In this document: positions 1-64,000 of the stretch, one piece after another
Layout of the letters: each line of letters opens with the position of its first letter
Numbering within the stretch: position 1 is the stretch's first letter
Source: Microvirga vignae
GTDB lineage: Bacteria; Pseudomonadota; Alphaproteobacteria; Rhizobiales; Beijerinckiaceae
DNA length: 64,000 nucleotides
Direction of reading: 5' to 3'
Assembly (NCBI RefSeq): GCF_001017175.1
Contig: NZ_LCYG01000020.1
Span: 62,001 to 126,000, forward strand
Program-made: the position numbers and the translations under genes
The notes under the pieces: generated by a model
Told to the model about the DNA's origin: nothing
The model's input: the letters and a program-made list of their open reading frames with translations, nothing else
Databases searched by the model: none

Positions 1-210
1 CTCGACGGCATGTATCGCCTAGCCTGGGAGCGTGGGCTCAAGACAACCTATTATTTACGCGCCACGGCTGCGACCCATGTGGAGAAATCGACCCTCAAGG
101 GAACGGACGGCAAGCTGAATGCCGTACAGGTTGCTCCGGCTCCGGCAAGCCACAACTTCGAAGTCAGAGCCTGCTCCATCGATGATCCGACCTGCGAGGC
201 GTGCCAGTAA
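1..210 (+). CDS. nrdA: Ribonucleotide reductase large (alpha) subunit, C-terminal end only
   Basis: This is the last 69 codons of a gene that begins before the window; the frame is open from base 1. The alpha subunit reduces ribonucleoside diphosphates to deoxyribonucleotides. The visible part contains the conserved segment GLKTTYYLR and ends in DDPTCEACQ. The Cys-x-x-Cys tail of class I large subunits passes electrons from thioredoxin or glutaredoxin to the active-site disulfide. The small subunit nrdB follows 79 bases downstream on the same strand, so the two are probably co-transcribed. The catalytic core, allosteric site and promoter lie outside the window. Confidence 0.93.
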
Positions 211-289
211 GCAGCTTCGGTCACCTCACTCTCATGTCAACGGTCGCACTGTGCGCGCGGCCCATCTCCATCATTCAGGGACCTTTTCT

Positions 290-1408
290 ATGCTCGACTG
301 GGATACTCCTCGGAACACTGCTCAACCCGCATCCATCCGCCCTGCCCCTCTTGCCGATACCACGGGCCTTGGCGCCATCGACCGCAGCGGCGGGCGTGTC
401 AGTGTAGATGAGAAGGCAATGATCAATTGTCGTGCCGATGTGAACCAACTGCTGCCACTCAAATACAAATGGGCCTGGGAGAAGTATCTCTCCGCCTGCA
501 ACAATCACTGGATGCCGACTGAAGTCTCCATGCAGGCGGATATCGCGCTCTGGAAATCGCGTGATGGGCTGACAGAAGACGAGCGGCGCATGATCAAGCG
601 CAATCTCGGCTTCTTCGCAGCTTCGGAGAGCCTGGTGGCGAACAATATCGTTCTGGCGATTTACCGGCACCTTACCAATCCGGAATGTCGCCAGTACCTG
701 CTCCGCCAAGCCTTCGAGGAGGCGGTTCACACGCACACTTTCCAATACATCGTGGAGAGCCTTGGCCTTGATGAGGGCGAGCTGTTCAACATGTATCGCG
801 AGGTTCCCTCGATTACCGACAAGGCCGCCTGGGCGCTCAAGCACACCCAAGGCATCGAGAAGCCCTCATTCGCTACGGGAACTCCGGAAGCAGACCAAGC
901 GTTTCTGCGCGATCTCATCGCCTTTTACGTCGTTTTCGAAGGCATGTGGTTCTACACGGGATTCGCGCAAATCCTGGCACTGGGCCGCCGCAACAAGATG
1001 GTCGGGATCGCGGAACAGTACCAATACATTCTGCGGGACGAGAGCATCCACCTGAATTTCGGGATCGATGTCATCAACCAGATCAAGATCGAGAACCCGC
1101 ATCTCTGGACGCCAGCCTTCCAGGAAGAAGTTCGCCAGATGCTGCGCGAGGCAGCAGAGCTTGAAGCCGCCTATGGCCGGGACACGATGCCTCGCGGCTT
1201 CCTTGGCCTGAATTCGACCCTGTGCGAGCAATACATGCACTTCATTGCCAATCGCCGCTGCGCTCAGCTTGGCTTAAGCTCTGTCTTCGCCGAGGTCGAC
1301 AATCCCTTCCCATGGATGTCCGAGGCGATGGACCTGAAGAAGGAAAAGAACTTCTTCGAAACTCGCGTCATCGACTACCAGAGCGGCGGTGCTCTGGCTT
1401 GGGACTAA
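290..1408 (+). CDS. nrdB: Ribonucleotide reductase small (beta) subunit, class Ic-like (Phe in place of radical Tyr)
   Basis: This 372-residue R2 subunit houses the metal cofactor that starts radical chemistry for NrdA. I chose the ATG at 290 (MLDWDTP) because family homology begins near there and CAGGGA lies about 10 bases upstream; an in-frame start at 119 would overlap nrdA and add unrelated residues. Numbered from this start, the metal ligands appear to be Glu113, Glu144, His147, Glu217, Glu251 and His254. The position equivalent to E. coli Tyr122 is Phe151 (EEAVHTHTF), and the first ligand is Glu (ASES), not Asp. Both substitutions are known hallmarks of Chlamydia-type class Ic subunits with a Mn/Fe cofactor. 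The C-terminal FFETRVIDY segment is also typical of that group. Fold and function are certain; metal identity is inferred. Confidence 0.95.
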
Positions 1409-1418
1409 ACACAAAGAT

Positions 1419-1442
1419 GCGGGGCGCTCGACGGCGCCCCGC
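1419..1442. terminator. Hairpin between convergent nrdB and ABC-F genes
   Basis: A perfect 9-bp GC-rich stem (GCGGGGCGC at 1419-1427 pairing with 1434-1442) closes a 6-base loop, starting 11 bases after the nrdB stop. No clear T-run follows on the plus strand, so it may be a weak or Rho-assisted terminator. Its position right after nrdB, in a gap facing a convergent gene, supports that role. Confidence 0.6.
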
Positions 1443-1560
1443 GTATCCTAACCTTGGCGCATCGCGCGGAACCGGAGGTCCGCTCCCAGCGGTGCGCTCC
1501 TCTCAAGACTGAGCATCGGGTCAATCCCAGTAATGGAATCCGCTTTTCTCCTCCGATGCT

Positions 1561-3183
1561 CTAGTGCCGCAGACCAGGTGCTTCTTGGCCGGTACGGGCT
1601 ACGTACTCTGTGTAGCCACCGCCATACTGGTGAATGCCTTCTGGCGTGAGCTCGAGGACCCGGTTTGACAAGGCCGCCAGGAAGTGGCGGTCGTGGGAGA
1701 CGAAGAGCATGGTGCCCTCATAGCGCGAGAGCGCCTCGATCAGCATCTCCTTGGTCGCCATGTCCAGGTGGTTCGTGGGCTCGTCGAGCACCAGGAGGTT
1801 CGGCGGATCGTAAAGCATCTTGGCCATCACGAGACGCGCCTTCTCGCCACCCGACAACACGCGGCATTTTTTCTCCGCATCGTCGCCCGAGAAGCCGAAA
1901 CATCCGGCGAGCGTGCGCAGCGAACCCTGCCCCGCCTGCGGGAACGATTCCTCCAGGAACTCAAACACCGTGCGGTCACCGTCGAGCACCTCCATGGCGT
2001 GCTGGGCGAAATAGCCCATCTTTACGCTAGCGCCGACGGTAACCGAGCCCTGGTCGGGCTCGGCAGTGCCTGCGACCAGCTTCAGCAGTGTGGACTTTCC
2101 AGCGCCGTTGACGCCCATGACGCACCAGCGCTCCTTACGGCGCACCGCGAAATCGAGTCCCTTATAGATGTTGTGGCTGCCATAGCCCTTATGGACATTC
2201 TTAAGGGTAATCACATCGTCACCTGAACGCGGCGCAGGAAGGAACTCGAACGCGACCGACTGACGGCGTCTGGGTGGCTCCACGCGTTCGATCTTCTCCA
2301 GCTTCTTCACCCGGCTTTGCACCTGCGCGGCGTGCGAGGCGCGGGCTTTGAAGCGCTCGATGAACTTGATTTCCTTGGCGAGCATCGCCTGCTGGCGCTC
2401 GAACTGCGCTTGCTGCTGCTTCTCGTTCAGCGCACGCTGCTGCTCGTAGAATTCGTAATCGCCGGAATATGTGGTGAGCGACCCACCGTCGATCTCGATG
2501 ATCTTGTTGACGATCCGATTCATGAAGGCGCGGTCATGCGAGGTCATGAGCAGAGCGCCCTCATAGCCTTTGAGGAACTCCTCAAGCCAGATGAGGCTCT
2601 CAAGATCGAGATGGTTGCTCGGCTCATCGAGGAGCATGGCATCAGGACGCATGAGAAGAATACGAGCGAGCGCCACGCGCATCTTCCAGCCGCCGGACAA
2701 GGCGCCCACGTCACCGTCCATCATCTCCTGGCTGAAGCCGAGGCCATCCAGCACCTCGCGGGCGCGACCTTCGAGGGAATAGCCGTCGAGCTCCTCGTAG
2801 CGCGCCTGCACCTCACCATAGCGCGCGATGATGTCATCGAAATTTCCCGCCTGATCCGGGTCCGCCATCGCGGCCTCGAGTTCCTTCAGCTCGGCCGCCA
2901 CTTCGCTGACCGGGCCAGCCCCGTCCATCACCTCGGCGACCGCGCTGCGACCCGCCATCTCGCCCACATCCTGGCTGAAATAGCCGATGGTCACGCCACG
3001 ATCGACGGAGATCTGGCCCTCGTCCGGCTGCTCCTCCTTGGTGATCATCCTGAAGAGCGTCGTCTTGCCCGCGCCGTTGGGGCCTACCAGACCGACCTTC
3101 TCGCCCTTCTGGAGGGTCGCTGAGGCTTCAATGAAGAGAATCCGGTGGCTGTTTTGTTTGCTGACGTTCTCGACGCGAATCAT
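1561..3183 (-). CDS. ABC-F family ATPase (ribosome-associated type)
   Basis: This 540-residue protein has two ABC ATPase domains in tandem and no membrane segment, the architecture of ABC-F translation factors (EttA/Uup/YbiT group). Walker A motifs are GPNGAGKTT near residue 35 and GVNGAGKST near residue 350. The signature motifs are LSGGW and LSGGE, and the Walker B/linker motifs are DEPSNHLD and DEPTNHLD. Between the domains lies a basic, Gln/Lys-rich linker of roughly 80 residues (QQQAQFERQQ onward), the P-site-tRNA interaction motif of the family. Known members bind the ribosomal E site and modulate translation or relieve stalling. It stands alone here, convergent with nrdB. Sequence alone does not assign it to a particular ABC-F subfamily. 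Confidence 0.93.
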   Translation of the reverse strand: MIRVENVSKQNSHRILFIEASATLQKGEKVGLVGPNGAGKTTLFRMITKEEQPDEGQISVDRGVTIGYFSQDVGEMAGRSAVAEVMDGAGPVSEVAAELKELEAAMADPDQAGNFDDIIARYGEVQARYEELDGYSLEGRAREVLDGLGFSQEMMDGDVGALSGGWKMRVALARILLMRPDAMLLDEPSNHLDLESLIWLEEFLKGYEGALLMTSHDRAFMNRIVNKIIEIDGGSLTTYSGDYEFYEQQRALNEKQQQAQFERQQAMLAKEIKFIERFKARASHAAQVQSRVKKLEKIERVEPPRRRQSVAFEFLPAPRSGDDVITLKNVHKGYGSHNIYKGLDFAVRRKERWCVMGVNGAGKSTLLKLVAGTAEPDQGSVTVGASVKMGYFAQHAMEVLDGDRTVFEFLEESFPQAGQGSLRTLAGCFGFSGDDAEKKCRVLSGGEKARLVMAKMLYDPPNLLVLDEPTNHLDMATKEMLIEALSRYEGTMLFVSHDRHFLAALSNRVLELTPEGIHQYGGGYTEYVARTGQEAPGLRH

Positions 3184-3312
3184 AGTCCCTGGGCCTAAAG
3201 CAGTTGCGGCGGCCTTATGGCATGGGTCGCGTCTGGGGACGAGGGCCTCAGGGCGGACAAAATGTCAGCCTCTCTCCCTCACCTCTTTAGTCCTAGCCTC
3301 GCGATCTACCTG

Positions 3313-4311
3313 CTAAATGGCCTCCCAGGCCGCAGAGGCTTCCGAGCGCCGAAGTGCATCGAGAATACGCAGGTTCTGGATCGCATCGTCCAGTCCATAG
3401 GCCAAAGGCTCAGCACCGCGAACAGCCCGGCTGAACGCCTCGCCCTGGAGCTGGTACTGATCCAAGACGTGAAACTCAGTTGCCCGAGCCGATCCTCCAC
3501 CAGGGACCGTACCGTCGTCCACGAAGATCCGAACCGGCCTGTCAGCGGGAGCATTGAAGGGAATTTCGACTTCGATCCGCCCTCTCGTACCAAGAGCCTG
3601 AAGTCGCTGGAAAGGAACTGTCTGCGTTGAAACCGTGAAGGTCAGCTGCCGACCGGCACCGAAATCCATGAGCGCGCTCGTCATGCGATCGGTTCCGAAC
3701 GCAGGATCCCGATCAATCAGAGCGATTACCCGGAGAGGTTCCGCATCGAAAAAGTAGCGCCCCGCCACTACGGCATAGCACCCGATGTCCAGAAGACCGC
3801 CGCCGCCGATATCCGCCTTGTTGCGAATATTGAGGGGATCGACATTAAAATATGAGAAGGCCACCTGCAGCGCTCGCAGCTCTCCGATCTCGCTGCCTCT
3901 GATCAAATCCCTGGCATGCTGCCATTGCGGATGGTGCCGCACCATGAACGCCTCGGCGATCAGCACCTGAGATGAGGCGTCCTTCAGCGTCTCGGCCTCA
4001 GCGGACGTGATGGCAATGGGTTTCTCGCACAGGACATGCTTGCCGGCAGCGGCAGCCGCTAAGGTCATCGGAACGTGCAGATGATTGGGAAGCGGGTTAT
4101 AGATTGCCTCGATGTCCGGATCAGCCAGCAAGGCTTCATAGGAACCGTAAGCTTTCCGGATTCCAAGCTCGTCTGCCATCTCCCGCGCGGAAGCCTCATT
4201 TCGAGAGGCAACAGCCACGATATCGCATAAGGAGCTCTTCATCATTCCCGGTACGACCTTCGTCCGGCCGATCTTTGCCGTACTCAGAATTCCCCAGCGT
4301 ACAGGTTGCAT
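3313..4311 (-). CDS. Gfo/Idh/MocA family NAD(P)-dependent sugar oxidoreductase
   Basis: This 332-residue protein has an N-terminal Rossmann domain followed by the mixed alpha/beta substrate domain of the Gfo/Idh/MocA family. The start (VRWGILSTAKIGRTKV) fits the nucleotide-binding loop, and GKHVLCEKP carries the conserved Glu-Lys-Pro with the catalytic Lys. GGGLLDIGCY, in the second half, is typical of D-xylose 1-dehydrogenase or glucose-fructose-oxidoreductase-like members. It follows the LacI regulator after 21 bases on the same strand, so the two probably form one transcript divergent from the sugar transporter. It may oxidise the sugar imported by that transporter. Exact substrate and cofactor are not known. 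Confidence 0.88.
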   Translation of the reverse strand: MQPVRWGILSTAKIGRTKVVPGMMKSSLCDIVAVASRNEASAREMADELGIRKAYGSYEALLADPDIEAIYNPLPNHLHVPMTLAAAAAGKHVLCEKPIAITSAEAETLKDASSQVLIAEAFMVRHHPQWQHARDLIRGSEIGELRALQVAFSYFNVDPLNIRNKADIGGGGLLDIGCYAVVAGRYFFDAEPLRVIALIDRDPAFGTDRMTSALMDFGAGRQLTFTVSTQTVPFQRLQALGTRGRIEVEIPFNAPADRPVRIFVDDGTVPGGGSARATEFHVLDQYQLQGEAFSRAVRGAEPLAYGLDDAIQNLRILDALRRSEASAAWEAI

Positions 4312-4332
4312 CCTGTCCTCCCATGTAAAGTG

Positions 4333-5424
4333 CTATTGAGACAGAACCCGCGTGCGGGCCCGGCTCTGCCGCGAGACCTTCTTTGGATCCCGCAAGAACG
4401 GACCAGTCGTGTCACGTTCCAGCAGTGTCAACGGCAACCGTACGTTCCAATCCTCCGGGCTCATTCCCTGGCGAATCATTTTGAGCAGCACATCTGCACC
4501 TTTTCGCCCAAGATCATGCAGCGGTTGCCGAAATGTGGTGAGGGTCGGTTCGACATAATCGGCAAACTCGATGCCATCAAATCCGATCACGGAAACATCC
4601 TCAGGAATGCGAACACCAGCGGCCCGAACGACCTTGATGAACCCGATCGCACTCTCGTCGGAAGAGGCGTATATGCCTGTCGGTCGATTCTTGAGACGCA
4701 GGAAGGCTTCTGCAGCAGCGACACCCGCTGAAAAAACGAACCGCCCCTCCCAACACACGAAGTCCCGTTCAGTTAGGCCCGCCTCAGCGATGCCATCAAG
4801 GAAACCCGCGAGACGCTCAGCCGCAATGACGTTAGGAGGCGGTCCAGCGATGTATCCCAACCTTCTGTGTCCAAGCCGAACCAGATATTCAACGGCGGCC
4901 CGCGATGCCTCTCGATCCTGAACGACGACATTCGGGATCTTCTCCTCGTGAATGGCCGCGCACATGGCCACCATGGGGAGTTCAGCCTCCCTCATCGTTC
5001 GCTTGTCGCTTTCAGGAATCCGGCCATTCATGAGGATAATGCCATCGACCTGTCGAGACAAGGCAAGCTCGACATAGCGCGCCTCTCGCTCGGCACAATT
5101 GTCGAGATTGCCAATGACAAGGCCATAGCCTGATTGTGTGAGCTCATCATCGATCCCGCGCAGAATTTGAGCGAAGACAGGATTGGCAAGGTTAGGCACC
5201 ACAACCAAAGCTGTCATCGTACGGCGCGTGCGAAGATTTCTCGCCACGCTGTTCGGAGTGTAGCCGCTGCGTCGTACAGCCTCCGTGACGAGGTCGCGCG
5301 TCTTCTGCCTGACCTTGTTCGGATCGGCCAGAACACGGCTGACCGTGGCGGTCGAGACACCGGCGAGCCGAGCCACATCGGCGATGCGCACCTCCTTTGC
5401 AGAAAGCCAGCCTTTCCGGCTCAT
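4333..5424 (-). CDS. LacI-family transcriptional regulator of the divergent sugar operon
   Basis: This 363-residue regulator has the LacI helix-turn-helix at about residues 13-33 (IADVARLAGVSTATVSRVL), a hinge, then a periplasmic-binding-protein-like effector domain (VVVPNLANPVFAQIL; VIGFDGIEFADY). AGGAG sits about 8 bases before the ATG. LacI proteins bind even-symmetry palindromes with a central CG, and exactly such a site (TGTAATCGATTACA) lies 115 bases from this start in the promoter region of the divergent transporter. It is therefore most likely the local repressor, released by the imported sugar or a derivative. It resembles ThuR in position and family. The inducer cannot be read from the sequence. 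Confidence 0.92.
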   Translation of the reverse strand: MSRKGWLSAKEVRIADVARLAGVSTATVSRVLADPNKVRQKTRDLVTEAVRRSGYTPNSVARNLRTRRTMTALVVVPNLANPVFAQILRGIDDELTQSGYGLVIGNLDNCAEREARYVELALSRQVDGIILMNGRIPESDKRTMREAELPMVAMCAAIHEEKIPNVVVQDREASRAAVEYLVRLGHRRLGYIAGPPPNVIAAERLAGFLDGIAEAGLTERDFVCWEGRFVFSAGVAAAEAFLRLKNRPTGIYASSDESAIGFIKVVRAAGVRIPEDVSVIGFDGIEFADYVEPTLTTFRQPLHDLGRKGADVLLKMIRQGMSPEDWNVRLPLTLLERDTTGPFLRDPKKVSRQSRARTRVLSQ

Positions 5425-5498
5425 GGAGAATACTCCTGAGACTCCAACAAGATATCATCCCTATCTTTATAGACCATACTTATGATTTCCGTAGTGCC

Positions 5499-5552
5499 TT
5501 GACTTCTTGGAAAAGTGCTTACAACTTATCAGGCAAGATGTAATCGATTACA
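5499..5552 (+). promoter_or_regulatory. Putative promoter and LacI-type operator of the sugar transport operon
   Basis: TGTAATCGATTACA at 5539-5552 is a perfect 14-bp palindrome with a central CG, the usual form of a LacI-family operator. It lies 32 bases before the binding-protein start. Upstream, TTGACT (5499-5504) could be a -35 box with TACAAC (5520-5525) as a -10 box at a short 15-base spacing. That promoter is tentative; the operator is strong. In this arrangement bound repressor would block initiation or early elongation. Confidence 0.72.
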
Positions 5553-5583
5553 AAAGTCGATACAACGCTTCTGGGAGGAAGCC

Positions 5584-6822
5584 ATGCGCCTGAAGAAACG
5601 CGTTTCCGCGTATACCCTTGCTTTTGCCTTCATCTCAAGCTCTGGAGCACTTGCGCAGCAGAAGGCTGAGGTACTCCATTGGTGGACATCGGCGGGTGAA
5701 TCCGCGGCCGTAAGGGTCTTCGCGGATCAGTTCACCAAGGCTGGCGGCACCTGGGTCGACAATGCCATCGCAGGTGGCGTCAATGCTCGCGCAGCAGGTG
5801 TCAACCGCATCGTTGGCGGCAACCCGCCAACCATGACGCAGTTCAACACCGGCAAGCAGTTCGATGAACTCGTCAGTGCCGGCCTCCTCCGCGATCTCGA
5901 TGCTCAGGCCAAGGCTGGCAAATGGCGCGAGATCATGCCGAAATTGATCGTCGACGCGGTTACCCGCGAGGGCAAAGCCTATGCGGTCCCGGTCAACATC
6001 CACGGCCAGAACTGGATGTTCTACAACACCAAGGTCTTCGCCGATGCGGGCGTGGAACCGCCGAAGACGTTCCCCGAGCTGTTGCAGGTCAGCGACAAGC
6101 TGAAGGAAAAAGGTGTCATCCCGCTGGCTCTCGGCGGCCAGCCGACCTGGGAGCGCAATCTGTTCAATGCCGTGCTCGTGGGCCACGGCGGCCCCGACCT
6201 GTTCCGCAAGGTTCTTGGCGAGCGTGATCAGAAGGCAGCCAAGAGTCCCAAGTTCAAGGAGGTCGTCGAGATCTACGGCAAGATGCGTGGGCTCGTCGAC
6301 CAGGGCAGCCCGGGCCGGAACTGGAACGATGCCGCGTCGCTCGTCATCACCGGCAAGGCCGCCATGCACTTCAACGGCGATTGGGCCAAGGGCGAGTTCA
6401 TCGCGGCGGGCCAGACGGCCGGCAAGGAATATGGCTGCACCATCGTGGGCGAAACCCCCAGGGAAATCATCGGCGGCGACGTGTTCGTGTTCCCGGCGAC
6501 CAAGGACAAGGCGCAGCTCGCCACGCAGGACAAGCTCGTCGAGGTGCTACTCGACCCGGCGAGCCAGCTCGAGTTCAACAAGAAGAAGGGCTCGATCCCG
6601 GTCCGCATGGATGTGGACATCTCCTCCATGGACGCCTGCGCCCAGAAGTCTCATGCGGTGGTGAAGGATCCCGCCAACCAGGTGGAGGCTCAGGAACTGA
6701 TCTCGACTCCGAACTTCACCGGCGCCATGCAGGACGCGATTACGCAGTACTGGAACACTCCGAACATGTCGGCCGATGCCTTCATCGAGAAGGTCACAGC
6801 GGCCATGCGCGACGCGAGCTGA
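5584..6822 (+). CDS. ABC transporter sugar-binding protein (CUT1, family 1)
   Basis: This 412-residue periplasmic binding protein has a signal peptide (MRLKKR basic start, hydrophobic core, probable cleavage after ALA near residue 24). The mature part begins EVLHWWTSAGE, typical of family 1 carbohydrate-binding proteins. The ATG at 5584 is preceded by GGGAGGAAG at ideal spacing; an upstream GTG at 5515 in the same frame falls in the promoter region and is not used. It is the first gene of an operon with two permeases and an ATPase. Similarity in layout to thuE and aglE suggests a disaccharide or related glycoside as substrate, which is inference. Confidence 0.92.
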   Translation: MRLKKRVSAYTLAFAFISSSGALAQQKAEVLHWWTSAGESAAVRVFADQFTKAGGTWVDNAIAGGVNARAAGVNRIVGGNPPTMTQFNTGKQFDELVSAGLLRDLDAQAKAGKWREIMPKLIVDAVTREGKAYAVPVNIHGQNWMFYNTKVFADAGVEPPKTFPELLQVSDKLKEKGVIPLALGGQPTWERNLFNAVLVGHGGPDLFRKVLGERDQKAAKSPKFKEVVEIYGKMRGLVDQGSPGRNWNDAASLVITGKAAMHFNGDWAKGEFIAAGQTAGKEYGCTIVGETPREIIGGDVFVFPATKDKAQLATQDKLVEVLLDPASQLEFNKKKGSIPVRMDVDISSMDACAQKSHAVVKDPANQVEAQELISTPNFTGAMQDAITQYWNTPNMSADAFIEKVTAAMRDAS

Positions 6823-6828
6823 TCCCTG

Positions 6829-6857
6829 CGGCTCGCCCCCGGGGCTGGGGCGAGCCG
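6829..6857 (+). terminator. Intra-operon hairpin after the binding-protein gene
   Basis: An 11-bp perfect stem (6829-6839 with 6847-6857, CGGCTCGCCCC) with a 7-base loop begins 7 bases after the binding-protein stop. It is followed by TCCTTTG, not a full T-run. Such a structure commonly stabilises the 5' binding-protein message and attenuates the permease genes, giving excess binding protein over membrane components. Confidence 0.65.
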
Positions 6858-6898
6858 TCCTTTGCCGAGGCTTGAATTTTCTCGACAGGACGTTCTCG

Positions 6899-7834
6899 AT
6901 GGCCACCATCCCGATCCGCGTTCCCAATCTCGCCGCGTCCAGAACCACGGCCCGAAGCCGCATCCGAAAGCGATTGCCCGCGGCTTTCGCCCTCCTTCCG
7001 ACCGCCCTCGTTGTCCTTGTCGTCTATATCGGCTGCATGCTCTGGACTGTGCGGCTCTCATTCACGAGCTCGACGCTCCTTCCGAAGCTCGACTGGGTCG
7101 GCCTGGCACAATACAGCCGCCTCTTCGCCAACGACCGTTTCCTGACCTCGGTCGAGAACATTGCCATCTTCGGCGTCCTGTTCATCTCGGGCTGCCTCAT
7201 TCTCGGCTTCCTGCTCGCGGTGTTCATCGATCAGAACGTGCGCGGCGAAGGCGTTTTCCGAACCGTTTTCCTTTATCCCTATGCCATGTCCTTCGTCGTC
7301 ACCGGCGTGGCCTGGCAATGGTTTCTCAATCCCGGATTAGGCCTTCAGAAACTCGTGCGGGATCTGGGCTTCCCGAACTTCACCTTCGACTGGATCGTCA
7401 ACCAGGACATGGCCATCTACACCATCGTCATCGCGGGCCTCTGGCATGGGGCCGGCCTGACCATGGCCATCCTGCTTGCAGGCCTGCGCGGAGTGGATGA
7501 GGATCTGTGGAAGGCTGCCAAGGTCGACGGCATTCCCACTTGGCGCGTCTATGTCTCCATCGTCCTGCCCCTGCTCCGACCCATGGTCATCACCGCAACG
7601 GTGCTGCTCACGACCGGCGTCGTGAAGCTCTACGATCTCGTCGTCGCGATGACCCTGGGCGGTCCGGGCATCGCCACCGAAGTGCCTGCGAAGTTCGTGA
7701 TGGACCACCTGTTCGAGCGCAACAACATCGCGCTGGGCACCGCCACCGCCACGATCATGCTGATTGCCGTGGTGTCCGTGCTGGCTCCGTGGGTCTATGC
7801 CCGCTACGTCCGACCGCAAGGGAGGCACGCATGA
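6899..7834 (+). CDS. ABC transporter permease 1 (MalF-like, CUT1)
   Basis: This 311-residue inner-membrane permease has six predicted membrane segments, the first at roughly residues 22-45 (AFALLPTALVVLVVYIGC). The cytoplasmic EAA-type loop that contacts the ATPase reads LWKAAKVDGIPTWRVYVSIV. I chose the ATG at 6899, preceded by ACAGGA; an in-frame extension to 6776 would run through the binding-protein gene and hairpin. It shares a 4-base ATGA overlap with the next permease, indicating translational coupling. It forms the heterodimeric channel with that protein. Confidence 0.92.
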   Translation: MATIPIRVPNLAASRTTARSRIRKRLPAAFALLPTALVVLVVYIGCMLWTVRLSFTSSTLLPKLDWVGLAQYSRLFANDRFLTSVENIAIFGVLFISGCLILGFLLAVFIDQNVRGEGVFRTVFLYPYAMSFVVTGVAWQWFLNPGLGLQKLVRDLGFPNFTFDWIVNQDMAIYTIVIAGLWHGAGLTMAILLAGLRGVDEDLWKAAKVDGIPTWRVYVSIVLPLLRPMVITATVLLTTGVVKLYDLVVAMTLGGPGIATEVPAKFVMDHLFERNNIALGTATATIMLIAVVSVLAPWVYARYVRPQGRHA

Positions 7835-8715
7835 ACGCTGCTCAGCCTCAAGGCCGTCGCCCGCGCCGCCTCACCCCCGGCCGCATCGGCGTCTATGTCT
7901 TCCTGATCTCGGCCGCCCTGTTCTTTCTGCTGCCGCTCTGGATCATGGTCGTGACCTCCCTCAAGCCCATGGAGGAAATCCGGCTCGGCAACATCCTCGC
8001 GCTGCCGCAGATGCTCACCTTCGAGGCGTGGAGCAAGGCCTGGTCATCGGCCTGCACGGGTCTCGAGTGCCACGGCATCAGCGTGGGCTTCTGGAACTCG
8101 GTGCGGATCCTGATCCCGTCCGTGATCTTCTCGATCATCGCGGGAGCGATCAACGGCTATGCCCTCTCCTTCTGGCGGGTCAAAGGCGCCAACATCCTGT
8201 TCGGCGTGCTGCTGCTCGGCGCCTTCATTCCCTATCAAGTCTTTCTCTATCCGCTGGTGCGCATCTTCTCGATGACCGGCATCTACAATTCACTCACATG
8301 CATCGTTCTGGTCCACGTCATCTTCGGCCTTCCCACGATGACGCTGCTGTTCCGCAACTATTATGCAGGCCTCCCTATCGAGCTGTTCAAGGCGGCACGC
8401 ATCGACGGAGGTGGCTTCTGGTCCATCTTCTTCCAGGTCATCCTGCCTATGTCCACGCCGATCCTGGTGGTCGCCACGATCCTGCAGGTGACCGGCATCT
8501 GGAACGACTTCATCTTCGGCTTGACGTTCGCCGGCCGGGAGAACCTGCCGATGACCGTACAGCTCAACAACATCGTTCACTCGACCCAGGGTGAGCGCGC
8601 CTACAACGTCGACATGGCCGCCACCATGCTCGCAGCGTTGGTTCCCCTCGTCATCTACTTCGTTTCAGGACGTTGGTTCGTTCGCGGCATCGCTGCCGGC
8701 GCGGTGAAGGGATAG
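7831..8715 (+). CDS. ABC transporter permease 2 (MalG-like, CUT1)
   Basis: This 294-residue permease has an N-terminal basic stretch, a first membrane segment (VFLISAALFFLLPLW) and five more. Its EAA loop is ELFKAARIDGGGFWSIFFQV. The ATG at 7831 overlaps the stop of permease 1 (ATGA), with GGGAGG about 7 bases upstream. The periplasmic insert with SACTGLECHG holds two Cys and is unusual for the family; it could form a disulfide. It completes the transmembrane pore together with permease 1, and the ATPase gene starts 3 bases after its stop. Confidence 0.92.
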   Translation: MNAAQPQGRRPRRLTPGRIGVYVFLISAALFFLLPLWIMVVTSLKPMEEIRLGNILALPQMLTFEAWSKAWSSACTGLECHGISVGFWNSVRILIPSVIFSIIAGAINGYALSFWRVKGANILFGVLLLGAFIPYQVFLYPLVRIFSMTGIYNSLTCIVLVHVIFGLPTMTLLFRNYYAGLPIELFKAARIDGGGFWSIFFQVILPMSTPILVVATILQVTGIWNDFIFGLTFAGRENLPMTVQLNNIVHSTQGERAYNVDMAATMLAALVPLVIYFVSGRWFVRGIAAGAVKG

Positions 8716-8718
8716 GAC

Positions 8719-9798
8719 ATGTCTGCCGTTTCAGTTCGTGATGTTACCGTTGCCTTCGAGGCATTCCGCGTTTTCGATGGTCTTTCGCTTGATATCGAGG
8801 AAGGCGAGTTCATCGTGCTCCTCGGCCCTTCCGGCTGTGGCAAGTCGACACTCCTCAACGCCATCGCCGGCCTCCTCGACGTCGCCTCGGGTCAGATCTG
8901 GATAGGCGGCAAGAATGTCACCTGGGAGGAGCCCAAGGATCGCGGCATCGCCATGGTCTTCCAGTCCTACGCCCTCTATCCTCGGATGAGCGTCCGTGAG
9001 AACATGTCCTTCGGTCTCAGGATGGCGAAGACGCCGAAGCCCGAGATCGAGCGGCGTGTCAATCAGGCAGCGGAACTCCTGCAGATCACGCATCTTCTGG
9101 ATCGCAGGCCCGATCAGCTTTCCGGGGGCCAGCGCCAGCGCGTCGCCATCGGCCGGGCGCTTGTGCGCGATGCGGCGGTATTCCTGTTCGATGAGCCACT
9201 GTCCAATCTCGATGCCAAGCTCAGGAATGAGTTGCGTGTGGAAATCAAACGCCTCCACGCGCGGCTCGGTAAAACCACGATGGTTTATGTGACGCATGAT
9301 CAGATCGAGGCCATGACCCTGGCCGACCGGATCGTGGTGCTGAAGGAGCAGAAGGTCCAGCAGATCGGAAGCCCGGATGAAATCTATCGCCGTCCCGCCA
9401 ACCTTTTCGTGGCAGGCTTCGTAGGTTCCCCGCAGATGAACTTCGTCAAAGGCCGCATCGAAGGTAGCGGCGCCGGCCCAGAGTTCGTTTCTGGCAAGCG
9501 TCGCTTGTCGCTCGCCGGGTATCAATTCACTGACGCGCCGCAGCCGGGACGGGAGGTTGTCCTTGGCGTCAGGCCCGAGCACCTCGACATACTCGAAGCA
9601 GGCACCTGGCCGGACTTCAAGGTCGACATCGTCGAGCCTATGGGCGCCGACACAGTGATCTGGTGCAGCGATGGTGAGGGCTCTATTCAGGTACGCACGA
9701 GCGGGAGCAAACGAACTGCTCGTGGTGAAGCCCTCTCCGTCGGCGTCGATCCCGCACAAATCTCCCTGTTTGCCGCAGATAGCGGCGACCGCCTTTGA
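8719..9798 (+). CDS. ABC transporter ATP-binding protein (UgpC/MalK/MsmK type)
   Basis: This 359-residue cytoplasmic ATPase powers the CUT1 transporter. Walker A is GPSGCGKST (residues 33-41), the signature is LSGGQRQRVAIGRAL, Walker B is VFLFDEPLSNLDA and the switch His is in VTHDQ. A C-terminal OB-type (TOBE) domain begins around residue 240 and includes LGVRPEHLDIL, a MalK-family hallmark. Such domains can carry regulatory interactions. It follows permease 2 by 3 bases. One such ATPase normally forms a homodimer under both permeases. Confidence 0.94.
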   Translation: MSAVSVRDVTVAFEAFRVFDGLSLDIEEGEFIVLLGPSGCGKSTLLNAIAGLLDVASGQIWIGGKNVTWEEPKDRGIAMVFQSYALYPRMSVRENMSFGLRMAKTPKPEIERRVNQAAELLQITHLLDRRPDQLSGGQRQRVAIGRALVRDAAVFLFDEPLSNLDAKLRNELRVEIKRLHARLGKTTMVYVTHDQIEAMTLADRIVVLKEQKVQQIGSPDEIYRRPANLFVAGFVGSPQMNFVKGRIEGSGAGPEFVSGKRRLSLAGYQFTDAPQPGREVVLGVRPEHLDILEAGTWPDFKVDIVEPMGADTVIWCSDGEGSIQVRTSGSKRTARGEALSVGVDPAQISLFAADSGDRL

Positions 9799-9869
9799 TC
9801 CGAAACGTCTCTCACTCGCGAAACGAGCTTCCTCGCCTGCTCGCCATGCCATCAAACCTTGAGGACCCA

Positions 9870-10637
9870 ATGAGCGTCACAGACCTTCTTTCCATTCAAC
9901 TCTATACCTTGCGCTCGCTGGAGGACGTTGATCGCATTCTCGATACCGTGGCGGAAGCCGGCTATCGCTATGTGGAGACCGTTGGCTCGCATCTCGAGAA
10001 TGCCGCAAGCATCAAATCGAAGCTTGATGCGAGAGGGCTCAAGGCGTCGTCGAGCCATGTCAGTATGGCAGCTCTGCGCGAGAAACCCGAGTCGGTCATC
10101 GAGGCCTGCCAGACGCTCGGCTTCAAGGATCTCTTCATGCCGGCCGTGCCTCCAGAGCAACGCGACATGGACGCCGAGGGCTGGCGCTCGCTTGGGCGGG
10201 AGTTGGGCGAGATGGCCCACCGCTTTCACGAGCAAGGCATCAGCCTCGGCTATCACAACCACCATTGGGAGCTGAAACCGAAGGATGGCAGCAGGACAGC
10301 CCTTGAACTGATCTTCGAAGCGGCAGGAGACAGCCCTCTTGCATGGCAGGTCGATGTTGCATGGCTCGCGCGCGGCAATGTCGATCCGAAGGAGTGGATC
10401 CATCGCTATCGCAGCAAGATCACGGCTGCCCATGTGAAGGACATCGCGCCGCCTGGGCAGAACGAGGACCAGGACGGCTGGGCCGATGTCGGCTCCGGCA
10501 TTCTGAATTGGCACGAATTGTGGCGCACCTGCCGGGAGGCAGGCGCCCAATGGATGGTGGTCGAGCACGACAAGCCTGCAGACCCCGCACAAACCGCCCG
10601 CGCCAGCTTCGCCTTCCTGCGCACCATCGAGGATTGA
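9870..10637 (+). CDS. Xylose-isomerase-like TIM-barrel protein (sugar phosphate isomerase/epimerase family)
   Basis: This 255-residue protein belongs to the AP-endonuclease-2/xylose-isomerase-like TIM-barrel family. Likely metal and acid-base residues sit in GYHNHHWEL, WQVDVAW, AAHVKDI and VVEHDK. The ATG at 9870 has GAGG 7 bases upstream; earlier in-frame starts (TTG 9795, ATG 9846) have poorer sites. Members act as isomerases, epimerases or, next to Gfo/Idh/MocA dehydrogenases, as enzymes on oxidised (keto) sugars. The last context applies here, as an oxidoreductase gene starts 5 bases downstream. Its reaction is not determined; I expect metal-dependent chemistry on the product of the oxidoreductase. 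Confidence 0.85.
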   Translation: MSVTDLLSIQLYTLRSLEDVDRILDTVAEAGYRYVETVGSHLENAASIKSKLDARGLKASSSHVSMAALREKPESVIEACQTLGFKDLFMPAVPPEQRDMDAEGWRSLGRELGEMAHRFHEQGISLGYHNHHWELKPKDGSRTALELIFEAAGDSPLAWQVDVAWLARGNVDPKEWIHRYRSKITAAHVKDIAPPGQNEDQDGWADVGSGILNWHELWRTCREAGAQWMVVEHDKPADPAQTARASFAFLRTIED

Positions 10638-10642
10638 TCATC

Positions 10643-11821
10643 ATGGATACCCTGAACGTCGGCATCGTCGGCTGCGGCAACATCTCCGGCATTTACCTGC
10701 AGAATATCCCAGCCTATCGCGGTCTCTCGCTGCGTGCCTGCGCGGACATGCGGCCCGAAGTGGCCCAGGCCCAGGCGTCTCGCCATGGCATCGAAGCGAT
10801 GTCCGTCGATCAGCTTTTGGCCCGCGACGACATCGATCTCGTGGTAAATCTCACGATCCCAAGTGCTCATTTCGGCGTATCGCTTGCAGCGCTGAGCGCA
10901 GGCAAGCACGTGTTCTCGGAAAAGCCGCTTGCCGTTGATTTCGAGCAAGGTCGCAAGCTTGTGGATGAGGCGGAGGCCCGTGGTCTCCTTCTTGGGTGCG
11001 CACCCGATACCTTCCTGGGCGCAGGCGGCCGCCTTGCACGCAATCTCATCGATGACGGTTCCGTGGGACATATCCTATCGGGCACGGCCTTCCTGATGTC
11101 GCACGGAATGGAACATTGGCATCCCGATCCGGAATTTTTCTTCAAGCCTGGTGGCGGTCCTATCTTCGATATGGCCCCGTACTACCTCAGCACGCTTGTG
11201 AACCTGATCGGCCCGGTCAAGCGCGTCTTCGCGATGTCAAGCATCGGTTTTCCTGAGCGCATCGTGACAACGGAGTCCTCTCCACGTAAGGGTGAGCGCA
11301 TCACGGTCGAGACGCCCACCAATGTCATGGCGCTCCTGGAATTCGCTTCCGGCGCCCAAGTCACCCTGTGCATGAGCTGGGACGTGTGGAAACACGGGCA
11401 CCCGGCCATCGAGCTCTACGGCACGGAAGGTTCACTTCGCGTGCCGGATCCGAACTTCTTCGGCGGTCATGTGGAGGTCACGGATCGTGGTAGCGATTGG
11501 CGTGCGCTTGACTCGAGCGCGATGCCCCTTGGCGCTCCCAACTGGCGCTCACCAAACTGGGCACCCGATGTACCGGCACGTGCAAATTATCGTGCCCTCG
11601 GTCTGGCCGATCTCGCCAATGCCGCCCTGCGCGGCACGCCGCACCGCTCCAGCGGGCGCCTCGGACTTCACGTCCTTGAGGTCATGCATTCCATTCTGGA
11701 AGGTGCTGCCACGGGTCAGCAGAAGGCAATCACGACCATGCTGGAGCGCCCGGCTGTTCTCGCTGACGATGATGCGGCCGAACTCTGGAAAGGCCTTCCT
11801 CAAACCGCATCTGCAGCCTGA
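10643..11821 (+). CDS. Gfo/Idh/MocA family oxidoreductase (ThuB-like)
   Basis: This 392-residue oxidoreductase has a Rossmann motif (VGIVGCGNISGIYLQN) at the N-terminus and the family Glu-Lys-Pro in GKHVFSEKPLAV. A second-half motif, GGGPIFDMAPYYL, lines the substrate site in relatives. The ATG at 10643 follows the upstream stop by 5 bases. With the adjacent ThuA-like gene it matches the ThuA/ThuB pairing of rhizobia, where these proteins are needed for conversion of trehalose and related disaccharides to 3-keto derivatives. That role is inferred from family and neighbours. The other Gfo/Idh/MocA gene of the locus is at 3313-4311 and is clearly a different subfamily. Confidence 0.88.
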   Translation: MDTLNVGIVGCGNISGIYLQNIPAYRGLSLRACADMRPEVAQAQASRHGIEAMSVDQLLARDDIDLVVNLTIPSAHFGVSLAALSAGKHVFSEKPLAVDFEQGRKLVDEAEARGLLLGCAPDTFLGAGGRLARNLIDDGSVGHILSGTAFLMSHGMEHWHPDPEFFFKPGGGPIFDMAPYYLSTLVNLIGPVKRVFAMSSIGFPERIVTTESSPRKGERITVETPTNVMALLEFASGAQVTLCMSWDVWKHGHPAIELYGTEGSLRVPDPNFFGGHVEVTDRGSDWRALDSSAMPLGAPNWRSPNWAPDVPARANYRALGLADLANAALRGTPHRSSGRLGLHVLEVMHSILEGAATGQQKAITTMLERPAVLADDDAAELWKGLPQTASAA

Positions 11822-11834
11822 GGGAGCAGCCTGA

Positions 11835-12476
11835 ATGCGCGAGGCACTGATCGTCTGGGGTGGCTGGAGCGGGCATGAGCCGGAGCAATGCGCGGGCATC
11901 ATCGCCAGTATGCTGGAAGAGGACGGCTTCAAGGTCCGCATGGAAACCTCGACCAGGGCGTTCGCAGATCCAGACCTCGCGCAACTTAGCCTCATCGTCC
12001 CGATCCACACCATGTCGAAGATCGAAAAAGATGAGGTGGCCAATCTCTCCCGGGCCGTACGCGAAGGCGTGGGTCTGGCAGGCTATCATGGCGGGATGGG
12101 AGACGCCTTTCGCGAAGCCGTCGAGTACCAGTTCATGTGCGGCGGACAATGGGTGGCTCATCCCGGCAACATCATCGATTACCGGGTCAATGTGACCCGT
12201 CCCGATGATCCGATCATGCAGGACATCCAGGACTTCGACTATCGCTCCGAGCAGTATTATATGCACGTCGATCCTTCGAACGAGGTTCTGGCAACGACAA
12301 CGTTCTCCGGAGAACATGCACCATGGATCGAAGGCGTCGTCATGCCGGTCGTCTGGAAACGCCATCACGGCCAGGGGCGCGTCTTCTACAGCTCCCTCGG
12401 GCATGTGGCGAAGGAATTCGAGGTGCCCGAAATGCGCACGATCCTCAGGCGCGGCATGCTCTGGGCGGCTCGATAA
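11835..12476 (+). CDS. ThuA-like domain protein
   Basis: This 213-residue protein has the ThuA fold (class I glutamine-amidotransferase-like). The N-terminal strand reads [13 protein letters not shown], the glycine-rich turn [11 protein letters not shown], and a late segment [19 protein letters not shown] is characteristic. No Cys nucleophile typical of true amidotransferases is evident at the usual elbow. In Sinorhizobium thuA lies beside thuB and is required for use of trehalose, maltitol and palatinose; the biochemical role of ThuA itself is poorly defined. It is the last clear gene of the operon, 13 bases after the oxidoreductase. Confidence 0.88.
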
Positions 12477-12563
12477 GCGTGTCATAAAACTGTCATGCAA
12501 ACTTCATTAGGCGGCACCATATCGACCTGATATCCCTTCCCCGTCATTCAATGGGGAAGCCAA

Positions 12564-12902
12564 ATGGCGAAGACCGATAAGGATCCACTTCAAAAACTGT
12601 CCACGCTTATGGCAAAGGCCGTACAGCGTGGAGAAAAGCTCGAACGCACTCTCACCAAGCTCGTTGCCCAGTCAGAGCCTGGCTCTGCGGCAGACGATTT
12701 CCTAAAAGCTGTTCAAGGAGGCCTCAAAGCCATCCGGAAGAACGTCAAGTCGCTGGAGCGATCGGTCTCCGCTGATGCGAAGAAGGCATCGAAGGAACAG
12801 GCTAAGAAGGGTTTTAAGAAGCCCGCAAAGCGCAATGCCATTCCCAAGAAGCCTGCGTCTGCTGACATCAGCCCGCTTGTCGAAATGACCATCCAAGAGT
12901 GA
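12564..12902 (+). CDS. Small Lys/Ala-rich hypothetical protein
   Basis: This 112-residue protein starts at an ATG preceded by GGGGAAG. The first 70 residues are predicted helical with heptad-like spacing (KLSTLMAKAVQRGEKLERTL). The following stretch is Lys/Ala-rich and low-complexity (ADAKKASKEQAKKGFKKPAK), resembling histone H1-like or nucleoid-associated tails. I do not recognise a defined family. A role in nucleic-acid binding is only suggested by charge. It is separated from thuA-like by 87 bases and probably has its own promoter. Confidence 0.6.
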   Translation: MAKTDKDPLQKLSTLMAKAVQRGEKLERTLTKLVAQSEPGSAADDFLKAVQGGLKAIRKNVKSLERSVSADAKKASKEQAKKGFKKPAKRNAIPKKPASADISPLVEMTIQE

Positions 12903-13211
12903 AACTACCTCACCCCATCACCAAAGAACATATTCTGGAGGGCCTGCTCCTGGGCCCTTCATCGATAACCTACGCCATTGGAGTCTGGCCTATTGCCGAG
13001 TGGATGGCGTGGAGTGGTACAGGCCGATCTTCCTGCCAAGGCCGCTTCTGCGATGAAGTATCACAAGTTAGATGTAGGCCGTGCAGGCTGCCGTAACGGC
13101 CCCATGAACTGCCTGTCTTTCGGCAACGCAACTGGCCTTTAGAATATTTTAGAGACGGAGCCGATTGGTGAGGCTATATATTGAACGAGGTAGTACCAAA
13201 GAGATCTTAAA
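12903..13211. other. Non-coding stretch, no recognised content
   Basis: About 310 bases with no convincing gene. A GTG-started frame (12899-13096) overlaps the previous stop but its product is unlike any family and becomes Arg/Cys-rich, as out-of-frame sequence does. I see no clear terminator. Confidence 0.4.
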
Positions 13212-13400
13212 GTGACTTTTGTGTTCATATTGAGTGCCCTGGTTGGAGCAGCGGTTACTTTCGGTGCCCTCTGGCCCCTAGGTGCGGCCATCGCGCTGAT
13301 CGGGGCCCCATTTGGTGCAAGCCTATTAGCGCTTCTTGTAGCTATTCTCCTATCTCCGCGAACTTCAGAGACCAAGAAGGCAAGCTCCCAGCGGGCCTGA
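13212..13400 (+). CDS. Small two-helix membrane protein, hypothetical
   Basis: A 62-residue product from a GTG start with two hydrophobic helices (TFVFILSALVGAAVTFGAL, then ALIGAPFGASLLALLVAIL) joined by a Pro-containing turn and followed by a short basic tail (SETKKASSQRA). The amphipathic layout is typical of real small membrane proteins, but no family is recognised. The ribosome binding site is weak, so the existence of the gene is only moderately supported. It faces the convergent methyltransferase gene. Confidence 0.45.
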   Translation: MTFVFILSALVGAAVTFGALWPLGAAIALIGAPFGASLLALLVAILLSPRTSETKKASSQRA

Positions 13401-13472
13401 TAACAGGCGGCAGTCTCCACCGCTCTCTACGTGAAGTGCGGCCAGCATGAGCTGCACCACTCTAAGCGGCAC

Positions 13473-14399
13473 CTATTGAGCTCCACGATAGTACGATAGC
13501 ATATCCCTTGGCATCAAAGATCGGGATGACTTTTTACCGAGGAAAAAGCTCCCAGATGGGCCGTCGTAGGAATGCCGCTTCGACGATACACGATCAAAGT
13601 GTTTCAGCCAGAAGAATAGAAGTGCGGTTACCAGTCCGAACTTCGATGATTTGAAAATACCAGCTGAAAAATAGCGGATCGACCAAAGCAACGCTGTCCC
13701 AGGCCCACGCGTGATCCCTGCTTCGATTTCCTCGAACCGGCGAAACAACCATCGGTGTCCGCTTGGCGTAAATCTGGTGAAATCATAAGCCGCTTCGTGC
13801 ACCTGCTGCATGAAAGGCGTTTCTGCATAGACGAGGCCACCTGGCGACAGAACTCGATATATTTCAGCCACTACATCGGAAGGAGTAAGGACGTGCTCGA
13901 GAACGGCTTGAATCCACACTCCATGGACTGAGGAGTCTGCAAGTGGGAGCTGATGCCCATCCGAAACGAAATGCGTCAGCTCTGATTTGTAGATATCGGT
14001 TCCGAAGACCGTCACGTCCGGATCAGAATATAGCGCTTGAGCGCCATTCCCTATTTCCCCTCCCCCGATGACGAGAATGATGGGATGCGCATAGGTAGCC
14101 TTCAGTTCGGAAAGGAACCGCGTGGCATTCGCCTCCGTAGGCCCCTCTGTTCGAAGAAGCGATTTCTTGAGCTTCTGCGCCCACCCCACCCGCCTCTTCA
14201 CTGGAGAGGATGCGCGATTGGCCAAGACTTGCTCTCTCAATACGATCGAGTTCTCGAAGTCGATGAGGACCGGAACTGTATCGACTACCGGAAATTCGGA
14301 CGTCGACATCTGGCATATGCTGTTCGTACAGCGCCAGCCATGAGTGGCTCTTGAGGATAAAAGCGGGAATTTACAACGTGGGCAATGCAGGTGAATCAT
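13473..14399 (-). CDS. SAM-dependent methyltransferase with N-terminal zinc-ribbon-like segment
   Basis: This is a 308-residue class I methyltransferase. The SAM-binding loop is ILVIGGGEIGNG and the post-motif region DGHQLPLADSSVHGVWIQAVLEH has methyltransferase_11 character. An N-terminal Cys cluster (CPRC, then C..S.C) looks like a small zinc ribbon. I chose the ATG at 14399 (MIHLHCPRC), 20 codons inside the longest frame, because the Cys cluster begins there and purine-rich sequence precedes it. Similar two-part proteins occur in surface-polysaccharide clusters and modify sugars or related acceptors. Its position at the edge of the exopolysaccharide locus suggests a sugar O-methyltransferase; the acceptor is unknown. 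Confidence 0.75.
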   Translation of the reverse strand: MIHLHCPRCKFPLLSSRATHGWRCTNSICQMSTSEFPVVDTVPVLIDFENSIVLREQVLANRASSPVKRRVGWAQKLKKSLLRTEGPTEANATRFLSELKATYAHPIILVIGGGEIGNGAQALYSDPDVTVFGTDIYKSELTHFVSDGHQLPLADSSVHGVWIQAVLEHVLTPSDVVAEIYRVLSPGGLVYAETPFMQQVHEAAYDFTRFTPSGHRWLFRRFEEIEAGITRGPGTALLWSIRYFSAGIFKSSKFGLVTALLFFWLKHFDRVSSKRHSYDGPSGSFFLGKKSSRSLMPRDMLSYYRGAQ

Positions 14400-15135
14400 C
14401 TCATCCAGCCTCAACCTGTTTCTAACGATGAGAGCGCAATCCATTGACGCTCTGTGCAACTAGGTCTGCTTACTGGTAGGCGCCGAACTCAACGCGCCCG
14501 TCTTTGAATGCACGAATCAAACCATAACGCAGCAGCAATTCTTGCGGTGACCTATGCCGAGATCATGGCATCGGTCTTGATCACACAACTCCTTAAAACA
14601 TGCCTTATTTCGGCGGAAAGTGCCTCTTCTCTATCCAGTCGATGTGCGCGAGTTAGGTACACACAGAAAGTGCAGAGGACATTGAGGATGCCTCTACTGC
14701 AATGCCAAATGTCATTGCTGCGCAAATGAAACAGCAATATGGCATTCAGTCGGCTCTTAACCCAGAGTTTGCTTGATCCATCTCGACATACATCCAAGGC
14801 GCATCGTGCGCCTACCACTTATGAGCATGAACGGGCTCGCTTCATGTAGAACATCGGTCTCTGCAACATGCTGAGATGCAATGCCTTATTTAAGCTATGA
14901 TGCTCTGATCTCTAATCCTTACTCTTTGTTTCTTTTCTATTCCCCATAGCCTTGTGGGGGATGCAAAGAAGCCGTTTTCGCAGCTGCGAAAAGGATCTAC
15001 CCCGCAATAATATTATCGCCGTGTTGAAGGTGAAGCTAGGTTGATACCCAACTCAGCCGCTCAGGGCTCTACGCGGCAATGTCGCGCTCAGTGACAGCTA
15101 GCCCATAATCTCATGGCTAACCAGGGGTGTGATCG
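14400..15135. other. Long intergenic region before the exopolysaccharide initiating gene
   Basis: About 735 bases without a credible gene. Short frames at 14508-14729 and 14552-14818 overlap on opposite strands and lack family features. The region holds an 18-bp perfect palindrome (14975-14992) and a small CCCCAT/GTGGGG repeat at about 14943-14960. It probably contains the promoter and control sites of the sugar-phosphate transferase gene. Confidence 0.6.
14975..14992. promoter_or_regulatory. 18-bp perfect palindrome upstream of the exopolysaccharide initiating gene
   Basis: TTTTCGCAGCTGCGAAAA is perfectly self-complementary with no loop, so it fits a dimeric protein binding site better than a terminator. 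It lies 143 bases before the start at 15136. No regulator in the window can be tied to it. Confidence 0.55.
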
Positions 15136-16596
15136 ATGACTTCATCCGCCGATGCATCAACTACGGGTCCTCGGATTCTAGCGTCAGCATCGACTCCCTT
15201 TTACATCCCCATTTATTTCGCCACGGCCCTCATGGCCGCATTGGACTTCAGTCTCTCCCTCCTATCGTTCGTTCTTGGAGACCTCGCTTTTCATCGGGTC
15301 TTCACGAAAGGCACCAGTCTGCCAGAAGATGCAGCGCTCCTAGGCGCGATTGCGGGATTGATCACCGTGCCGGGAATATTCGTTACCCGGGGGTACTCGG
15401 CCCTACAGGGAGTTTATCGCTCGAGGTATGCACTAAAGTTTGTCTTACCTTGGGCCTTTGCTTTCTTTGTGATCGGCTGGATAGCCTTTCTGACGCAGAC
15501 GACCCAAGCCGCTTCGCGAGGAACGGTCACATCTGCATTTATCATTGGATTCCTGCTGGCACTGCCCACACGTTCCGCGGCTCTGGCCTACTTCAAGCAT
15601 CAGGTATCGCGCTCTGCTCTTGCAACGCGCCGCGCCATCCTCATGGTAGAAGAGACTCACAGCGACGTATCTCAGATCGTCACCAGTCTTAAACGAAGCG
15701 GCATAGATATCCGTGCCCAACTGCCGTTTGATGGAAGCGGCGACGAAAATGATATCTTGTCGAACGTCAAGGATGTAGTTGATCGATGTCGCTCGATCCT
15801 CGCGCACGAGAACTGCGAGGCTATCTATCTCTTCATTCCCTGGTCCGACAACAATAAATACAGGCTCATCCGATCTGCGCTGAGTAAAGTGCCTGTACAG
15901 GTCTATCTCTTCCCCGACCGCCACATCGACGAGATCCTGCGCGGCGCCTGCATCGAAACGGCGTGGGGCGCTGGCTATCAGGTCCAGCGCACTCCCCTCA
16001 GCCTGATTGACCGGGCTCTGAAGCGTGTTCTAGACGTGGCAGCGGCGTCTACGGCCCTTCTCCTACTCTCACCACTCATGGCCGCTGTGGCTGTGTTGAT
16101 TAAACTCGACAGCACCGGTCCCGTCATTTTCAAGCAAAACCGCCGTGGCTTTAGCGGCCGGCAATTCAAAATTCTCAAGTTTCGCAGCATGACGGTTTGC
16201 GAAAACGGGGACACAGTCCAACAGGCTCGCCGTGGCGACTTAAGGATCACTCGCGTAGGCGCCTTCATACGCAAAACCAGTATCGACGAATTGCCACAGC
16301 TGTGGAATGTCGTACGAGGAGAAATGTCCCTGGTAGGACCGCGTCCTCATGCCCTCGCTCACGACGATTTCTATAGCCAATTAATCGCCAGCTATGCATC
16401 CCGTCATCATGTGAAACCTGGGTTGACAGGCTGGGCTCAGGTGAATGGCCTTCGGGGAGAAACTCCAGAAGTGTCGGACATGGAAGCTCGCGTGACAAAG
16501 GACCTGTGGTACATCGATAATTGGTCCATCCTGCTCGATCTCAGAATTATTCTTCGAACCGTGTTCTGCGTCCTGTCAGACAAGCGGGCATACTAG
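15136..16596 (+). CDS. Undecaprenyl-phosphate sugar phosphotransferase (WcaJ/PssY-like), initiates polysaccharide repeat
   Basis: This 486-residue polyprenyl-phosphate hexose-1-phosphate transferase has four or so N-terminal membrane segments, a central CoA-binding-like region and the C-terminal bacterial sugar-transferase domain. The domain starts at about residue 295 (ALKRVLDVAAASTALLLLSP, a re-entrant membrane helix). Catalytic motifs are FKQNRRGFSGRQFKILKFRS, with the usual Lys/Arg pattern, and later DELPQLWNVVRGEMSLVGPR and KPGLTGWAQVNG. It transfers sugar-1-phosphate, probably glucose or galactose, from a UDP-sugar to the lipid carrier, the first step of Wzx/Wzy synthesis. AGGGG lies about 11 bases before the ATG. 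The ugd gene follows by 65 bases. Confidence 0.93.
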   Translation: MTSSADASTTGPRILASASTPFYIPIYFATALMAALDFSLSLLSFVLGDLAFHRVFTKGTSLPEDAALLGAIAGLITVPGIFVTRGYSALQGVYRSRYALKFVLPWAFAFFVIGWIAFLTQTTQAASRGTVTSAFIIGFLLALPTRSAALAYFKHQVSRSALATRRAILMVEETHSDVSQIVTSLKRSGIDIRAQLPFDGSGDENDILSNVKDVVDRCRSILAHENCEAIYLFIPWSDNNKYRLIRSALSKVPVQVYLFPDRHIDEILRGACIETAWGAGYQVQRTPLSLIDRALKRVLDVAAASTALLLLSPLMAAVAVLIKLDSTGPVIFKQNRRGFSGRQFKILKFRSMTVCENGDTVQQARRGDLRITRVGAFIRKTSIDELPQLWNVVRGEMSLVGPRPHALAHDDFYSQLIASYASRHHVKPGLTGWAQVNGLRGETPEVSDMEARVTKDLWYIDNWSILLDLRIILRTVFCVLSDKRAY

Positions 16597-16661
16597 CCGC
16601 GGGTAAAGGCACCACCTCCCAGCTAACAGCTAGCTGTGTCCTCAGATGAAAGGATTGTTGT

Positions 16662-17975
16662 ATGCGTATTGCAATGATTGGTGCAGGCTATGTGGGGCTC
16701 GTATCGGGGGCGTGCCTTTCTGACTTCGGCCATGAAGTCGTCTGCATCGATAAGGATAAGAGCAAGGTTCGAGCTCTACTTGATGGCAAGATACCGATCT
16801 ACGAACCCGGACTGGATGATCTCATCGCACGCAATGTGCGTGAGCAGCGTTTGACGTTCAGAACAGGACTGGCAGAAACCGTTGCAGCTGCTGACGCTGT
16901 ATTCATCGGAGTAGGCACCCCATCCCGCAGAGGTGATGGCCACGCGGATCTTTCCTATGTTCATCAGGCAGCCCGGGAAATCGGAGCAGCGATATCTGGT
17001 TACACAGTTGTGGTGACTAAATCGACAGTTCCCGTCGGCACTGGCGATGAAGTAGAGCGTATCATCCGAGAGATCAACCCGAAAGCGGATTTCGCCGTCG
17101 TTTCAAATCCAGAATTCCTGCGTGAGGGAGCGGCAATTAACGACTTCAAACGTCCGGATCGGATCGTCGTCGGCACTGATGACGAACGGGCCAAGAAGAT
17201 GATGCAAGAGATCTATCGCCCGCTTTATCTTAACCGATCACCGCTTGTTTTCATGTCGCGGCGCACGGCGGAGCTGACCAAGTACGCCGCCAATGCTTTC
17301 CTTGCTACGAAAATCGCGTTCATCAACGAGATAGCGGACCTTTGTGAGCAGGTGGAAGCAAACGTTCAGGATGTGTCGCGCGGTATAGGTCTCGATAACC
17401 GTATTGGCTCGAAGTTTCTGCATGCAGGCCCCGGCTATGGCGGCTCGTGTTTTCCCAAGGACACTCTCGCTTTGATGAAGACTGCCCAAGACTACGGCGC
17501 CCCACTCCGCATCATTGAGACAGTCGTCGCATCAAATGATCAAAGGAAGCGTGCCATGGCACGAAAGATCATCGCTGCATGCGGCGGTTCCGTACGAGGC
17601 AAGACAATCGCCATCCTTGGTCTTACGTTCAAACCAAATACCGATGATATGCGTGAGGCACCGTCGATCGCTATTATCACAGCTCTGCAGGATGCAGGAG
17701 CTCGGGTTCGTGCTTACGACCCTGAAGGAATCGAGCAGGCTCAGCTCGTAATGGGCAATGTTGAATATGCTGACGACCCTTATTCCTGTGCGGAAGGCGC
17801 TGCCGCGCTCGTCATCGTCACCGAATGGGATGCTTTCAGAGCACTCGACATGAGACGGCTCAAAAACATCATTCCCTCTGGGATTGTTGTAGATCTACGA
17901 AACATTTATCATCCGGACGAGATGGCTGAGTATGGTTTCACATATCGAAGCATTGGTCGTGCCGAGGTCACGTGA
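16662..17975 (+). CDS. ugd: UDP-glucose 6-dehydrogenase
   Basis: This 437-residue enzyme oxidises UDP-glucose to UDP-glucuronate in two steps with NAD. The N-terminal Rossmann motif is MIGAGYVGLVSGACLSD. The active-site Cys lies in GPGYGGSCFPKD at about residue 265, and the second NAD-fold begins with TIAILGLTFKPNTDDMREAP. Length and motifs are standard for the family. Its place directly after the initiating transferase indicates that the polysaccharide contains glucuronic acid or a derived uronic acid; a UDP-glucuronate-epimerase-like gene at 31553 supports this. Confidence 0.96.
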   Translation: MRIAMIGAGYVGLVSGACLSDFGHEVVCIDKDKSKVRALLDGKIPIYEPGLDDLIARNVREQRLTFRTGLAETVAAADAVFIGVGTPSRRGDGHADLSYVHQAAREIGAAISGYTVVVTKSTVPVGTGDEVERIIREINPKADFAVVSNPEFLREGAAINDFKRPDRIVVGTDDERAKKMMQEIYRPLYLNRSPLVFMSRRTAELTKYAANAFLATKIAFINEIADLCEQVEANVQDVSRGIGLDNRIGSKFLHAGPGYGGSCFPKDTLALMKTAQDYGAPLRIIETVVASNDQRKRAMARKIIAACGGSVRGKTIAILGLTFKPNTDDMREAPSIAIITALQDAGARVRAYDPEGIEQAQLVMGNVEYADDPYSCAEGAAALVIVTEWDAFRALDMRRLKNIIPSGIVVDLRNIYHPDEMAEYGFTYRSIGRAEVT

Positions 17976-18370
17976 GTAGACAAGCCAACATACAAGGCGT
18001 TCTTGCAATTTCTGAGTGAGGTCAAACGCACGTCTCTCAGAAATTGCCATTCCTAAGCGCCAAGAGCGATGTCGGATCAGATGCAATGGAGTGGCAACGA
18101 CCAGGCATTCTTAGAGGTAACTCGATCTCCGTTTAGGCCACAGCCCCTGGCCGAGGTCATGCTGGTGGTCAGCTCCCCATTCAAAGCAGCTCGTTCTACG
18201 AGACATTGCCGTATGCTATGTCGATGATGGGGATCTTCTGCTATTTCATTTAAACACCAGAAATAGTCCCCTTTTCAAATTCGAGAGGCGATAAAGATGT
18301 CTCCCCCGTCTGACCGCACTCTATAGAAGTCGTATCGCAGCCGCAACACGAAGCCATCTCCAAAACGTGC
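17976..18370. other. Intergenic region between ugd and sulfotransferase genes
   Basis: About 395 bases between convergent genes. It contains the long inverted repeat annotated separately at 18005-18047. I see nothing else coding; a short minus-strand frame (17895-18086) overlaps ugd and the repeat and looks spurious. Confidence 0.6.
18005..18047. terminator. 12-bp inverted repeat after ugd
   Basis: GCAATTTCTGAG (18005-18016) pairs perfectly with CTCAGAAATTGC (18036-18047) across a 19-base loop, starting 30 bases after the ugd stop. It lacks a T-run and is AT-rich for a terminator, so a protein-binding or RNA-stability role is also possible. Confidence 0.5.
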
Positions 18371-18991
18371 TTAGGCAACTTGCTCGAGCGTTAAGTGGTT
18401 GCGGGGATAGCCAAAAGCGTCAAAGTCTTTGCGATAGAAATTATAGATCAAGTCCATAGTTTCAGAATCGATTTCTATCGGCCTATCGCCGGACTTGTTA
18501 GTGTGGGGGATCTTCTCAACCAGGGAGACGCCCAGGACATCTTGCAGACGCTGCTCTACCGGTGTGAAACCATCTTCCAACTTGAAGATCTCAACATCTG
18601 GGGTTAGGAAATCAGTCTGTGGGCGGATATGATTGCTAAGCAGGTAGCTGTTCTTTTCATACTCGGCAAAGCAGCGGCGCACCCATCTCCGGAAAGAAGG
18701 AGTGAACAATGTCTGCTTTTTGGACCCTATTCTATACTTGTATTCACTCATGATGCGCTCATAAGGGTTGCGCACGACAGCAAATGAGTAGTCGAAGAAA
18801 CTCCCGTCGAAGAGATAAGCATAAACGTGTGTATCAAAATGCTGCGGGACACACGGAACAAAATCACTGCGCTTAGGCGCATAGAGAGACAAGGGCCCTA
18901 TCGATCGCAACCACTTCTCAACGGAGGTTCCACCAGTCTTGGGGATATGTACGAATAGCAGAACCTTAGAGCCAGCTCGCAGAATCGGCAT
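18371..18991 (-). CDS. PAPS-dependent sulfotransferase, family 2-like
   Basis: This 206-residue enzyme contains the two PAPS-binding motifs of carbohydrate sulfotransferases. The 5'-phosphosulfate loop is LLFVHIPKTGGTSVEKWL at about residues 11-28 and the 3'-phosphate motif is VVRNPYERIMSEYKY at about 72-86. No signal or membrane anchor is evident, so it would act in the cytoplasm on lipid-linked repeat units. The nearby cysD-cysNC genes make PAPS and cysQ removes the by-product PAP. The acceptor is probably a sugar hydroxyl of the polysaccharide made by this locus. It is somewhat short for the family but has both binding motifs. Confidence 0.85.
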   Translation of the reverse strand: MPILRAGSKVLLFVHIPKTGGTSVEKWLRSIGPLSLYAPKRSDFVPCVPQHFDTHVYAYLFDGSFFDYSFAVVRNPYERIMSEYKYRIGSKKQTLFTPSFRRWVRRCFAEYEKNSYLLSNHIRPQTDFLTPDVEIFKLEDGFTPVEQRLQDVLGVSLVEKIPHTNKSGDRPIEIDSETMDLIYNFYRKDFDAFGYPRNHLTLEQVA

Positions 18992-19074
18992 CTCGACCTC
19001 GTAGCTTAACTCTCACACAATTCCGGGATGATGAGAGTTGGTTGAAGAAATATCAGTAACGGTAAAGATCAGCG

Positions 19075-20949
19075 TTACTTCTTAAGGTTGGGACCATAGT
19101 ACCCTACCCAGTAGCTCTCATCGTAGCTACTGTCGTAGCTGCGAACCCTCTTTTCATCGACCTTGTTAAGCACAGCGCCGATGATCTTCGATTTGATCTC
19201 TCCAGAGGTCTCGATCGTTCTGCGCAGCACGTCAGCTGTTAGCATGTTCCATCCAACGACCAGTACAACTCCGTCAAGCAAATGCGCGGCCGCTCTCACG
19301 TCTACGCTCGGAGCTATTGGCGACATATCCAGAACGATTACGTCATAGTGCGCACTAAGATCGTCCATCAGTTGCTTCATTCGCCGGGATCCAAGCATCT
19401 CATGGGCAGCAGCTTCCGGCTCACCAGATACGCCGGGAAGAACGTGAAGACCGCTTTCTGCGTCGATCCAGAGCTTGTCGTCGAGACTTCCGCCGCTCTC
19501 GAGAAGGTCCAGGATTCCGCGGCTCGGATTGTCGACAAGCGCACTGGTTAGATATGGAAAGCGGAAGTCGAGGTCGATCAGGAGAGTACGGCGTCCGGTT
19601 CGAGAAAACATATGGCCAAGATTGACCGCGACGGAGCTTTTCCCCTCGTGAGGAATACAGGATGTAACGCCAATCACCTTGCAGCGCGAGGCACGCCCTA
19701 TCTCATTACACGTCACTACAATGTTTCTGATCGTTTCCGTGAACCGTGTGTACGGCTGATGGATTACTGCGCTCAGAAGAGGCTGGTAGTGATGAGCAAC
19801 TGAAGAGCCGTCGAGTTTGGACGTGACAGATCGCGTTGCCGCATAGTCCAAACTGCCGACGTCGAAGCGAGGCAAGAAGCCCAGAAAGTCGCAGTTAGCC
19901 AGGCTCTCAACTTGCCTCGTAGTCTTGACCTTCCGGTCACTTATCTCCCGCAGAAAGGCGCCTGCAGTTCCCAGAGCTAATCCGGCAGAGGATGCCATCA
20001 GCATGACAATGCTGATGATGGGAGCATCCCTCTGAGTTGGCGGAACAGCCCGTGTAAGGATGCGCGCTTCCGATCCAGAGAACGACTGCTCCTGAACGAC
20101 ACGCGCATAGCGATCAAGGAAATTGTTATACAGCGTCCGGTAAGACTGGGCGTTGCTCTCGAGCTCACGCAAACGGACCTGAGCCTCGGATCCACCGTCT
20201 GGTTGAAACTGCGCAACAGCTCTGTCAGCAACGGCAGCACGCGAGCGCAGTTCCTCAATCCGCTCCTCAAGCCAATCTTTAGTTCGTCCCGCACCGACAA
20301 GTCGTGATGCCACTTGATACTCGATGTATCGCTCAGAGAAGGCGTTCGCAATCAATGCAGCCTTTTCAGGATCGAGAGAAGAGAAACCAATCGCAATCAC
20401 ATAACTGAGGCCGCCACGGTGAACGTCCAGATTGTCTTTGACCTTCTCGACTGCGATCCGGATGGGGTCATTGCTGTTCGGTGGCTGAGGAGGAAGCCAG
20501 CCGGCAGATTGCAAGGCCGTTTTCAAGGCGGCTCGTACATGTGAGATAGGATTAAAGGTCGGATCATCGCCGCTACCGAACTCAGGATCGTCCTGCAATC
20601 CGAGGCGTCTTACGACATCCTCTACAACGGCAATCGAGTTTATCGTAGCCACTTGGCTTTCTATGAAGCCAGGATCTATGGCGCCGGATGCCGTCCCCGA
20701 ATCCTCGCGGAAGGGATCGATTCGTTTTGCATCGATAATCACGCTGGATGAGGCATAGAACGTAGCTGGCGTGATCACGATATAAGCGACACCCAAAGCC
20801 GCGAACAAGAACCATGCTAAGGCGATAAGCAGCCACTGGCGCTTCATTGCCCCAAGTATGAAGCCGAAATCAACGAGGTCCTGACGCTCTGCTTCGGTCT
20901 TAGTGCTGATATAGTCAGCCTTGATACTGTAGTTGCGAGCAAGATTCAT
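19075..20949 (-). CDS. Polysaccharide co-polymerase / BY-kinase (Wzz-Wzc, ExoP type)
   Basis: This 624-residue protein has two membrane segments (about residues 38-60 and 311-332) flanking a periplasmic domain with coiled-coil helices (RTKDWLEERIEELRSRAAV). The C-terminal cytoplasmic kinase domain has Walker A SCIPHEGKSS (430-439), Walker A' RTLLIDLDFR and Walker B VIVLDMSPI. The last 20 residues form a Tyr cluster (YDSSYDESYWVGYY) of the type autophosphorylated in BY-kinases. These proteins set polymer length and couple polymerase to the outer-membrane exporter. The partner exporter is at 22452-23669. It is on the minus strand, divergent from a GT4 gene. Confidence 0.93.
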   Translation of the reverse strand: MNLARNYSIKADYISTKTEAERQDLVDFGFILGAMKRQWLLIALAWFLFAALGVAYIVITPATFYASSSVIIDAKRIDPFREDSGTASGAIDPGFIESQVATINSIAVVEDVVRRLGLQDDPEFGSGDDPTFNPISHVRAALKTALQSAGWLPPQPPNSNDPIRIAVEKVKDNLDVHRGGLSYVIAIGFSSLDPEKAALIANAFSERYIEYQVASRLVGAGRTKDWLEERIEELRSRAAVADRAVAQFQPDGGSEAQVRLRELESNAQSYRTLYNNFLDRYARVVQEQSFSGSEARILTRAVPPTQRDAPIISIVMLMASSAGLALGTAGAFLREISDRKVKTTRQVESLANCDFLGFLPRFDVGSLDYAATRSVTSKLDGSSVAHHYQPLLSAVIHQPYTRFTETIRNIVVTCNEIGRASRCKVIGVTSCIPHEGKSSVAVNLGHMFSRTGRRTLLIDLDFRFPYLTSALVDNPSRGILDLLESGGSLDDKLWIDAESGLHVLPGVSGEPEAAAHEMLGSRRMKQLMDDLSAHYDVIVLDMSPIAPSVDVRAAAHLLDGVVLVVGWNMLTADVLRRTIETSGEIKSKIIGAVLNKVDEKRVRSYDSSYDESYWVGYYGPNLKK

Positions 20950-21273
20950 ATTGGAATATCCCTGTTGACCAAGGCCGCTCCTTCACATCCAAATTCCAGC
21001 AAGGAGCACTGACCATATCTTCAGCACTGGAGCTTTATAGCTTAGTCCTACCACGAGGCATCATTCCCAAGAGAGGTACTCTCAAAGCCTGGGCTTCCGT
21101 TGTGACGGATTCTATTTCTCTGACGGGCTAATTTCAGCCGGCTTGTAAAGAAGCGGTCCTTAGGATTGATGACTCTACCCATGAGCTATTCTGCTATCCT
21201 TCTGCTCCAAGACTGAAGTTGAATTTGGACTAATATCCAAAGTAGCCAGGTTTATAGATCAGTCAGAACTGAA
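20950..21273. promoter_or_regulatory. Divergent promoter region with inverted repeat TTTGGA-N6-TCCAAA
   Basis: About 320 bases lie between the divergent co-polymerase and glycosyltransferase genes. The repeat TTTGGA (21224-21229) / TCCAAA (21236-21241) is a perfect 6-bp dyad with a 6-base spacer, 32 bases before the glycosyltransferase start. It is a candidate operator. No further elements can be assigned. Confidence 0.45.
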
Positions 21274-22386
21274 ATGTCGCAGCAAGTACATATCTATCTT
21301 CCCTCACTTGATGGTGGCGGGGCCGAGCGAGTTTTCGTACGCCTCGCAAATTATTATGCAAATGCAGGCCTCAGAACGCGTTTATGCGTCAACACAGCCA
21401 CTGGACCGCTTCGGACAATCGTAGCCAGCAACGTTGATCTGGTCGACTTTGGAAAGAACAAAGCTCGGGAAACATGTATCTCTCTGAAGAGATATCTAGA
21501 AAAGGAGCGTCCCACGGCACTCTTGTGCGCACTGACGGTCAATAATCTTACGGCGCTGACTGCTCGTGCCGGGGCAAGAGTTTCCACGCGCCTCGTCATC
21601 AGCGAGAGAAACAACCTATCCAGCAACCTGAAGCGATGGCCATTGCACAAGCAGCTGGCTATCCGGCTTGGTGTCCGCGCGCTTTATACAAAAGCCGATG
21701 CGATTACGGCAGTGTCATCCGGCGTAGCGGATGATCTCTCCCAAATTTCAGGAGTCAATCGAGGAAAGATCAGCGTCATATACAATCCGACTCCTGATCA
21801 CGGCGAGATCACAGCCGCAATGGCATCTCCTAATCCGCATCCTTGGTTAGGGGAAGACATCCCAGTCATAGTCGCAATGGGACGTCTCGTACCGCAAAAA
21901 GGGTATCGCACCCTCATTGATGCGTTCACCATTCTGCGTGCAAGCCGTAACGCTCGTCTCATCATCCTTGGAGATGGTCCCCTGCTTCCTGAGCTTGTTT
22001 CACGAGCAGAATCTGCAGGGGTACAGAATGATATCTGTTTCCAAGGTTTTGTGATGAACCGACTCGACTATCTTGTCAGATCTTCGGTCTACGTGTTGAG
22101 CTCTGACCGGGAAGGATTCCCGAACGCTTTGTTGGAAGCCCTTGCTTGCGGCATTCCTGTCGTCAGCACAGATTGTGACGGGAATGGCCCTCGGGAAATC
22201 CTCGGCAGATCACTCCCTGAAACTCTTGTGCCAGTGGGAGATGCTGTCAAACTAGCTACCACAATCAGTGAGCAACTCAGCTCTCCCCCTTCACGCGAAG
22301 CGCTTGACGCGATAGCCACCCCCCTGACCATGGATCATGCCGCTGGCCGCTACCTTGCTCTTTTAGAAGGAGCGGCCACGGCCTAG
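21274..22386 (+). CDS. Glycosyltransferase family 4 (GT-B fold)
   Basis: This 370-residue GT-B enzyme shows the GT4 pattern. The N-terminal glycine-rich acceptor loop is SLDGGGAERVFVRLANYY. The C-terminal nucleotide-sugar domain begins VIVAMGRLVPQKGYRTLIDAF, and the donor-site EX7E motif is in SSDREGFPNALLEALACGIPVV. It would add a sugar to the lipid-linked exopolysaccharide repeat unit on the cytoplasmic face of the inner membrane. Donor and linkage cannot be inferred. It converges on the polysaccharide export gene. Confidence 0.92.
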   Translation: MSQQVHIYLPSLDGGGAERVFVRLANYYANAGLRTRLCVNTATGPLRTIVASNVDLVDFGKNKARETCISLKRYLEKERPTALLCALTVNNLTALTARAGARVSTRLVISERNNLSSNLKRWPLHKQLAIRLGVRALYTKADAITAVSSGVADDLSQISGVNRGKISVIYNPTPDHGEITAAMASPNPHPWLGEDIPVIVAMGRLVPQKGYRTLIDAFTILRASRNARLIILGDGPLLPELVSRAESAGVQNDICFQGFVMNRLDYLVRSSVYVLSSDREGFPNALLEALACGIPVVSTDCDGNGPREILGRSLPETLVPVGDAVKLATTISEQLSSPPSREALDAIATPLTMDHAAGRYLALLEGAATA

Positions 22387-22412
22387 TTTATGGAGCGGGC
22401 TCCTCAATAGTT

Positions 22413-22434
22413 GGATCTGACGATCGACAGATCC
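22413..22434. terminator. Hairpin between convergent glycosyltransferase and export genes
   Basis: GGATCTG (22413-22419) pairs with CAGATCC (22428-22434) around an 8-base loop in the 65-base gap between two convergent stops. It could terminate both transcripts. T-runs are weak. Confidence 0.45.
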
Positions 22435-22451
22435 GGTTTCGAGGACCGGAA

Positions 22452-23669
22452 CTACTGTGTAACTCCTGCCACAGCACCCTGTGCGGCGCCGGCTGTTACC
22501 ACATCACCGGGCATCAGTTCCATATCTAAGCGCCCGATCAGCTGCTCTTCCCGGTCAGCTGACTTACGGTAGACTAATATCGAGGGTGTTGATCCGACGG
22601 ACGATCCACCTGTTGGCAGCGGAACGGAAAGCCCAATTGCTCTAAGTCGTAAAGCAGCTGTCACAAGGCTGGCATTTGCCGTTTGCAGATCACGAAGAAT
22701 TTCAACCCTCCGATCTTCGTCCGCCTTCTCAAGTCTCCGGCTTATATCGTCACGATCTTTCCGTGCGTCGGCCAAGAGGACATTGGTCTGCAGCATACGG
22801 GTTGCTGAAGTCAGGGCCGCACGCCTCGCTTCAGAGACGCGGAAGATCGAGGTATTTCCCTTTTCGAGTGAAGCACTCAGACTTGCTAGATCCTGCTGAT
22901 CATCCTCGTTGACCTTCCCCTCCTTCTCACTCTGCTCCTTCAGGGAGGCAATCCTCAAGTCCATCTTGGCAATCGAGTCTCGTAGGTGCGCCTTGTCACT
23001 CTCAAGGGCTGCCTGACGAGCCTGCTTCTGCTCGATTTCCAGCTTGAGAATACGATCTGCGACATCCTTCTCCACCAGTAAGGCCGGAGACGGGACGGGA
23101 TTCGCGCCCTTAAGCTCGGATTCAAGGCGCCATACTCGCGCGAGTTCTTTCGAGTATTCCAGTGTCAGGGTCTCACGTTCACTTTGAAGACGCACGAGAT
23201 CCATAGGCGTCGCACCAGCGCTTGACGCCGACATTGATCCTCCGGCCAAGGCAAGTGCTTGGCGGACCGTCATGCCCGGCCGAAACGGAACCGAACCAGA
23301 CTTAAGAACATCACCGCTGACATAAACCGGACGGTACTCGGCAACGGTGACCAGAAGCTCCTCAGGATTAAAGTTGACAGCGGACTTCCGCCCATCTTCG
23401 GCTCTGCGGAAAAGAACCTTGTTCGGAAGAGTAGCTTCGATTTGCGCCCGCAACTCTTGGAGTGTCAGCCCCCGGGCCTTGATGCTGCCGAAAACCGGCA
23501 ACGCCACTTCGCCATTCAGATCAACGGGAGCCTGAAAGCGAAAATCCTTCATCCCTGCGATGATAACTTCAACTTTATCACCACTGTCGAGGCGATACTC
23601 AGCTTTCGCAGCAGGTGAGAATAAAAATAACGGAACGCCCACCACGAGCAGAGTTCGAGCTTTCATCAT
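22452..23669 (-). CDS. Polysaccharide export outer-membrane family protein (ExoF-like)
   Basis: This 405-residue periplasmic protein has a signal peptide (MMKARTLLVVGVPLFLF, cleavage near AKA-E). The Poly_export domain begins YRLDSGDKVEVIIAGMKDF and is followed by an SLBB-type segment (PVYVSGDVLKSGSVPFRPGM). A long central helical region (about residues 170-320) is predicted coiled coil. This ExoF arrangement differs from Wza, which has a lipoprotein Cys; no lipobox Cys is seen. It is the export partner of the ExoP-like co-polymerase 1.5 kb away. A small final motif, MELMPGDVV, resembles the last SLBB strand. Confidence 0.9.
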   Translation of the reverse strand: MMKARTLLVVGVPLFLFSPAAKAEYRLDSGDKVEVIIAGMKDFRFQAPVDLNGEVALPVFGSIKARGLTLQELRAQIEATLPNKVLFRRAEDGRKSAVNFNPEELLVTVAEYRPVYVSGDVLKSGSVPFRPGMTVRQALALAGGSMSASSAGATPMDLVRLQSERETLTLEYSKELARVWRLESELKGANPVPSPALLVEKDVADRILKLEIEQKQARQAALESDKAHLRDSIAKMDLRIASLKEQSEKEGKVNEDDQQDLASLSASLEKGNTSIFRVSEARRAALTSATRMLQTNVLLADARKDRDDISRRLEKADEDRRVEILRDLQTANASLVTAALRLRAIGLSVPLPTGGSSVGSTPSILVYRKSADREEQLIGRLDMELMPGDVVTAGAAQGAVAGVTQ

Positions 23670-23898
23670 TGCTTGCCTTCAATCCCATGAATTCGCGTAT
23701 TCGTTACGCTACAGGACAGAGAAGTGGCAGTCCACCAGTCCAGGCGGATCGCATGCGAGCCAACATGTTGCTTTCATTCGCAAAATCTGGATTACCCCGT
23801 TTGATCAATCTCTGTCATACTTATAAAGAAGAGTCGTTCCGCAGCCCGTCCCCCGCACAGATCTGGCCCTATATAAAATCTCGAGCGCAACCTCCACT

Positions 23899-24738
23899 TC
23901 AAGCGACTGCCGATGCGGTTTTGTGCTTGAATGAAACGAGATCCGATGAGGCAAAGGCGATAAAATGAGGATTGGCGAAAGCAGAGTCGCTGACCTGGTT
24001 TCGCTTTCCATAGGTCAGGTCTATCCCGTCGAGGGTCCGTACGCATCCTCCAGCCGCACTGAGAAGAGCATGCCCGGCTGCCGTATCCCACTCCATGGTA
24101 CGCCCTAAGCGCGGATAGATATCTGCTTCCCCCGCAGCAATAAGACAAAACTTCAGGGAGGAGCCCGCAGAAACGCGGTTCAGAACGTTGAACAATTTGA
24201 GATAAGCGTCAGTCTCCGCTCCAGCGTGAGATCGGCTCGCCACCGCGACAAGACCTTCATCAGGAATCTCACGGGCTTGGATGCTCCGCCAGATCAGGTC
24301 CTTATCTTGGGTGACATTCGCCTCCCAAGCGCCTTTGCCAATAGCACCGAAGAAGATGCGTGAGAGTGCAGGTGCATAGACAACACCCGCAACAGCTTCA
24401 ACGCCGTTAACAAGAGCAATATTAACAGTGAACTCTCCGTTTCGGCTGATAAACTCTTTTGTCCCATCAAGCGGGTCGACGAGAAAAAACCTCTCGGATT
24501 CTGGAGGGATCGTACCAGCAGAGGCCTGCTCTTCCGATATGATCGGGATGGAAGGCACGTGTGTCGAAAGAATTTTGATGATTTCAGCCTCTGCTGCTTC
24601 ATCAGCAGCTGTAACAGGGGACGAATCGACCTTTAAGCGTGCCTCTGTCGCCTCCTGGCTATAGTGTGACAGGATTGCCTTGCCTGCTGCTAATGCGGCA
24701 GCAATCATTGCATCATGGACAGGATTCTCAGAGATCAT
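23899..24738 (-). CDS. cysQ: 3'(2'),5'-bisphosphate nucleotidase (PAP phosphatase)
   Basis: This 279-residue protein of the inositol-monophosphatase superfamily has the Mg-binding motifs DPLDGTKEF (about residues 88-96) and EWDTAAGHALL (about 216-226), and an upstream acidic site in IISEEQ. CysQ hydrolyses PAP, the inhibitory by-product of sulfotransferases and PAPS reductase, to AMP. It is the last gene of a tight four-gene run with cysD, cysNC and an SLC13 permease, 17 bases after the permease stop. With two sulfotransferase genes nearby its likely role here is to keep sulfation running. Confidence 0.93.
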   Translation of the reverse strand: MISENPVHDAMIAAALAAGKAILSHYSQEATEARLKVDSSPVTAADEAAEAEIIKILSTHVPSIPIISEEQASAGTIPPESERFFLVDPLDGTKEFISRNGEFTVNIALVNGVEAVAGVVYAPALSRIFFGAIGKGAWEANVTQDKDLIWRSIQAREIPDEGLVAVASRSHAGAETDAYLKLFNVLNRVSAGSSLKFCLIAAGEADIYPRLGRTMEWDTAAGHALLSAAGGCVRTLDGIDLTYGKRNQVSDSAFANPHFIAFASSDLVSFKHKTASAVA

Positions 24739-24755
24739 GACTTTGGGCTTTCATT

Positions 24756-26480
24756 TTAGAAGTAGAGGAATGTGATCATGGTTAGGCTTCCAATCGTGTA
24801 AGCAAGCAATGTAAGCGAGCCCACCCGCAGAAAATCTGCGAACGTATATCCTCCGGCCGTCATAACCATCAGATGCGTTTGATATCCGAACGGCACGAGA
24901 AAGCTCGCACTCGCACCGAATGCCACAGTGAGTGCAAAAGCATCCGGAGGAGCCCCAATAAGCCGCGCGATCTCAAGAGCCACAGGTAACGCTGCGAGTG
25001 CAGCACTCACGTTGGACAGGATTTCGGTCAGAACCCAAGTAAGAGCGAAGACCATGACGATGGCTGCCACGGGACCTGCTCCGGGTGCAGTGTCCAAAAG
25101 TAGTTTGGCCGCTGTCGTCCCAAGCCCCGAATGTGCAATCAAGGTCCCGAGAACCAGGGATCCCCAAAGCATGACGACAAGTTCGAATGGGAACGTCCGC
25201 TTCACATCACGCTCACTGAGCCATTTTCCCGCTAATGCGAAGAACAAAAGAAGTAGTGTCGCAAGTGCGAATGGCACAGCCTCTGTGAACGCCAAAATTA
25301 GGAATACACCGAATCCAGCCGAGACCAGAGCCGCACTTTTGGGGGGAAGATTGGTGGGACCTGCATAGGACGTCTCGACGACATGTAGCTGCCCCCGAAT
25401 ATCATCGCGAGCCGCGAAGTCGTAGCCAGCTGCAAGGACGAGCAAGTCGCCAGCTTCTAAACGGATATCCCCGAGTTTCCCAGACAGTCTGGCGTTCCCT
25501 CTTCGAATGGCAAAGACTGACGCGTCAAAGCGAGAGCGGAACTGCGCTTCCTTGAGGGTTTGTCCTATGAGGCTGGAATGCGCAGCAACGATAGCATGAA
25601 GGATATTCTCATGCGGCCGGCCGGCGGCCTTCGGCATCATTTCCAAGCCGTCGATCGATTCGAGCTCGACTATGTATCTTACGTCTCCAACGAATACCAG
25701 GATGTCACCCTCTAGCAGAACCTCCGTAGGCTCTACTGGGGAGAGAACACGGTCTCCGCGCATGACCTCTGCAAGGAAAAATCGCCCGAGATTGCGCAAG
25801 TGGTTCTCGATGACGCTCCGCCCTATGAGCTGTGACCCCGGCGGGACGCGTGCCTCTACGTGGAAGAACTCCTGCTCTCCTGCCAGACGCTGGGCACCTT
25901 TGCGGAGCAGAACGGGAGCCGCGACGACGAGGACAGCAACGACAAGGATGACGGATGCAAGACCCGGAAGGAAAAAGCTGTCGACGCCGAGAGAAATGCC
26001 TTCGCGGGCCGCCTGCCCGACCACGATGAGGTTTGCCGAGGTGCCGAAAGGCGTCAGCATGCCGGCCGCAAGAGCCCCATACGATAGCGGCATCAGAAGG
26101 GTGTGCGGTGCATGACGCGGGTGGTTTGCCGCACTACCCATGAAGGCTCCAACTACGGCCGTGTTGGGGACGACCGAAGAAACTAAGCTCGTGACGCCAA
26201 GAAATCGCCCCAATGTTGTTCGAACGCCCGCTTTCGTCCGATGAGAGAACAGAAGCCTCCGGATCCAGCCGATCCGCGACAGGACATTTGAGAACAGAAC
26301 GAGGCAGATGACCGCAATAAGCGAAGGATCTGCCAACAAGCCTAGAACAGTATCGAACGGTAGCCGCTCGAGAAGAGCGACTGCCGTGATGAAGATCAAA
26401 AACCCATACATTGGCGACAATCGCGAGCTTGCCAAGCAAACGACCAGAAAGCCCACCAGAGCGATGTCGATCCAGTTCAT
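24756..26480 (-). CDS. SLC13/DASS-type anion permease with two TrkA-C (RCK) domains, probable sulfate uptake
   Basis: This 574-residue membrane protein has two blocks of hydrophobic helices flanking about 200 central soluble residues. The transport signatures are VSSVVPNTAVVGAFM in the first half and TEILSNVSAALAALPVALEI in the second, the paired Ser/Asn-Thr motifs of divalent-anion sodium symporters. The central part contains two RCK_C domains, PPGSQLIGRSVIENHLRNLG with EGDILVFVGDV, and SSLIGQTLKEAQFRSRFDAS with AGDLLVLAAGY. Proteins of this build include sulfate transporters of the SAC1/SLT group. Its position between cysNC (21 bases) and cysQ (17 bases) supports sulfate as substrate; this is inferred, not shown. 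Confidence 0.85.
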   Translation of the reverse strand: MNWIDIALVGFLVVCLASSRLSPMYGFLIFITAVALLERLPFDTVLGLLADPSLIAVICLVLFSNVLSRIGWIRRLLFSHRTKAGVRTTLGRFLGVTSLVSSVVPNTAVVGAFMGSAANHPRHAPHTLLMPLSYGALAAGMLTPFGTSANLIVVGQAAREGISLGVDSFFLPGLASVILVVAVLVVAAPVLLRKGAQRLAGEQEFFHVEARVPPGSQLIGRSVIENHLRNLGRFFLAEVMRGDRVLSPVEPTEVLLEGDILVFVGDVRYIVELESIDGLEMMPKAAGRPHENILHAIVAAHSSLIGQTLKEAQFRSRFDASVFAIRRGNARLSGKLGDIRLEAGDLLVLAAGYDFAARDDIRGQLHVVETSYAGPTNLPPKSAALVSAGFGVFLILAFTEAVPFALATLLLLFFALAGKWLSERDVKRTFPFELVVMLWGSLVLGTLIAHSGLGTTAAKLLLDTAPGAGPVAAIVMVFALTWVLTEILSNVSAALAALPVALEIARLIGAPPDAFALTVAFGASASFLVPFGYQTHLMVMTAGGYTFADFLRVGSLTLLAYTIGSLTMITFLYF

Positions 26481-26501
26481 GAGCGAAACCCTTGAGCGAA
26501 A

Positions 26502-28436
26502 TCAGATCGCGATGGATTTCATGCGTAGGTAGCCCAGGACTTCATCTGCGAGTTCTTCTGCTGACTTCCCGGTTGTGCGCAAGTGAAGCTCCGGAGCGCT
26601 CGGAGTCTCGTAGGGCGAGTCAAAACCAGTAAAATTCTTGATTTCTCCTCTCTGAGCCTTGGCATAAAGACCTTTGGGATCGCGCCGCATGCATTCCTCG
26701 ATGGGCGTATCCACGAAGATCTCGATGAACTCATCCTCCTTCATGCGTTCACGGATCATTCGCCGCTCAGCTTCGAACGGAGATATGAAGGAACACAGAA
26801 CGATAAGGCCAGCGTCAACGAATAGCCTGGAGACTTCACCAATCCGCCTGACATTCTCTACGCGGTCGGCATCTGTGAATCCGAGATCTCGGTTGAGTCC
26901 ATGGCGAACATTATCGCCGTCCAGGCCATAGGTGTGATATCCCCTGGCATGAAGTCGTTTCTCGACGACGTCTGAAATGCTCGACTTTCCCGAACCAGAC
27001 AATCCAGTGAACCACAAGACGCATGGTTTCTGACTCTTGATCCGGGCACGCGCTTCCTGATCGACGGTCGTATGCTGCTGGTGGATATTTGTTGCTCGGC
27101 GGAGAGCAAAGTCGATCATGCCAACAGCAACTGTGGCATTCGTGAAGCGATCGATGAGAATGAAGCCACCAGTCTCAGGGTTATCTTTGTAGGCATCAAA
27201 TGCGATTGGACTCGCTGTCGAGAGATTGCAGACGGCGATCTCGTTCATCGACAACTGAGTTGCCGCCAGATGCTCGAATCTCTCAATATCGAGTTTATGC
27301 TTGATCGAGGTAATCGTTGCGGGAACAAGACGCATTCCAACGCGAAGCAGATACTGGCGGCCAGGCAACAACGCATCCTCGGACATCCAGAGAAGGTGAG
27401 CGCTGAACTGGTCTGCTACTGAAGGACGATCGTCAGGCGGGCATAGGACATCACCGCGTGCAATGTCGACCTCATCGGTCAGCGTTATGGTTACAGCTTC
27501 GCCGGCTCTGGCCTGATCGAGATTTCCGTCGAAAGTCACAAGGCTTTTGACGGTGCTCGCCCTCCCGGACTCAGCGACCGCTATTTTGTCTCCAACCGTT
27601 ACGGCTCCCGACGCTACTGTGCCGCTATAGCCCCGGAAGTCCAGGTTGGGCCGATTGACCCACTGGACGGCCATCCGGAAAGGAGCGGCCTCATGGTGCG
27701 ACTTGATATCAATCGTCTCCAGATAGCGAAGCAGCGTAACTCCTTGATACCACGAGATATTGTCAGAAGGCGTAACGACGTTGTCACCATAACGTGCCGA
27801 GATCGGGATCGGCATGATTGATGCGAAAGACAGCTGACTTGCGAAGGAAGAGAAGTCTGCCACGATTTGATCAAATATCGCCCTGTCATACCCGACAAGG
27901 TCGATCTTGTTCACAGCCAGAACAATGTGGCGTATTCCTAACAATGAACAGATCACCGCATGACGTTTGGTTTGTGGCAGCACACCTTTGCGGGCGTCAA
28001 TCAGCAGGATCGCGACGTCCGAGTTCGAGGCCCCCGTCGCCATATTTCGGGTGTATTGCTCATGCCCAGGCGTATCTGCGACCATGAAGGCCCGCACCGA
28101 CGTCGTGAAGAAGCGATAGGCGACGTCGATCGTGATGCCCTGTTGACGTTCATCATCAAGACCATCCACAAGGAGAGCATAGTCGATTTCATCCCCGGTC
28201 GTGCCAAAGCGCCGGGAGTCGCTCTCCAGAGTAACGAGTTGATCCTCGTAAATCCTCTGGGACTCAAAAAGAAGACGACCGATCAAGGTCGACTTCCCGT
28301 CGTCGACAGAGCCGCATGTCAGAAATCGCAGAAAGCTCTTGTTCTGATCTGCCAGCATTCGCTCGACAATTGTTTCTTCCTTTGCGTGAAGGTTTCCGCG
28401 GAAGAGAGCTTCGGAATAAAGCCTGAGACTCGTCAT
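26502..28436 (-). CDS. cysNC: Bifunctional sulfate adenylyltransferase subunit 1 / APS kinase (NodQ-like)
   Basis: This 644-residue fusion makes PAPS from sulfate. The N-terminal GTPase (CysN) has CGSVDDGKSTLIGRLL, DTPGHEQYT and NKIDLV, followed by EF-Tu-like beta-barrel domains. The C-terminal APS kinase (CysC) begins at about residue 460 with WFTGLSGSGKSSISDVVEKR and has FVDTPIEECMRRD. CysN with CysD forms APS, and CysC phosphorylates it to PAPS. I chose the ATG at 28436 (MTSLRLYS), which overlaps the cysD stop by one base (TGATG), over a 53-codon longer frame that runs inside cysD. The same fusion is known as NodQ in rhizobia, where PAPS sulfates Nod factors. Confidence 0.95.
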   Translation of the reverse strand: MTSLRLYSEALFRGNLHAKEETIVERMLADQNKSFLRFLTCGSVDDGKSTLIGRLLFESQRIYEDQLVTLESDSRRFGTTGDEIDYALLVDGLDDERQQGITIDVAYRFFTTSVRAFMVADTPGHEQYTRNMATGASNSDVAILLIDARKGVLPQTKRHAVICSLLGIRHIVLAVNKIDLVGYDRAIFDQIVADFSSFASQLSFASIMPIPISARYGDNVVTPSDNISWYQGVTLLRYLETIDIKSHHEAAPFRMAVQWVNRPNLDFRGYSGTVASGAVTVGDKIAVAESGRASTVKSLVTFDGNLDQARAGEAVTITLTDEVDIARGDVLCPPDDRPSVADQFSAHLLWMSEDALLPGRQYLLRVGMRLVPATITSIKHKLDIERFEHLAATQLSMNEIAVCNLSTASPIAFDAYKDNPETGGFILIDRFTNATVAVGMIDFALRRATNIHQQHTTVDQEARARIKSQKPCVLWFTGLSGSGKSSISDVVEKRLHARGYHTYGLDGDNVRHGLNRDLGFTDADRVENVRRIGEVSRLFVDAGLIVLCSFISPFEAERRMIRERMKEDEFIEIFVDTPIEECMRRDPKGLYAKAQRGEIKNFTGFDSPYETPSAPELHLRTTGKSAEELADEVLGYLRMKSIAI

Positions 28437-29335
28437 CAGAAATAACCCTCGCGCTTCTTTCTTTCCATGGATGCAGCTTCGTCCGTGTCTATAAGGCGTC
28501 CCTGACGCTCGGAGGTCCGAGTGGTCATCATCTCCTGCACAACCGCTTCGACCGTATCTGCGTCGGACTTCACAGCACCGGACAAGGGATAGCAACCGAG
28601 TGACCGGAAGCGGACCTTCTTCATGACCGGCCGCTCTCCGTCGTTGAGGCGCATCCGTTCGTCATCGACCATAATGAGGGATTCGCCGCGTCGCACGACA
28701 GGGCGTTCAGCCGCTAGATAGAGGGGGACAATCGGGATGTTTTCCGCCAGCGTGTAGAGCCAGATGTCGAGCTCGGTCCAGTTCGATAACGGAAAGACCC
28801 TGATCGACTCGTTCTGGTGAACGCGTGTGTTGTACAGACGCCAAAGCTCTGGTCGCTGATTCTTCGGGTCCCAGCCGTGATTGGCGCCGCGGAATGAGAA
28901 TATTCGTTCTTTTGCGCGGCTTTTCTCCTCATCGCGCCGGGCCCCTCCAAAAGCGGCGTCGAACCCGTATTTATCAAGCGCCTGTTTGAGACCCTCTGTT
29001 TTCATCACCCGCGTATGCAAAGAGGATCCGGAATCGAAGGGATTGATCCCACGATCGATTCCTTCTTGATTCACATGCACAATGAGCTCCAAACCGAGCG
29101 ATGCCGCAAGATTGTCCCGGAACGTGATCATGTCCCTGAACTTCCATGTCGTATCCACGTGAAGCAGCGGGAATGGCGGCTTGCTCGGATAGAATGCCTT
29201 CATCGCCAAATGGAGCATCACGCCCGAGTCCTTGCCGATCGAGTACAGCATCACGGGATTCCGGAACTCGGCAGCAACTTCGCGAATTATGTAGATTGAC
29301 TCGGCCTCAAGTCGCTTGAGGTGTTCTGACAACAT
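28436..29335 (-). CDS. cysD: Sulfate adenylyltransferase subunit 2
   Basis: This 299-residue ATP-pyrophosphatase-fold enzyme forms adenosine 5'-phosphosulfate from ATP and sulfate together with CysN. The PP-loop is [12 protein letters not shown] at about residues 30-41. Other conserved parts are [34 protein letters not shown] and the C-terminal RKKREGYF. It begins the cysD-cysNC-permease-cysQ run and is coupled to cysNC through TGATG. No CysH reductase or sulfite reductase is beside it, which points towards sulfation and not cysteine synthesis as the purpose of this copy. Confidence 0.96.
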
Positions 29336-29641
29336 AAAATGTGCTCCGTGATTGTTATCCGTTTCAACCGCAGAAACAGGAGCGTGATGCCGAACTCACT
29401 TCTGGTTTAGGATTCGGCTTTGCGCACAACACAGGCGTTACACGCAAAATAAGCCTGCGATGTGTACCGCCTCCTTGCACCAACTATCGCTCCTACCTCT
29501 CCCTTCTTCCTCGTCCGTCCTGCACTTCGTTGTGCAGGCATGAATTACCGTCCTATGTCTCCGCCGAGCGTGCATCGCATGTCATGGGCATGATCTGTTG
29601 AGGTAAACGCCCAGCGTTCAAGCAGCCAGGATGGCCTCCCA
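29336..29641. other. Region upstream of cysD
   Basis: About 300 bases between the flippase stop and the cysD start, both genes reading leftward. It should contain the cysD promoter. The local sequence is pyrimidine-rich (29480-29530). I find no clear dyad or gene. Confidence 0.4.
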
Positions 29642-31165
29642 TCATGACTGTTGCTTTTGTCCAAAGATCCGCCGATATGATTTGTCCAATTGCTCGGACA
29701 GCCACTCCCCTTCAGCGCCGAGAACCCGCCGCCCAAAGAGGGCAAGCAGCAGCATGAAACAGGCGGCGGTAGCGCTGCCGCAAAGCACAATAAGAATTGC
29801 CGGCCAGTCATATTTCACGCCGAGATGATGGATACTAAGCATCAAGGCCAATATGACAGTCGAAAGCGCCAAATGACGCATGACGCTTCTTAGAACCAAT
29901 GTAACCGGGACCTTACGGGCGATACTTGCAAAAGCGAGACCGAGCCAGAAATTCAGTACAATCGCTGTTGAGACTCCGAGGCCAACTCCGTTAATGCCGA
30001 ACGGTGTGCCAGCGATTGCTCCGGTAACGACGCTCGCGGCGTAGATCCATTGCCAAAGGGCAAGAGTGTAGACGAAGCCAGAAGCTCGCAGAAGCGTACT
30101 TGTCAGCTTATAGGCTGTCCGGAAAGGCAGGGAGAGGAGCAAGATCTGAAACGGGAGAACGGCTGCATCCCAGTTGTGACCAAGCAGGATTCGTACGATC
30201 TCGGGAGCCAAGGCGATCAGAAAGGCAGCAACAGGAAAGCTGACCATGGCGATGAGCCCAATGGCCCTTACATAAGCGCGGTTGAGACGCTCATTCTTGT
30301 CCTGTATCGATGCCATCGCCGGAAAGAGAACCTTGTCCGCGACAGCGCCGATCATGTTTGTTGGCTGTGCGACAAAATAAAATGCACGGGTATAGATGCC
30401 GAGAGCTGCCGGGCCCAGCCAGCGGCCGATGATAAAGTAATCCGCGTTCATGGCGATGTGATTGCCAATACGTGCAACGGTCGTGCCGAACCCAAAATGT
30501 GCGATTTCGCGCGCAATAGGGCCGTCAATGAGCGGACGTAGAGTATGCCGGCCAAGCAACATGAAGCCCGCAGAAAGAATGGCTGTTTGAGCGACTTGGC
30601 CAACGACAAGCGCCCAGAAGCCGAATCCGAGAGCTGCTGCCGAGATCGCGAAAGGTGCATATCCCAGCAAATAACTGACGAACTCCGTCGCGGCCATGGC
30701 CTTGTAACGCATCTGGCGCTGGACAAGCCCCTCGGAAACAATCGAGATGGAGCGAATGGGAAAGAGAAATGCCAATGCCTGAACGACAGGTTCTAGAGCT
30801 GGCATCTGGAATAAAGATGCAACGAGTGGCGCTAGTAGCCAAGTAACGGCTCCAGCCGCGACGCCGAACAGGACAGAAAGCGTAAACCCGGTGCGGATAT
30901 GGGCTTCGGTGAGATCGCGCATCTGCACGATTGAAGGCGCTACGCCCACTCGGGCAAAGACTTCACCGAGCGTTACCACCACCATGGCAGCGCCAACGAT
31001 ACCGAAGTCGGCAGGCATTAGGATGCGTGCGAGAACCGCGAGAACCAGAATCCTGACGACAGCTAACGCTCCGCTTCCGGAAAAAATCCAGAAGAATCCG
31101 ATCAGCGATCGCGTTTCTAGACCCAGAGTTATTTGGCCAACCGACATAGCTGGATTTTGCCCCAC
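29642..31165 (-). CDS. Polysaccharide flippase (Wzx/MOP superfamily, PST family)
   Basis: This 507-residue integral membrane protein has 12-14 predicted helices. The N-terminal region (SLIGFFWIFSGSGALAVVRI) and ARILMPADFGIVGAAMVVV are typical of WzxC/PST flippases, which move lipid-linked repeat units to the periplasm. The middle section LGPAALGIYTRAFYFVAQPT is also family-like. The GTG at 31165 and an ATG at 31147 are both possible starts. It fits the Wzx/Wzy pathway indicated by the other genes. Confidence 0.9.
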   Translation of the reverse strand: MGQNPAMSVGQITLGLETRSLIGFFWIFSGSGALAVVRILVLAVLARILMPADFGIVGAAMVVVTLGEVFARVGVAPSIVQMRDLTEAHIRTGFTLSVLFGVAAGAVTWLLAPLVASLFQMPALEPVVQALAFLFPIRSISIVSEGLVQRQMRYKAMAATEFVSYLLGYAPFAISAAALGFGFWALVVGQVAQTAILSAGFMLLGRHTLRPLIDGPIAREIAHFGFGTTVARIGNHIAMNADYFIIGRWLGPAALGIYTRAFYFVAQPTNMIGAVADKVLFPAMASIQDKNERLNRAYVRAIGLIAMVSFPVAAFLIALAPEIVRILLGHNWDAAVLPFQILLLSLPFRTAYKLTSTLLRASGFVYTLALWQWIYAASVVTGAIAGTPFGINGVGLGVSTAIVLNFWLGLAFASIARKVPVTLVLRSVMRHLALSTVILALMLSIHHLGVKYDWPAILIVLCGSATAACFMLLLALFGRRVLGAEGEWLSEQLDKSYRRIFGQKQQS

Positions 31166-31552
31166 TTCAAGAAGCAGCCGAAGCGTCCGACATCGCTGTC
31201 GGTGGATTCTTTGCTACTGGTCCATTTTCGGCATTCCGAACGGCAAAGTCGAAGTCCCGTTGGAGGTATAAGGGTCCTCGGGCGGGGTATCCCTGTTGGC
31301 TCGAAAAAATTAGGACGAGAGCGCCGTTTCTCGGTGTTGCATGCTCTCATGAGAACGGCCGATAAAGGCACCTGCCTGATCGAGCAGGCGAGAACCAGCT
31401 TTATAAACAGCTGCGGTGGGCACGAATGCTAGTGGTTAGCAGCTCTTATGAAGCTGCTGCCAATCCGACGAAGTCAGGGTGAGAACAAACAACATGCGCC
31501 GCGGGATGCGGTCGATGGCACCCTCTTTGCAGCCAATTCGGGCGCAATGACT
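31166..31552. other. Intergenic stretch, no recognised content
   Basis: About 390 bases between two leftward genes. Plus-strand frames here (31133-31432, 31448-32149) are Arg/Ser-rich or antisense to the epimerase gene and have no family features. It should hold the promoter of the flippase gene. Confidence 0.4.
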
Positions 31553-32536
31553 TTAGTTCACACCGTGATACGTCTTGAACCAGGATACAAAGCGAGCGAG
31601 CCCCTCCTCGATGGGCACGCGGGGTTCATAACCCAAATCCCGGCGACTGTCCTCGATATCGGCAAATGTACGCAGAACATCGCCCTTCTGCATCGGGGCA
31701 AAGTGCTTGTCCGTCGTGCGCCCCATCTCTCGCTCAATGATGCGGATGAAATGCAGCAGGTTGGTCGGACGATGATTGCCGAGATTATAAATCTTGTGAC
31801 GCACCCCATACTGATTGCGCTCAGGGGTTCTCCCTATTGCGGCGATCAAACCGTCGACGACATCACTGATATAGGTGAAATCCCGGGCCATATCGCCGTT
31901 GTTGTACACTGTGATCGGCTTTCCGGCTGCGATGGCTTTCGCGAAAGTGTAGTAGGCCATATCTGGTCGCCCATAGGGACCATAAACAGTAAAGAACCGA
32001 AACCCAACCGAGGCCAAGTCGTAGAGATGACCATAGCATTCCGCGATATGCTCGGCAGCAAGCTTGGTTGCGGCGTAAAGAGAGACTGGGCTCGTAACCA
32101 CCTGCTCTGGAGAGAAAGGCGTCTCGCGATTGGCCCCATAAACGGATGACGAGGAGGCATATAGCAGCGTTACGGGACGAGCCAGGCTGCGCATCGCTTC
32201 AAGAATTGCGACCTGCCCCAGGACATTAGCCGTGACATATGCCTCAGGATTCTCGATGGAATAACGTACCCCTGCCTGTGCTGCGAGGTGAACCACCGCG
32301 TCAGCATTCGAGTGCTCGGAAAAAAGTGATCGCATAAGTGCCATGTCGCTGACATCGGCACGGAGGAAATGATAGCGCTCATATTCCGCAAGTCGTGTTT
32401 GGCGGGCCTCCTTCAGGGTTACCTCGTAATAGTCGTTGATGACATCAATTCCGATCACCGTGTCGCCGCGCTCAAGCAAGCGTTCAGCAAGATGAAAGCC
32501 AACGAAACCGGCAGTTCCTGTAACGATGATCTTCAT
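31553..32536 (-). CDS. NAD-dependent nucleotide-sugar epimerase, UDP-glucuronate 4-epimerase-like
   Basis: This 327-residue extended short-chain dehydrogenase has the Rossmann motif VTGTAGFVGFHLAERLLERG, the catalytic Tyr-Lys pair in YAATK, a Ser triad residue in LLYASSSSVYG, and substrate-site motifs HLAAQAGVRYSIENP and FRFFTVYGPYGRPDMAYY. The last two are typical of UDP-glucuronate 4-epimerases (LpsL/CapI), which make UDP-galacturonate. The pairing with ugd in the same locus strengthens this assignment. UDP-galacturonate would then be a precursor of the polysaccharide. Confidence 0.88.
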   Translation of the reverse strand: MKIIVTGTAGFVGFHLAERLLERGDTVIGIDVINDYYEVTLKEARQTRLAEYERYHFLRADVSDMALMRSLFSEHSNADAVVHLAAQAGVRYSIENPEAYVTANVLGQVAILEAMRSLARPVTLLYASSSSVYGANRETPFSPEQVVTSPVSLYAATKLAAEHIAECYGHLYDLASVGFRFFTVYGPYGRPDMAYYTFAKAIAAGKPITVYNNGDMARDFTYISDVVDGLIAAIGRTPERNQYGVRHKIYNLGNHRPTNLLHFIRIIEREMGRTTDKHFAPMQKGDVLRTFADIEDSRRDLGYEPRVPIEEGLARFVSWFKTYHGVN

Positions 32537-32818
32537 CGACTACCCTTTTCTTTAGGAATATTACTGCTGAATTCTTACAGACGGGGCACATCTCTGTCTA
32601 TGTGCCGGCATATCTCTTAAGTATAGAGTCACGTTCCAGGGGGATATACGCCACCTTATTTTGGAGCAAACAGGAGCGAAACTCTCGATCAATACTTTCT
32701 GGATGGCGCATTTGGCCCGTTGACACCTCGGGGCTAAAGGCCGCGGATCGATTGATTGAGACCGAGCTTTCGAGAACTATGTGGTGTGTCCTACCCTGTC
32801 GGTGAGAACGTTCAACTC

Positions 32819-34129
32819 ATGCCATCCTCTCTCCAAAAGAAGCTTCCAAGATTCAGCAGGCGCGAGCTTCTCTCGGGCTGCTTGAGTGGGCTCCTTCTGA
32901 CCCAAAGTGGGCGCGGAGCGGCTCAACCCACCCGGCAATCGGAAGCTCGAGATCTCCCTCAATTCTTTATCGCGCCATCCGCTTCCGGAACGGGGAGGTC
33001 CTGGGCTGATGCATCCGGGATTGAGAGCCTCCCCGAGTTGATCACACAGGGAGGTCCTGGGAGCATTATTCACATTCGAGCCGATGAGAATGACTTCTAT
33101 GATCTCACTGGCAGGACACTGAGGATTGAGCGGGGCGGCACGGAGCAGGCTCCTGTCACGATCCGCGGGGTACGCAGCGACGGCAGCGTCGGATATGCTC
33201 ACCTTCACTCGGATCGTACGCCTTGGACTCTTCCGACCTCCCCTGAAACGGTCACGGACACCTCTCAGTGGAATCCGGGCGGTGATCTGTTCCTGGTTGC
33301 TTCCGGAGCCCAGCATATCGTCTTCGAACATCTCGACCTGCGCCGAGCAGGCAATGCAATCAAGCTCTCCGACAGGATGCATGGCCTCACTATTCGCAAT
33401 TGCCGAGGCTACAACGTCCGACGTTTTCTGGAGATGAACAGCAATATCGACGTGAGCGACGTCGTCGTCAGTCATGTCACCGTCATCGGCTTCTCCAAAC
33501 ATTGCTTCCGCTGCCGCGGCACAGGAGGGAACTGGCTTTTTGAGGCTGTATCGGCCAATTCAGGACGTCAGGATGGTGACAACTTCGCCGTTGGAATAGG
33601 CATCAACGAGATGGCGCACGGTATCGTCATCCGAGATTCGGAGTTCGCGAACTGCCATGACAGTCAAAACCGGTACTGGAATGGCGATGGCGTATCCTCC
33701 GAAGAGGAAAACAGCAATATCTTGATCGAGCATGTGGTCTGTCACGGCCATACCGATGGGGGGCTTGACCTCAAAAGTTCGCGCACGACGGTCCGAAATT
33801 GCGAATTCTACGATAACAAAATCAACGTTCGTGCCTGGGGTGATATCGCGTTGATCAACAACATTACCCGGTCTGCCCATCTCAGAGGAGGCGTCGGCTA
33901 TGCCGCTCATATTGGCGTCTATGCCAACAAGGAAGTGACGGCCAATTTGCGCATAGATGGAATCAAAATGCTCGAAAAGAATCCAGACGTGAGTCTCTTC
34001 TCGCTAGGAGGAGAGAACGCGACAATCTCCGTGGTGAGGTATGAAATAGATAAAGCTCCCGGCACGGCGCTCATCAGAAAAGATCGAGCCAGTGGCGCAA
34101 CGATGATCGCCAATCCCCCTCTCCTCTGA
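32819..34129 (+). CDS. Secreted right-handed beta-helix protein with Tat-like signal (lyase/epimerase-like)
   Basis: This 436-residue protein has a twin-arginine-type leader (SRRELLSGCLSGLLL near residues 14-28) and then a region rich in N/D-containing beta-helix coils (IRNCRGYNVRRF, VIRDSEFANCHDSQN, TVRNCEFYDNKINVRAWG). The fold is that of pectate lyases and mannuronan C5-epimerases, enzymes acting on uronic-acid polymers. Surface-exposed Asp/Glu/Lys/Arg suitable for catalysis exist (SSEEENSN, DGGLDLKSSRT), but no specific active site can be assigned. I chose the ATG at 32819 because the leader begins there; the frame is open to 32756. Likely role: trimming or remodelling the polysaccharide in the periplasm. 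Confidence 0.75.
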   Translation: MPSSLQKKLPRFSRRELLSGCLSGLLLTQSGRGAAQPTRQSEARDLPQFFIAPSASGTGRSWADASGIESLPELITQGGPGSIIHIRADENDFYDLTGRTLRIERGGTEQAPVTIRGVRSDGSVGYAHLHSDRTPWTLPTSPETVTDTSQWNPGGDLFLVASGAQHIVFEHLDLRRAGNAIKLSDRMHGLTIRNCRGYNVRRFLEMNSNIDVSDVVVSHVTVIGFSKHCFRCRGTGGNWLFEAVSANSGRQDGDNFAVGIGINEMAHGIVIRDSEFANCHDSQNRYWNGDGVSSEEENSNILIEHVVCHGHTDGGLDLKSSRTTVRNCEFYDNKINVRAWGDIALINNITRSAHLRGGVGYAAHIGVYANKEVTANLRIDGIKMLEKNPDVSLFSLGGENATISVVRYEIDKAPGTALIRKDRASGATMIANPPLL

Positions 34130-34273
34130 TTGAAATCAGCTCGATCACCCTTCGGCCCGCACAGTAGGGAATGAATCGATCAAGCTCATACCTGGAGACC
34201 TGCAAACGACAGGAACCCACAAGATGAAATCAAAGACCCTGTCCGTCGTTCAATCATTCACACCAGAGATTCA

Positions 34274-35533
34274 TTATTCGCGCCGCTCATTTCCGCTGAC
34301 AGCGAGCGGTGGCAGACCAGCCTCAGTTGCGAGATCGGCATTCTGTGCCGGCAGCCCCTGCAAGCGCCGGTGATCTCCAAAAATTCGAGACAGGAGGCGC
34401 TCCGGCGAATATGGAGCTACAGTGTCAGCGACGAGGCTCGGCCTTATTTGCCCGCTCTGAATTGATTTCCAGGTATCGACAATTTTGGCTGCCAGGTCTT
34501 GAACTTCTGTCGGAGAGCGAGGAACAAGGACTCCGCTTTTCCCTTCAAGAACGACCTGCTCAAGCTGCGGCAGGTGAAATGCACAAACTGGCCTGCCAGC
34601 GGATAATGTCTCCATCACAAAACGCGGCATACCTTCGAACTCAGACGTGAGAATGCCGATATGCACGGAGGACAAGATGCCTGCGATTTCCGATGCCTTC
34701 CTGCGACCGTGCCGAACCGTCACGCCGCGAATGGCGTCGAACTCCTGAAAGGCCTCCATATTGCCGTCTCCGATGTAGTGAAAGTTGACCATGCCGTCGG
34801 TCAGCCGGCTGACCTCCTCGATGGTCCGGAACATGAGACCAGGGTTCTTGAAAAGATCGAGACGCCCAGCGTAGACGATATTCAGCTTGTTTGAGCTGAG
34901 ATCAAACTCTGTGGGCCGGAAAGTATCCTTGTCCGCCCATGTCGTTAAGGTGCCGAGTTTGCCTGCACAACGCGGGCTCATGGCCTTGAGCCGGTTCGTG
35001 AGGTTCTCGTTCACGCAGTAGAACTTGCTGCAGAGATTAAGGGCAAGGTAATCGCCGAACTCCTTGATGAACCAGTACTTCTTCAAAAGCGAGCTCATGC
35101 TGCTGCTTTTGCTTTCTGCCCCATCATGGAGCATTTGAATGAAGGGTCTTCCGAGCAAAGCCGCAAAGGGAGCGAACTCGACACGGCGAAGCTCGACCGT
35201 GGCCCGGGTGGATGAAGTGTAGCATCGGATTGTCCGCCAATGCAGGATCAGTTGCAGCATGAAGTTGAATGTGAGCGAGTCTTTCAACTTAGCCGCATAT
35301 TCGTTCGTCTGCTGATCGTTGTAGTAGGCGATGGGAAGAAACTTTATCCTGCGTCCTCGAAACTCGATCTCCGAGATCTTACCGATCTCCAAATCTCCGA
35401 ATCCATCGACACCAACCAGAAGCAGTTCCATATCCTCGGGATGGTAGGTGATGTAATCCCTGACATAAGTCTCGATACCGCCCACCTTTGCACCACGGGG
35501 ATCAAACGGGTGAATCATGCAGACGTGATACAT
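34274..35533 (-). CDS. Glycosyltransferase family 4
   Basis: This 419-residue GT-B enzyme has an N-terminal MIHPFDPRGAKVGGIETYVRDY (acceptor loop with GGIE) and a C-terminal donor domain starting LNIVYAGRLDLFKNPGLMFR. The EX7E donor motif appears as SEFEGMPRFVMETLSAGRPV. It is predicted to extend the lipid-linked repeat. The specificity is unknown. The next gene leftward is more than 100 bases away, but the WecG-like gene on the right reads in the same direction, 51 bases upstream, so the two could be co-transcribed. Confidence 0.92.
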   Translation of the reverse strand: MYHVCMIHPFDPRGAKVGGIETYVRDYITYHPEDMELLLVGVDGFGDLEIGKISEIEFRGRRIKFLPIAYYNDQQTNEYAAKLKDSLTFNFMLQLILHWRTIRCYTSSTRATVELRRVEFAPFAALLGRPFIQMLHDGAESKSSSMSSLLKKYWFIKEFGDYLALNLCSKFYCVNENLTNRLKAMSPRCAGKLGTLTTWADKDTFRPTEFDLSSNKLNIVYAGRLDLFKNPGLMFRTIEEVSRLTDGMVNFHYIGDGNMEAFQEFDAIRGVTVRHGRRKASEIAGILSSVHIGILTSEFEGMPRFVMETLSAGRPVCAFHLPQLEQVVLEGKSGVLVPRSPTEVQDLAAKIVDTWKSIQSGQIRPSLVADTVAPYSPERLLSRIFGDHRRLQGLPAQNADLATEAGLPPLAVSGNERRE

Positions 35534-35584
35534 CGCGTGAGCGTCCTTTTTGTCTAAGCAGTCATGAGCGTTGAGGTCGTTGAC

Positions 35585-36361
35585 TTATGAGCGATCGCTG
35601 CCTTCCAGCGACAAAGGCATCGGGCTCTGCAGATCCTTTGCGACCGCGATCAGAAAACGCCAGGAATTGAGGAGATAGCGCGGCGCAAGTCTGCGCGGCT
35701 CCTGGGCTAGGCGCCAGAACCACTCCATGCCGATGCGGCGCATGAATGGAGGCGCACGTCGCTGTGTTCCCGCGAGAAAATCAAGGCCCGCACCCAGACC
35801 GAAGGCATACAAGCCGCCAAGAATCTGACGATGCTGATGAACCCACACCTCTGACTTCGGAGAGCCGATCCCCATCAGGAGATGAGTGGTTCCGTGTTTG
35901 GCTACCTGTTGCGCCATATTGGTCGAACAGGTGTGGTCATATTCAAACCCTAATGGCGGTACAACCCATGCAACGGACGCCGGATCAAAACCTTGGGAGG
36001 TGAGCCGCTTGGTCAGCCGTTCGCAGGCCTCCTGGTTGCTTCCAATCATAAAAACTCTGTGGCGCGCAGGATCCCAGCAGCCGAAGAGAGATTGAACAAG
36101 GTCTGCGCCTGTCACGCGGGCTGGCAGCTTCACCCCTCGAAGACGTGCATAGAGGTAAACGGGCCAACCGTCTGCTGTCGAGATCCAAGCTGACCCGTAA
36201 GCGGCACGGTAATCGGCTCGTCGCGTCAAATTCACCACATGATCCAGGTTTGTGGTCACGACAAGGCGTGGACCGGATCCATTTGGTATATCCTGCGTAA
36301 CGAGATCCACGATGGCTTGCTGTGTCAGCGAAGAGAAGTTGATCCCGAAGACGTGCTTCAT
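35585..36361 (-). CDS. WecG/TagA/CpsF family glycosyltransferase (GT26)
   Basis: This 258-residue protein has the GT26 landmarks: VTTNLDHVVNLTRRADYRAAY with its Asn-x-Asp, then STADGWPVYLYARL, and the GSPKSEVWVHQHR segment with GLGAGLDFLAGTQRRAP. The family transfers N-acetylmannosamine (TagA) or ManNAc-uronic acid (WecG), or other sugars in exopolysaccharide clusters, to a lipid-linked acceptor. It is upstream of the GT4 gene at 34274 and divergent from the polymerase gene at 36583. Confidence 0.92.
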   Translation of the reverse strand: MKHVFGINFSSLTQQAIVDLVTQDIPNGSGPRLVVTTNLDHVVNLTRRADYRAAYGSAWISTADGWPVYLYARLRGVKLPARVTGADLVQSLFGCWDPARHRVFMIGSNQEACERLTKRLTSQGFDPASVAWVVPPLGFEYDHTCSTNMAQQVAKHGTTHLLMGIGSPKSEVWVHQHRQILGGLYAFGLGAGLDFLAGTQRRAPPFMRRIGMEWFWRLAQEPRRLAPRYLLNSWRFLIAVAKDLQSPMPLSLEGSDRS

Positions 36362-36582
36362 GGCCCCACCCGAACGAATGTTCCTTTACTAGAGCTTAGA
36401 AAAGCACTGCCATGCCGTCGCTCGGTCATTGGCTGTACGCCGAAATTGCCACTTGGGTGACGCCTCTACATCCATTGAGCGCTCAGCCGTGGTACCCGGC
36501 TTGCTTTACATTCCCGAGAATTCATCCGGGAAGAAGATCTCTGAAGCGAACCAAGAAGCAGTATGGCAAGAAGCAGCATGGT

Positions 36583-37881
36583 ATGAATAGCATTTTCAGA
36601 CTTGTCGAAAAAATCTATGCTGTTACCGCCCTGTTCTTCATGACGGGCTCATTGATTGCCATCATGTCCCCCGACGAGCTTGCCGTGGGTGTCGATGGGG
36701 CAGGTTCTCCGCACTATCGGATGCTCGGGCTCGCAATCGGCGGCGTGGCATTCCTCTTGTTGGCTATGCGTCCAAAGGCTTTGCTTCGGTACTGGATCGT
36801 GTTCATTCCGGTGCTCGTGGCCGTTGCCTCCATCTCCTGGTCAGTATCTCCAGGAGTCGCTTTTCGCAGATGCGGCTCTCTCATCATCACGACCGTATTC
36901 GCCATCTGGCTCGGCGAACGCTTTACGACGCGGACCATCATGAATCTGCTGCTGGGAGCAATGGCCCTTGTCTGCATCAGCAGCTACGTTTCCATCTTCG
37001 CCTTTCCGAACTTCGGCATTCACAATCCGACCAATACCATCAATCCGAGCCACTTTGGGGCCTGGAGAGGAATGCTGGGCCATAAGAACGACTTCGGCCG
37101 CATGCTGGCTCTTGCATCCACTATCTTTCTGGTTGCCTTTCTCATCCGCCAGAAGTGGCGCTGGGTCTATTTGACCGGGTGGCTGTCCGCGATAGCTCTG
37201 ATCGGCGGCTCTCACTCGGGTCAGGCGGTTGTTCTCGCCATCCTGCCTGCAATAGGTCTGATCATGCTGCTCTGGCTGAGAGGCATGCCGCTGCAGTTCC
37301 GATCTCTGGTCATCATTGTCACCCTTCCAATCGGCCTCTTCGTCTCCCTGATCTCCAATGTGATCGTGACGGAAGTGCTGAACATTCTGGGTAAGGACCC
37401 CACCCTCACCGGCCGGAGTGATATTTGGAGCGCCGCCCTGAGTTCTCTCGGGAACAACATTTTCCTAGGTGGCGGTTACGGCACCGGATGGGAGATGATT
37501 GCCGCTGGCGTGTTCATGCGGATGGGTGGAACCATGACGCATGCCCATAACGGTTATCTCGACCTGCTCCTTGATGTTGGAGTCTTCGGGCTCTCCATAA
37601 CTCTAGCGTTCTATGCAATCCTCGTCTTCAAACTGAGGCGGATCCTTCTTTCGCCTAAACAGACGGAAGCTGTCGCTCTTGGGCTCGTTGTGCTGATTTT
37701 TATCATCTCAGGTAATTGGGTGGCGTCCTTCCTCCTCCAGTACAACAGCATATATTGGGTTCTGCCGGTCCTCTTGTATGTAAAGCTCACGCAGATCGAG
37801 ACTGCAGCTTCGCAACAAGTATTACCAGTTCAGATCAATATCCCGCTCGGCTCAGGAAAGTACGGCCCGATGACAAGCTGA
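36583..37881 (+). CDS. Polysaccharide polymerase (Wzy/ExoQ-like O-antigen ligase family)
   Basis: This 432-residue integral membrane protein has about 10-11 predicted helices and the O-antigen-polymerase/ligase loop: GAWRGMLGHKNDFGRMLALA, then GRSDIWSAALSSLG and MTHAHNGYLDLLLDVG. The His-Asn-Gly and LGHKN motifs are characteristic of ExoQ-like enzymes. It polymerises flipped repeat units in the periplasm. I chose MNSIFRLVEK at 36583 because the 57 upstream codons of the open frame lack hydrophobicity and look non-coding, though the ribosome site is weak. Confidence 0.88.
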   Translation: MNSIFRLVEKIYAVTALFFMTGSLIAIMSPDELAVGVDGAGSPHYRMLGLAIGGVAFLLLAMRPKALLRYWIVFIPVLVAVASISWSVSPGVAFRRCGSLIITTVFAIWLGERFTTRTIMNLLLGAMALVCISSYVSIFAFPNFGIHNPTNTINPSHFGAWRGMLGHKNDFGRMLALASTIFLVAFLIRQKWRWVYLTGWLSAIALIGGSHSGQAVVLAILPAIGLIMLLWLRGMPLQFRSLVIIVTLPIGLFVSLISNVIVTEVLNILGKDPTLTGRSDIWSAALSSLGNNIFLGGGYGTGWEMIAAGVFMRMGGTMTHAHNGYLDLLLDVGVFGLSITLAFYAILVFKLRRILLSPKQTEAVALGLVVLIFIISGNWVASFLLQYNSIYWVLPVLLYVKLTQIETAASQQVLPVQINIPLGSGKYGPMTS

Positions 37882-38103
37882 GGCCGAGAGAGGATCTCGG
37901 TAGCTTGGCGACCAAGAACACTCTAGCGAATGCTGCTTCGAGAGCAGCCGGCTGGATCAGATACGACGTGGTTTTTTCTGCACCAAGCCCCTGGCGCAAG
38001 GCCGGACATGCCGCATAAGCCTCGCGCAGTATGCGTCAACAAGGGAATATCTCGCCATCCTGCGAGAGGGAACCGTTTGAAGGAGCCGGAGTGCAGAGAT
38101 GTC

Positions 38104-38952
38104 TCAAGCCGTTCCTGCTTCGGCCGGCGCTCTCCAATGAGGCAGATTGATTCCGATCATCTCTTCGAGCTTCTCAATATCTGCAAGCAGAAGATCGGAA
38201 TATTGAAGCGCCTGCCGGCGGATCTCTTGCTTGTGCTGGGCACTCGGCACGGGCCCGAAGACCAGCTTCTTCAGGGGGGCAAGATTCAATTTGCTGACCA
38301 GATAGCCGGCCCCGAGTCCTCTCAATTCATCGGCCCCGAACCGGGTCAATCGGGCAAGAGCCTTGAATTTCGGAACGCTTGCCTCGTTCACGAAGGCCTT
38401 GGAAAGTTCGGAGCTTGGTGCGATGAAGGGAATACCGAGGAGCTTGCACATCTTCTCGCAAAAGCCGTTGAGATTGGCCCTCATTTCTTCTTCCAAGAGG
38501 ACGTGGACCCGGTCAGCTCCCAAAAGGTCCAGCCAGACGCGCAGATTCTGATAGTAGAGGCCCGAGTGGATGATGTCTTTGTGCATCTCCACCATTCGTT
38601 CAAACCCGACATCAGGTACGCCACATTTGAGATAGTGGAAATAGTGCGACACAGCACGATCGATCGGGTTCTTGAGAGTACAGATCACATGAGCCGTGGG
38701 AAGGATTTGCGCCAAACGCTTCGTGGCCTCAGGCTTTCCGAATAGTGTCGGCGCAACCTCGACACAAACTCCTTGCCTCCCATCGCTGAAATGCGACTCG
38801 TACCATTCGAGGCCTTTGTGAAATCTTTTATCGAAGAAGACTGTCTCTTTCAGGGTCAGCGGCAGGACGACATCGTTTCGCGCCCGCAAGTAGGTATCGA
38901 TCCAGCTCGTACCGCTCTTGGTCGGCCCGATAAACACGAAGTTTGGAAGCAT
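38104..38952 (-). CDS. PAPS-dependent sulfotransferase, heparan-sulfate-sulfotransferase-like
   Basis: This 282-residue enzyme opens with FVFIGPTKSGTSWIDTYL, the 5'-phosphosulfate loop at about residues 5-22. It then has KETVFFDKRFHKGLEWYESH and the 3'-phosphate motif VICTLKNPIDRAVSHYFHY near residue 90-110, the order seen in glycosaminoglycan sulfotransferases. It differs strongly from the other sulfotransferase at 18371, so the two may sulfate different positions or sugars. Sulfation of a uronic-acid-containing repeat by a cytoplasmic enzyme using PAPS from cysD-cysNC is the obvious role. The acceptor is inferred. Confidence 0.88.
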   Translation of the reverse strand: MLPNFVFIGPTKSGTSWIDTYLRARNDVVLPLTLKETVFFDKRFHKGLEWYESHFSDGRQGVCVEVAPTLFGKPEATKRLAQILPTAHVICTLKNPIDRAVSHYFHYLKCGVPDVGFERMVEMHKDIIHSGLYYQNLRVWLDLLGADRVHVLLEEEMRANLNGFCEKMCKLLGIPFIAPSSELSKAFVNEASVPKFKALARLTRFGADELRGLGAGYLVSKLNLAPLKKLVFGPVPSAQHKQEIRRQALQYSDLLLADIEKLEEMIGINLPHWRAPAEAGTA

Positions 38953-39145
38953 GAGAGTCCCTTCCCCATCCCGCTTAACGCAAATGTCTGATAGGCGGGC
39001 GTACTTTACGAACTCTCCAAAGTGTTTCCCATATATCTGTAGAGTTAGCCCATTCTAGATAGCGGGCGCCTTTCACAGGTACCTCAGCATCCTGTTCATC
39101 GAACATTGATGCTGGAGGATACAGGATGTCTGGTCAGTGATGCAC

Positions 39146-39177
39146 ATGAGGCAGATAGGCCACCCTCTCTGCCTCAT
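39146..39177 (-). terminator. Hairpin downstream of the RTX beta-helix gene
   Basis: ATGAGGCAG (39146-39154) and CTGCCTCAT (39169-39177) form a perfect 9-bp stem with a 14-base loop, 15 bases past the stop of the minus-strand beta-helix gene. No T-run follows in that direction, so strength is uncertain. Confidence 0.5.
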
Positions 39178-39191
39178 CTCTCTTCGGACGC

Positions 39192-40784
39192 TTATGCCAC
39201 AATCATGAAATGATCTGCTGTGAGCAGAACGCCTTTCTTGAACGTCGCCAGCAAGGCCGCTTCTGCAGCTCCAGCGCCGTCACTGTCCCACATCAGCTTA
39301 TAGGATGTCTTATTGTACAAGAACTGGCCATGCCCCAGAGCACTGCCTTGCTTCGACGTTCCCGACACCGTCTTGAAATAGCTGGCTTCAAGGTCCCCAT
39401 TCCGCAGGCCTGCCCCTTCGCGCAGTCCGAAGCCGGCGGCCATGATGCCGATCCGATCCGCGCTGTTGGAGAAATCGAGGATGGTGTCGGAGCTGGCGGC
39501 CTTTGCCTCGCTGAATACGAATGTATCCGCCCCTGATCCGCCGGTCAGGCTATCATGCCCCCCGGCGCCCCAGATGATGTTGGCGCTATTGTTTCCCTTC
39601 AGAACATCGGCACCGCTTCCGCCCTTGATCCAGGAGGATTGGTCAATCGTGCTTGGAGGTATGCTCGAAGAAGGAGATGGAGTCTGAGAGTCTTCCGTCT
39701 CATCCGTCTGCACGGAGCCTGACGTCTCATAGTAAGGCGTCACTCCAACCCCTTCCCAAACGGACGGGCCTGTGCTGCCGGCGTAGTTGCTGATCAGCTT
39801 CGTGCTGTCCAGGGCGCTCGCGAGACCAAGCCAGTCTGTCTTGTCGAGCCAGTTGCCCTGCAGAGTCACATCCTTGCTCTCCCACGCAGGAGTATGGAAC
39901 GTGCTGCCTGCCGCGGAGACACCGATTGCCTTGGTATGAACAATGTCATGGATCCAATTACCGGTCAGTTCCACCGACTGGGCACCGAGCACACGGATGC
40001 CCTGATGAGCCGTGTTCTCGACTTCATTGCCGACCACGCGAATGTCGCGGGCCTCGTAGCTTTCCGTACCAATGAAGCCGGGCCAGAAGAACTCCTCTCC
40101 CGTATAGCCGCCAACGCCGATCCCGTGCTTACCCGCACCATCGATATGGTTGCCCTCGACCAGGATGTCGTAGGAGCCACCCTTGATATTGATTGCCGCA
40201 CCGTGAGCGCCCTTGATTTCATTGTGGCCAATCACACCGTGATGCACACCCACGAAGTCGATACCCTCCTCCTCACCCGTCGAGCCGGTGATGCGGTTAT
40301 TCAGGACATAGACATATTCGGCCTTGCTGACCTTGATACCGTCGCCAGCGAGAGCGGCGATGTCATTGTTCTTGAGGACAATGTTCTTCGGAGGATCGAA
40401 GGTGTTATTGAGGTTCACATACACATGCACCGCATTGCGGGATGCAGATGTGGGTCCAGCAATGCTCATGCCGTCGATCACGATATGATCCACGCCTGCG
40501 ACTTGGAGTGTGTCTTTCGCGTTGTCTGCTGGCTTGATCTGGGCTTTGCCACGGCCATCCGCAGAAATGATTTGAATCGGTAGGTCCTGAGCACCGTTCG
40601 TCCGGAGCGTTACATTCTCGGTGTAAACACCAGCCTTGACCATCACGGCGGTTCCGGGCTTGGCGCGATTGACAGCCTCTTGGATCGTTTTGACAGGATC
40701 AGTCTCAGTTCCCGCTCCGCCCGTGCGTCCGCCAGCGGATACCCAAATAACATCAGTCGGCTGAACAGCCTGCAATAAATACAT
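39192..40784 (-). CDS. Right-handed beta-helix protein with C-terminal RTX repeat, AlgE-like architecture
   Basis: This 530-residue protein has no classical signal peptide. Residues about 15-330 are parallel beta-helix, opening with IWVSAGGRTGGAGTETDPVK and carrying many N-turn coils (VYVLNNRITGSTGEEEGIDF, DIRVVGNEVENTAHQGIRVL). A Ser/Pro/Thr linker (QTPSPSSSIPPS) leads to a short RTX block (GGSGADVLKGNNSANIIWG, GGHDSLTGGSGADTFVF). The C-terminus resembles type I secretion signals. This is the build of mannuronan C5-epimerases and some type I secreted lyases, so it probably acts on the exported uronic-acid polymer. I use the ATG at 40784, with GGGG 8 bases upstream, over a TTG four codons earlier. 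The upstream region is strongly AT-rich. Confidence 0.82.
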   Translation of the reverse strand: MYLLQAVQPTDVIWVSAGGRTGGAGTETDPVKTIQEAVNRAKPGTAVMVKAGVYTENVTLRTNGAQDLPIQIISADGRGKAQIKPADNAKDTLQVAGVDHIVIDGMSIAGPTSASRNAVHVYVNLNNTFDPPKNIVLKNNDIAALAGDGIKVSKAEYVYVLNNRITGSTGEEEGIDFVGVHHGVIGHNEIKGAHGAAINIKGGSYDILVEGNHIDGAGKHGIGVGGYTGEEFFWPGFIGTESYEARDIRVVGNEVENTAHQGIRVLGAQSVELTGNWIHDIVHTKAIGVSAAGSTFHTPAWESKDVTLQGNWLDKTDWLGLASALDSTKLISNYAGSTGPSVWEGVGVTPYYETSGSVQTDETEDSQTPSPSSSIPPSTIDQSSWIKGGSGADVLKGNNSANIIWGAGGHDSLTGGSGADTFVFSEAKAASSDTILDFSNSADRIGIMAAGFGLREGAGLRNGDLEASYFKTVSGTSKQGSALGHGQFLYNKTSYKLMWDSDGAGAAEAALLATFKKGVLLTADHFMIVA

Positions 40785-40971
40785 CGTATGCCCCAATTAT
40801 AAAAAAAGAAAATATTCTTATATATTTGAATAATAATGCTTATTAGCAACAACGCCGAAGCGTGTCTATACGTAAGATCTGAAAATTAAGCGCGACGCAA
40901 GCAACGCACTCTGCGCTTCCAGCAAGATTCAAGCACCCGTATGGTCTCGGGAAATTCTGATCGCTGCCTGA

Positions 40972-41457
40972 TCAGTATTGGAGAAAGGACAATTCTGGAA
41001 CAGACTTAAAGCTATCGGTCCCGCGGCGATTGGGGGGCAGACCACAGGCAAATTGCGATATCCGCTTGGCTCCCGTGATTCCTGGAGTCTCCCCTCCTCC
41101 GATATTAAAATACAGCAACTGACCAGCGGTTCGGCCAATTCCTCGAATGCGGGCTGGTATCGTATTGGGCTGGTCGGATATTTTGAGCGTGACGTAAATC
41201 TCGGTTTTCCAACCCCGTTGCAGGCGCTCGGAAATGTACTCCGGCTTGACCAAGGCTTTGAACATGACCAGATCGCCCTGATGCTGGCTCAGGTACGAGC
41301 AATGCTTCATGAATATACCGAGCGCCTTCTCCACGTCGCTGCGGGTCAATGTTCCGCCCTCTATTGTTATCTCAAACCGTGGTGTGCTGGCATTGGCCGC
41401 AAAGGACGTGAGGCCGATCAGGGCGGCTCCTAATCCAGCCAGGACAGCCCACCACAT
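40972..41457 (-). CDS. Exported hypothetical protein
   Basis: This 161-residue protein has an N-terminal hydrophobic signal (VLAGLGAALIGLTSFAA, cleavage near ANA-S) and no further membrane helix. The mature part begins STPRFEITIEGGTLTRSDV and contains two Cys (HCSYLS and QFACGL) that could pair. I recognise no family. GGGAGA precedes the ATG at a good distance. It lies between the exopolysaccharide and glycerol loci on the minus strand. Confidence 0.65.
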   Translation of the reverse strand: MWWAVLAGLGAALIGLTSFAANASTPRFEITIEGGTLTRSDVEKALGIFMKHCSYLSQHQGDLVMFKALVKPEYISERLQRGWKTEIYVTLKISDQPNTIPARIRGIGRTAGQLLYFNIGGGETPGITGAKRISQFACGLPPNRRGTDSFKSVPELSFLQY

Positions 41458-41802
41458 CTGTATCTCCCGTCAGCCCCATCGTGAACCATCAGCGGATCGG
41501 AAGAATGAGAGCCTTGCTGATGGTGAGGATCTAATGCTTGTCAGAAGTCAGTTGCAAACGCCACCTGCCATAACGAGCTAGCTCGCGTTCCACTCTTCCG
41601 CGCCAACGAAGAGAATTGTGAAAGACTCTCCAGGCTGCGCAAAGCAAGAACAAGAGAGATGATCCGCCGTTTACATGGCTATAACTGCCTTCAGGCGCCC
41701 GACATCCCTGTCAAGGATGTATAAGGCGTCAAATCTCGGACATGCTGACCAAGATCTTGCAGCTCGATCCAACAAACCTGGATCAGGATGAGTCGGCCGG
41801 GA
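41458..41802. other. Non-coding stretch between the hypothetical gene and glpK
   Basis: About 345 bases at the boundary of the polysaccharide and glycerol regions. I see no convincing gene, repeat or terminator. Confidence 0.4.
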
Positions 41803-43302
41803 TTACCGAGGCGGGTGTGTCAGCGTTCGCGAGACAGCATCGCGCCAGCCGTTCACTTTCTCGACCCGCAAGGTCTCTGGCAGGGATGGCAGAAAGCGCG
41901 TCTCCAAACGCCACATATCGGCAAAAGCCACAGGATCGGGGAAGATTCCGGCATGCAGACCTGCAAGATAGGCCGCGCCCAGAGCGGTTGTCTCCTTCAC
42001 CTCAGGTCGATCGACAGGAGCCCCAAGGATGTCGGCGAGGCGCTGCATCGCCCAATCGGAGGCAACCATGCCGCCGTCTACACGCAGCACGGTTCCCTCC
42101 CCATCGCTGCCAGACCAATCATCGTGCATGGCATCCAAGAGGTCGAGCGTCTGGTAGCAAACGCTTTCCAGGGCCGCGTGGGCGATCTCCCGAGGGCCGG
42201 TCGCCCGGGTGAGGCCGAACAGAGCTCCTCGGCAATCCGGGTCCCAGTATGGCGCGCCGAGCCCGACGAAGGCCGGCACCAGGTATACGGATTGAGCAGG
42301 ATCCGCGTCGCGGGCCAACTCACCGGACTCCGCGGCGCTCTTGATGATGCCGAGCCCATCACGCAGCCATTGCACGGCAGCACCCGCAATGAAGATCGAG
42401 CCTTCAAGGGCATAGATGGGTTTGCCGCCGAACTGGTATGCGATGGTCGTCAGGAGACGGTTGCGGGAGGCGACAGGCGTGTCTCCGGTATTCAACAGCG
42501 CAAAGCATCCGGTGCCGTAGGTCGACTTGGCCATGCCGGGCGTGAAGCAGGCTTGTCCAACCGTCGCTGCCTGCTGGTCGCCGGCAACGCCGCAGATCGG
42601 GATCGCGGCCCCAAAATGCTCGGACAGGCTCATGCCATAGGAGGCAGAACAGTCACGCACCTCTGGAAGCATGGAGCGTGGGATGCCGAAGAGGTTCAGA
42701 AGATCGTCGTCCCAATCGCCGCGATGAATATCGTAGAGAAGCGTGCGGCTTGCATTCGTGGCATCGGTCGCGTGGACTTCGCCGCCGGTCAGACGCCATA
42801 CCAGGAACGTATCCACCGTTCCAAACGCGAGTTCACCTCGCTCCGCGCGGGCGCGCGCACCCGGAACATTGTCGAGAATCCAGGCGATCTTGGTGCCGGA
42901 AAAATAAGGGTCCAGGAGCAATCCGGTGCGCGACCGGATAAGATCTTCATGCCCTTCGCTCTTCAGCCGCGCGCACAATTCCGCCGTCCGGCGATCCTGC
43001 CAGACGATTGCCCGATGGATCGGCTGGCCTGTACGACGATCCCAGACAAGCACTGTCTCGCGCTGGTTGGTGATGCCGATGGTCGCCACATCCGCAGGAC
43101 GGGCATCTGCCTTGCGGAGCACCTCGCGGCCCATCTCCACGACGGTCTCCCACAGATCCTCCGGTTCATGCTCGACCCAGCCGGATGCGGGATAATGCTG
43201 AGGAAACTCCCGTTGTGCGACGGCAACGATGGACATGTCCGCCGAGAACAGGATGGCGCGGGACGACGTGGTCCCCTGGTCTATCGCGAGAACAAGGCTC
43301 AT
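41803..43302 (-). CDS. glpK: Glycerol kinase
   Basis: This 499-residue FGGY-family kinase phosphorylates glycerol to glycerol-3-phosphate. Diagnostic motifs are [15 protein letters not shown] (phosphate-1), the substrate-site [26 protein letters not shown], and the C-terminal [16 protein letters not shown]. Its length equals that of typical bacterial GlpK. It is downstream of glpV in the same direction, but a strong terminator-like hairpin (43354-43383) lies between them, so it may depend on read-through or its own promoter. It feeds GlpD at 49525. Confidence 0.97.
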
Positions 43303-43353
43303 GACTTCCCCGGAACATTGTGTCTGAAGGATGTTTCAGAGCACATGGATTCT

Positions 43354-43383
43354 AAAAGGCCCCGCCCTCGTAAAGGCGGGGCC
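43354..43383 (-). terminator. Rho-independent terminator after glpV
   Basis: On the minus strand a 9-bp stem, GGCCCCGCC (complement of 43375-43383) with GGCGGGGCC (complement of 43358-43366), closes an 8-base loop and is followed by TTTTAGA. This is a good intrinsic terminator directly after the glpV stop and before glpK. Confidence 0.8.
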
Positions 43384-43391
43384 GGACTTGT

Positions 43392-45155
43392 TTAGCTGCG
43401 CTTCGGCGGATTGGCCGGCCAGCTCTTGATGAGCGTGTCGTAATCGACCGTCTCACCCTTCGGCTTCTCGTTCGCCAGCTTGCGCTGGGGCGCGATGTTG
43501 CCAGAGGCTTCGGCCTTCTTGAACCACTCCTCTGCCGAAGTCTTCGGGTTCAGCTTCGGTCCGCACTCGCCCTGCACGTTGGCGCGCTCGAGACGGCCGA
43601 GCACCTCGTCCTGGGCTGCGGCAAGCGAGTTCATCGCTTCCTGCGGAGTCTTGGCGCCGGAGGCCGCGTCACCGATGTTCTGCCACCAGAGCTGGGCGAG
43701 CTTCGGATAGTCCGGCACGTTGTTGCCGGTGGGCGTCCACTGCACGCGGGCTGGCGAGCGGTAGAACTCGATCAGGCCGCCGAGCTTCGGCGCGCGCTCG
43801 GTGAAGCTCTTGTCCCAGATGTCGCTTTCGCGGATGAAGGTAAGGCCGACATGGCTCTTCTTCAGCGAGACCGTCTTCGAGGTCACGAACTGAGCGTAGA
43901 GCCAAGCGGCCTTACGGCGCTCGACCGGCGTGGACTTCAGAAGCGTCCAGGAACCCGCATCCTGATAGCCGAGCTTCATGCCTTCCTTCCAATAGGAGCC
44001 ATGCGGCGAAGGAGCCATGCGCCATTTGGGCGTTCCGTCCTGGTTCACGACGGGCAAGCCTGGCTTCACCATGTCGGCCGTAAACGCCGTATACCAGAAG
44101 ATCTGCTGGGCGACGTTGCCTTGGGCAGGCACAGGGCCGGACTCGGAGAAGTTCATGCCGTTGGCCTGTGGCGGGGCATATTTCTTCATCCAGTCGAGAT
44201 ACTTGGTAATCGAATAGACGGCGGCGGGACCATTTGTATCGCCACCGCGTTCGACGGAGGAACCGACCGGACGACAGCCTTCCATGCGGATGCCCCACTC
44301 GTCCACGGGCAGGCCGTTCGGAATGCCCTTGTCGCCATTGCCGGCCATGGAGAGCCACGCATCGGTGAAGCGCCAGCCGAGCGACGGGTCCTTCTTGCCG
44401 TAGTCCATGTGGCCATAAACCTTGACGCCGTCGATTTCCTTCACGTCATTGGTGAAGAATTCGGCGATGTCTTCATAGGCCGACCAGTTCACCGGCACGC
44501 CAAGATCGTAGCCGTACTTGGCCTTGAACTTCTCCTTCAGGTCCGGGCGCTGGAACCAGTCGTAGCGGAACCAATACACGTTCGCGAACTGCTGGTCCGG
44601 CAGCTGATACATCTTGCCATCGGGCGCCGTGGTGAAGGATTTGCCGATGAAGTCGTTGATGTCGAGGGTCGGCGAGGTCACGTCCTTGCCTTCGCCCGCC
44701 ATCCAGTCGTCGAGCGCAACAGCCTGCTTATAACGGAAATGCGTGCCGATGAGGTCGGAATCGTTGACCCAGGCATCATAGATGTTGCGTCCGGACTGCA
44801 TCTGCGTCTGGATCTTCTCCACCACGTCGCCTTCCTGAATGAGGTCGTGGGTGAGCTTGATGCCGGTGATTTCCGAGAATGCCTTGGCGAGCGTCTTCGC
44901 CTCGTATTCATGGGTCGTGATGGTCTCGGAAACCACGTTGATTTCCATGCCGGCGAAGGGCTTCGCTGCATTCACGAACCATTCCATCTCCTTGAGCTGA
45001 TCGTCCTTGGAGAGCGTCGAGGGCTGGAACTCGCTATCGATCCAGCGACGGGCTTCCTCCATGCCCGCCAGAGCAGCGCCGGTGCCAAGCGCCATGGCAA
45101 TGACGCTCGTCGAGACAAAGAGCCTCAAGCGCCGATGAGATTGGGTCAGTTTCAT
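43392..45155 (-). CDS. glpV: Glycerol ABC transporter substrate-binding protein
   Basis: This 587-residue periplasmic binding protein has a signal peptide (LRLFVSTSVIAMALGTGAALAG) and a long family-1-type body (YQLPDQQFANVYWFRYDWFQ). Its large size is characteristic of the GlpV family described in Rhizobium leguminosarum, where the ABC system takes up glycerol. It belongs to the glpSTPQUV set that is complete here. The mature protein ends in a Pro/Lys-rich tail. I am confident of the family because the neighbours match that operon in order. Confidence 0.93.
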   Translation of the reverse strand: MKLTQSHRRLRLFVSTSVIAMALGTGAALAGMEEARRWIDSEFQPSTLSKDDQLKEMEWFVNAAKPFAGMEINVVSETITTHEYEAKTLAKAFSEITGIKLTHDLIQEGDVVEKIQTQMQSGRNIYDAWVNDSDLIGTHFRYKQAVALDDWMAGEGKDVTSPTLDINDFIGKSFTTAPDGKMYQLPDQQFANVYWFRYDWFQRPDLKEKFKAKYGYDLGVPVNWSAYEDIAEFFTNDVKEIDGVKVYGHMDYGKKDPSLGWRFTDAWLSMAGNGDKGIPNGLPVDEWGIRMEGCRPVGSSVERGGDTNGPAAVYSITKYLDWMKKYAPPQANGMNFSESGPVPAQGNVAQQIFWYTAFTADMVKPGLPVVNQDGTPKWRMAPSPHGSYWKEGMKLGYQDAGSWTLLKSTPVERRKAAWLYAQFVTSKTVSLKKSHVGLTFIRESDIWDKSFTERAPKLGGLIEFYRSPARVQWTPTGNNVPDYPKLAQLWWQNIGDAASGAKTPQEAMNSLAAAQDEVLGRLERANVQGECGPKLNPKTSAEEWFKKAEASGNIAPQRKLANEKPKGETVDYDTLIKSWPANPPKRS

Positions 45156-45247
45156 TTATTCCTCCCAAACGATGCCCTGTCCGGCTTTCTCACCGTTGTC
45201 TTCTTCGGCACGGGCAACCCGAAGAAATTCTTGGAGCCTGCCTCCTC

Positions 45248-45529
45248 TCACACCGTGCGGAACACCAGCACGGCATAAAGGAGCGACAGGCCCGAGGCCC
45301 ACCACAGGTCGGGCCCGACAAGCCCAAGCCACGCAAGGTGGATGAAGGCAGAGCCCAACAAAGAAATGAAAAGGCGATCGCCCCGCGTGGTCGGAATGCG
45401 CAGGATTCCGACCCGCTCGGTTTCCGGCCGATAGATTGCCAACAGAGTCATGATGACGAGTAGGCCCGCAATGCCGACGAAGAACAATGCCGTCTGCCAT
45501 GTCCAGGCCATCCAGCTGAGATCTGGCAT
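45248..45529 (-). CDS. glpU: Small membrane protein of the glycerol transporter
   Basis: This 93-residue protein has three predicted hydrophobic segments (FFVGIAGLLVIMTLLAIY, FISLLGSAFIHLAWLGLVG, SGLSLLYAVLVFR) and an internal polar loop (RPETERVGILRIPTTRGDR). It matches the DUF2160-type small subunit glpU that occurs only with this glycerol transporter type. Its molecular role is not established; it may assemble with the GlpP/GlpQ permeases. It lies 10 bases after glpQ and about 90 bases before glpV. Confidence 0.88.
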   Translation of the reverse strand: MPDLSWMAWTWQTALFFVGIAGLLVIMTLLAIYRPETERVGILRIPTTRGDRLFISLLGSAFIHLAWLGLVGPDLWWASGLSLLYAVLVFRTV

Positions 45530-45539
45530 GCGAACCTCC

Positions 45540-46424
45540 TTAGACCCGGCCCAGGGCGAAGCCCTTGGCGATGTAGTTGCGGACGAACCAGATCACGAGC
45601 GCGCCGGGAATGATGGTGAGAACGCCCGCTGCGGCGAGCAATCCCCAGTCCATGCCAGAAGCTGACACGGTACGCGTCATGGTGGCCGCGATAGGTTTGG
45701 CGGTCACCGAGGTCAGCGTGCGCGCGAGCAGAAGCTCGACCCAGGAGAACATGAAGCAGAAGAACGCCGCGACACCGACACCCGAGGCGATCAGAGGCAT
45801 GAAGATCTTCACGAAGAAGCGCGGGAAGGAATACCCGTCGATGGCGGCCGTCTCGTCGATCTCGCGCGGCACGCCCGACATGAACCCTTCGAGGATCCAG
45901 ACCGCAAGAGGCACATTGAACAGGCAATGCGCCAAGGCGACGGCCCATGGCGTATCGAACAGGCCGATCGCCGAATAGAGATTGAAGAAGGGCAGCGCGA
46001 AGACTGCTGGCGGCGCCATGCGGTTGGTGAGCAGCCAGAAGAACAAATGCTTATCGCCGAGGAAGCGATAGCGTGAGAACGCGTATGCCGCAGGAAGCGC
46101 GAAGGCGATCGACAGAACCGTGTTGATCAGCACATAGGACAGCGAGTTGATGTAGCCCGAATACCAGCTCTGATCCGTGAAGATGGTGATGTAGTTGTCG
46201 AAAGTGAGATTGCGGGGCCAAAGCGTGAGGCCGGAGGTGATCTCCGTGTTCGTCTTGAGGCTCATGTTCACGAGCCAGTAGATCGGCAACATCAGGAACA
46301 GGATATAGAGTGTCATCACCACCACGCGCCCGTTCACACGCGGTCCGGCAAGGACCTTGTTCGCAGCGAGCGGCGCTGCGGAGGTCTTGACGTCGGATGG
46401 CCGGATAGCAACGGAATCGGTCAT
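45540..46424 (-). CDS. glpQ: Glycerol ABC transporter permease
   Basis: This 294-residue MalG-like permease has six membrane helices and the EAA loop EIDETAAIDGYSFPRFFVKI. The N-terminal cytoplasmic tail precedes VVVMTLYILFLMLPIYWL, the first helix. Its start overlaps the end of glpP by 4 bases (ATGA), showing translational coupling. It forms the channel with GlpP. Confidence 0.92.
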   Translation of the reverse strand: MTDSVAIRPSDVKTSAAPLAANKVLAGPRVNGRVVVMTLYILFLMLPIYWLVNMSLKTNTEITSGLTLWPRNLTFDNYITIFTDQSWYSGYINSLSYVLINTVLSIAFALPAAYAFSRYRFLGDKHLFFWLLTNRMAPPAVFALPFFNLYSAIGLFDTPWAVALAHCLFNVPLAVWILEGFMSGVPREIDETAAIDGYSFPRFFVKIFMPLIASGVGVAAFFCFMFSWVELLLARTLTSVTAKPIAATMTRTVSASGMDWGLLAAAGVLTIIPGALVIWFVRNYIAKGFALGRV

Positions 46425-47317
46425 GCCTCAGCCCTCTCCTTCTGCGCATCCACATTGGTCATGATGGTGTAGAAGACCCAGCAGATGGCAAGGATGATCA
46501 AGTTGTAGACCAGCGACATGGCCGCCGCCTTGCCGAGGTCGAATTGTCCGAGCGCGAGCTTCACCAGGTCGATGGACAGGAAGGTCGTGGCATTGCCCGG
46601 GCCGCCTCCGGTGAGCACGAAGGGCTCCGTGTAGATCATGAACGAGTCCATGAAGCGCAGGAGAACGGCAATCAGCAGCACGCGCCGCATCTTCGGCAGC
46701 TGGATCGTGCGGAACACGGCCCAGCGCGAAGCACCGTCGATGCGCGCTGCCTGGTAGTAGGCGTCCGGGATGGATTTCAGACCGGCATAGCACAGGAGCG
46801 CGACGAGGCTCGTCCAGTGCCATACATCCATGACGATGATGGTAATCCATGCGTCCAGCGGGTCGCCCGTGTAGTTGTAGTCGATCCCGAGATGGTTCAC
46901 GACCCAGCCGAGCAGGCCAATGTCGCTGCGGGCGAAAACCTGCCAGATCGTACCGACCACGTTCCAGGGGATCAGCAGCGGCAGAGCCATGAGCACGAGG
47001 CTGAGCGCCACGGTCCACCCCTCGCGCGGCATAGAGAGAGCGACTGCAATGCCGAGCGGCACCTCGATCAGAAGAATAATCGCGGAGAACAACAGGGTAC
47101 GCCAGAGCGAGTCGAAGAAGCGTCCGCCAAGGTCCGTCGAGGGATCGAGCAGCTCCTGGAACCAGCCGACGCCGTTCCAGAAGAACTGATTGTTTCCAAA
47201 GGTGTCCTGCACGGAATAGTTCACAACGGTCATAAGCGGCAGAACGGCCGAGAACGCCACGATGAGAAAGACGGGCAGGACCAGGAGCCAGGCCTTGTTG
47301 TTGAGGGTTTTCGTCAT
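46421..47317 (-). CDS. glpP: Glycerol ABC transporter permease
   Basis: This 298-residue MalF-like permease has a hydrophobic start (AWLLVLPVFLIVAFSAVLPL), six predicted helices and the EAA loop AYYQAARIDGASRWAVFRTI. It overlaps glpT by 4 bases at its start and glpQ by 4 bases at its end. The pairing with glpQ and the two ATPases is that of the rhizobial glycerol importer. Confidence 0.92.
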   Translation of the reverse strand: MTKTLNNKAWLLVLPVFLIVAFSAVLPLMTVVNYSVQDTFGNNQFFWNGVGWFQELLDPSTDLGGRFFDSLWRTLLFSAIILLIEVPLGIAVALSMPREGWTVALSLVLMALPLLIPWNVVGTIWQVFARSDIGLLGWVVNHLGIDYNYTGDPLDAWITIIVMDVWHWTSLVALLCYAGLKSIPDAYYQAARIDGASRWAVFRTIQLPKMRRVLLIAVLLRFMDSFMIYTEPFVLTGGGPGNATTFLSIDLVKLALGQFDLGKAAAMSLVYNLIILAICWVFYTIMTNVDAQKERAEA

Positions 47318-48414
47318 GTTGCATGCCCTCCCAGTGCTTCACCGGCAACCAGATGCCCATCGGCATAGATGTGAATGTGATGCGGGTCGAGATGGAGCCC
47401 TGCCTCATCGCCGCTGACGGAGAGATTTTCGGGGACACTCGCGGCCAGCACGCGTCCGTTCATCTCCACGCGAGCGATGCGTGCGCGCCCGATATCGTCG
47501 ATACGCCGGATCCGCACGGGCAGCCCTGTGCCTTTCGGCTGGAGCCGAACGAACTCGGGCCGAATGCCGAGCTCGATCCGGTCAGTTCCTGGCAGGCTGC
47601 GATAGCCGCGCTGGAGAGCCACGGATTCGTTGCCGAGATAAGCGGTTGCCCCCTCCACGCGGCAGGGCAGGATGTTCATGCCCGGAGAGCCGATGAAGTG
47701 ACCCACGAACGTATGGGCCGGGCGCTCGAACAGCTCATCCGGCGTGCCGGTCTGCACCACCGCGCCATCATGCATCACCACGACCTTGTCGGCGAAAGTC
47801 AGCGCTTCGGTCTGGTCATGGGTGACGTAGATCATGGTGATGTCGAGGGCGCGGTGAATTTCCTTGAGAGTGGAGCGCAGCTGCCACTTGAGATGCGGAT
47901 CAATCACCGTCAGCGGCTCGTCGAAGAGGATCGCCGCCACGTCCGGACGCACGAGGCCGCGCCCCAGTGATATCTTCTGCTTCATGTCGGCCGTGAGGTT
48001 GCTCGCCTTGCGGTTAAGCACGGAGGTCAGGTCGAGCAGGCGCGCGATCTCCTCCACCCGCTGAGCCGTCTTGTCCCTCGGAACATGGCGGTTCTTCAGT
48101 GGAAAAGCGAGGTTCTCGCGCACTGTCATCGTGTCGTAAACGACAGGAAACTGGAACACCTGCGCGATATTGCGTGCTTCCGTGGGAAGGTCCGTCACGT
48201 CGCGATCATCGAACAGGATGCGGCCACGGGTGGGGCGCACCAGCCCTGAGATGATGTTGAGAAGAGTGGTCTTGCCGCAGCCGGAGGGTCCCAGCAGTGC
48301 GTAGGCGCCGCCTTGGCTCCACACGTGATTGATCTCCTTCAAGGCATAATCCTGCGGAGCCTGCGGGTTCGGCTTGTAGGCGTGGGCGAGATGATCGAGT
48401 GTGATACGAGCCAT
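47314..48414 (-). CDS. glpT: Glycerol ABC transporter ATPase with degenerate signature
   Basis: This 366-residue ATPase has an intact Walker A (GPSGCGKTT), Walker B (AAILFDEPLTVIDP) and switch His (YVTHDQ), but the ABC signature is LTADMKQKISLGRGL, not LSGGQ. In such heterodimeric importers one catalytic site is then weak or non-hydrolytic, with GlpS providing the canonical signature. A TOBE-like C-terminal region contains LGIRPEFVRLQ. I chose the ATG at 48414 with GAGGAGAG upstream; the longer frame to 48651 overlaps glpS. GlpT here is an ABC subunit, unlike the E. coli permease of the same name. Confidence 0.92.
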   Translation of the reverse strand: MARITLDHLAHAYKPNPQAPQDYALKEINHVWSQGGAYALLGPSGCGKTTLLNIISGLVRPTRGRILFDDRDVTDLPTEARNIAQVFQFPVVYDTMTVRENLAFPLKNRHVPRDKTAQRVEEIARLLDLTSVLNRKASNLTADMKQKISLGRGLVRPDVAAILFDEPLTVIDPHLKWQLRSTLKEIHRALDITMIYVTHDQTEALTFADKVVVMHDGAVVQTGTPDELFERPAHTFVGHFIGSPGMNILPCRVEGATAYLGNESVALQRGYRSLPGTDRIELGIRPEFVRLQPKGTGLPVRIRRIDDIGRARIARVEMNGRVLAASVPENLSVSGDEAGLHLDPHHIHIYADGHLVAGEALGGHAT

Positions 48415-48424
48415 GGATCTCTCC

Positions 48425-49513
48425 TCACGCGGCTTTCTGTGCCGTGCTGGCGGCGGCAAGTCGGCCAGTCGGATCGAACAGGAAGAGGTGGCGAGGGTCG
48501 AGGTACGCGGTGATGGAAAGACCCGGCTCCAGGCGTTGCACACCCGGGACAAGGGAGACGAACCGGTGCTCCCCGGCATCGAGATGCACATAGCTCTCGG
48601 AGCCCGTGATCTCAGCAACGGACACGGAGGCCGGAATAGTGATCTCATCACCGCCCGAGGATACGAGGCTTAAGTGGTGAGCCCGGAAGCCCACCGTGTA
48701 ATCTCCGTCAGGAACGGTCGCGAGAACATCGGTGGCAAGAACCTGTCCACCGGTGCTCAATGTCGCAGATCCGCCCGATTTGCGGATCGTCAGCGTGTTG
48801 AGCGGCGGATCGGAAAACACGCGCGCCGTGACGAGATCTTGGGGCTTGCGATACACCTGTGGCGTCGTGCCGAATTGGGTCACGCGGCCCTCAAATAAGG
48901 TCGCCGTGTTGCCGCCGAGAAGCAGCGCCTCGGAAGGCTCGGTGGTCGCATAGACGAAGATGGCGCCGGACGCCGCGAAGACGCGCGGCAGCTCCTCACG
49001 CAACTCCTCACGCAGCTTATAATCGAGATTGGCCAAGGGCTCGTCGAGCAGCACGAGGTCTGCTCGTTTCACCAGAGCACGTGCAATGGCTGTGCGCTGC
49101 TGCTGGCCTCCCGAGAGGTTCAAAGGCTTGCGGTCGAGATAGGGTTCGAGCTTCAGAAGCCTAGCCGCATCCTGCACACGCGTCTCGATTTCGGAGGCTG
49201 GCAAACCTGCGACGCGCAGTGGCGAGGCGATGTTTTCGTAGACGCTCAACGATGGATAGTTGATGAATTGCTGGTAGACCATGGCGACGCTGCGACGCTG
49301 CACGGGCCAGCCTGTCACGTCCCTGCCATCGACGAGAATGCGACCGCCTGAGGGCGCATCCAGACCTGCCATGAGTCGCATGAGAGAGGTCTTGCCGGCG
49401 AGCGTTGCGCCCAGGAGAACGTTGAGGGAGCCTCGCTCCAAAGTCATGGAGACATCATCGATATGCACCGATGCTCCGACCTTCTTCGATACTCCTTCCA
49501 GAACAAGAGTCAT
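48425..49513 (-). CDS. glpS: Glycerol ABC transporter ATPase
   Basis: This 362-residue ATPase has Walker [10 protein letters not shown], signature [15 protein letters not shown] and Walker [14 protein letters not shown]. The Q-loop reads [20 protein letters not shown]. The H-loop position reads [12 protein letters not shown], with Thr-Glu in place of the usual His-Asp, so it may lack the switch His while its partner GlpT keeps that residue but lacks the signature: complementary degeneracy. I chose the ATG at 49513 with AAGGA 7 bases upstream; a TTG at 49528 overlaps the glpD stop. Confidence 0.92.
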
Positions 49514-49524
49514 TGGCAATTCCT

Positions 49525-51051
49525 TCAAGCCGCGCTGGAAGTAGCGGCATTGCGCATGAACATGTCGAGCGCCTCAGTCTGGGTCGCTGAAAGCCTTAAT
49601 CCCAGTTTGCTGCGCCGCCAGAGCACATCATTGGCGGTGAGCGCCCACTCCTGATCCATCAGATATTGAACTTCACGCTCTGTGAGACCAGCACCGAAAT
49701 CCTGCCCCATGTCGTCCATGGAGCGAGCGTTCCCCACGACGTCTCGGGTGCGGGTGCCATAGGCGCGCACGAGGCGTGCAACGAGGGCGTGGTCCAGGAA
49801 TGGATACGCGCCACTCAACTCGGCCACCAGAGCCTCGTAACCCGTCTGCGGGAAATCACCGCCCGGAAGCGGTGCTTCACCTGTCCAAGCAGGCTTTCGC
49901 GCCGCGGGAAGATAACCTTTCAGCTTGTCGAGCGCTGCCTCGGCAAGGCGCCGATAAGTTGTGATCTTACCCCCGAAGATCGACAGCATCGGCGGCTGTC
50001 CGCCTGGAGCATCGAGCACCAACACATAATCGCGCGTGGCCTCCTGCGCTTTGGATGCACCGTCATTGTAGAGCGGGCGGACGCCTGAATAGGTCCAGAC
50101 CACATCCTCCGGGCGGACAGGCTGCTTGAAGTACTCGCTGGCCGAGGCACAGAGATAGGCGATCTCCTCTTCGGTCGCCTTCACCTGGGCCGGATCGCCA
50201 TTGTAGTCCCTGTCGGTTGTGCCAATCAGTGTGAAATCGCCCTGATAGGGAATCGCGAAGATGATGCGGTTGTCATTATTCTGGAAGATGTAGGCGCGGT
50301 CGTGCTGGAACACCTTCTTCACGACGATGTGGCTCCCCTGGACGAGCCGCACGGATGCGGAGATGTTGGCTCGGGCCACACCGTTCAGCACCTTCTCCAC
50401 CCATGGCCCCGCCGCATTGATCAGCACCTTCGCTCGAATGCGCTCCCGGCGACCGGTCCGCAGGTCTTCGGCGGTAACGATCCAGTGGCCGCCGGAGCGC
50501 TCGGCGCTGACAACGCGGGTGCGGGTTCGGACCTGTGCGCCACGCTCCGCTGCATCGCGAGCATTGAGCGCAACGAGTCGTGAATCGTCCACCCAGCAGT
50601 CGGAATATTCAAATCCCTTGGCCAGACCCGGCTTGAGAGGATCTCCGACAGAATTCGCTCTCAGGTTGAGGGTCCGGGTCGGCGGCAGGAGCTTTCGGCC
50701 ACCAATGTTGTCGTAGAGCGCCAGTCCCAGGCGCAGCAGCCATTGCGGCCGCAAGCCTTTGTGGTGGGGCAGGACGAAGCGAAGCGGCCAGACGATATGG
50801 GGCGCGATGCGCCAGAGCACCTCGCGCTCCATCAGCGCTTCGCGCACGAGGCGGAACTCGTAATATTCCAGATAGCGCAGACCGCCATGGATGAGCTTGG
50901 TCGACGCGGAGGAGGTGCCGCTGGCGAGGTCGTTTTGCTCAAAAAGAATGACGGACGCCCCTCGCCCGCTCGCATCCCGGGCGATCCCGCATCCATTCAC
51001 GCCACCACCAATGATGGCAACGTCGAAGGTCGCTCCCTCAAGCGAGTCCAC
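49525..51051 (-). CDS. glpD: Glycerol-3-phosphate dehydrogenase (FAD, aerobic)
   Basis: This 508-residue flavoprotein oxidises glycerol-3-phosphate to dihydroxyacetone phosphate and passes electrons to quinone at the inner membrane. The dinucleotide-binding motif is VAIIGGGVNGCGIARDA, followed by GTSSASTKLIHGGLRYLEYY, a GlpD hallmark. ANAAGPWV-like (VLINAAGPWVEKV) and FGGKITTYRRLAE lie further on. The GTG at 51051 has GGGAGG at good spacing. It is the first gene of the glp operon, controlled from the promoter region just upstream that faces the glpR stop. Confidence 0.96.
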   Translation of the reverse strand: MDSLEGATFDVAIIGGGVNGCGIARDASGRGASVILFEQNDLASGTSSASTKLIHGGLRYLEYYEFRLVREALMEREVLWRIAPHIVWPLRFVLPHHKGLRPQWLLRLGLALYDNIGGRKLLPPTRTLNLRANSVGDPLKPGLAKGFEYSDCWVDDSRLVALNARDAAERGAQVRTRTRVVSAERSGGHWIVTAEDLRTGRRERIRAKVLINAAGPWVEKVLNGVARANISASVRLVQGSHIVVKKVFQHDRAYIFQNNDNRIIFAIPYQGDFTLIGTTDRDYNGDPAQVKATEEEIAYLCASASEYFKQPVRPEDVVWTYSGVRPLYNDGASKAQEATRDYVLVLDAPGGQPPMLSIFGGKITTYRRLAEAALDKLKGYLPAARKPAWTGEAPLPGGDFPQTGYEALVAELSGAYPFLDHALVARLVRAYGTRTRDVVGNARSMDDMGQDFGAGLTEREVQYLMDQEWALTANDVLWRRSKLGLRLSATQTEALDMFMRNAATSSAA

Positions 51052-51080
51052 CGGCGTTCCTCCCGAGCCCCAGGCTGGAT

Positions 51081-51196
51081 TTTCGTTTTTATATTCGTTT
51101 GAGGCTACTCAGTCCTCAAAACGAAAGCAAGATCCACTAAACGAAAATCGGCCGAAGAGCTAAACATATTATAATATAACATTGCATCCTACCCAA
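51081..51196 (-). promoter_or_regulatory. Promoter and GlpR operators of the glpD-STPQUV operon
   Basis: On the minus strand TTGGGT (51191-51196) and TATAAT (51168-51173) with exact 17-base spacing form a good sigma-70-type promoter. Four related half-sites follow downstream of it: AAACGAAAA (51139-51147), AAAACGAAA (51118-51126), then inverted TTCGTTT (51094-51100) and TTTCGTTT (51081-51088). DeoR-family GlpR proteins bind such repeated TTCG-type boxes. The layout, two copies in each orientation between promoter and start, suggests cooperative repression relieved by glycerol-3-phosphate. Confidence 0.75.
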
Positions 51197-51214
51197 AGGC
51201 ATCTGTACCAGCGG

Positions 51215-51994
51215 CTACTCGCCGAAACTTCCGACTTCCACGACCTCAACCTGCGAGGCCTCGCAGACTTCCCGCAGTTGCGGTGACGACAGCGTATCCG
51301 TTACGAACATGTCGACTTCCCGAAGGTGTCCAATCCGGACAGGCGCAGAGCGCTCCGCCTTGAGGTGGTCGGCCACAAGAACAACTTTTCGGGCATTGTC
51401 GATGATGGCCCGTGACACCCGCACTTCGCGCACGTCAAAGTCCAACAATGAACCGTCCTCGTCGATAGCCGAGGTGCCGATCACCGCATAATCCACCTTG
51501 AACTGCCGCACGAAATCGACCGCGGCCGAACCGATGACGGCGCCATCCGAGCGCCGCACAGGTCCGCCGGTCATGATGACCTCGATCTTGGGATGCCGGT
51601 ACAGGATATTGGCAACGTTGAGATTGTTGGTGATGACGAGCAGTCCCTCGTGATCTTGAAGCGCTCTCGCGACTTCCTCCGTGGTCGTCCCGATATTGAT
51701 GAAGAGGGAACTGTTGTTGGGAATAAGGCGGGCGGTCGCCGCGCCGATGGCCTGTTTCTCGGCCTGGGCGATGAGACGCCGGGCCTCATAGGCGACGTTC
51801 TCGACACCCGAGGCGATGATGGCGCCTCCGTGAACCCTGGTCATCAGCCGTCGCTCGCAGAGTTCGTTCAGATCCTTGCGGATGGTTTGCTGTGTCACCT
51901 CGAGGCGCGCAGCCAGATCATCCACGTTCACCCGTCCGTGGAGGCGCGCAATCCCGATGATTTCCTGCTGGCGAGGAGAAAGCACCTGATCCAT
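51215..51994 (-). CDS. glpR: DeoR-family glycerol operon repressor
   Basis: This 259-residue protein has an N-terminal DeoR winged helix (RVNVDDLAARLEVTQQTIRK, residues 21-40) and the sugar-phosphate-binding domain with IGTTTEEVARAL and the D-loop ADHLKAERSAPVRIG. GlpR family members repress glycerol catabolism genes and respond to glycerol-3-phosphate. It is 163 bases upstream of glpD, same strand. TTTCGTTTT just before its own start suggests autoregulation. Confidence 0.94.
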   Translation of the reverse strand: MDQVLSPRQQEIIGIARLHGRVNVDDLAARLEVTQQTIRKDLNELCERRLMTRVHGGAIIASGVENVAYEARRLIAQAEKQAIGAATARLIPNNSSLFINIGTTTEEVARALQDHEGLLVITNNLNVANILYRHPKIEVIMTGGPVRRSDGAVIGSAAVDFVRQFKVDYAVIGTSAIDEDGSLLDFDVREVRVSRAIIDNARKVVLVADHLKAERSAPVRIGHLREVDMFVTDTLSSPQLREVCEASQVEVVEVGSFGE

Positions 51995-52003
51995 GGCCTG
52001 AGC

Positions 52004-52013
52004 TTTCGTTTTT
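52004..52013 (-). promoter_or_regulatory. GlpR-like half-site upstream of glpR
   Basis: TTTCGTTTTT, 10 bases before the glpR start, matches the half-site repeated four times upstream of glpD. With TTTTAACGAGAAA a few bases further it could form an autoregulatory operator. Only one clear copy is present. Confidence 0.45.
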
Positions 52014-52491
52014 GCGCCGTTTTAACGAGAAAGCGAGCCTCAAGCGAAGCATAGGGCTATCGCCGGGTCAAGCCAGGCCGCAGAGCAGCCTCAAGGACGG
52101 CCCATCCACGCCGCCGCCGCGGAAAGCCCAACAATGCCCCCTTGCGCCCGAGGACGGTCTCGCGCATCGCCAAGCCGAGGACCTTTAAGGAAAGCGCAGA
52201 GGAAGAGGGGTAAGTTGGGATTGAAGATATGTGACTAGGCGGCGGCAGTTACGGCGAATGCGCTCACGAGCAAGGTGGCAACCAAGCTGCACAATCAACC
52301 CTGGGCCAGAGCCCATCTGCGCCAAGCGAGAGCGTCAAGCGCCTGCCCTGCCGTACCTCACCGATATCGATCCCGACCAAGCACTGCCCGTTGCTACCGA
52401 CCCGGCCCCAGGATGCATCAAGTGTGTGCTACCGAACTGATCCGCTCGATTATCAGCAGGAAGAGTCGCGCCACTCGCCCTTCGAACGGCA
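52014..52491. other. Intergenic stretch between glpR and response regulator
   Basis: About 480 bases. It should contain the glpR promoter and the end of the response regulator transcript. Short frames at 52231-52505 translate to Arg/Pro-rich sequence with no family character. I see no clear terminator or RNA gene. Confidence 0.4.
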
Positions 52492-53169
52492 TCAATATTT
52501 TTTAGAGCCGATGATCTTCGCATGATTTCCATAACTGAGCGCCCAGGCAGCAAGAGCCGTTCGGTTGTTGATATTTATCTTTCGATAGATGTTATGCAGA
52601 TGCATTTTCACAGTTCCTTCGGTGACACCGATCTGTGATCCGATCTCTTTATTAGACAGCCCCTCCGCAACGAGGTGAATAATTTCACACTCGCGCGGCG
52701 TCAGTGTGCTGATGGTCTGTTCGTTTCTCTCAAACTGCTCTTCCAAAAGCCCGATCTCAGAATTTACGATATCTGTTGGAAACCAGCGATTGCCCATCGC
52801 AGTTTCACGCATGGATTTAAGCAGCGTATCCGCTGCTGCATCCTTGAGCATTAACCCATAAGCTCCACGCGCGATGGCTTCCGCAATCTGGCTGTCATTA
52901 ACGGATGCGGTAAGAAAAATGATACGAGTAGGAATCTCATCGCCAAGAGCTACAAGAACTTCAACTCCGCTGAGACCCGGCATTGCGAAGTCTAAAATAG
53001 CCAATTCGGGTCTTAGATCTTGGATAGCTTGAAGCGCCGTTATGCCATCAAGGCATTCGGCAGCAATCTCAAACATCGGATCTGTTTGAATCAACGTTCT
53101 AAGCCCCCCCAGGAAAACGGGGTGATCATCAGCTAACACAACCCGAAGAGGCCGGAAGGCGGTTTTCAC
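52492..53169 (-). CDS. NarL/FixJ-type response regulator
   Basis: This 225-residue regulator has a standard receiver (VVLADDHPVFLGGL acidic pair, phospho-acceptor Asp60 in LAILDFAMPG, Lys109 in YGLMLKD) and a LuxR-type helix-turn-helix at residues 156-200 (LTPRECEIIHLVAEGLSNKE). It overlaps the histidine kinase gene by 4 bases, so the pair is translationally coupled. The target genes are unknown. Neighbouring candidates are the acidic-protein genes downstream at 56.9-63 kb. Confidence 0.93.
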   Translation of the reverse strand: MKTAFRPLRVVLADDHPVFLGGLRTLIQTDPMFEIAAECLDGITALQAIQDLRPELAILDFAMPGLSGVEVLVALGDEIPTRIIFLTASVNDSQIAEAIARGAYGLMLKDAAADTLLKSMRETAMGNRWFPTDIVNSEIGLLEEQFERNEQTISTLTPRECEIIHLVAEGLSNKEIGSQIGVTEGTVKMHLHNIYRKININNRTALAAWALSYGNHAKIIGSKKY

Positions 53170-54839
53170 AGCGGGATCTCAATGGTTATCTCAATACCCG
53201 AGGGAGAGACTTCGAGGGTAAGGGAGCCGCCTAATTCCTCGGAACGGGTGCGGAGTGAAAGGGGGCCGATTCTGTGGGCTGCCAGTTCATCATCCGAGTA
53301 TCGACCGCTGAGGCCCGGAAACCCGCATCCGTTGTCTCTGATCCTGAGATTAAGGCTGCCCGACTCAGCCCGAACGGCAATATCAATATGGGATGCCTTG
53401 CCGTGCCGGACAGCATTGGAGAGCGCCTCGGCTAACAGATAGCATACGTTGCGCGCTATATGTTCTGCAGTTTGTAAACCGGGAGGGTCAACCGTCACAT
53501 CCACATCGCAATCCCATTGCTCGCTAAGATCGCTGAGCAGACTTCTGATCTGGCTGCCAAGATCTGCCGGCCTTGAGGGGGTATTCGCGCCCGACCGTGT
53601 CATCTCGATGAAGGCTCGAATCCGCTGTTGCTCGGCAGTGAGAATCTGTCGAGTGCGAGCTAGGTGCTCCTTGCTCTGCTCACTAGCCTTGTTCATGCTG
53701 ATCATCAGATGAATGTCAGCAGCAGCCAGCCCTTGCAGAACACCGTCGTGCAAATCTCGCGCCAAGCGAGCTCTCTCGTTGAGAGCAACAGTCATTTCAC
53801 GCTCACTACGTAAGAGATGGTGCTCGAGATCGACGCCAAGCCGTGTTGCAATCAGCTCAGCGAGCAAAAGGTCGTCCGGAGAACTCTCATCAAGCGGATC
53901 GAGTAAGAAAATTCGGCCGCTACAAACCGGGAGCTGAAATGGAGCAGACAGGGCTCTCTGAATCGAGAAAGTCTGCCGAAGATCCTCATTGATCAATTCT
54001 TCCGCGCTCACCCGTTGTACGCGAGGGGTGTATAAGAAGCTTTTGCGCGCCATACCTTCGGCAACGATCGTACCGAACCGATCGGAGCGCTCGCGACTGT
54101 ACTGAATGCCTTGTTTTGACCAGTACACAACGTCGCGGAATGGCTCATCAGGCTGCTCCCAAATGATTAGCATTCGTGGGGCACAAAGAATGTCGGCCGC
54201 ATGTTCGAGCGCAGATATGATTGGAACGGGAACATCTTGCCTGTGCTCAGGCCCCGGCCATGCGACGAGTTGGGCCAAGCGAAGACGGCTGCGCTCCTGC
54301 AATGCGCCCACATAACCCAGCATAATGCCTGCGACCAGCAGATTGGCCGGCCGGAGGATAGCCTGGCTTAGGCTGAGTTCGTTGTCTCTTTCCGTGAAAC
54401 CCTGGCGTTCAATTCCCATGACAAGGAAAAAGATCAACACGAGCAACCCCGTCGTAAAGATTGCACCGCGCCAGTCCCATCGAAGCGTGGCTGACGCAAT
54501 AAGAAAAGTAAAGTACAGCAGAAACGGGCTGGCTAGCCCGTGATTGAAATACATCAGAAGGCAAATGCAGACAACATCGATGGTATGGGCAAGGATCTGT
54601 TCTCGATTGGCTGGAGGTCCTTGCATAACTATATAAAAGCTGACAAACGCAAATACCAAATAGGCAATAGCAATAATATAATTTGGCGCTGCACTTCGGG
54701 TAATCTGAGGGAAATCTAACGTGATCGCAGCGAGCGCAAAGATCGCCATCAGCAGCCGCGCAAGAACGATGACACGGATCGGCGGCACCGTTAAAAGGCG
54801 CCGAAGAAGAGAGTCCTCAGGCTTGGCCATAACATTCAT
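53166..54839 (-). CDS. Membrane histidine kinase, HisKA_3 (NarX/DesK) type
   Basis: This is a 557-residue sensor kinase. The first 180 residues hold about five to six membrane helices (VIVLARLLMAIFALAAITL, YIIAIAYLVFAFVSFYIVM, FLLYFTFLIASAT, GLLVLIFFLVMG). A GAF-like soluble domain follows (about 190-340). The HisKA_3 dimerisation motif is ARLARDLHDGVLQGLAAADI with His364. The ATPase domain has EALSNAVRHGKAS and DNGCGFPGLSG. The start is uncertain: ATG at 54839 or 54830, or GTG at 54854, all with weak ribosome sites. The signal sensed is not known. Confidence 0.9.
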   Translation of the reverse strand: MNVMAKPEDSLLRRLLTVPPIRVIVLARLLMAIFALAAITLDFPQITRSAAPNYIIAIAYLVFAFVSFYIVMQGPPANREQILAHTIDVVCICLLMYFNHGLASPFLLYFTFLIASATLRWDWRGAIFTTGLLVLIFFLVMGIERQGFTERDNELSLSQAILRPANLLVAGIMLGYVGALQERSRLRLAQLVAWPGPEHRQDVPVPIISALEHAADILCAPRMLIIWEQPDEPFRDVVYWSKQGIQYSRERSDRFGTIVAEGMARKSFLYTPRVQRVSAEELINEDLRQTFSIQRALSAPFQLPVCSGRIFLLDPLDESSPDDLLLAELIATRLGVDLEHHLLRSEREMTVALNERARLARDLHDGVLQGLAAADIHLMISMNKASEQSKEHLARTRQILTAEQQRIRAFIEMTRSGANTPSRPADLGSQIRSLLSDLSEQWDCDVDVTVDPPGLQTAEHIARNVCYLLAEALSNAVRHGKASHIDIAVRAESGSLNLRIRDNGCGFPGLSGRYSDDELAAHRIGPLSLRTRSEELGGSLTLEVSPSGIEITIEIPL

Positions 54840-55117
54840 GGTCCAGCACAACACGATGAAGATATTGTCGATGCTATGAAAGATTGCCCATGATAATTAG
54901 CGCGAGGGGCGTAGTCCTATCGACCTGAGGTGTTATTCTTAGATCATGGGGAGTAAATATGCCCTATCCCAAGTATGTCCTGGAACCGAATGGATAACTC
55001 CATTGGACCATCGATTGGAAATCGCTGAGCATTGAGCGTCAAAGGGTATTCGGTAGAACTGCTACGGCAATCGCGGTGGGATCCTGAAACCTAAGCGCCG
55101 GGATCGACCCTGGAGTT

Positions 55118-55450
55118 TCAGCAATCTTCAGGGTGGGATGGCTTGGTCCTCATCCAGATCTCATAGGTGACAGCTCGTGCCTCCTCCTGGAGCCTGGCCA
55201 GTCGAAAGAATAACTCATCGACAGGCACAACGGAGAGAGGTTGACTTCTAACCTCGTCCAACTGGGCGCCAGTAAGACGGCGTAGCTCTCCAAGAATTTT
55301 TGGCCCCACTCCGGGCCTCTTCAACCATTCCTTATCAGGAATACTTTTCACTTCCTGCAGGCTTGGAATGCGTCCGGCAAATTCGGCCAGCACGATGCTT
55401 CGAAGACGTGCCGGGCATCGGTCAACTGGAAAAGGGGCAGCATGCTCCAT
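55118..55450 (-). CDS. Small hypothetical protein with helix-hairpin-helix-like segment
   Basis: This 110-residue protein contains LKRPGVGPKILGELRRLTG, a helix-hairpin-helix-type turn (PGVGPK) like that in the C-terminal domain of RNA polymerase alpha and in many DNA-binding proteins. The rest has no recognised domain. Its ATG at 55450 is plausible but no strong ribosome site is seen. It lies between the two regulator genes, so a regulatory accessory role is possible but unsupported. Confidence 0.55.
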   Translation of the reverse strand: MEHAAPFPVDRCPARLRSIVLAEFAGRIPSLQEVKSIPDKEWLKRPGVGPKILGELRRLTGAQLDEVRSQPLSVVPVDELFFRLARLQEEARAVTYEIWMRTKPSHPEDC

Positions 55451-55569
55451 CTGATTGTCCCGTTCGACAAGAACTCATCACAAGGTCGGGTCGTACCTCA
55501 GGTCGCCGATCTTCCCGGAGTGGAAGGTTTCGTATCCCGCACATCAGGTGGGCCAAGGCTGGTTCAGTT

Positions 55570-56289
55570 CTAGTTCAGTTCTAGAGCCTTCGCTTTCGAC
55601 GTGTCCGTTGCGACAATGACCGCAACCTGCGTACGGTTTGCTGCGCCAAGCTTCCGCATGATCTGTCGAACATGCACTTTGACCGTGGCCTCGGTCATGT
55701 GGAGCTCCCGCGCGATCAACTTGTTGGAAATTCCATGTCGCAAGAGTTCAAGCACCTCCTGCTGGCGCATCGTGAGGCCATGCGACGACCTAACTTCTGC
55801 TATCTCCGCTCTCTCGACCTGCGGCTCTGAATCATGGATTGCTATGTCCGCATGCTGCAAAAAACGCTGGAGGACGGCTGGTGGAAAAAATGAGCCGCCG
55901 CTTAAGAGAAACGTTAGGGCCTGAAGAGCGACGGTGGGCTCCAGGTTCGTTGGAATGAAGCCGTGGATCCCGATCTGAAAAGCGCGAAGCATTTCATCAG
56001 GATCCTCTCGATCAGATATCGCAACAAGAACTGCCTCTGGCTGTTGAGCCCGGATAGCATCGATTTTCTGCACGAGGCTTGGATCACATAACGTGCAGTT
56101 GCCGACGCTGAGCATGATCATCTTGCAATTTTCTACCAACCCATTCTCGCGAAAATCCGACGCCTTGAGCGTCAATCCACAGGAGCGAGCCCACGCCTCC
56201 AGAAGGCTTACCAAGCCTGCCCGCCTGAGGCTCCTCACATCGAGGATCATTGCTGTAGCATCAGTGGCGTTTTCAGGCGTCACGTTCAT
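55570..56289 (-). CDS. Atypical LuxR-family regulator with degenerate receiver
   Basis: This 239-residue protein has the overall size of a NarL-type regulator, but the receiver lacks the normal acidic pair and phospho-acceptor. The strand that would end in Asp reads MIMLSVGN (57-64), and the conserved Lys region reads HGFIPTN. The C-terminal helix-turn-helix is intact (LTMRQQEVLELLRHGISNKL, residues 172-191; VKVHVRQIMRKLG). Similar atypical members (for example VpsT and CsgD) act without classical phosphorylation and control matrix or surface proteins, so this one is a candidate regulator of the adjacent acidic-protein genes. Start ATG 56289 has GGGAGAG upstream. Confidence 0.88.
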   Translation of the reverse strand: MNVTPENATDATAMILDVRSLRRAGLVSLLEAWARSCGLTLKASDFRENGLVENCKMIMLSVGNCTLCDPSLVQKIDAIRAQQPEAVLVAISDREDPDEMLRAFQIGIHGFIPTNLEPTVALQALTFLLSGGSFFPPAVLQRFLQHADIAIHDSEPQVERAEIAEVRSSHGLTMRQQEVLELLRHGISNKLIARELHMTEATVKVHVRQIMRKLGAANRTQVAVIVATDTSKAKALELN

Positions 56290-56898
56290 TTTGGTCTCTC
56301 CCAAGCCACCAAAAATGTTATCTGGCTGCCAATGCAACTTTGTTGTTTAAAACGCTGAACTTACCGCTGAAACCTAGGTTCTAGGTGCGGATCTACTACT
56401 GATAACCAAGAGTTGCGGGGCTTGGCTATTTACCCAAAGTTATACCACTTTATTAGAAGTCTAATGGTTTTATCATTCGTTCTAGTTGAATTATATCCTA
56501 ATAATTAGTGTATTCAGACGAACATATCTGATGTTGATGCACGAAATGGCGGCGATCTTCTGGGTCAAGCGTATTTATATAAGGTGGACACTGATCAGGT
56601 CATGAGTTTATTTGCCTATTGGATCGCGTGACCGGCGGATAGGAACTTGTTTCCATCTGTCGGGTCCGGACACCCTTTCAATTCAACTCCTATTTCCCCA
56701 AAAGACAGCACTATTCCTACTCACGATATATTCGCACTGAGCTTTCACTCTTCTGATAGATTGCGTCGGCCCTCACGGGATTGCGATTGTTGCTCGTCGC
56801 AAAAGCCTGGGAAGTTACGCCCTGCTGTCCGTACAGACGTGGCGAACCACTGGATTATCTAGCGACATCTAGGACACCGCTTGCAGCGGAGCCTCGTC
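56290..56898. promoter_or_regulatory. AT-rich divergent control region with inverted repeat ATTAGA-N2-TCTAAT
   Basis: This 609-base region between divergent genes includes an AT-rich core (about 56400-56530). ATTAGA (56452-56457) and TCTAAT (56460-56465) form a 14-base dyad, a plausible LuxR-family operator shared by both directions. A plus-strand frame at 56647-56862 looks non-coding. The region probably controls the atypical regulator and the Sel1-like gene. Confidence 0.5.
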
Positions 56899-58620
56899 AT
56901 GAGTGATACAGGCCTACATTTCGATGCAAGCCGCGTCGAGAGCGCCTACGAGAGACTCGACCAAGCCGTTATGGCGGCTCGACAGCTTGCGACGGAGTCA
57001 AATCACAAGCTCTCCAGGGAACCTGCTTCCTCGGCTGCGGATGAGCTCGCCTATCTCCTGGCTTCACAGGCAGCTGAGGCGAGTCACGATTTTTCTCTTG
57101 GTACTCTTGGCACATTCGCAGCTCAGACACCCGACCAGCACGCTGCGATAGCCAAGCCGCAGGAGGCTGCACCTTTAGTGGAATCTCGAGCCGACGGAAG
57201 CATTTCCGCGCAGATGCCTACCTATCCGTCGGTTTTGGCACCCTGGCTACAACTTATGGGACCTGCGGTCATCACCGCTCAGATTGTGGCAGTCGTAGTG
57301 CTGGTAATTGTCTGGATGCCGGGTCTCCTGTCGGAGTCCGTCGCGCAAGTGTTTGGTCGGAAAGGACGGACAGCGAGCAATCCCCTGCAAGGCAGCACGA
57401 TCGTAGTCCAAGCTGATATTCCACAGACAAACTTCCCACAGAATGAAGCGGTGCCGTCCGAAGTAGCGGAGAAACCTGCCATAACGGCGATCTCTTCTGA
57501 AAGCCTTGCCCCACCAGCTCCCGTTGATGTTCAATCAGCCGAGCCCGCGACCGACGCTATCCTGAGCCTTCCGGTCGCACCTCTTCCCGCCACCGATGTC
57601 GTGTCAGTCCGGAATGAGGCTGACGGGATGATCACCGAAAGCACGCCCGAGGAGACTGGTGCTGCGTCACCGCCGTCGCCGACCGTCTCTGTGCCCGGAC
57701 CCGCTGCTCCAGTGCTGAACACGACAGATCCTTCTGCGGACCCGATTCCCGCCGCTGCAGAGGGGTTGAGCCGGGAGGAAACCTCAGCCGCAACAGTCAC
57801 AGAGCAACAACCCGAGCCGCTATCGCCGGACGAGGAGGTCCCTGCCGGCGAACCGAGCGAGGAAGCACAGCGCGCTGCGACGCTGCCCGACGGGCTTTCC
57901 GTGGAAGAGAAACCAGATGTCATGCCAGCGCCTGAGACGGAGCCTTCATTGTCGCTCGAGGTTCCGCACGGCGTTCCAGCGCCGCCAACCGCAGACAGTC
58001 CTGCACCAGCCCCTGTTGAGCGCCTCGTCAAGATGGCTGAGGAACTCGCTGCCGAGAACCGAGTGGCCTTGGAGCGTGAACGGGAGCGCGCTGATGCGCT
58101 CGCTCACGAACTCGCTTTGGCACGTGAAGAGCTGGGCGCGCTGCGTCTTCGTCCATCCTTTTCATGGGGAACGGCACCCCTCCTCGTAATGCCTGCACCG
58201 GAAGCCACCCAGGCGGCTGGCACGGAGATAACACCCGCAGAGCCTGCAGATCGGGCGAACGCGGAACCGATGACAGCTCCTCTCCCGGCACCATCCACCG
58301 AGAACGATCGCACCGCCTCAGTATTATCGATCCCGTCTTCGTCGCAAACCAGTTCCGCGAACGAGCAGCGCCTGGTCGACCGTGCCGAGGCGCTCCTGCA
58401 AGCTCGCGACATCAGCGGCGCCCGCCTTCTGCTGGAGCGCGCTGCAGAGCGCGGTAGTGCTCGCGGAGCTTATCTCCTCGCTCAGACCTACGATCCAAGT
58501 GTGCTTGCTCGATGGCAGGTGCGCGGCGTTCCCGGCGATCCGGAGAAGGCTCGGAAATTCTATGAGCAGAGTCGAATGCCGGCGGATCGGGAGGTGGCTG
58601 CGTCCCCCATGTTACGCTGA
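56899..58620 (+). CDS. Membrane-anchored Pro/Ala/Glu-rich protein with C-terminal Sel1-like region
   Basis: This 573-residue protein has a cytoplasmic N-terminus (about 118 residues, Ala/Glu-rich helical), a single membrane helix at about 119-144 (TAQIVAVVVLVIVWM), then a long low-complexity Pro/Ala/Glu/Ser region without Cys. A coiled coil follows (ELAAENRVALERERERADAL), and the C-terminal part resembles a Sel1/TPR pair (DRAEALLQARDISGARLLLE and GVPGDPEKARKFYEQ). The topology suggests a spacer crossing the periplasm with a protein-binding end. ATG 56899 has GGAG upstream. No function can be assigned; similar proteins are scattered in Hyphomicrobiales to my knowledge. Confidence 0.78.
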   Translation: MSDTGLHFDASRVESAYERLDQAVMAARQLATESNHKLSREPASSAADELAYLLASQAAEASHDFSLGTLGTFAAQTPDQHAAIAKPQEAAPLVESRADGSISAQMPTYPSVLAPWLQLMGPAVITAQIVAVVVLVIVWMPGLLSESVAQVFGRKGRTASNPLQGSTIVVQADIPQTNFPQNEAVPSEVAEKPAITAISSESLAPPAPVDVQSAEPATDAILSLPVAPLPATDVVSVRNEADGMITESTPEETGAASPPSPTVSVPGPAAPVLNTTDPSADPIPAAAEGLSREETSAATVTEQQPEPLSPDEEVPAGEPSEEAQRAATLPDGLSVEEKPDVMPAPETEPSLSLEVPHGVPAPPTADSPAPAPVERLVKMAEELAAENRVALERERERADALAHELALAREELGALRLRPSFSWGTAPLLVMPAPEATQAAGTEITPAEPADRANAEPMTAPLPAPSTENDRTASVLSIPSSSQTSSANEQRLVDRAEALLQARDISGARLLLERAAERGSARGAYLLAQTYDPSVLARWQVRGVPGDPEKARKFYEQSRMPADREVAASPMLR

Positions 58621-58919
58621 CCGCTTTACATCAAAATCGTTGGGCCAAACGCCGCTGCCGTGCATAGCCGCCATCTGCAGAGCCTTCCTGATCTGCACGG
58701 CCGGATGCATCAGATGCTGCGGTCTCTCGTCTTGATATGAAACGTTTGCAGGCAATTCTGACGCCAAGTATCACAAGGATAATCCACGATGGTTTGACGT
58801 CGCGTCAGCCTAAATCATAAGTTTGATCACTGACTGCACACGTTCTATTCGGCCTATGGATCTGCTCTCTTTGCAACGACCTCGCACGAGCGGTTGACAA
58901 TTTCGGAAGGAGAAACAGG
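58621..58919. other. Intergenic, promoter region of the first acidic-protein gene
   Basis: About 300 bases without a convincing gene. GGAAGGAG precedes the start at 58920. No clear dyad was found. Confidence 0.4.
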
Positions 58920-59603
58920 ATGGCCAAGGCAAAGATGTTTTCTAATGCTTTCGCGAAAATAACAGGATCTCTGTCATCCGCAAGCAGCAGTGCTTCGTCG
59001 TTAGCCGATGGCCCTACAGGCGATGCGGCCAAGCAACCAGCTCCAACGCCGAATGCCCTCAGCACAGATACGAACAGCAAGATGCAGACCATGATTGGTG
59101 GCGAAGCGACCGCCGTGGGGGAGAGCACCAGCGCAAGCGGAGAAGTCACCACTCGGACGTTCGACAAAGGCGCGGTCAAGATAAGCTTTGGCTCCGCCGA
59201 ATTCACGGCAGCCGCGAAGACAACCGGCGGTGATCCAACATACGCAGCCGCTGACTCCTATGCGTCTGCGTCAGGCGCAGATATCTTCCTGACCCGCACG
59301 AAAGTCTCCTCATACAATGGACAAGAGGCGCTTCAGACTTATTCGGGCGAAACATCCCGAACCGTTTATCTCGCGATTGACATCGAGAAGGTGGACCTGC
59401 CGCGCGGTCCAATAACAGTCGATAAGACGATCGAGAAAGGGGATCCACCCACGGCACTCCCGAGCGATGGCAACCTGGCAATTCTCGACGTTGACGCGAA
59501 AGCCGAGGCAGAACATACCTATATCGGCACCGATGCCTCCGCTCTTTCGATGGAGGACAGCCTCTCTACGGTCAGCGCGATCGTGATCACCGAAGTGGCT
59601 TGA
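58920..59603 (+). CDS. Acidic Cys-free protein 1, C-terminal shared motif
   Basis: This 227-residue protein has no Cys, no clear Sec signal and a Ser/Ala/Thr-rich N-terminus. A first conserved part at about 59-100 begins GGEATAVGESTSASG and continues with FGSAEFTAAAKTTGG and YAAADSYASASGADIFLT. A C-terminal motif runs from SDGNLAILDVDAKAEAEHTY to TDASALSMEDSLSTVSAIVI. Both parts recur in the next gene (59807) and the C-terminal motif again at 62509. The A-x-A-x-G spacing recalls beta-prism or beta-solenoid repeats such as in YadA heads, though that is only a resemblance. GGAAGGAG gives a strong ribosome site. Confidence 0.8.
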   Translation: MAKAKMFSNAFAKITGSLSSASSSASSLADGPTGDAAKQPAPTPNALSTDTNSKMQTMIGGEATAVGESTSASGEVTTRTFDKGAVKISFGSAEFTAAAKTTGGDPTYAAADSYASASGADIFLTRTKVSSYNGQEALQTYSGETSRTVYLAIDIEKVDLPRGPITVDKTIEKGDPPTALPSDGNLAILDVDAKAEAEHTYIGTDASALSMEDSLSTVSAIVITEVA

Positions 59604-59806
59604 AGACCGATGTTGATCGATATGCGCCGCAGAGACTGACTTTAGTCCGCTCTCACTGCCACCGAAGCGGCGCCTCACCTGTCATCTATCATGACCAACT
59701 TCTCACCCGCATGACGATCGTTAGGTGGATCACCCATTGCGTCTATTTCAATGCTCCCTCGACTTCAGTACTTCTGGGGCTCGGAATCGCTCCGTCAGGA
59801 GGATAG

Positions 59807-60532
59807 ATGATGAAGGTCAGCAGTTCATACCAATCCACGACATCCGTATCTTCCGTGACGAATTCGACGGACCCGGCGGGCGATTCCATCGTTCGTACTC
59901 AGAGTAATGACACGACGATCGGTATTCAGACCGGGTCTCTGGGTACGGACAGCGACGACGGCACGGTTGCCGTCCTGGGCGGCGAAGCAATCGCCGTTGG
60001 CGATGACACGTCGGCGATCGGGACCATCGAGGGCGAGGTCACTGATACAGGGACCGCTGTTATCGCAGAGGGATCTGCCAGTTTTACTGCCACCGGCGAG
60101 GCATCCGACGGCGAACTCGCTTATGCATCCGCCAGCACCTACGGTGAGGCATCTCCGTCAGACACGCTTGTGACCGTCACTTCGGCATCCTCCGAGACCG
60201 TCCAAACGTCCGACAAGTCCACATGGACGGAGACGTCAACGACCGACCTTCTGGTTGTTGATTTTGATCTGTCGAATGCCTCCGGCGACTCGGACGTAAG
60301 CAGCGGATCCCTTGACGGTGGCTCCGACGAGCAATCCAATGTCGTTGAGGCAGATGAACCGAGCCTGTCAGATGCTTCCACGTCGGTCGATCTGGATGGC
60401 AACCTCGCCGTTATCGAGATCGATGCAACGGCATATGGTGACGAATCCCTCGTTCTTGTTGACGCCTCCGCACTGACTATCGAGGACGAGTTGTCCGTGA
60501 TCGGCGGCTACGCCTGGTTTGGCGTGGGCTGA
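59807..60532 (+). CDS. Acidic Cys-free protein 2, paralogue of protein 1
   Basis: This 241-residue acidic Ser/Thr/Asp-rich protein is clearly paralogous to the previous gene. Shared segments are GGEAIAVGDDTSAIG, EGSASFTATGEASDGELAYA, TYGEASPSDTLVTVTSASSE, and the end DGNLAVIEIDATAYGDESLV with LVDASALTIEDELSVIGGYA. No Cys and no Sec signal are present. GGAGG precedes the ATG. The central 45 residues (SGDSDVSSGSLDGGSDEQSN) are Asp/Ser/Gly-rich, compatible with calcium binding. Function unknown; a secreted or surface-associated acidic protein is the simplest guess. Confidence 0.8.
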   Translation: MMKVSSSYQSTTSVSSVTNSTDPAGDSIVRTQSNDTTIGIQTGSLGTDSDDGTVAVLGGEAIAVGDDTSAIGTIEGEVTDTGTAVIAEGSASFTATGEASDGELAYASASTYGEASPSDTLVTVTSASSETVQTSDKSTWTETSTTDLLVVDFDLSNASGDSDVSSGSLDGGSDEQSNVVEADEPSLSDASTSVDLDGNLAVIEIDATAYGDESLVLVDASALTIEDELSVIGGYAWFGVG

Positions 60533-60575
60533 TCCAGCCCGGCCGCAAAGTCATCTAAGATGGAGAGTGAAAGAC

Positions 60576-62162
60576 ATGCAAATTGATGTCATCAGTGACA
60601 TACAGACGCTCTCATCGCTCCGGGATGACTGGGACGCCGTATATGAAGCCGATCCGGAGGCACAATTCTTTCTGTCATCGGTTTGGCTCTTCAAACACCT
60701 CGAGCGCCTTGATTCTCCATGGTTCGTGCTGGCCGCGAAGCCGACGAACGACGCCATCAGCTATGTTGGCTTCTTTCCTCTCCGCCTCAGACTCAAGACG
60801 AGGGAGAATGGCGAGTTCTACAATGAAATCACAATGGCCGGGGCACCGGGAGCCGACTACACCGGCTTCATCTGTGTGCCAGGAATCGTGCACGATGTGG
60901 CGGCAGCTTTTGCGACACACATTAAGACGCTGAATTGGGCGGACCTCAATCTTACACATGTCCTCGCATCGAGCGAGCGTCTCAATTCGCTTCTGAGACA
61001 TTTTCCGCGAGGTTCATTCCGGATAGGAATCACGTCACTGGTGAATACCGACGGCATTGACAACAGTGTGTGCCCGCGCGTTGAACTCCCGAAAGATTGG
61101 GAAGTCTACCTGAACAATGGATTGCGCCCGAACTTGAGGCAGAAGATCAGGCGGTTTCTGAGGCATGTGGAGACCTCGCATGAGTTCCGCATCACGAATA
61201 CCACGGCAGAAACCATCGAACATGACATAGGGACTCTGCTCCGTCTTTGGGAAGCCCAATGGGGATCCCGGAAGGGCGAACGTCTGGCGAGCATCCGCAA
61301 GGTGGCCCGTGTCATGCTCATGGACTGCTTCGACAGCGGTCTGCTGTTTCTGCCAGTTCTATGGAAGGATGGCGTCCCAATCGGCGCACTCGCCAGTCTG
61401 ATCGACATGAAAAACAAGTCGCTTCTGTTTTACATGGGCGGCCGCATGGAAGGACTTAACAATCCTCCGCCTGGCCTTGTCCTTCATGCGTACAGTATCC
61501 GAACGGCCATCGCCGCAGGTTTCGCAACCTATGACTTCCTGAGGGGGAACGAAGCCTACAAGTACTCCTTCGGAGCTGATGAGCGCCACATCAGGTGCAT
61601 TGTCGTAAGGACGGAAAGCGGACGCAATCTTGGGAACAGATTGGACAGAAGAAGCCTGCCTCTGCTGCTCCGGCAGGCGATCGCCCTTCATCGGGCGGGA
61701 CGACTTGATGAGGCCGAACGTGTTTATCGAAGGGCTTCCGACCTGCAGCCTGATTGTACGATGGCGCTCTATCATTTGGGACAGTTGATGGCAGTCAAAG
61801 GCAATCACCGCGCTGCGGAGCAACTATTTAAGGCCGTTGTCGTTGCTGAACCTGCCGCATGCAAAGCATGGTCCATGCTGGCGCGATCGCTTCTGGCGCA
61901 AGCCAAGCTTAACGAGGCGGCAGCCGCATATCAAGAGATCATAAGGCGGCAGCCGACATTCCCCCACGCATACTACAATCTTGGAGTCACTCAACTCAAG
62001 CTTGGACAGCACCGGGATGCGGTTGCATCGTTCGAGGCGGCGCTCGATCTACAGCCGGATGGTACCAACGCACGGACTGCATATGCAAAAGCTGTTGCCG
62101 TCGCAAGATCGGCAGTGCTCTCGACACGGATCTATGAGCACAATGCTCTGGAGCGCTTCTAG
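60576..62162 (+). CDS. BioF2/CelD-like acyltransferase fused to TPR repeats
   Basis: This 528-residue protein has an N-terminal GNAT-related domain of the Acetyltransf_6/BioF2 type (roughly residues 10-330: SLRDDWDAVYEADPEAQFFL, then LRPNLRQKIRRFLRH and DFLRGNEAYKYSFG, the usual C-terminal substrate motif). Residues about 360-510 form four TPR-like units (AGRLDEAERVYRRASDLQPD, KGNHRAAEQLFKAVVVAEP, AKLNEAAAAYQEIIRRQP, LGQHRDAVASFEAALDLQP). Relatives of the first domain join the FemAB-like group and often sit in polysaccharide clusters. Here it sits among acidic-protein genes, 43 bases after acidic protein 2, so it may acylate them or a partner. That is speculation. Confidence 0.82.
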   Translation: MQIDVISDIQTLSSLRDDWDAVYEADPEAQFFLSSVWLFKHLERLDSPWFVLAAKPTNDAISYVGFFPLRLRLKTRENGEFYNEITMAGAPGADYTGFICVPGIVHDVAAAFATHIKTLNWADLNLTHVLASSERLNSLLRHFPRGSFRIGITSLVNTDGIDNSVCPRVELPKDWEVYLNNGLRPNLRQKIRRFLRHVETSHEFRITNTTAETIEHDIGTLLRLWEAQWGSRKGERLASIRKVARVMLMDCFDSGLLFLPVLWKDGVPIGALASLIDMKNKSLLFYMGGRMEGLNNPPPGLVLHAYSIRTAIAAGFATYDFLRGNEAYKYSFGADERHIRCIVVRTESGRNLGNRLDRRSLPLLLRQAIALHRAGRLDEAERVYRRASDLQPDCTMALYHLGQLMAVKGNHRAAEQLFKAVVVAEPAACKAWSMLARSLLAQAKLNEAAAAYQEIIRRQPTFPHAYYNLGVTQLKLGQHRDAVASFEAALDLQPDGTNARTAYAKAVAVARSAVLSTRIYEHNALERF

Positions 62163-62508
62163 GATAAGCCCAATTTTTTGGGTAAAGCGCAGCCTATCGT
62201 GATCCGCGCCCGCTATGCGCCCCTGACTACAGGGTTGAACGCTCGTTCTCACATCGGAACTCGGCCCGTCGTGTTTGGCATGCCTTTAGCCGCCGCGGAA
62301 CGATATTCTGAATGCTTATTCGTCTCAAGTTGAATCGCTCGTTGTGCGGCATAGAAAGATGCTCCATCGGAATAATTACAAGTATTCTGTTGTTGCTCCT
62401 ATATATATCTAATGATTGATCAAACTTTAGCATCTTTGACTTTGAACTGCTTCGATTTCAAGCTTCGTTTGTCGGTGATCTTGCCGGCTTCGTAACGGGA
62501 GACAGGAA
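62163..62508. other. AT-rich intergenic region before the alternating-charge protein gene
   Basis: About 345 bases, AT-rich in 62330-62430. A small CCCAA/TTGGG hairpin with a T-rich loop (62169-62182) follows the acyltransferase stop and may be a weak terminator. No gene is evident. Confidence 0.45.
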
Positions 62509-62778
62509 ATGTCTTATGACGTAGATTTCGAATTCGAAAAGGAAATTGATATTGAGGTCGAGGCTGAGGTCGAGCTCGAGTGGGATATCGAGTTCAAGAA
62601 GGATGTTGACGTCGACATCAAGGTCGAGTCCGATGTCGATATCAAGGACAACCTGACCCAAGTGAATGTTGACGCCGAAGCTTATGGCGAGAACACCCTT
62701 GTGGAAATCGATATGGCGGTCCTCACGACAGATTATCTGTCGCATGCCTCCGTTTCGGTCATCTCTGCCGTAGACTAG
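62509..62778 (+). CDS. Acidic protein 3: 89-residue alternating charged/hydrophobic protein
   Basis: This short protein has 27 Asp/Glu and only 5 Lys, no Cys and no signal peptide. From residue 3 to 46 it alternates strictly: all even positions 4-46 are charged (19 acidic and Lys30, Lys38, Lys46), while odd positions are mostly V, I, F, L, A or W (exceptions Lys11, Lys31, Ser41). An extended beta strand of that pattern would show one charged and one hydrophobic face. The last 43 residues repeat the motif of the two larger acidic proteins (NVDAEAYGENTLVEID, then LTTDYLSHASVSVIS). ATG 62509 follows GGAGACAGGAA. No known family is recognised. Confidence 0.78.
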   Translation: MSYDVDFEFEKEIDIEVEAEVELEWDIEFKKDVDVDIKVESDVDIKDNLTQVNVDAEAYGENTLVEIDMAVLTTDYLSHASVSVISAVD

Positions 62779-63182
62779 TGGCTAGGTGATTGCGGCGGCG
62801 GTCGTCTGCGGGCGACCGCCGCCGGCTTTTATTCGTCTGGAGATAATCTGACTGATTGCTCCGGGTTTTGTGCTTTCACGGCATTGAAAAACACTGAGGG
62901 CTGCGAGAGCCTCGTGCGGCAGCTGCTACGGTCGCGACGCCAGATGTTTCATGTCGCATGCATTCACCCTCCCCACATTTACATCTCTGTCGGCTCGCCC
63001 GACTGCATGACGATCCCGCAAAGATGATTAGCCAACAGTATGAGCACACCCGTGCTGGGGCATCGCCTACGTCAAAGGGTGTTAGCCGTGTGCGTCGTTG
63101 TATTGGTGAGTGCAGTCTCTACTATCCCGGCAAAGCACTAACGTGATCTGCGTTGATGTAGTTAATTCATGGGGAATGTGCC
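62779..63182. other. Intergenic region before the RTX gene
   Basis: About 400 bases holding the terminator above and the promoter region of the next gene. A plus-strand frame at 62958-63146 has no family features and is not credited. Confidence 0.45.
62794..62830 (+). terminator. Rho-independent terminator after acidic protein 3
   Basis: GGCGGCGGTCG (62794-62804) pairs with CGACCGCCGCC (62813-62823) over an 8-base loop, followed by GGCTTTT. It is a strong intrinsic terminator 16 bases past the stop. Confidence 0.85.
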
Positions 63183-64000
63183 ATGCCGAAAATCAGGCTT
63201 ACTGGATCGAGCGACTTTTCAAAAATATCGACAGCCGGCAGCTATCAGGTTTACGGCCTCGGAGGTGCCGATATCATTCAAGTGAGCATTGCACGAGGCT
63301 CAACCAGTCCTGACAGTGGTGACTACTTGGACGGCGGCGACGGCAATGACACGATCACGGCCGCGGGCACGAACGATACCCTGGCAGGAGGTGCCGGCAC
63401 GGACATTCTCAGGGCTAACGATGGAAACGACGTCATCTACGGTGACGCCACGGATGCTAATGAAGATGGCGTGGTGGATTCCGCCAGCATCGACGGTCCC
63501 GTCGGAGGCGGCGACATCCTCGATGGCGGCAACGGCAACGATACGCTCCATGGCGGTGGCGGCAACGATAGCCTACTCGGAGGCTACGGGAGTGACAGTC
63601 TTCTCGGCGGCTACGGGAGCGACATGCTCATTGGTGCCGGGGATAACGACACCCTGCGAGGAGGTGCCGACAATGACACGCTCGACGGGGGACTTGGCAA
63701 TGACGACCTGGACGGTGGAGATGGTGACGATCAATTGCTGGCGAGCAGCGGGGACGACATCCTTCGCGGAGACCTCGGGCAGGACACATTGTTGGCGGGA
63801 GCCGGAAACGATCAGCTTTTTGGCGGCGACGGCGACGATGAGCTTATTGGTGGCGAGAACGATGATAGGCTCGTCGGCGGAGCGGGTGCAGATCTTCTGA
63901 ACGGCGGCCCCGGAAACGACCAACTTTTCGGCGACGACGGCGATGATGAGCTTGTTGGCGGCGAGGACGACGACCGGCTCGTTGGTGGGGCGGGTGCGGA
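63183..64000 (+). CDS. RTX-type calcium-binding repeat protein, 3' end outside window
   Basis: The frame from ATG 63183 is open to the window end (272 codons). GGGGA lies about 8 bases upstream. After a leader of about 50 residues without a Sec signal (MPKIRLTGSSDFSKIST), nonapeptides of the pattern GGxGxDxLx begin at DYLDGGDGNDTITAAG and run almost continuously: GGGGNDSLLGGYGSDSLLGG, GNDQLFGGDGDDELIGG, GGAGADLLNGG. These bind calcium and form a parallel beta-roll; such proteins leave the cell by type I secretion through a C-terminal signal, which here would lie beyond the window. No Cys appears. It closes a group of acidic proteins. Confidence 0.9.
   Translation, partial: MPKIRLTGSSDFSKISTAGSYQVYGLGGADIIQVSIARGSTSPDSGDYLDGGDGNDTITAAGTNDTLAGGAGTDILRANDGNDVIYGDATDANEDGVVDSASIDGPVGGGDILDGGNGNDTLHGGGGNDSLLGGYGSDSLLGGYGSDMLIGAGDNDTLRGGADNDTLDGGLGNDDLDGGDGDDQLLASSGDDILRGDLGQDTLLAGAGNDQLFGGDGDDELIGGENDDRLVGGAGADLLNGGPGNDQLFGDDGDDELVGGEDDDRLVGGAGA
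63804..64000 (+). repeat. 108-bp tandem repeat within the RTX gene
   Basis: A 36-residue unit of four nonapeptides starting GNDQLFGGDGDDELIGG at 63804 recurs from 63912 (GNDQLFGDDGDDELVGG), with high identity to the window edge. A smaller duplication, GGYGSDSLLGGYGSD, occurs at about 63580-63625. These indicate repeat-driven expansion of the gene. Confidence 0.85.

Follow-up and report, generated by a model that had tools for sequence, protein, structure and literature searches.

A swappable exopolysaccharide block of Microvirga vignae that very probably builds a sulfate-decorated sugar chain

A swappable block of genes in Microvirga vignae very probably directs the synthesis of a secreted, sulfated sugar chain. 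The block lies within a window of 64,000 nucleotides, i.e. the whole stretch of DNA that was analysed, and family scans of this window place at 13473-41457 a Wzx/Wzy exopolysaccharide locus in which a cysD-cysNC-SLC13-cysQ operon is accompanied by two sulfotransferases unrelated to each other, ST1 and ST2. In particular, we infer from the gene content that the locus is highly likely to make and export, by the Wzx/Wzy route, a sulfated and probably uronic-acid-containing heteropolysaccharide, on which the sulfotransferases would act before flipping and two beta-helix proteins afterwards. Sulfation of the polymer, already proposed in the original prediction, is supported because full APS kinases adjoin sulfotransferases in this genome, because the assimilatory gene copies lack the kinase, and because nine other genomes also have ST2 together with wzx and wzy. 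Animals, algae and cyanobacteria are the better-known sources of sulfated sugar chains.

Gene content of the block

All 20 reading frames of the block are open, and their predicted products are as follows (coordinates, strand, assignment and basis; the relatives are nine related loci described below).

13473..14459 (-) methyltransferase (Methyltransf_11, Pfam); left edge of the exchanged block; no match in the nine relatives' loci
15136..16596 (+) WcaJ-type undecaprenyl-phosphate glucose-1-phosphate transferase, priming step (TIGR03023); related transferase in 9/9 relatives
16662..17975 (+) UDP-glucose 6-dehydrogenase type, UDP-GlcA supply (TIGR03026, over cut-off)
18371..18991 (-) ST2, Sulfotransfer_2 family, 206 aa (Pfam, motifs, alignment)
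19075..20949 (-) Wzc-like co-polymerase/BY-kinase with Tyr-rich tail (Pfam and motifs)
21274..22386 (+) GT4a, GT4 glycosyltransferase (family match); in 9/9 relatives
22452..23669 (-) OPX outer-membrane export protein (Poly_export, SLBB)
23899..24738 (-) CysQ, 3'(2'),5'-bisphosphate nucleotidase, PAP removal (TIGR01331, DPLDGT motif)
24756..26480 (-) CitMHS + TrkA_C permease, SLC13/DASS-like, probable sulfate transporter judging from operon position
26502..28436 (-) CysNC, ATP sulfurylase large subunit fused to APS kinase, 644 aa (PRK05506, P-loops of both halves)
28436..29335 (-) CysD, ATP sulfurylase small subunit (PRK12563)
29642..31165 (-) Wzx flippase (Polysacc_synt_3); Wzx 41-46% identical in 9/9 relatives
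31553..32536 (-) nucleotide-sugar SDR, possibly of UDP-GlcA 4-epimerase type judging from its sequence features
32819..34129 (+) BetaH1, right-handed beta-helix, Tat-like N-terminus by eye; start at M22
34274..35533 (-) GT4b, GT4 glycosyltransferase (family match)
35585..36361 (-) WecG/TagA/CpsF glycosyltransferase (family match)
36412..37881 (+) Wzy polymerase (Wzy_C, Pfam); in 9/9 relatives
38104..38952 (-) ST1, Sulfotransfer_1/3 family, 282 aa (Pfam, PDB match, motifs, alignment)
39192..40796 (-) BetaHRTX, beta-helix with RTX calcium-binding repeats; probably secreted and active on polysaccharide, as a lyase, epimerase or hydrolase
40972..41457 (-) 161-aa protein, hydrophobic N-terminus by eye; no family match

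The UDP-glucose dehydrogenase, the epimerase, both beta-helix proteins and the methyltransferase were missing from the earlier gene listing.

A priming transferase, Wzx, Wzy, a PCP/BY-kinase and an OPX protein are all present together, in agreement with the full Wzx/Wzy set originally claimed, the Wzc-like protein being the weakest match. Specifically, the priming enzyme passes the curated NCBIfam cut-off for WcaJ_sugtrans (TIGR03023, 418 bits, cut-off 411), and Polysacc_synt_3, Wzy_C, Poly_export, SLBB and Glyco_tran_WecG are all above their Pfam cut-offs. In the Wzc-like protein GNVR and Wzz fall under the Pfam cut-off and CbiA and AAA_31 over it, and the sequence contains a Walker A-like SCIPHEGKSS, a Walker A'-like LIDLDFR and five tyrosines among its final 30 residues.

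The presence of two unrelated PAPS-dependent sulfotransferases, also claimed at the outset, is borne out by the same scans. ST1 matches Sulfotransfer_1 (PF00685) with 57.6 bits and ST2 matches Sulfotransfer_2 (PF03567) with 52.5 bits, each against a Pfam cut-off of 22; each protein carries a motif pair, GPTKSGTSW/RAVSHY in ST1 and HIPKTGGT/RNPYERIMSEY in ST2, which we take to be of the PAPS-binding type. The best PDB match of ST1 is the sulfotransferase 3rnl, followed by heparan sulfate NDST and 3-OST; for ST2, single-sequence and profile searches found no PDB sequence relative. No signal peptide is apparent by eye in ST2, and both enzymes are predicted to be cytoplasmic.

BetaH1 and BetaHRTX adopt a right-handed beta-helix fold like that of AlgE modules; BetaH1 is nearest in fold to the mannuronan C5-epimerase modules AlgE4/AlgE6, and its profile finds no PDB sequence relative. 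The string DPH, which we take to be the catalytic motif of mannuronan C5-epimerase (AlgE/AlgG), is absent from both translations. Assignment of either protein to a named enzyme was rejected, since the fold is common to many beta-helix enzymes and DPH is missing.

Between 12400 and 42000 an Rfam scan gave 0 matches at the gathering threshold, and the repeats are imperfect, 25-40 nt long, and mark no insertion ends. A scan of 22300-32700 found six promoters vs 5.8 expected, i.e. chance level, and 14 terminator-like sites vs 9.7 expected.

Related loci and distribution

Eighty loci were fetched with the ST2 alignment, and nine of them match both Wzx and Wzy of the window locus. These related Wzx/Wzy loci belong to nine further genomes of Alphaproteobacteria, most of them bearing Rhodobacterales names, and several of these relatives are named type strains. 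Rhodobacter aestuarii DSM 19945 and Yoonia maricola DSM 29128 are two culturable carriers. ST2 is present in all nine by choice of query; GT4a and a Bac_transf-type priming enzyme are likewise found in 9/9, and ST1, Wzc and OPX in eight each, with three of the nine carrying three sulfotransferases. Uronate supply is not constant, because UDP-glucose dehydrogenase is matched in six of the nine loci (57% identity in two, 31-33% in four) and the nucleotide-sugar epimerase in four.

Lipids and small molecules are frequent substrates of bacterial sulfotransferases, and this favours, in principle, the view that ST1 and ST2 merely reside in the block and modify another surface molecule (a lipid, LPS or a small molecule) rather than the polymer. 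We consider this improbable. It is true that 71 of the 80 fetched loci show no match to the Wzx or Wzy of the window, in a comparison that unrelated flippases and polymerases would escape, so that membership of the ST2 family does not by itself imply an exopolysaccharide role; moreover, in a Rhizobiales relative, G310, ST2 lies elsewhere in the genome. What speaks for the polymer is the company these genes keep: ST2 lies directly 3' of wzx, on the same strand and after a gap of 11-32 nt, in seven of the nine relatives, ST1 is matched within the same locus in eight, and the block has been replaced as a unit in the close relative G906. In addition, pairwise identities of ST2 track those of Wzx, GT4a and Wzy (r 0.94, 0.93 and 0.91 over 10, 9 and 9 rows, window included; 0/5000 permutations each), the species tree being ignored in these correlations.

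Among 397 Rhizobiales-type genomes of the window's order, two have strong matches (E under 1e-80, a line set after the gap was visible) to ST1, and these two are also the ones with strong matches to ST2; the 345 genomes in the family of Roseobacter sp. CCS2 give the same picture, again with two genomes. Genomes G000 and G529 were picked because both ST1 and ST2 are present. Besides the window's own genome, only G310 in the order sample matches both sulfotransferases strongly. There, ST1 and ST2 sit on different contigs, and the ST2 contig holds none of the remaining locus genes over 38 kb. ST2 is matched in 5 of 149 genomes of the window's family, strongly in none besides the window's own, and without a match in the five other same-genus genomes listed in that sample; because the matches are so few, the exopolysaccharide block is rare.

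The flanks of G906 are mostly 88-92% identical to the window, and between them lies a different exopolysaccharide locus; in the G906 sequence compared, the sulfation genes have no match. The sulfation block thus behaves as an exchangeable allele, spanning about 13436 to 41786, close to the coordinates first proposed.

Sulfate activation in the block and in the rest of the genome

The original prediction of a cysD-cysNC-SLC13-cysQ operon stands for the three enzymes, all over their cut-offs: CysD (PRK12563, 526 bits, cut-off 413), CysNC (PRK05506, 994 bits, cut-off 715) and CysQ (TIGR01331, 276 bits, cut-off 229). The transporter, instead, is a CitMHS + TrkA_C permease, under the DASS model cut-off and with a distant likeness to SLC13. 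The four genes lie on a single strand, with one start/stop overlap followed by gaps of 21 and 17 nt; CysNC starts at ATG 28436 (644 aa), overlapping the CysD stop, rather than at the TTG given in the ORF list.

Two further cysD copies, on contigs C13 and C160 of the same genome, each adjoin cysH and cysN. Their cysN aligns to CysNC residue 497 or 500 only, i.e. without the APS kinase, and both CysH proteins have CC and CAPC cysteine pairs, presumably denoting the APS-reductase type. For these two reasons, assimilation should not need PAPS. Two more PAPS_reduct matches occur on contigs C22 and C117. A full APS kinase is found at two places in the genome, namely the exopolysaccharide locus and contig C91, where a second cysD-cysNC adjoins a Sulfotransfer_3 protein; a kinase fragment of 22 bits is found on C103. 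The PF00685 scan of the genome listed one place and missed the C91 protein, although it is over the Pfam cut-off, so sulfotransferase counts per genome are lower bounds. A CysD tree of eight sequences leaves four of its five inner branches unresolved.

Co-occurrence of sulfotransferase and cysDNC inside wzx/wzy loci of related genomes had been put forward as a check, and the outcome is split: ST2 occurs with wzx/wzy in nine genomes, and cysDNC in none of their loci. Specifically, the four cys-operon genes have no match in any of the nine loci with flanks of at most 10 kb, which places the PAPS operon outside the conserved core, and cysD is present in one of the nine genomes, on a contig other than the locus. 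This absence, together with the second cysD-cysNC on C91, would suit a spare assimilation operon carried in by chance, with PAPS drawn from elsewhere or no sulfation at all. Such an origin, itself compatible with a sulfated polymer, seems unlikely to us: cysH, cysI and cysJ families are not among the 20 block proteins scanned, assimilatory-type cysHDN without APS kinase and with APS-type CysH already exists twice elsewhere, G310 has cysD, cysNC, wzx, wzy and two ST1 genes together in one 40-kb stretch, and the sulfated-capsule locus of Cobetia, in the available text, holds a cysNC-cysD-cysQ-permease operon (PMC11766843).

A third reading, in which the block came in horizontally and is now a decayed or silent island with no product, is very improbable. 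Its G+C is low (53.8%, with 59.6 and 60.9% to either side), but this is a common trait of polysaccharide loci; moreover, its 20 frames are open, the motifs sought in the sulfotransferases, CysNC, CysQ and the Wzc-like protein are present, and database relatives keep its genes (e.g. ST1 96%, ST2 87%, BetaH1 89% identity).

Proposed pathway and known systems

In the proposed pathway, sulfate would enter through the SLC13-like permease, CysD-CysN would form APS, the CysC domain would convert it to PAPS and CysQ would clear PAP. ST1 and ST2 would then sulfate the undecaprenyl-linked repeat unit at different positions or residues before Wzx flips it; Wzy would polymerise the repeat units, Wzc and OPX would export the chain, and the finished chain may be trimmed or epimerised by BetaH1, with its Tat-like leader, and by the RTX-tagged BetaHRTX. 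A bolder and rather doubtful extension is that the window locus and its nine relatives form one undescribed class of sulfated, glycosaminoglycan-like uronan, gained and lost whole by allele exchange, in which position-specific sulfotransferases would work ahead of flipping and a beta-helix enzyme, once exported, would epimerise or cleave uronates.

In Rhizobiales, NodH/NodPQ and LPS sulfation rely on dedicated CysD/CysNC-type PAPS synthesis for a sulfotransferase, the substrate being a lipo-oligosaccharide or LPS and not a Wzx/Wzy polymer. The window shares the dedicated PAPS synthesis and differs in its Wzx/Wzy polymer locus. A NodPQ/Nod-factor reading was rejected, as locus scans find no Nod family and the Wzx/Wzy set is full.

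PAPS genes are already known in loci with proven, ABC-exported sulfated capsules. In the available parts of the two reports, Cobetia marina KMM 1449 and Vibrio sp. KMM 8419 have NMR-solved products and dedicated PAPS genes, which corrects the original remark that such systems are rarely described outside cyanobacteria and rhizobia (PMC11766843, PMC11641403). Like the window, the Cobetia cluster has its own cysNC, cysD, cysQ, sulfate permease and sulfotransferase, and the Vibrio cluster has PAPS genes and sulfotransferases, with second copies of cysC, cysN and cysD. Unlike it, the former is a Kps-type ABC transporter capsule of Gammaproteobacteria with a rhamnose-mannose polymer (PMC11766843), and the latter has ABC transporter export, a separate cysC, and other lineage and sugars (PMC11641403). 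The window locus has Wzx/Wzy, two sulfotransferase families and a uronate gene; it shows PAPS genes and sulfotransferase in a polysaccharide cluster and no ABC (kps) export, ABC transporter families being absent from the 20 locus proteins scanned with Pfam.

The available text on the synechan xss cluster of Synechocystis 6803 describes Wzx/Wzy with two sulfotransferases of distinct subfamilies, chemically demonstrated sulfate, cyanobacterial regulators and an OPX gene elsewhere (PMC8205485). PAPS genes are not mentioned there (PAPS and adenylyl, 0 occurrences in the text). The window shares the distinct-family sulfotransferase pair and lacks XssQ/XssR/XssS regulators in the cluster; histidine kinase, response regulator and STAND-type families are absent from its 20 locus proteins (Pfam). 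A kinase-regulator pair lies at 52492-54854, outside the block. As far as the accessible portion of its report goes, wps-1 of the actinomycete Actinoplanes missouriensis likewise combines Wzx/Wzy with a pair of sulfotransferases from separate families, and an adjoining sulfate adenylyltransferase/APS kinase family gene is required for normal sporangia; sulfate in the wps-1 polymer was not verified there (PMC13390465). In the literature searched for the locus itself, the nearest case is 'Candidatus Phaeomarinobacter ectocarpi', where, in the part of the article available, two sulfotransferases in glycosyltransferase clusters are taken as indicating a sulfated exopolysaccharide (PMC4110880). The literature searched, including sulfated exopolysaccharide with sulfotransferase in Rhodobacteraceae, held no description of the present locus.

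Papers of 2021 and 2026 state, in the passages available, that bacterial sulfated polysaccharides are exclusively cyanobacterial (PMC8205485, PMC13390465). The locus and its relatives provide alphaproteobacteria in which this claim can be tested. Moreover, the two sulfotransferase families could be useful for making sulfated glycans, and the sulfation genes ride on an exchangeable surface-polymer allele.

Gene content of the locus

Pfam and NCBIfam scans of the 20 proteins encoded between positions 13473 and 41457 reveal the family content of a Wzx/Wzy exopolysaccharide locus. In particular, a WcaJ-type priming enzyme, scoring above its curated NCBIfam cut-off, is accompanied by a UDP-glucose dehydrogenase, Wzx, Wzy, two GT4 glycosyltransferases, one transferase of the WecG type, a nucleotide-sugar epimerase, the exporter OPX and a Wzc-like kinase whose tail is rich in tyrosine, so that the full Wzx/Wzy set of the original prediction is borne out. 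So is the PAPS operon placed inside it: cysD, cysNC, an SLC13-like permease gene (with TrkA_C domains) and cysQ are tightly packed on the minus strand, the ATG start of cysNC overlapping the cysD stop. The two sulfotransferases, predicted to be unrelated and PAPS-dependent, do belong to different Pfam families and both carry PAPS-binding motifs. All 20 genes have intact open reading frames. The proteins followed individually are:

18371..18991, minus strand, Sulfotransfer_2 family sulfotransferase (ST2)
21274..22386, plus strand, GT4 glycosyltransferase (GT4a)
32819..34129, plus strand, beta-helix protein (BetaH1)
38104..38952, minus strand, Sulfotransfer_1/3 family sulfotransferase (ST1)
39192..40796, minus strand, RTX beta-helix protein

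Since PAPS is cytoplasmic and neither ST1 nor ST2 has a signal peptide apparent by eye, sulfation would most likely take place on the lipid-linked repeat unit, ahead of its flipping by Wzx.

Related loci and their conserved part

A scan with an ST2 alignment, one genome per species, gave at least 588 pattern matches, of which 142 were confirmed and 80 loci kept. When the 20 locus proteins were searched against these by tblastn, Wzx and Wzy were matched in nine of the 80 ST2 loci listed (L014 to L021 and L028), in records named Roseovarius, Roseobacter sp. CCS2, Maritalea mobilis, Rhodobacter aestuarii, Salipiger bermudensis, Maritimibacter, Aliiruegeria haliotis, Rhodovulum and Yoonia maricola. 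By taxonomy look-up Salipiger and Rhodobacter are Rhodobacterales, as presumably are most of the other names, and Maritalea is classed under Hyphomicrobiales. The nine carry the closest ST2 (42-48% identity, the others at most 41%, among the matches listed). By tblastn, GT4a, Wzx, Wzy and the priming enzyme recur in all nine, and ST1, Wzc and OPX in eight, the exception being a 14-kb contig (L014) without all three; UDP-glucose dehydrogenase is matched in six, the RTX beta-helix protein and the epimerase in four each. BetaH1 is matched in three at E 1e-8; with blastp at E 1e-3 the number rises to seven (identity 23-25%). No tblastn match in the nine loci was obtained for the WecG-type transferase, the methyltransferase, the four genes of the cys operon or a 161-aa protein. 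In seven relatives ST2 starts 11-32 nt downstream of wzx, on the same strand, and an ST1 gene intervenes in the remaining two. Pairwise identities of Wzx, GT4a and Wzy all run parallel to those of ST2 (r 0.91-0.94; 0 of 5000 permutations; L016 excluded for GT4a, L014 for Wzy), a correlation that shared species ancestry could also cause.

Two strong ST1-type genes each are present in G529, G530, G536 and G310; in the first three genomes both genes are about 11 kb or less from ST2, giving three sulfotransferases per locus. Further ST2 relatives (L022, L032, L043, L048, L052, L059; 34-41% identity) come from records labelled Chitinophagales, Saprospiraceae and Prochlorococcus, names from outside Alphaproteobacteria, and would reflect either gene transfer or binning errors.

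In the window's order (397 genomes), ST1 matches 28 (E 1e-20) and ST2 eight (E 1e-40); in the family to which Roseobacter sp. CCS2 belongs (345 genomes), the numbers at E 1e-40 are six for ST1 and 16 for ST2. Below 1e-80, a line set post hoc with a wide gap already seen, ST1 and ST2 share the same two genomes in each survey, namely the window's own (G000) and G310 in the former, G529 and G535 in the latter, G000 and G529 being non-independent draws. In the window's own family ST2 occurs in 5 of 149 genomes, with a strong match in its own genome only. In G310, contig C4 holds two ST1 genes, cysD, cysNC, wzx and wzy inside 40 kb, and ST2 is found on C5, where 38 kb contain no further gene of the locus.

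Outside the nine relatives, cys genes are matched only in L041, L056, L077 and L086 among the 80 ST2 loci listed. Within the nine relatives' genomes, cysD is found in R. aestuarii only, on a contig separate from the locus; in two cysD-less genomes checked, an APS kinase forms part of frames 616 and 698 aa long, possibly Sat-CysC fusions. As to the co-occurrence of sulfotransferases with cysDNC in wzx/wzy loci, proposed as a check, the nine loci have the sulfotransferases (ST2 in 9/9, by choice of query; ST1 in 8/9) and none of the cys genes (0/9), and G310 has cysD and cysNC near wzx, wzy and ST1. Because the cys genes are absent from the nine loci and present in the window and G310, what is conserved is the pair of sulfotransferases along with the Wzx/Wzy set; the PAPS operon is an addition, found in the window locus and, in a different form, in G310.

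In a further locus of the same order, in G523 (C1 3082000-3120000; L122, L123), a single 619-aa frame has matches to both CysQ and CysD and is followed by cysNC, a distant ST1 (29%), and Wzc-like and WcaJ-like proteins.

Probable exchange of the block

G906, a close relative chosen among 48 genomes of the genus via a 97% identical FGGY (glycerol-type) kinase, matches the window's DNA on both sides of the block: 88-90% identity on the left (1-1407 and 1562-13113), falling to 81.5% in 13187-13435, and 92% on the right (41787-52297). No match above 200 nt lies between 13435 and 41787. Past the kinase gene it carries another exopolysaccharide locus, with Bac_transf, GT2, GT4s, OPX and methyltransferase (10 of 18 listed frames scanned):

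C57 11162-30727 (L167, L168) and C49 1-3236 (L169), alternative exopolysaccharide locus of G906

There, tblastn with the 20 proteins matches WcaJ, Wzc, GT4a and OPX alone (24-40% identity); neither a sulfotransferase nor a cys gene is matched in the covered part of the allele, which is incomplete because the contigs end inside the block (assembly contamination, 7%). Since the flanks match G906, the block between them differs and its G+C (53.8%) is below that of the flanks (59.6 and 60.9%), the block can be read as an allele exchanged at a polysaccharide site, with a ThuA-type gene on one side and a glycerol-type operon on the other.

To the right of the block, 41803-51994 resembles a glycerol operon, encoding an FGGY kinase, two permeases, two ABC ATPases, a DAO/DAO_C oxidoreductase and a DeoR regulator. 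A second low-G+C stretch outside the block (52492-56337; 53-54%) encodes a histidine kinase/LuxR-type response regulator pair and a further LuxR-type regulator, possible candidate regulators, and 60519-62162 encodes one protein fusing a GNAT-type Acetyltransf_6 domain to TPR repeats.

PAPS supply and known sulfated polysaccharides

Besides the cysD of the locus, the window's own genome (6.47 Mb in 165 contigs; contamination 3.5%) carries three more copies of this gene. Those on C13 and C160 sit after cysH, and their cysN align to CysNC residues 1-497 and 1-500 only, that is, without the APS kinase. Both CysH proteins have the CC and CAPC pairs characteristic of APS reductases, and on this ground cysteine synthesis should bypass PAPS. 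These two cysH-cysD-cysN regions (C13 82000-95563, C160 1-16000; L130, L131) are 76-89% identical in DNA, piecewise, and would either be a genuine duplication or stem from the contamination. A second PAPS module, on C91 (L132, 7184-11925), consists of a 430-aa Sulfotransfer_3 protein, then cysD and cysNC, the CysNC being 61% identical to that of the locus; an RTX-like protein was seen nearby by eye. A scan of this genome for APS kinase found it in full at two places, C91 and the window locus, besides a 22-bit fragment on C103. As the assimilatory cysN lack the kinase, CysH is of the APS type and both full kinases lie beside sulfotransferases, PAPS synthesis in this genome, as far as found, accompanies sulfotransferases. 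In E. coli, chondroitin sulfation is described as limited by native PAPS until cysH is repressed or deleted (PMC7925653).

The supposed rarity of PAPS genes in sulfated-polysaccharide loci outside cyanobacteria and rhizobia needs correcting, as polysaccharide clusters with PAPS genes are already published from Cobetia marina KMM 1449, with a sulfotransferase (PMC11766843), and Vibrio sp. KMM 8419, with sulfotransferases (PMC11641403), both with NMR-solved sulfated products. As described there, these clusters use ABC export, whereas the window locus is of the Wzx/Wzy form. Synechan is reported as a Wzx/Wzy polymer, likewise with two sulfotransferases (PMC8205485); sulfated glycosaminoglycan-like exopolymers are described for Pontiella (PMC7356697). 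What the window locus adds is a Wzx/Wzy system whose operon covers uptake, activation and clearance in full, together with its tie to a two-sulfotransferase locus that recurs in alphaproteobacteria and the probable exchange of the allele.
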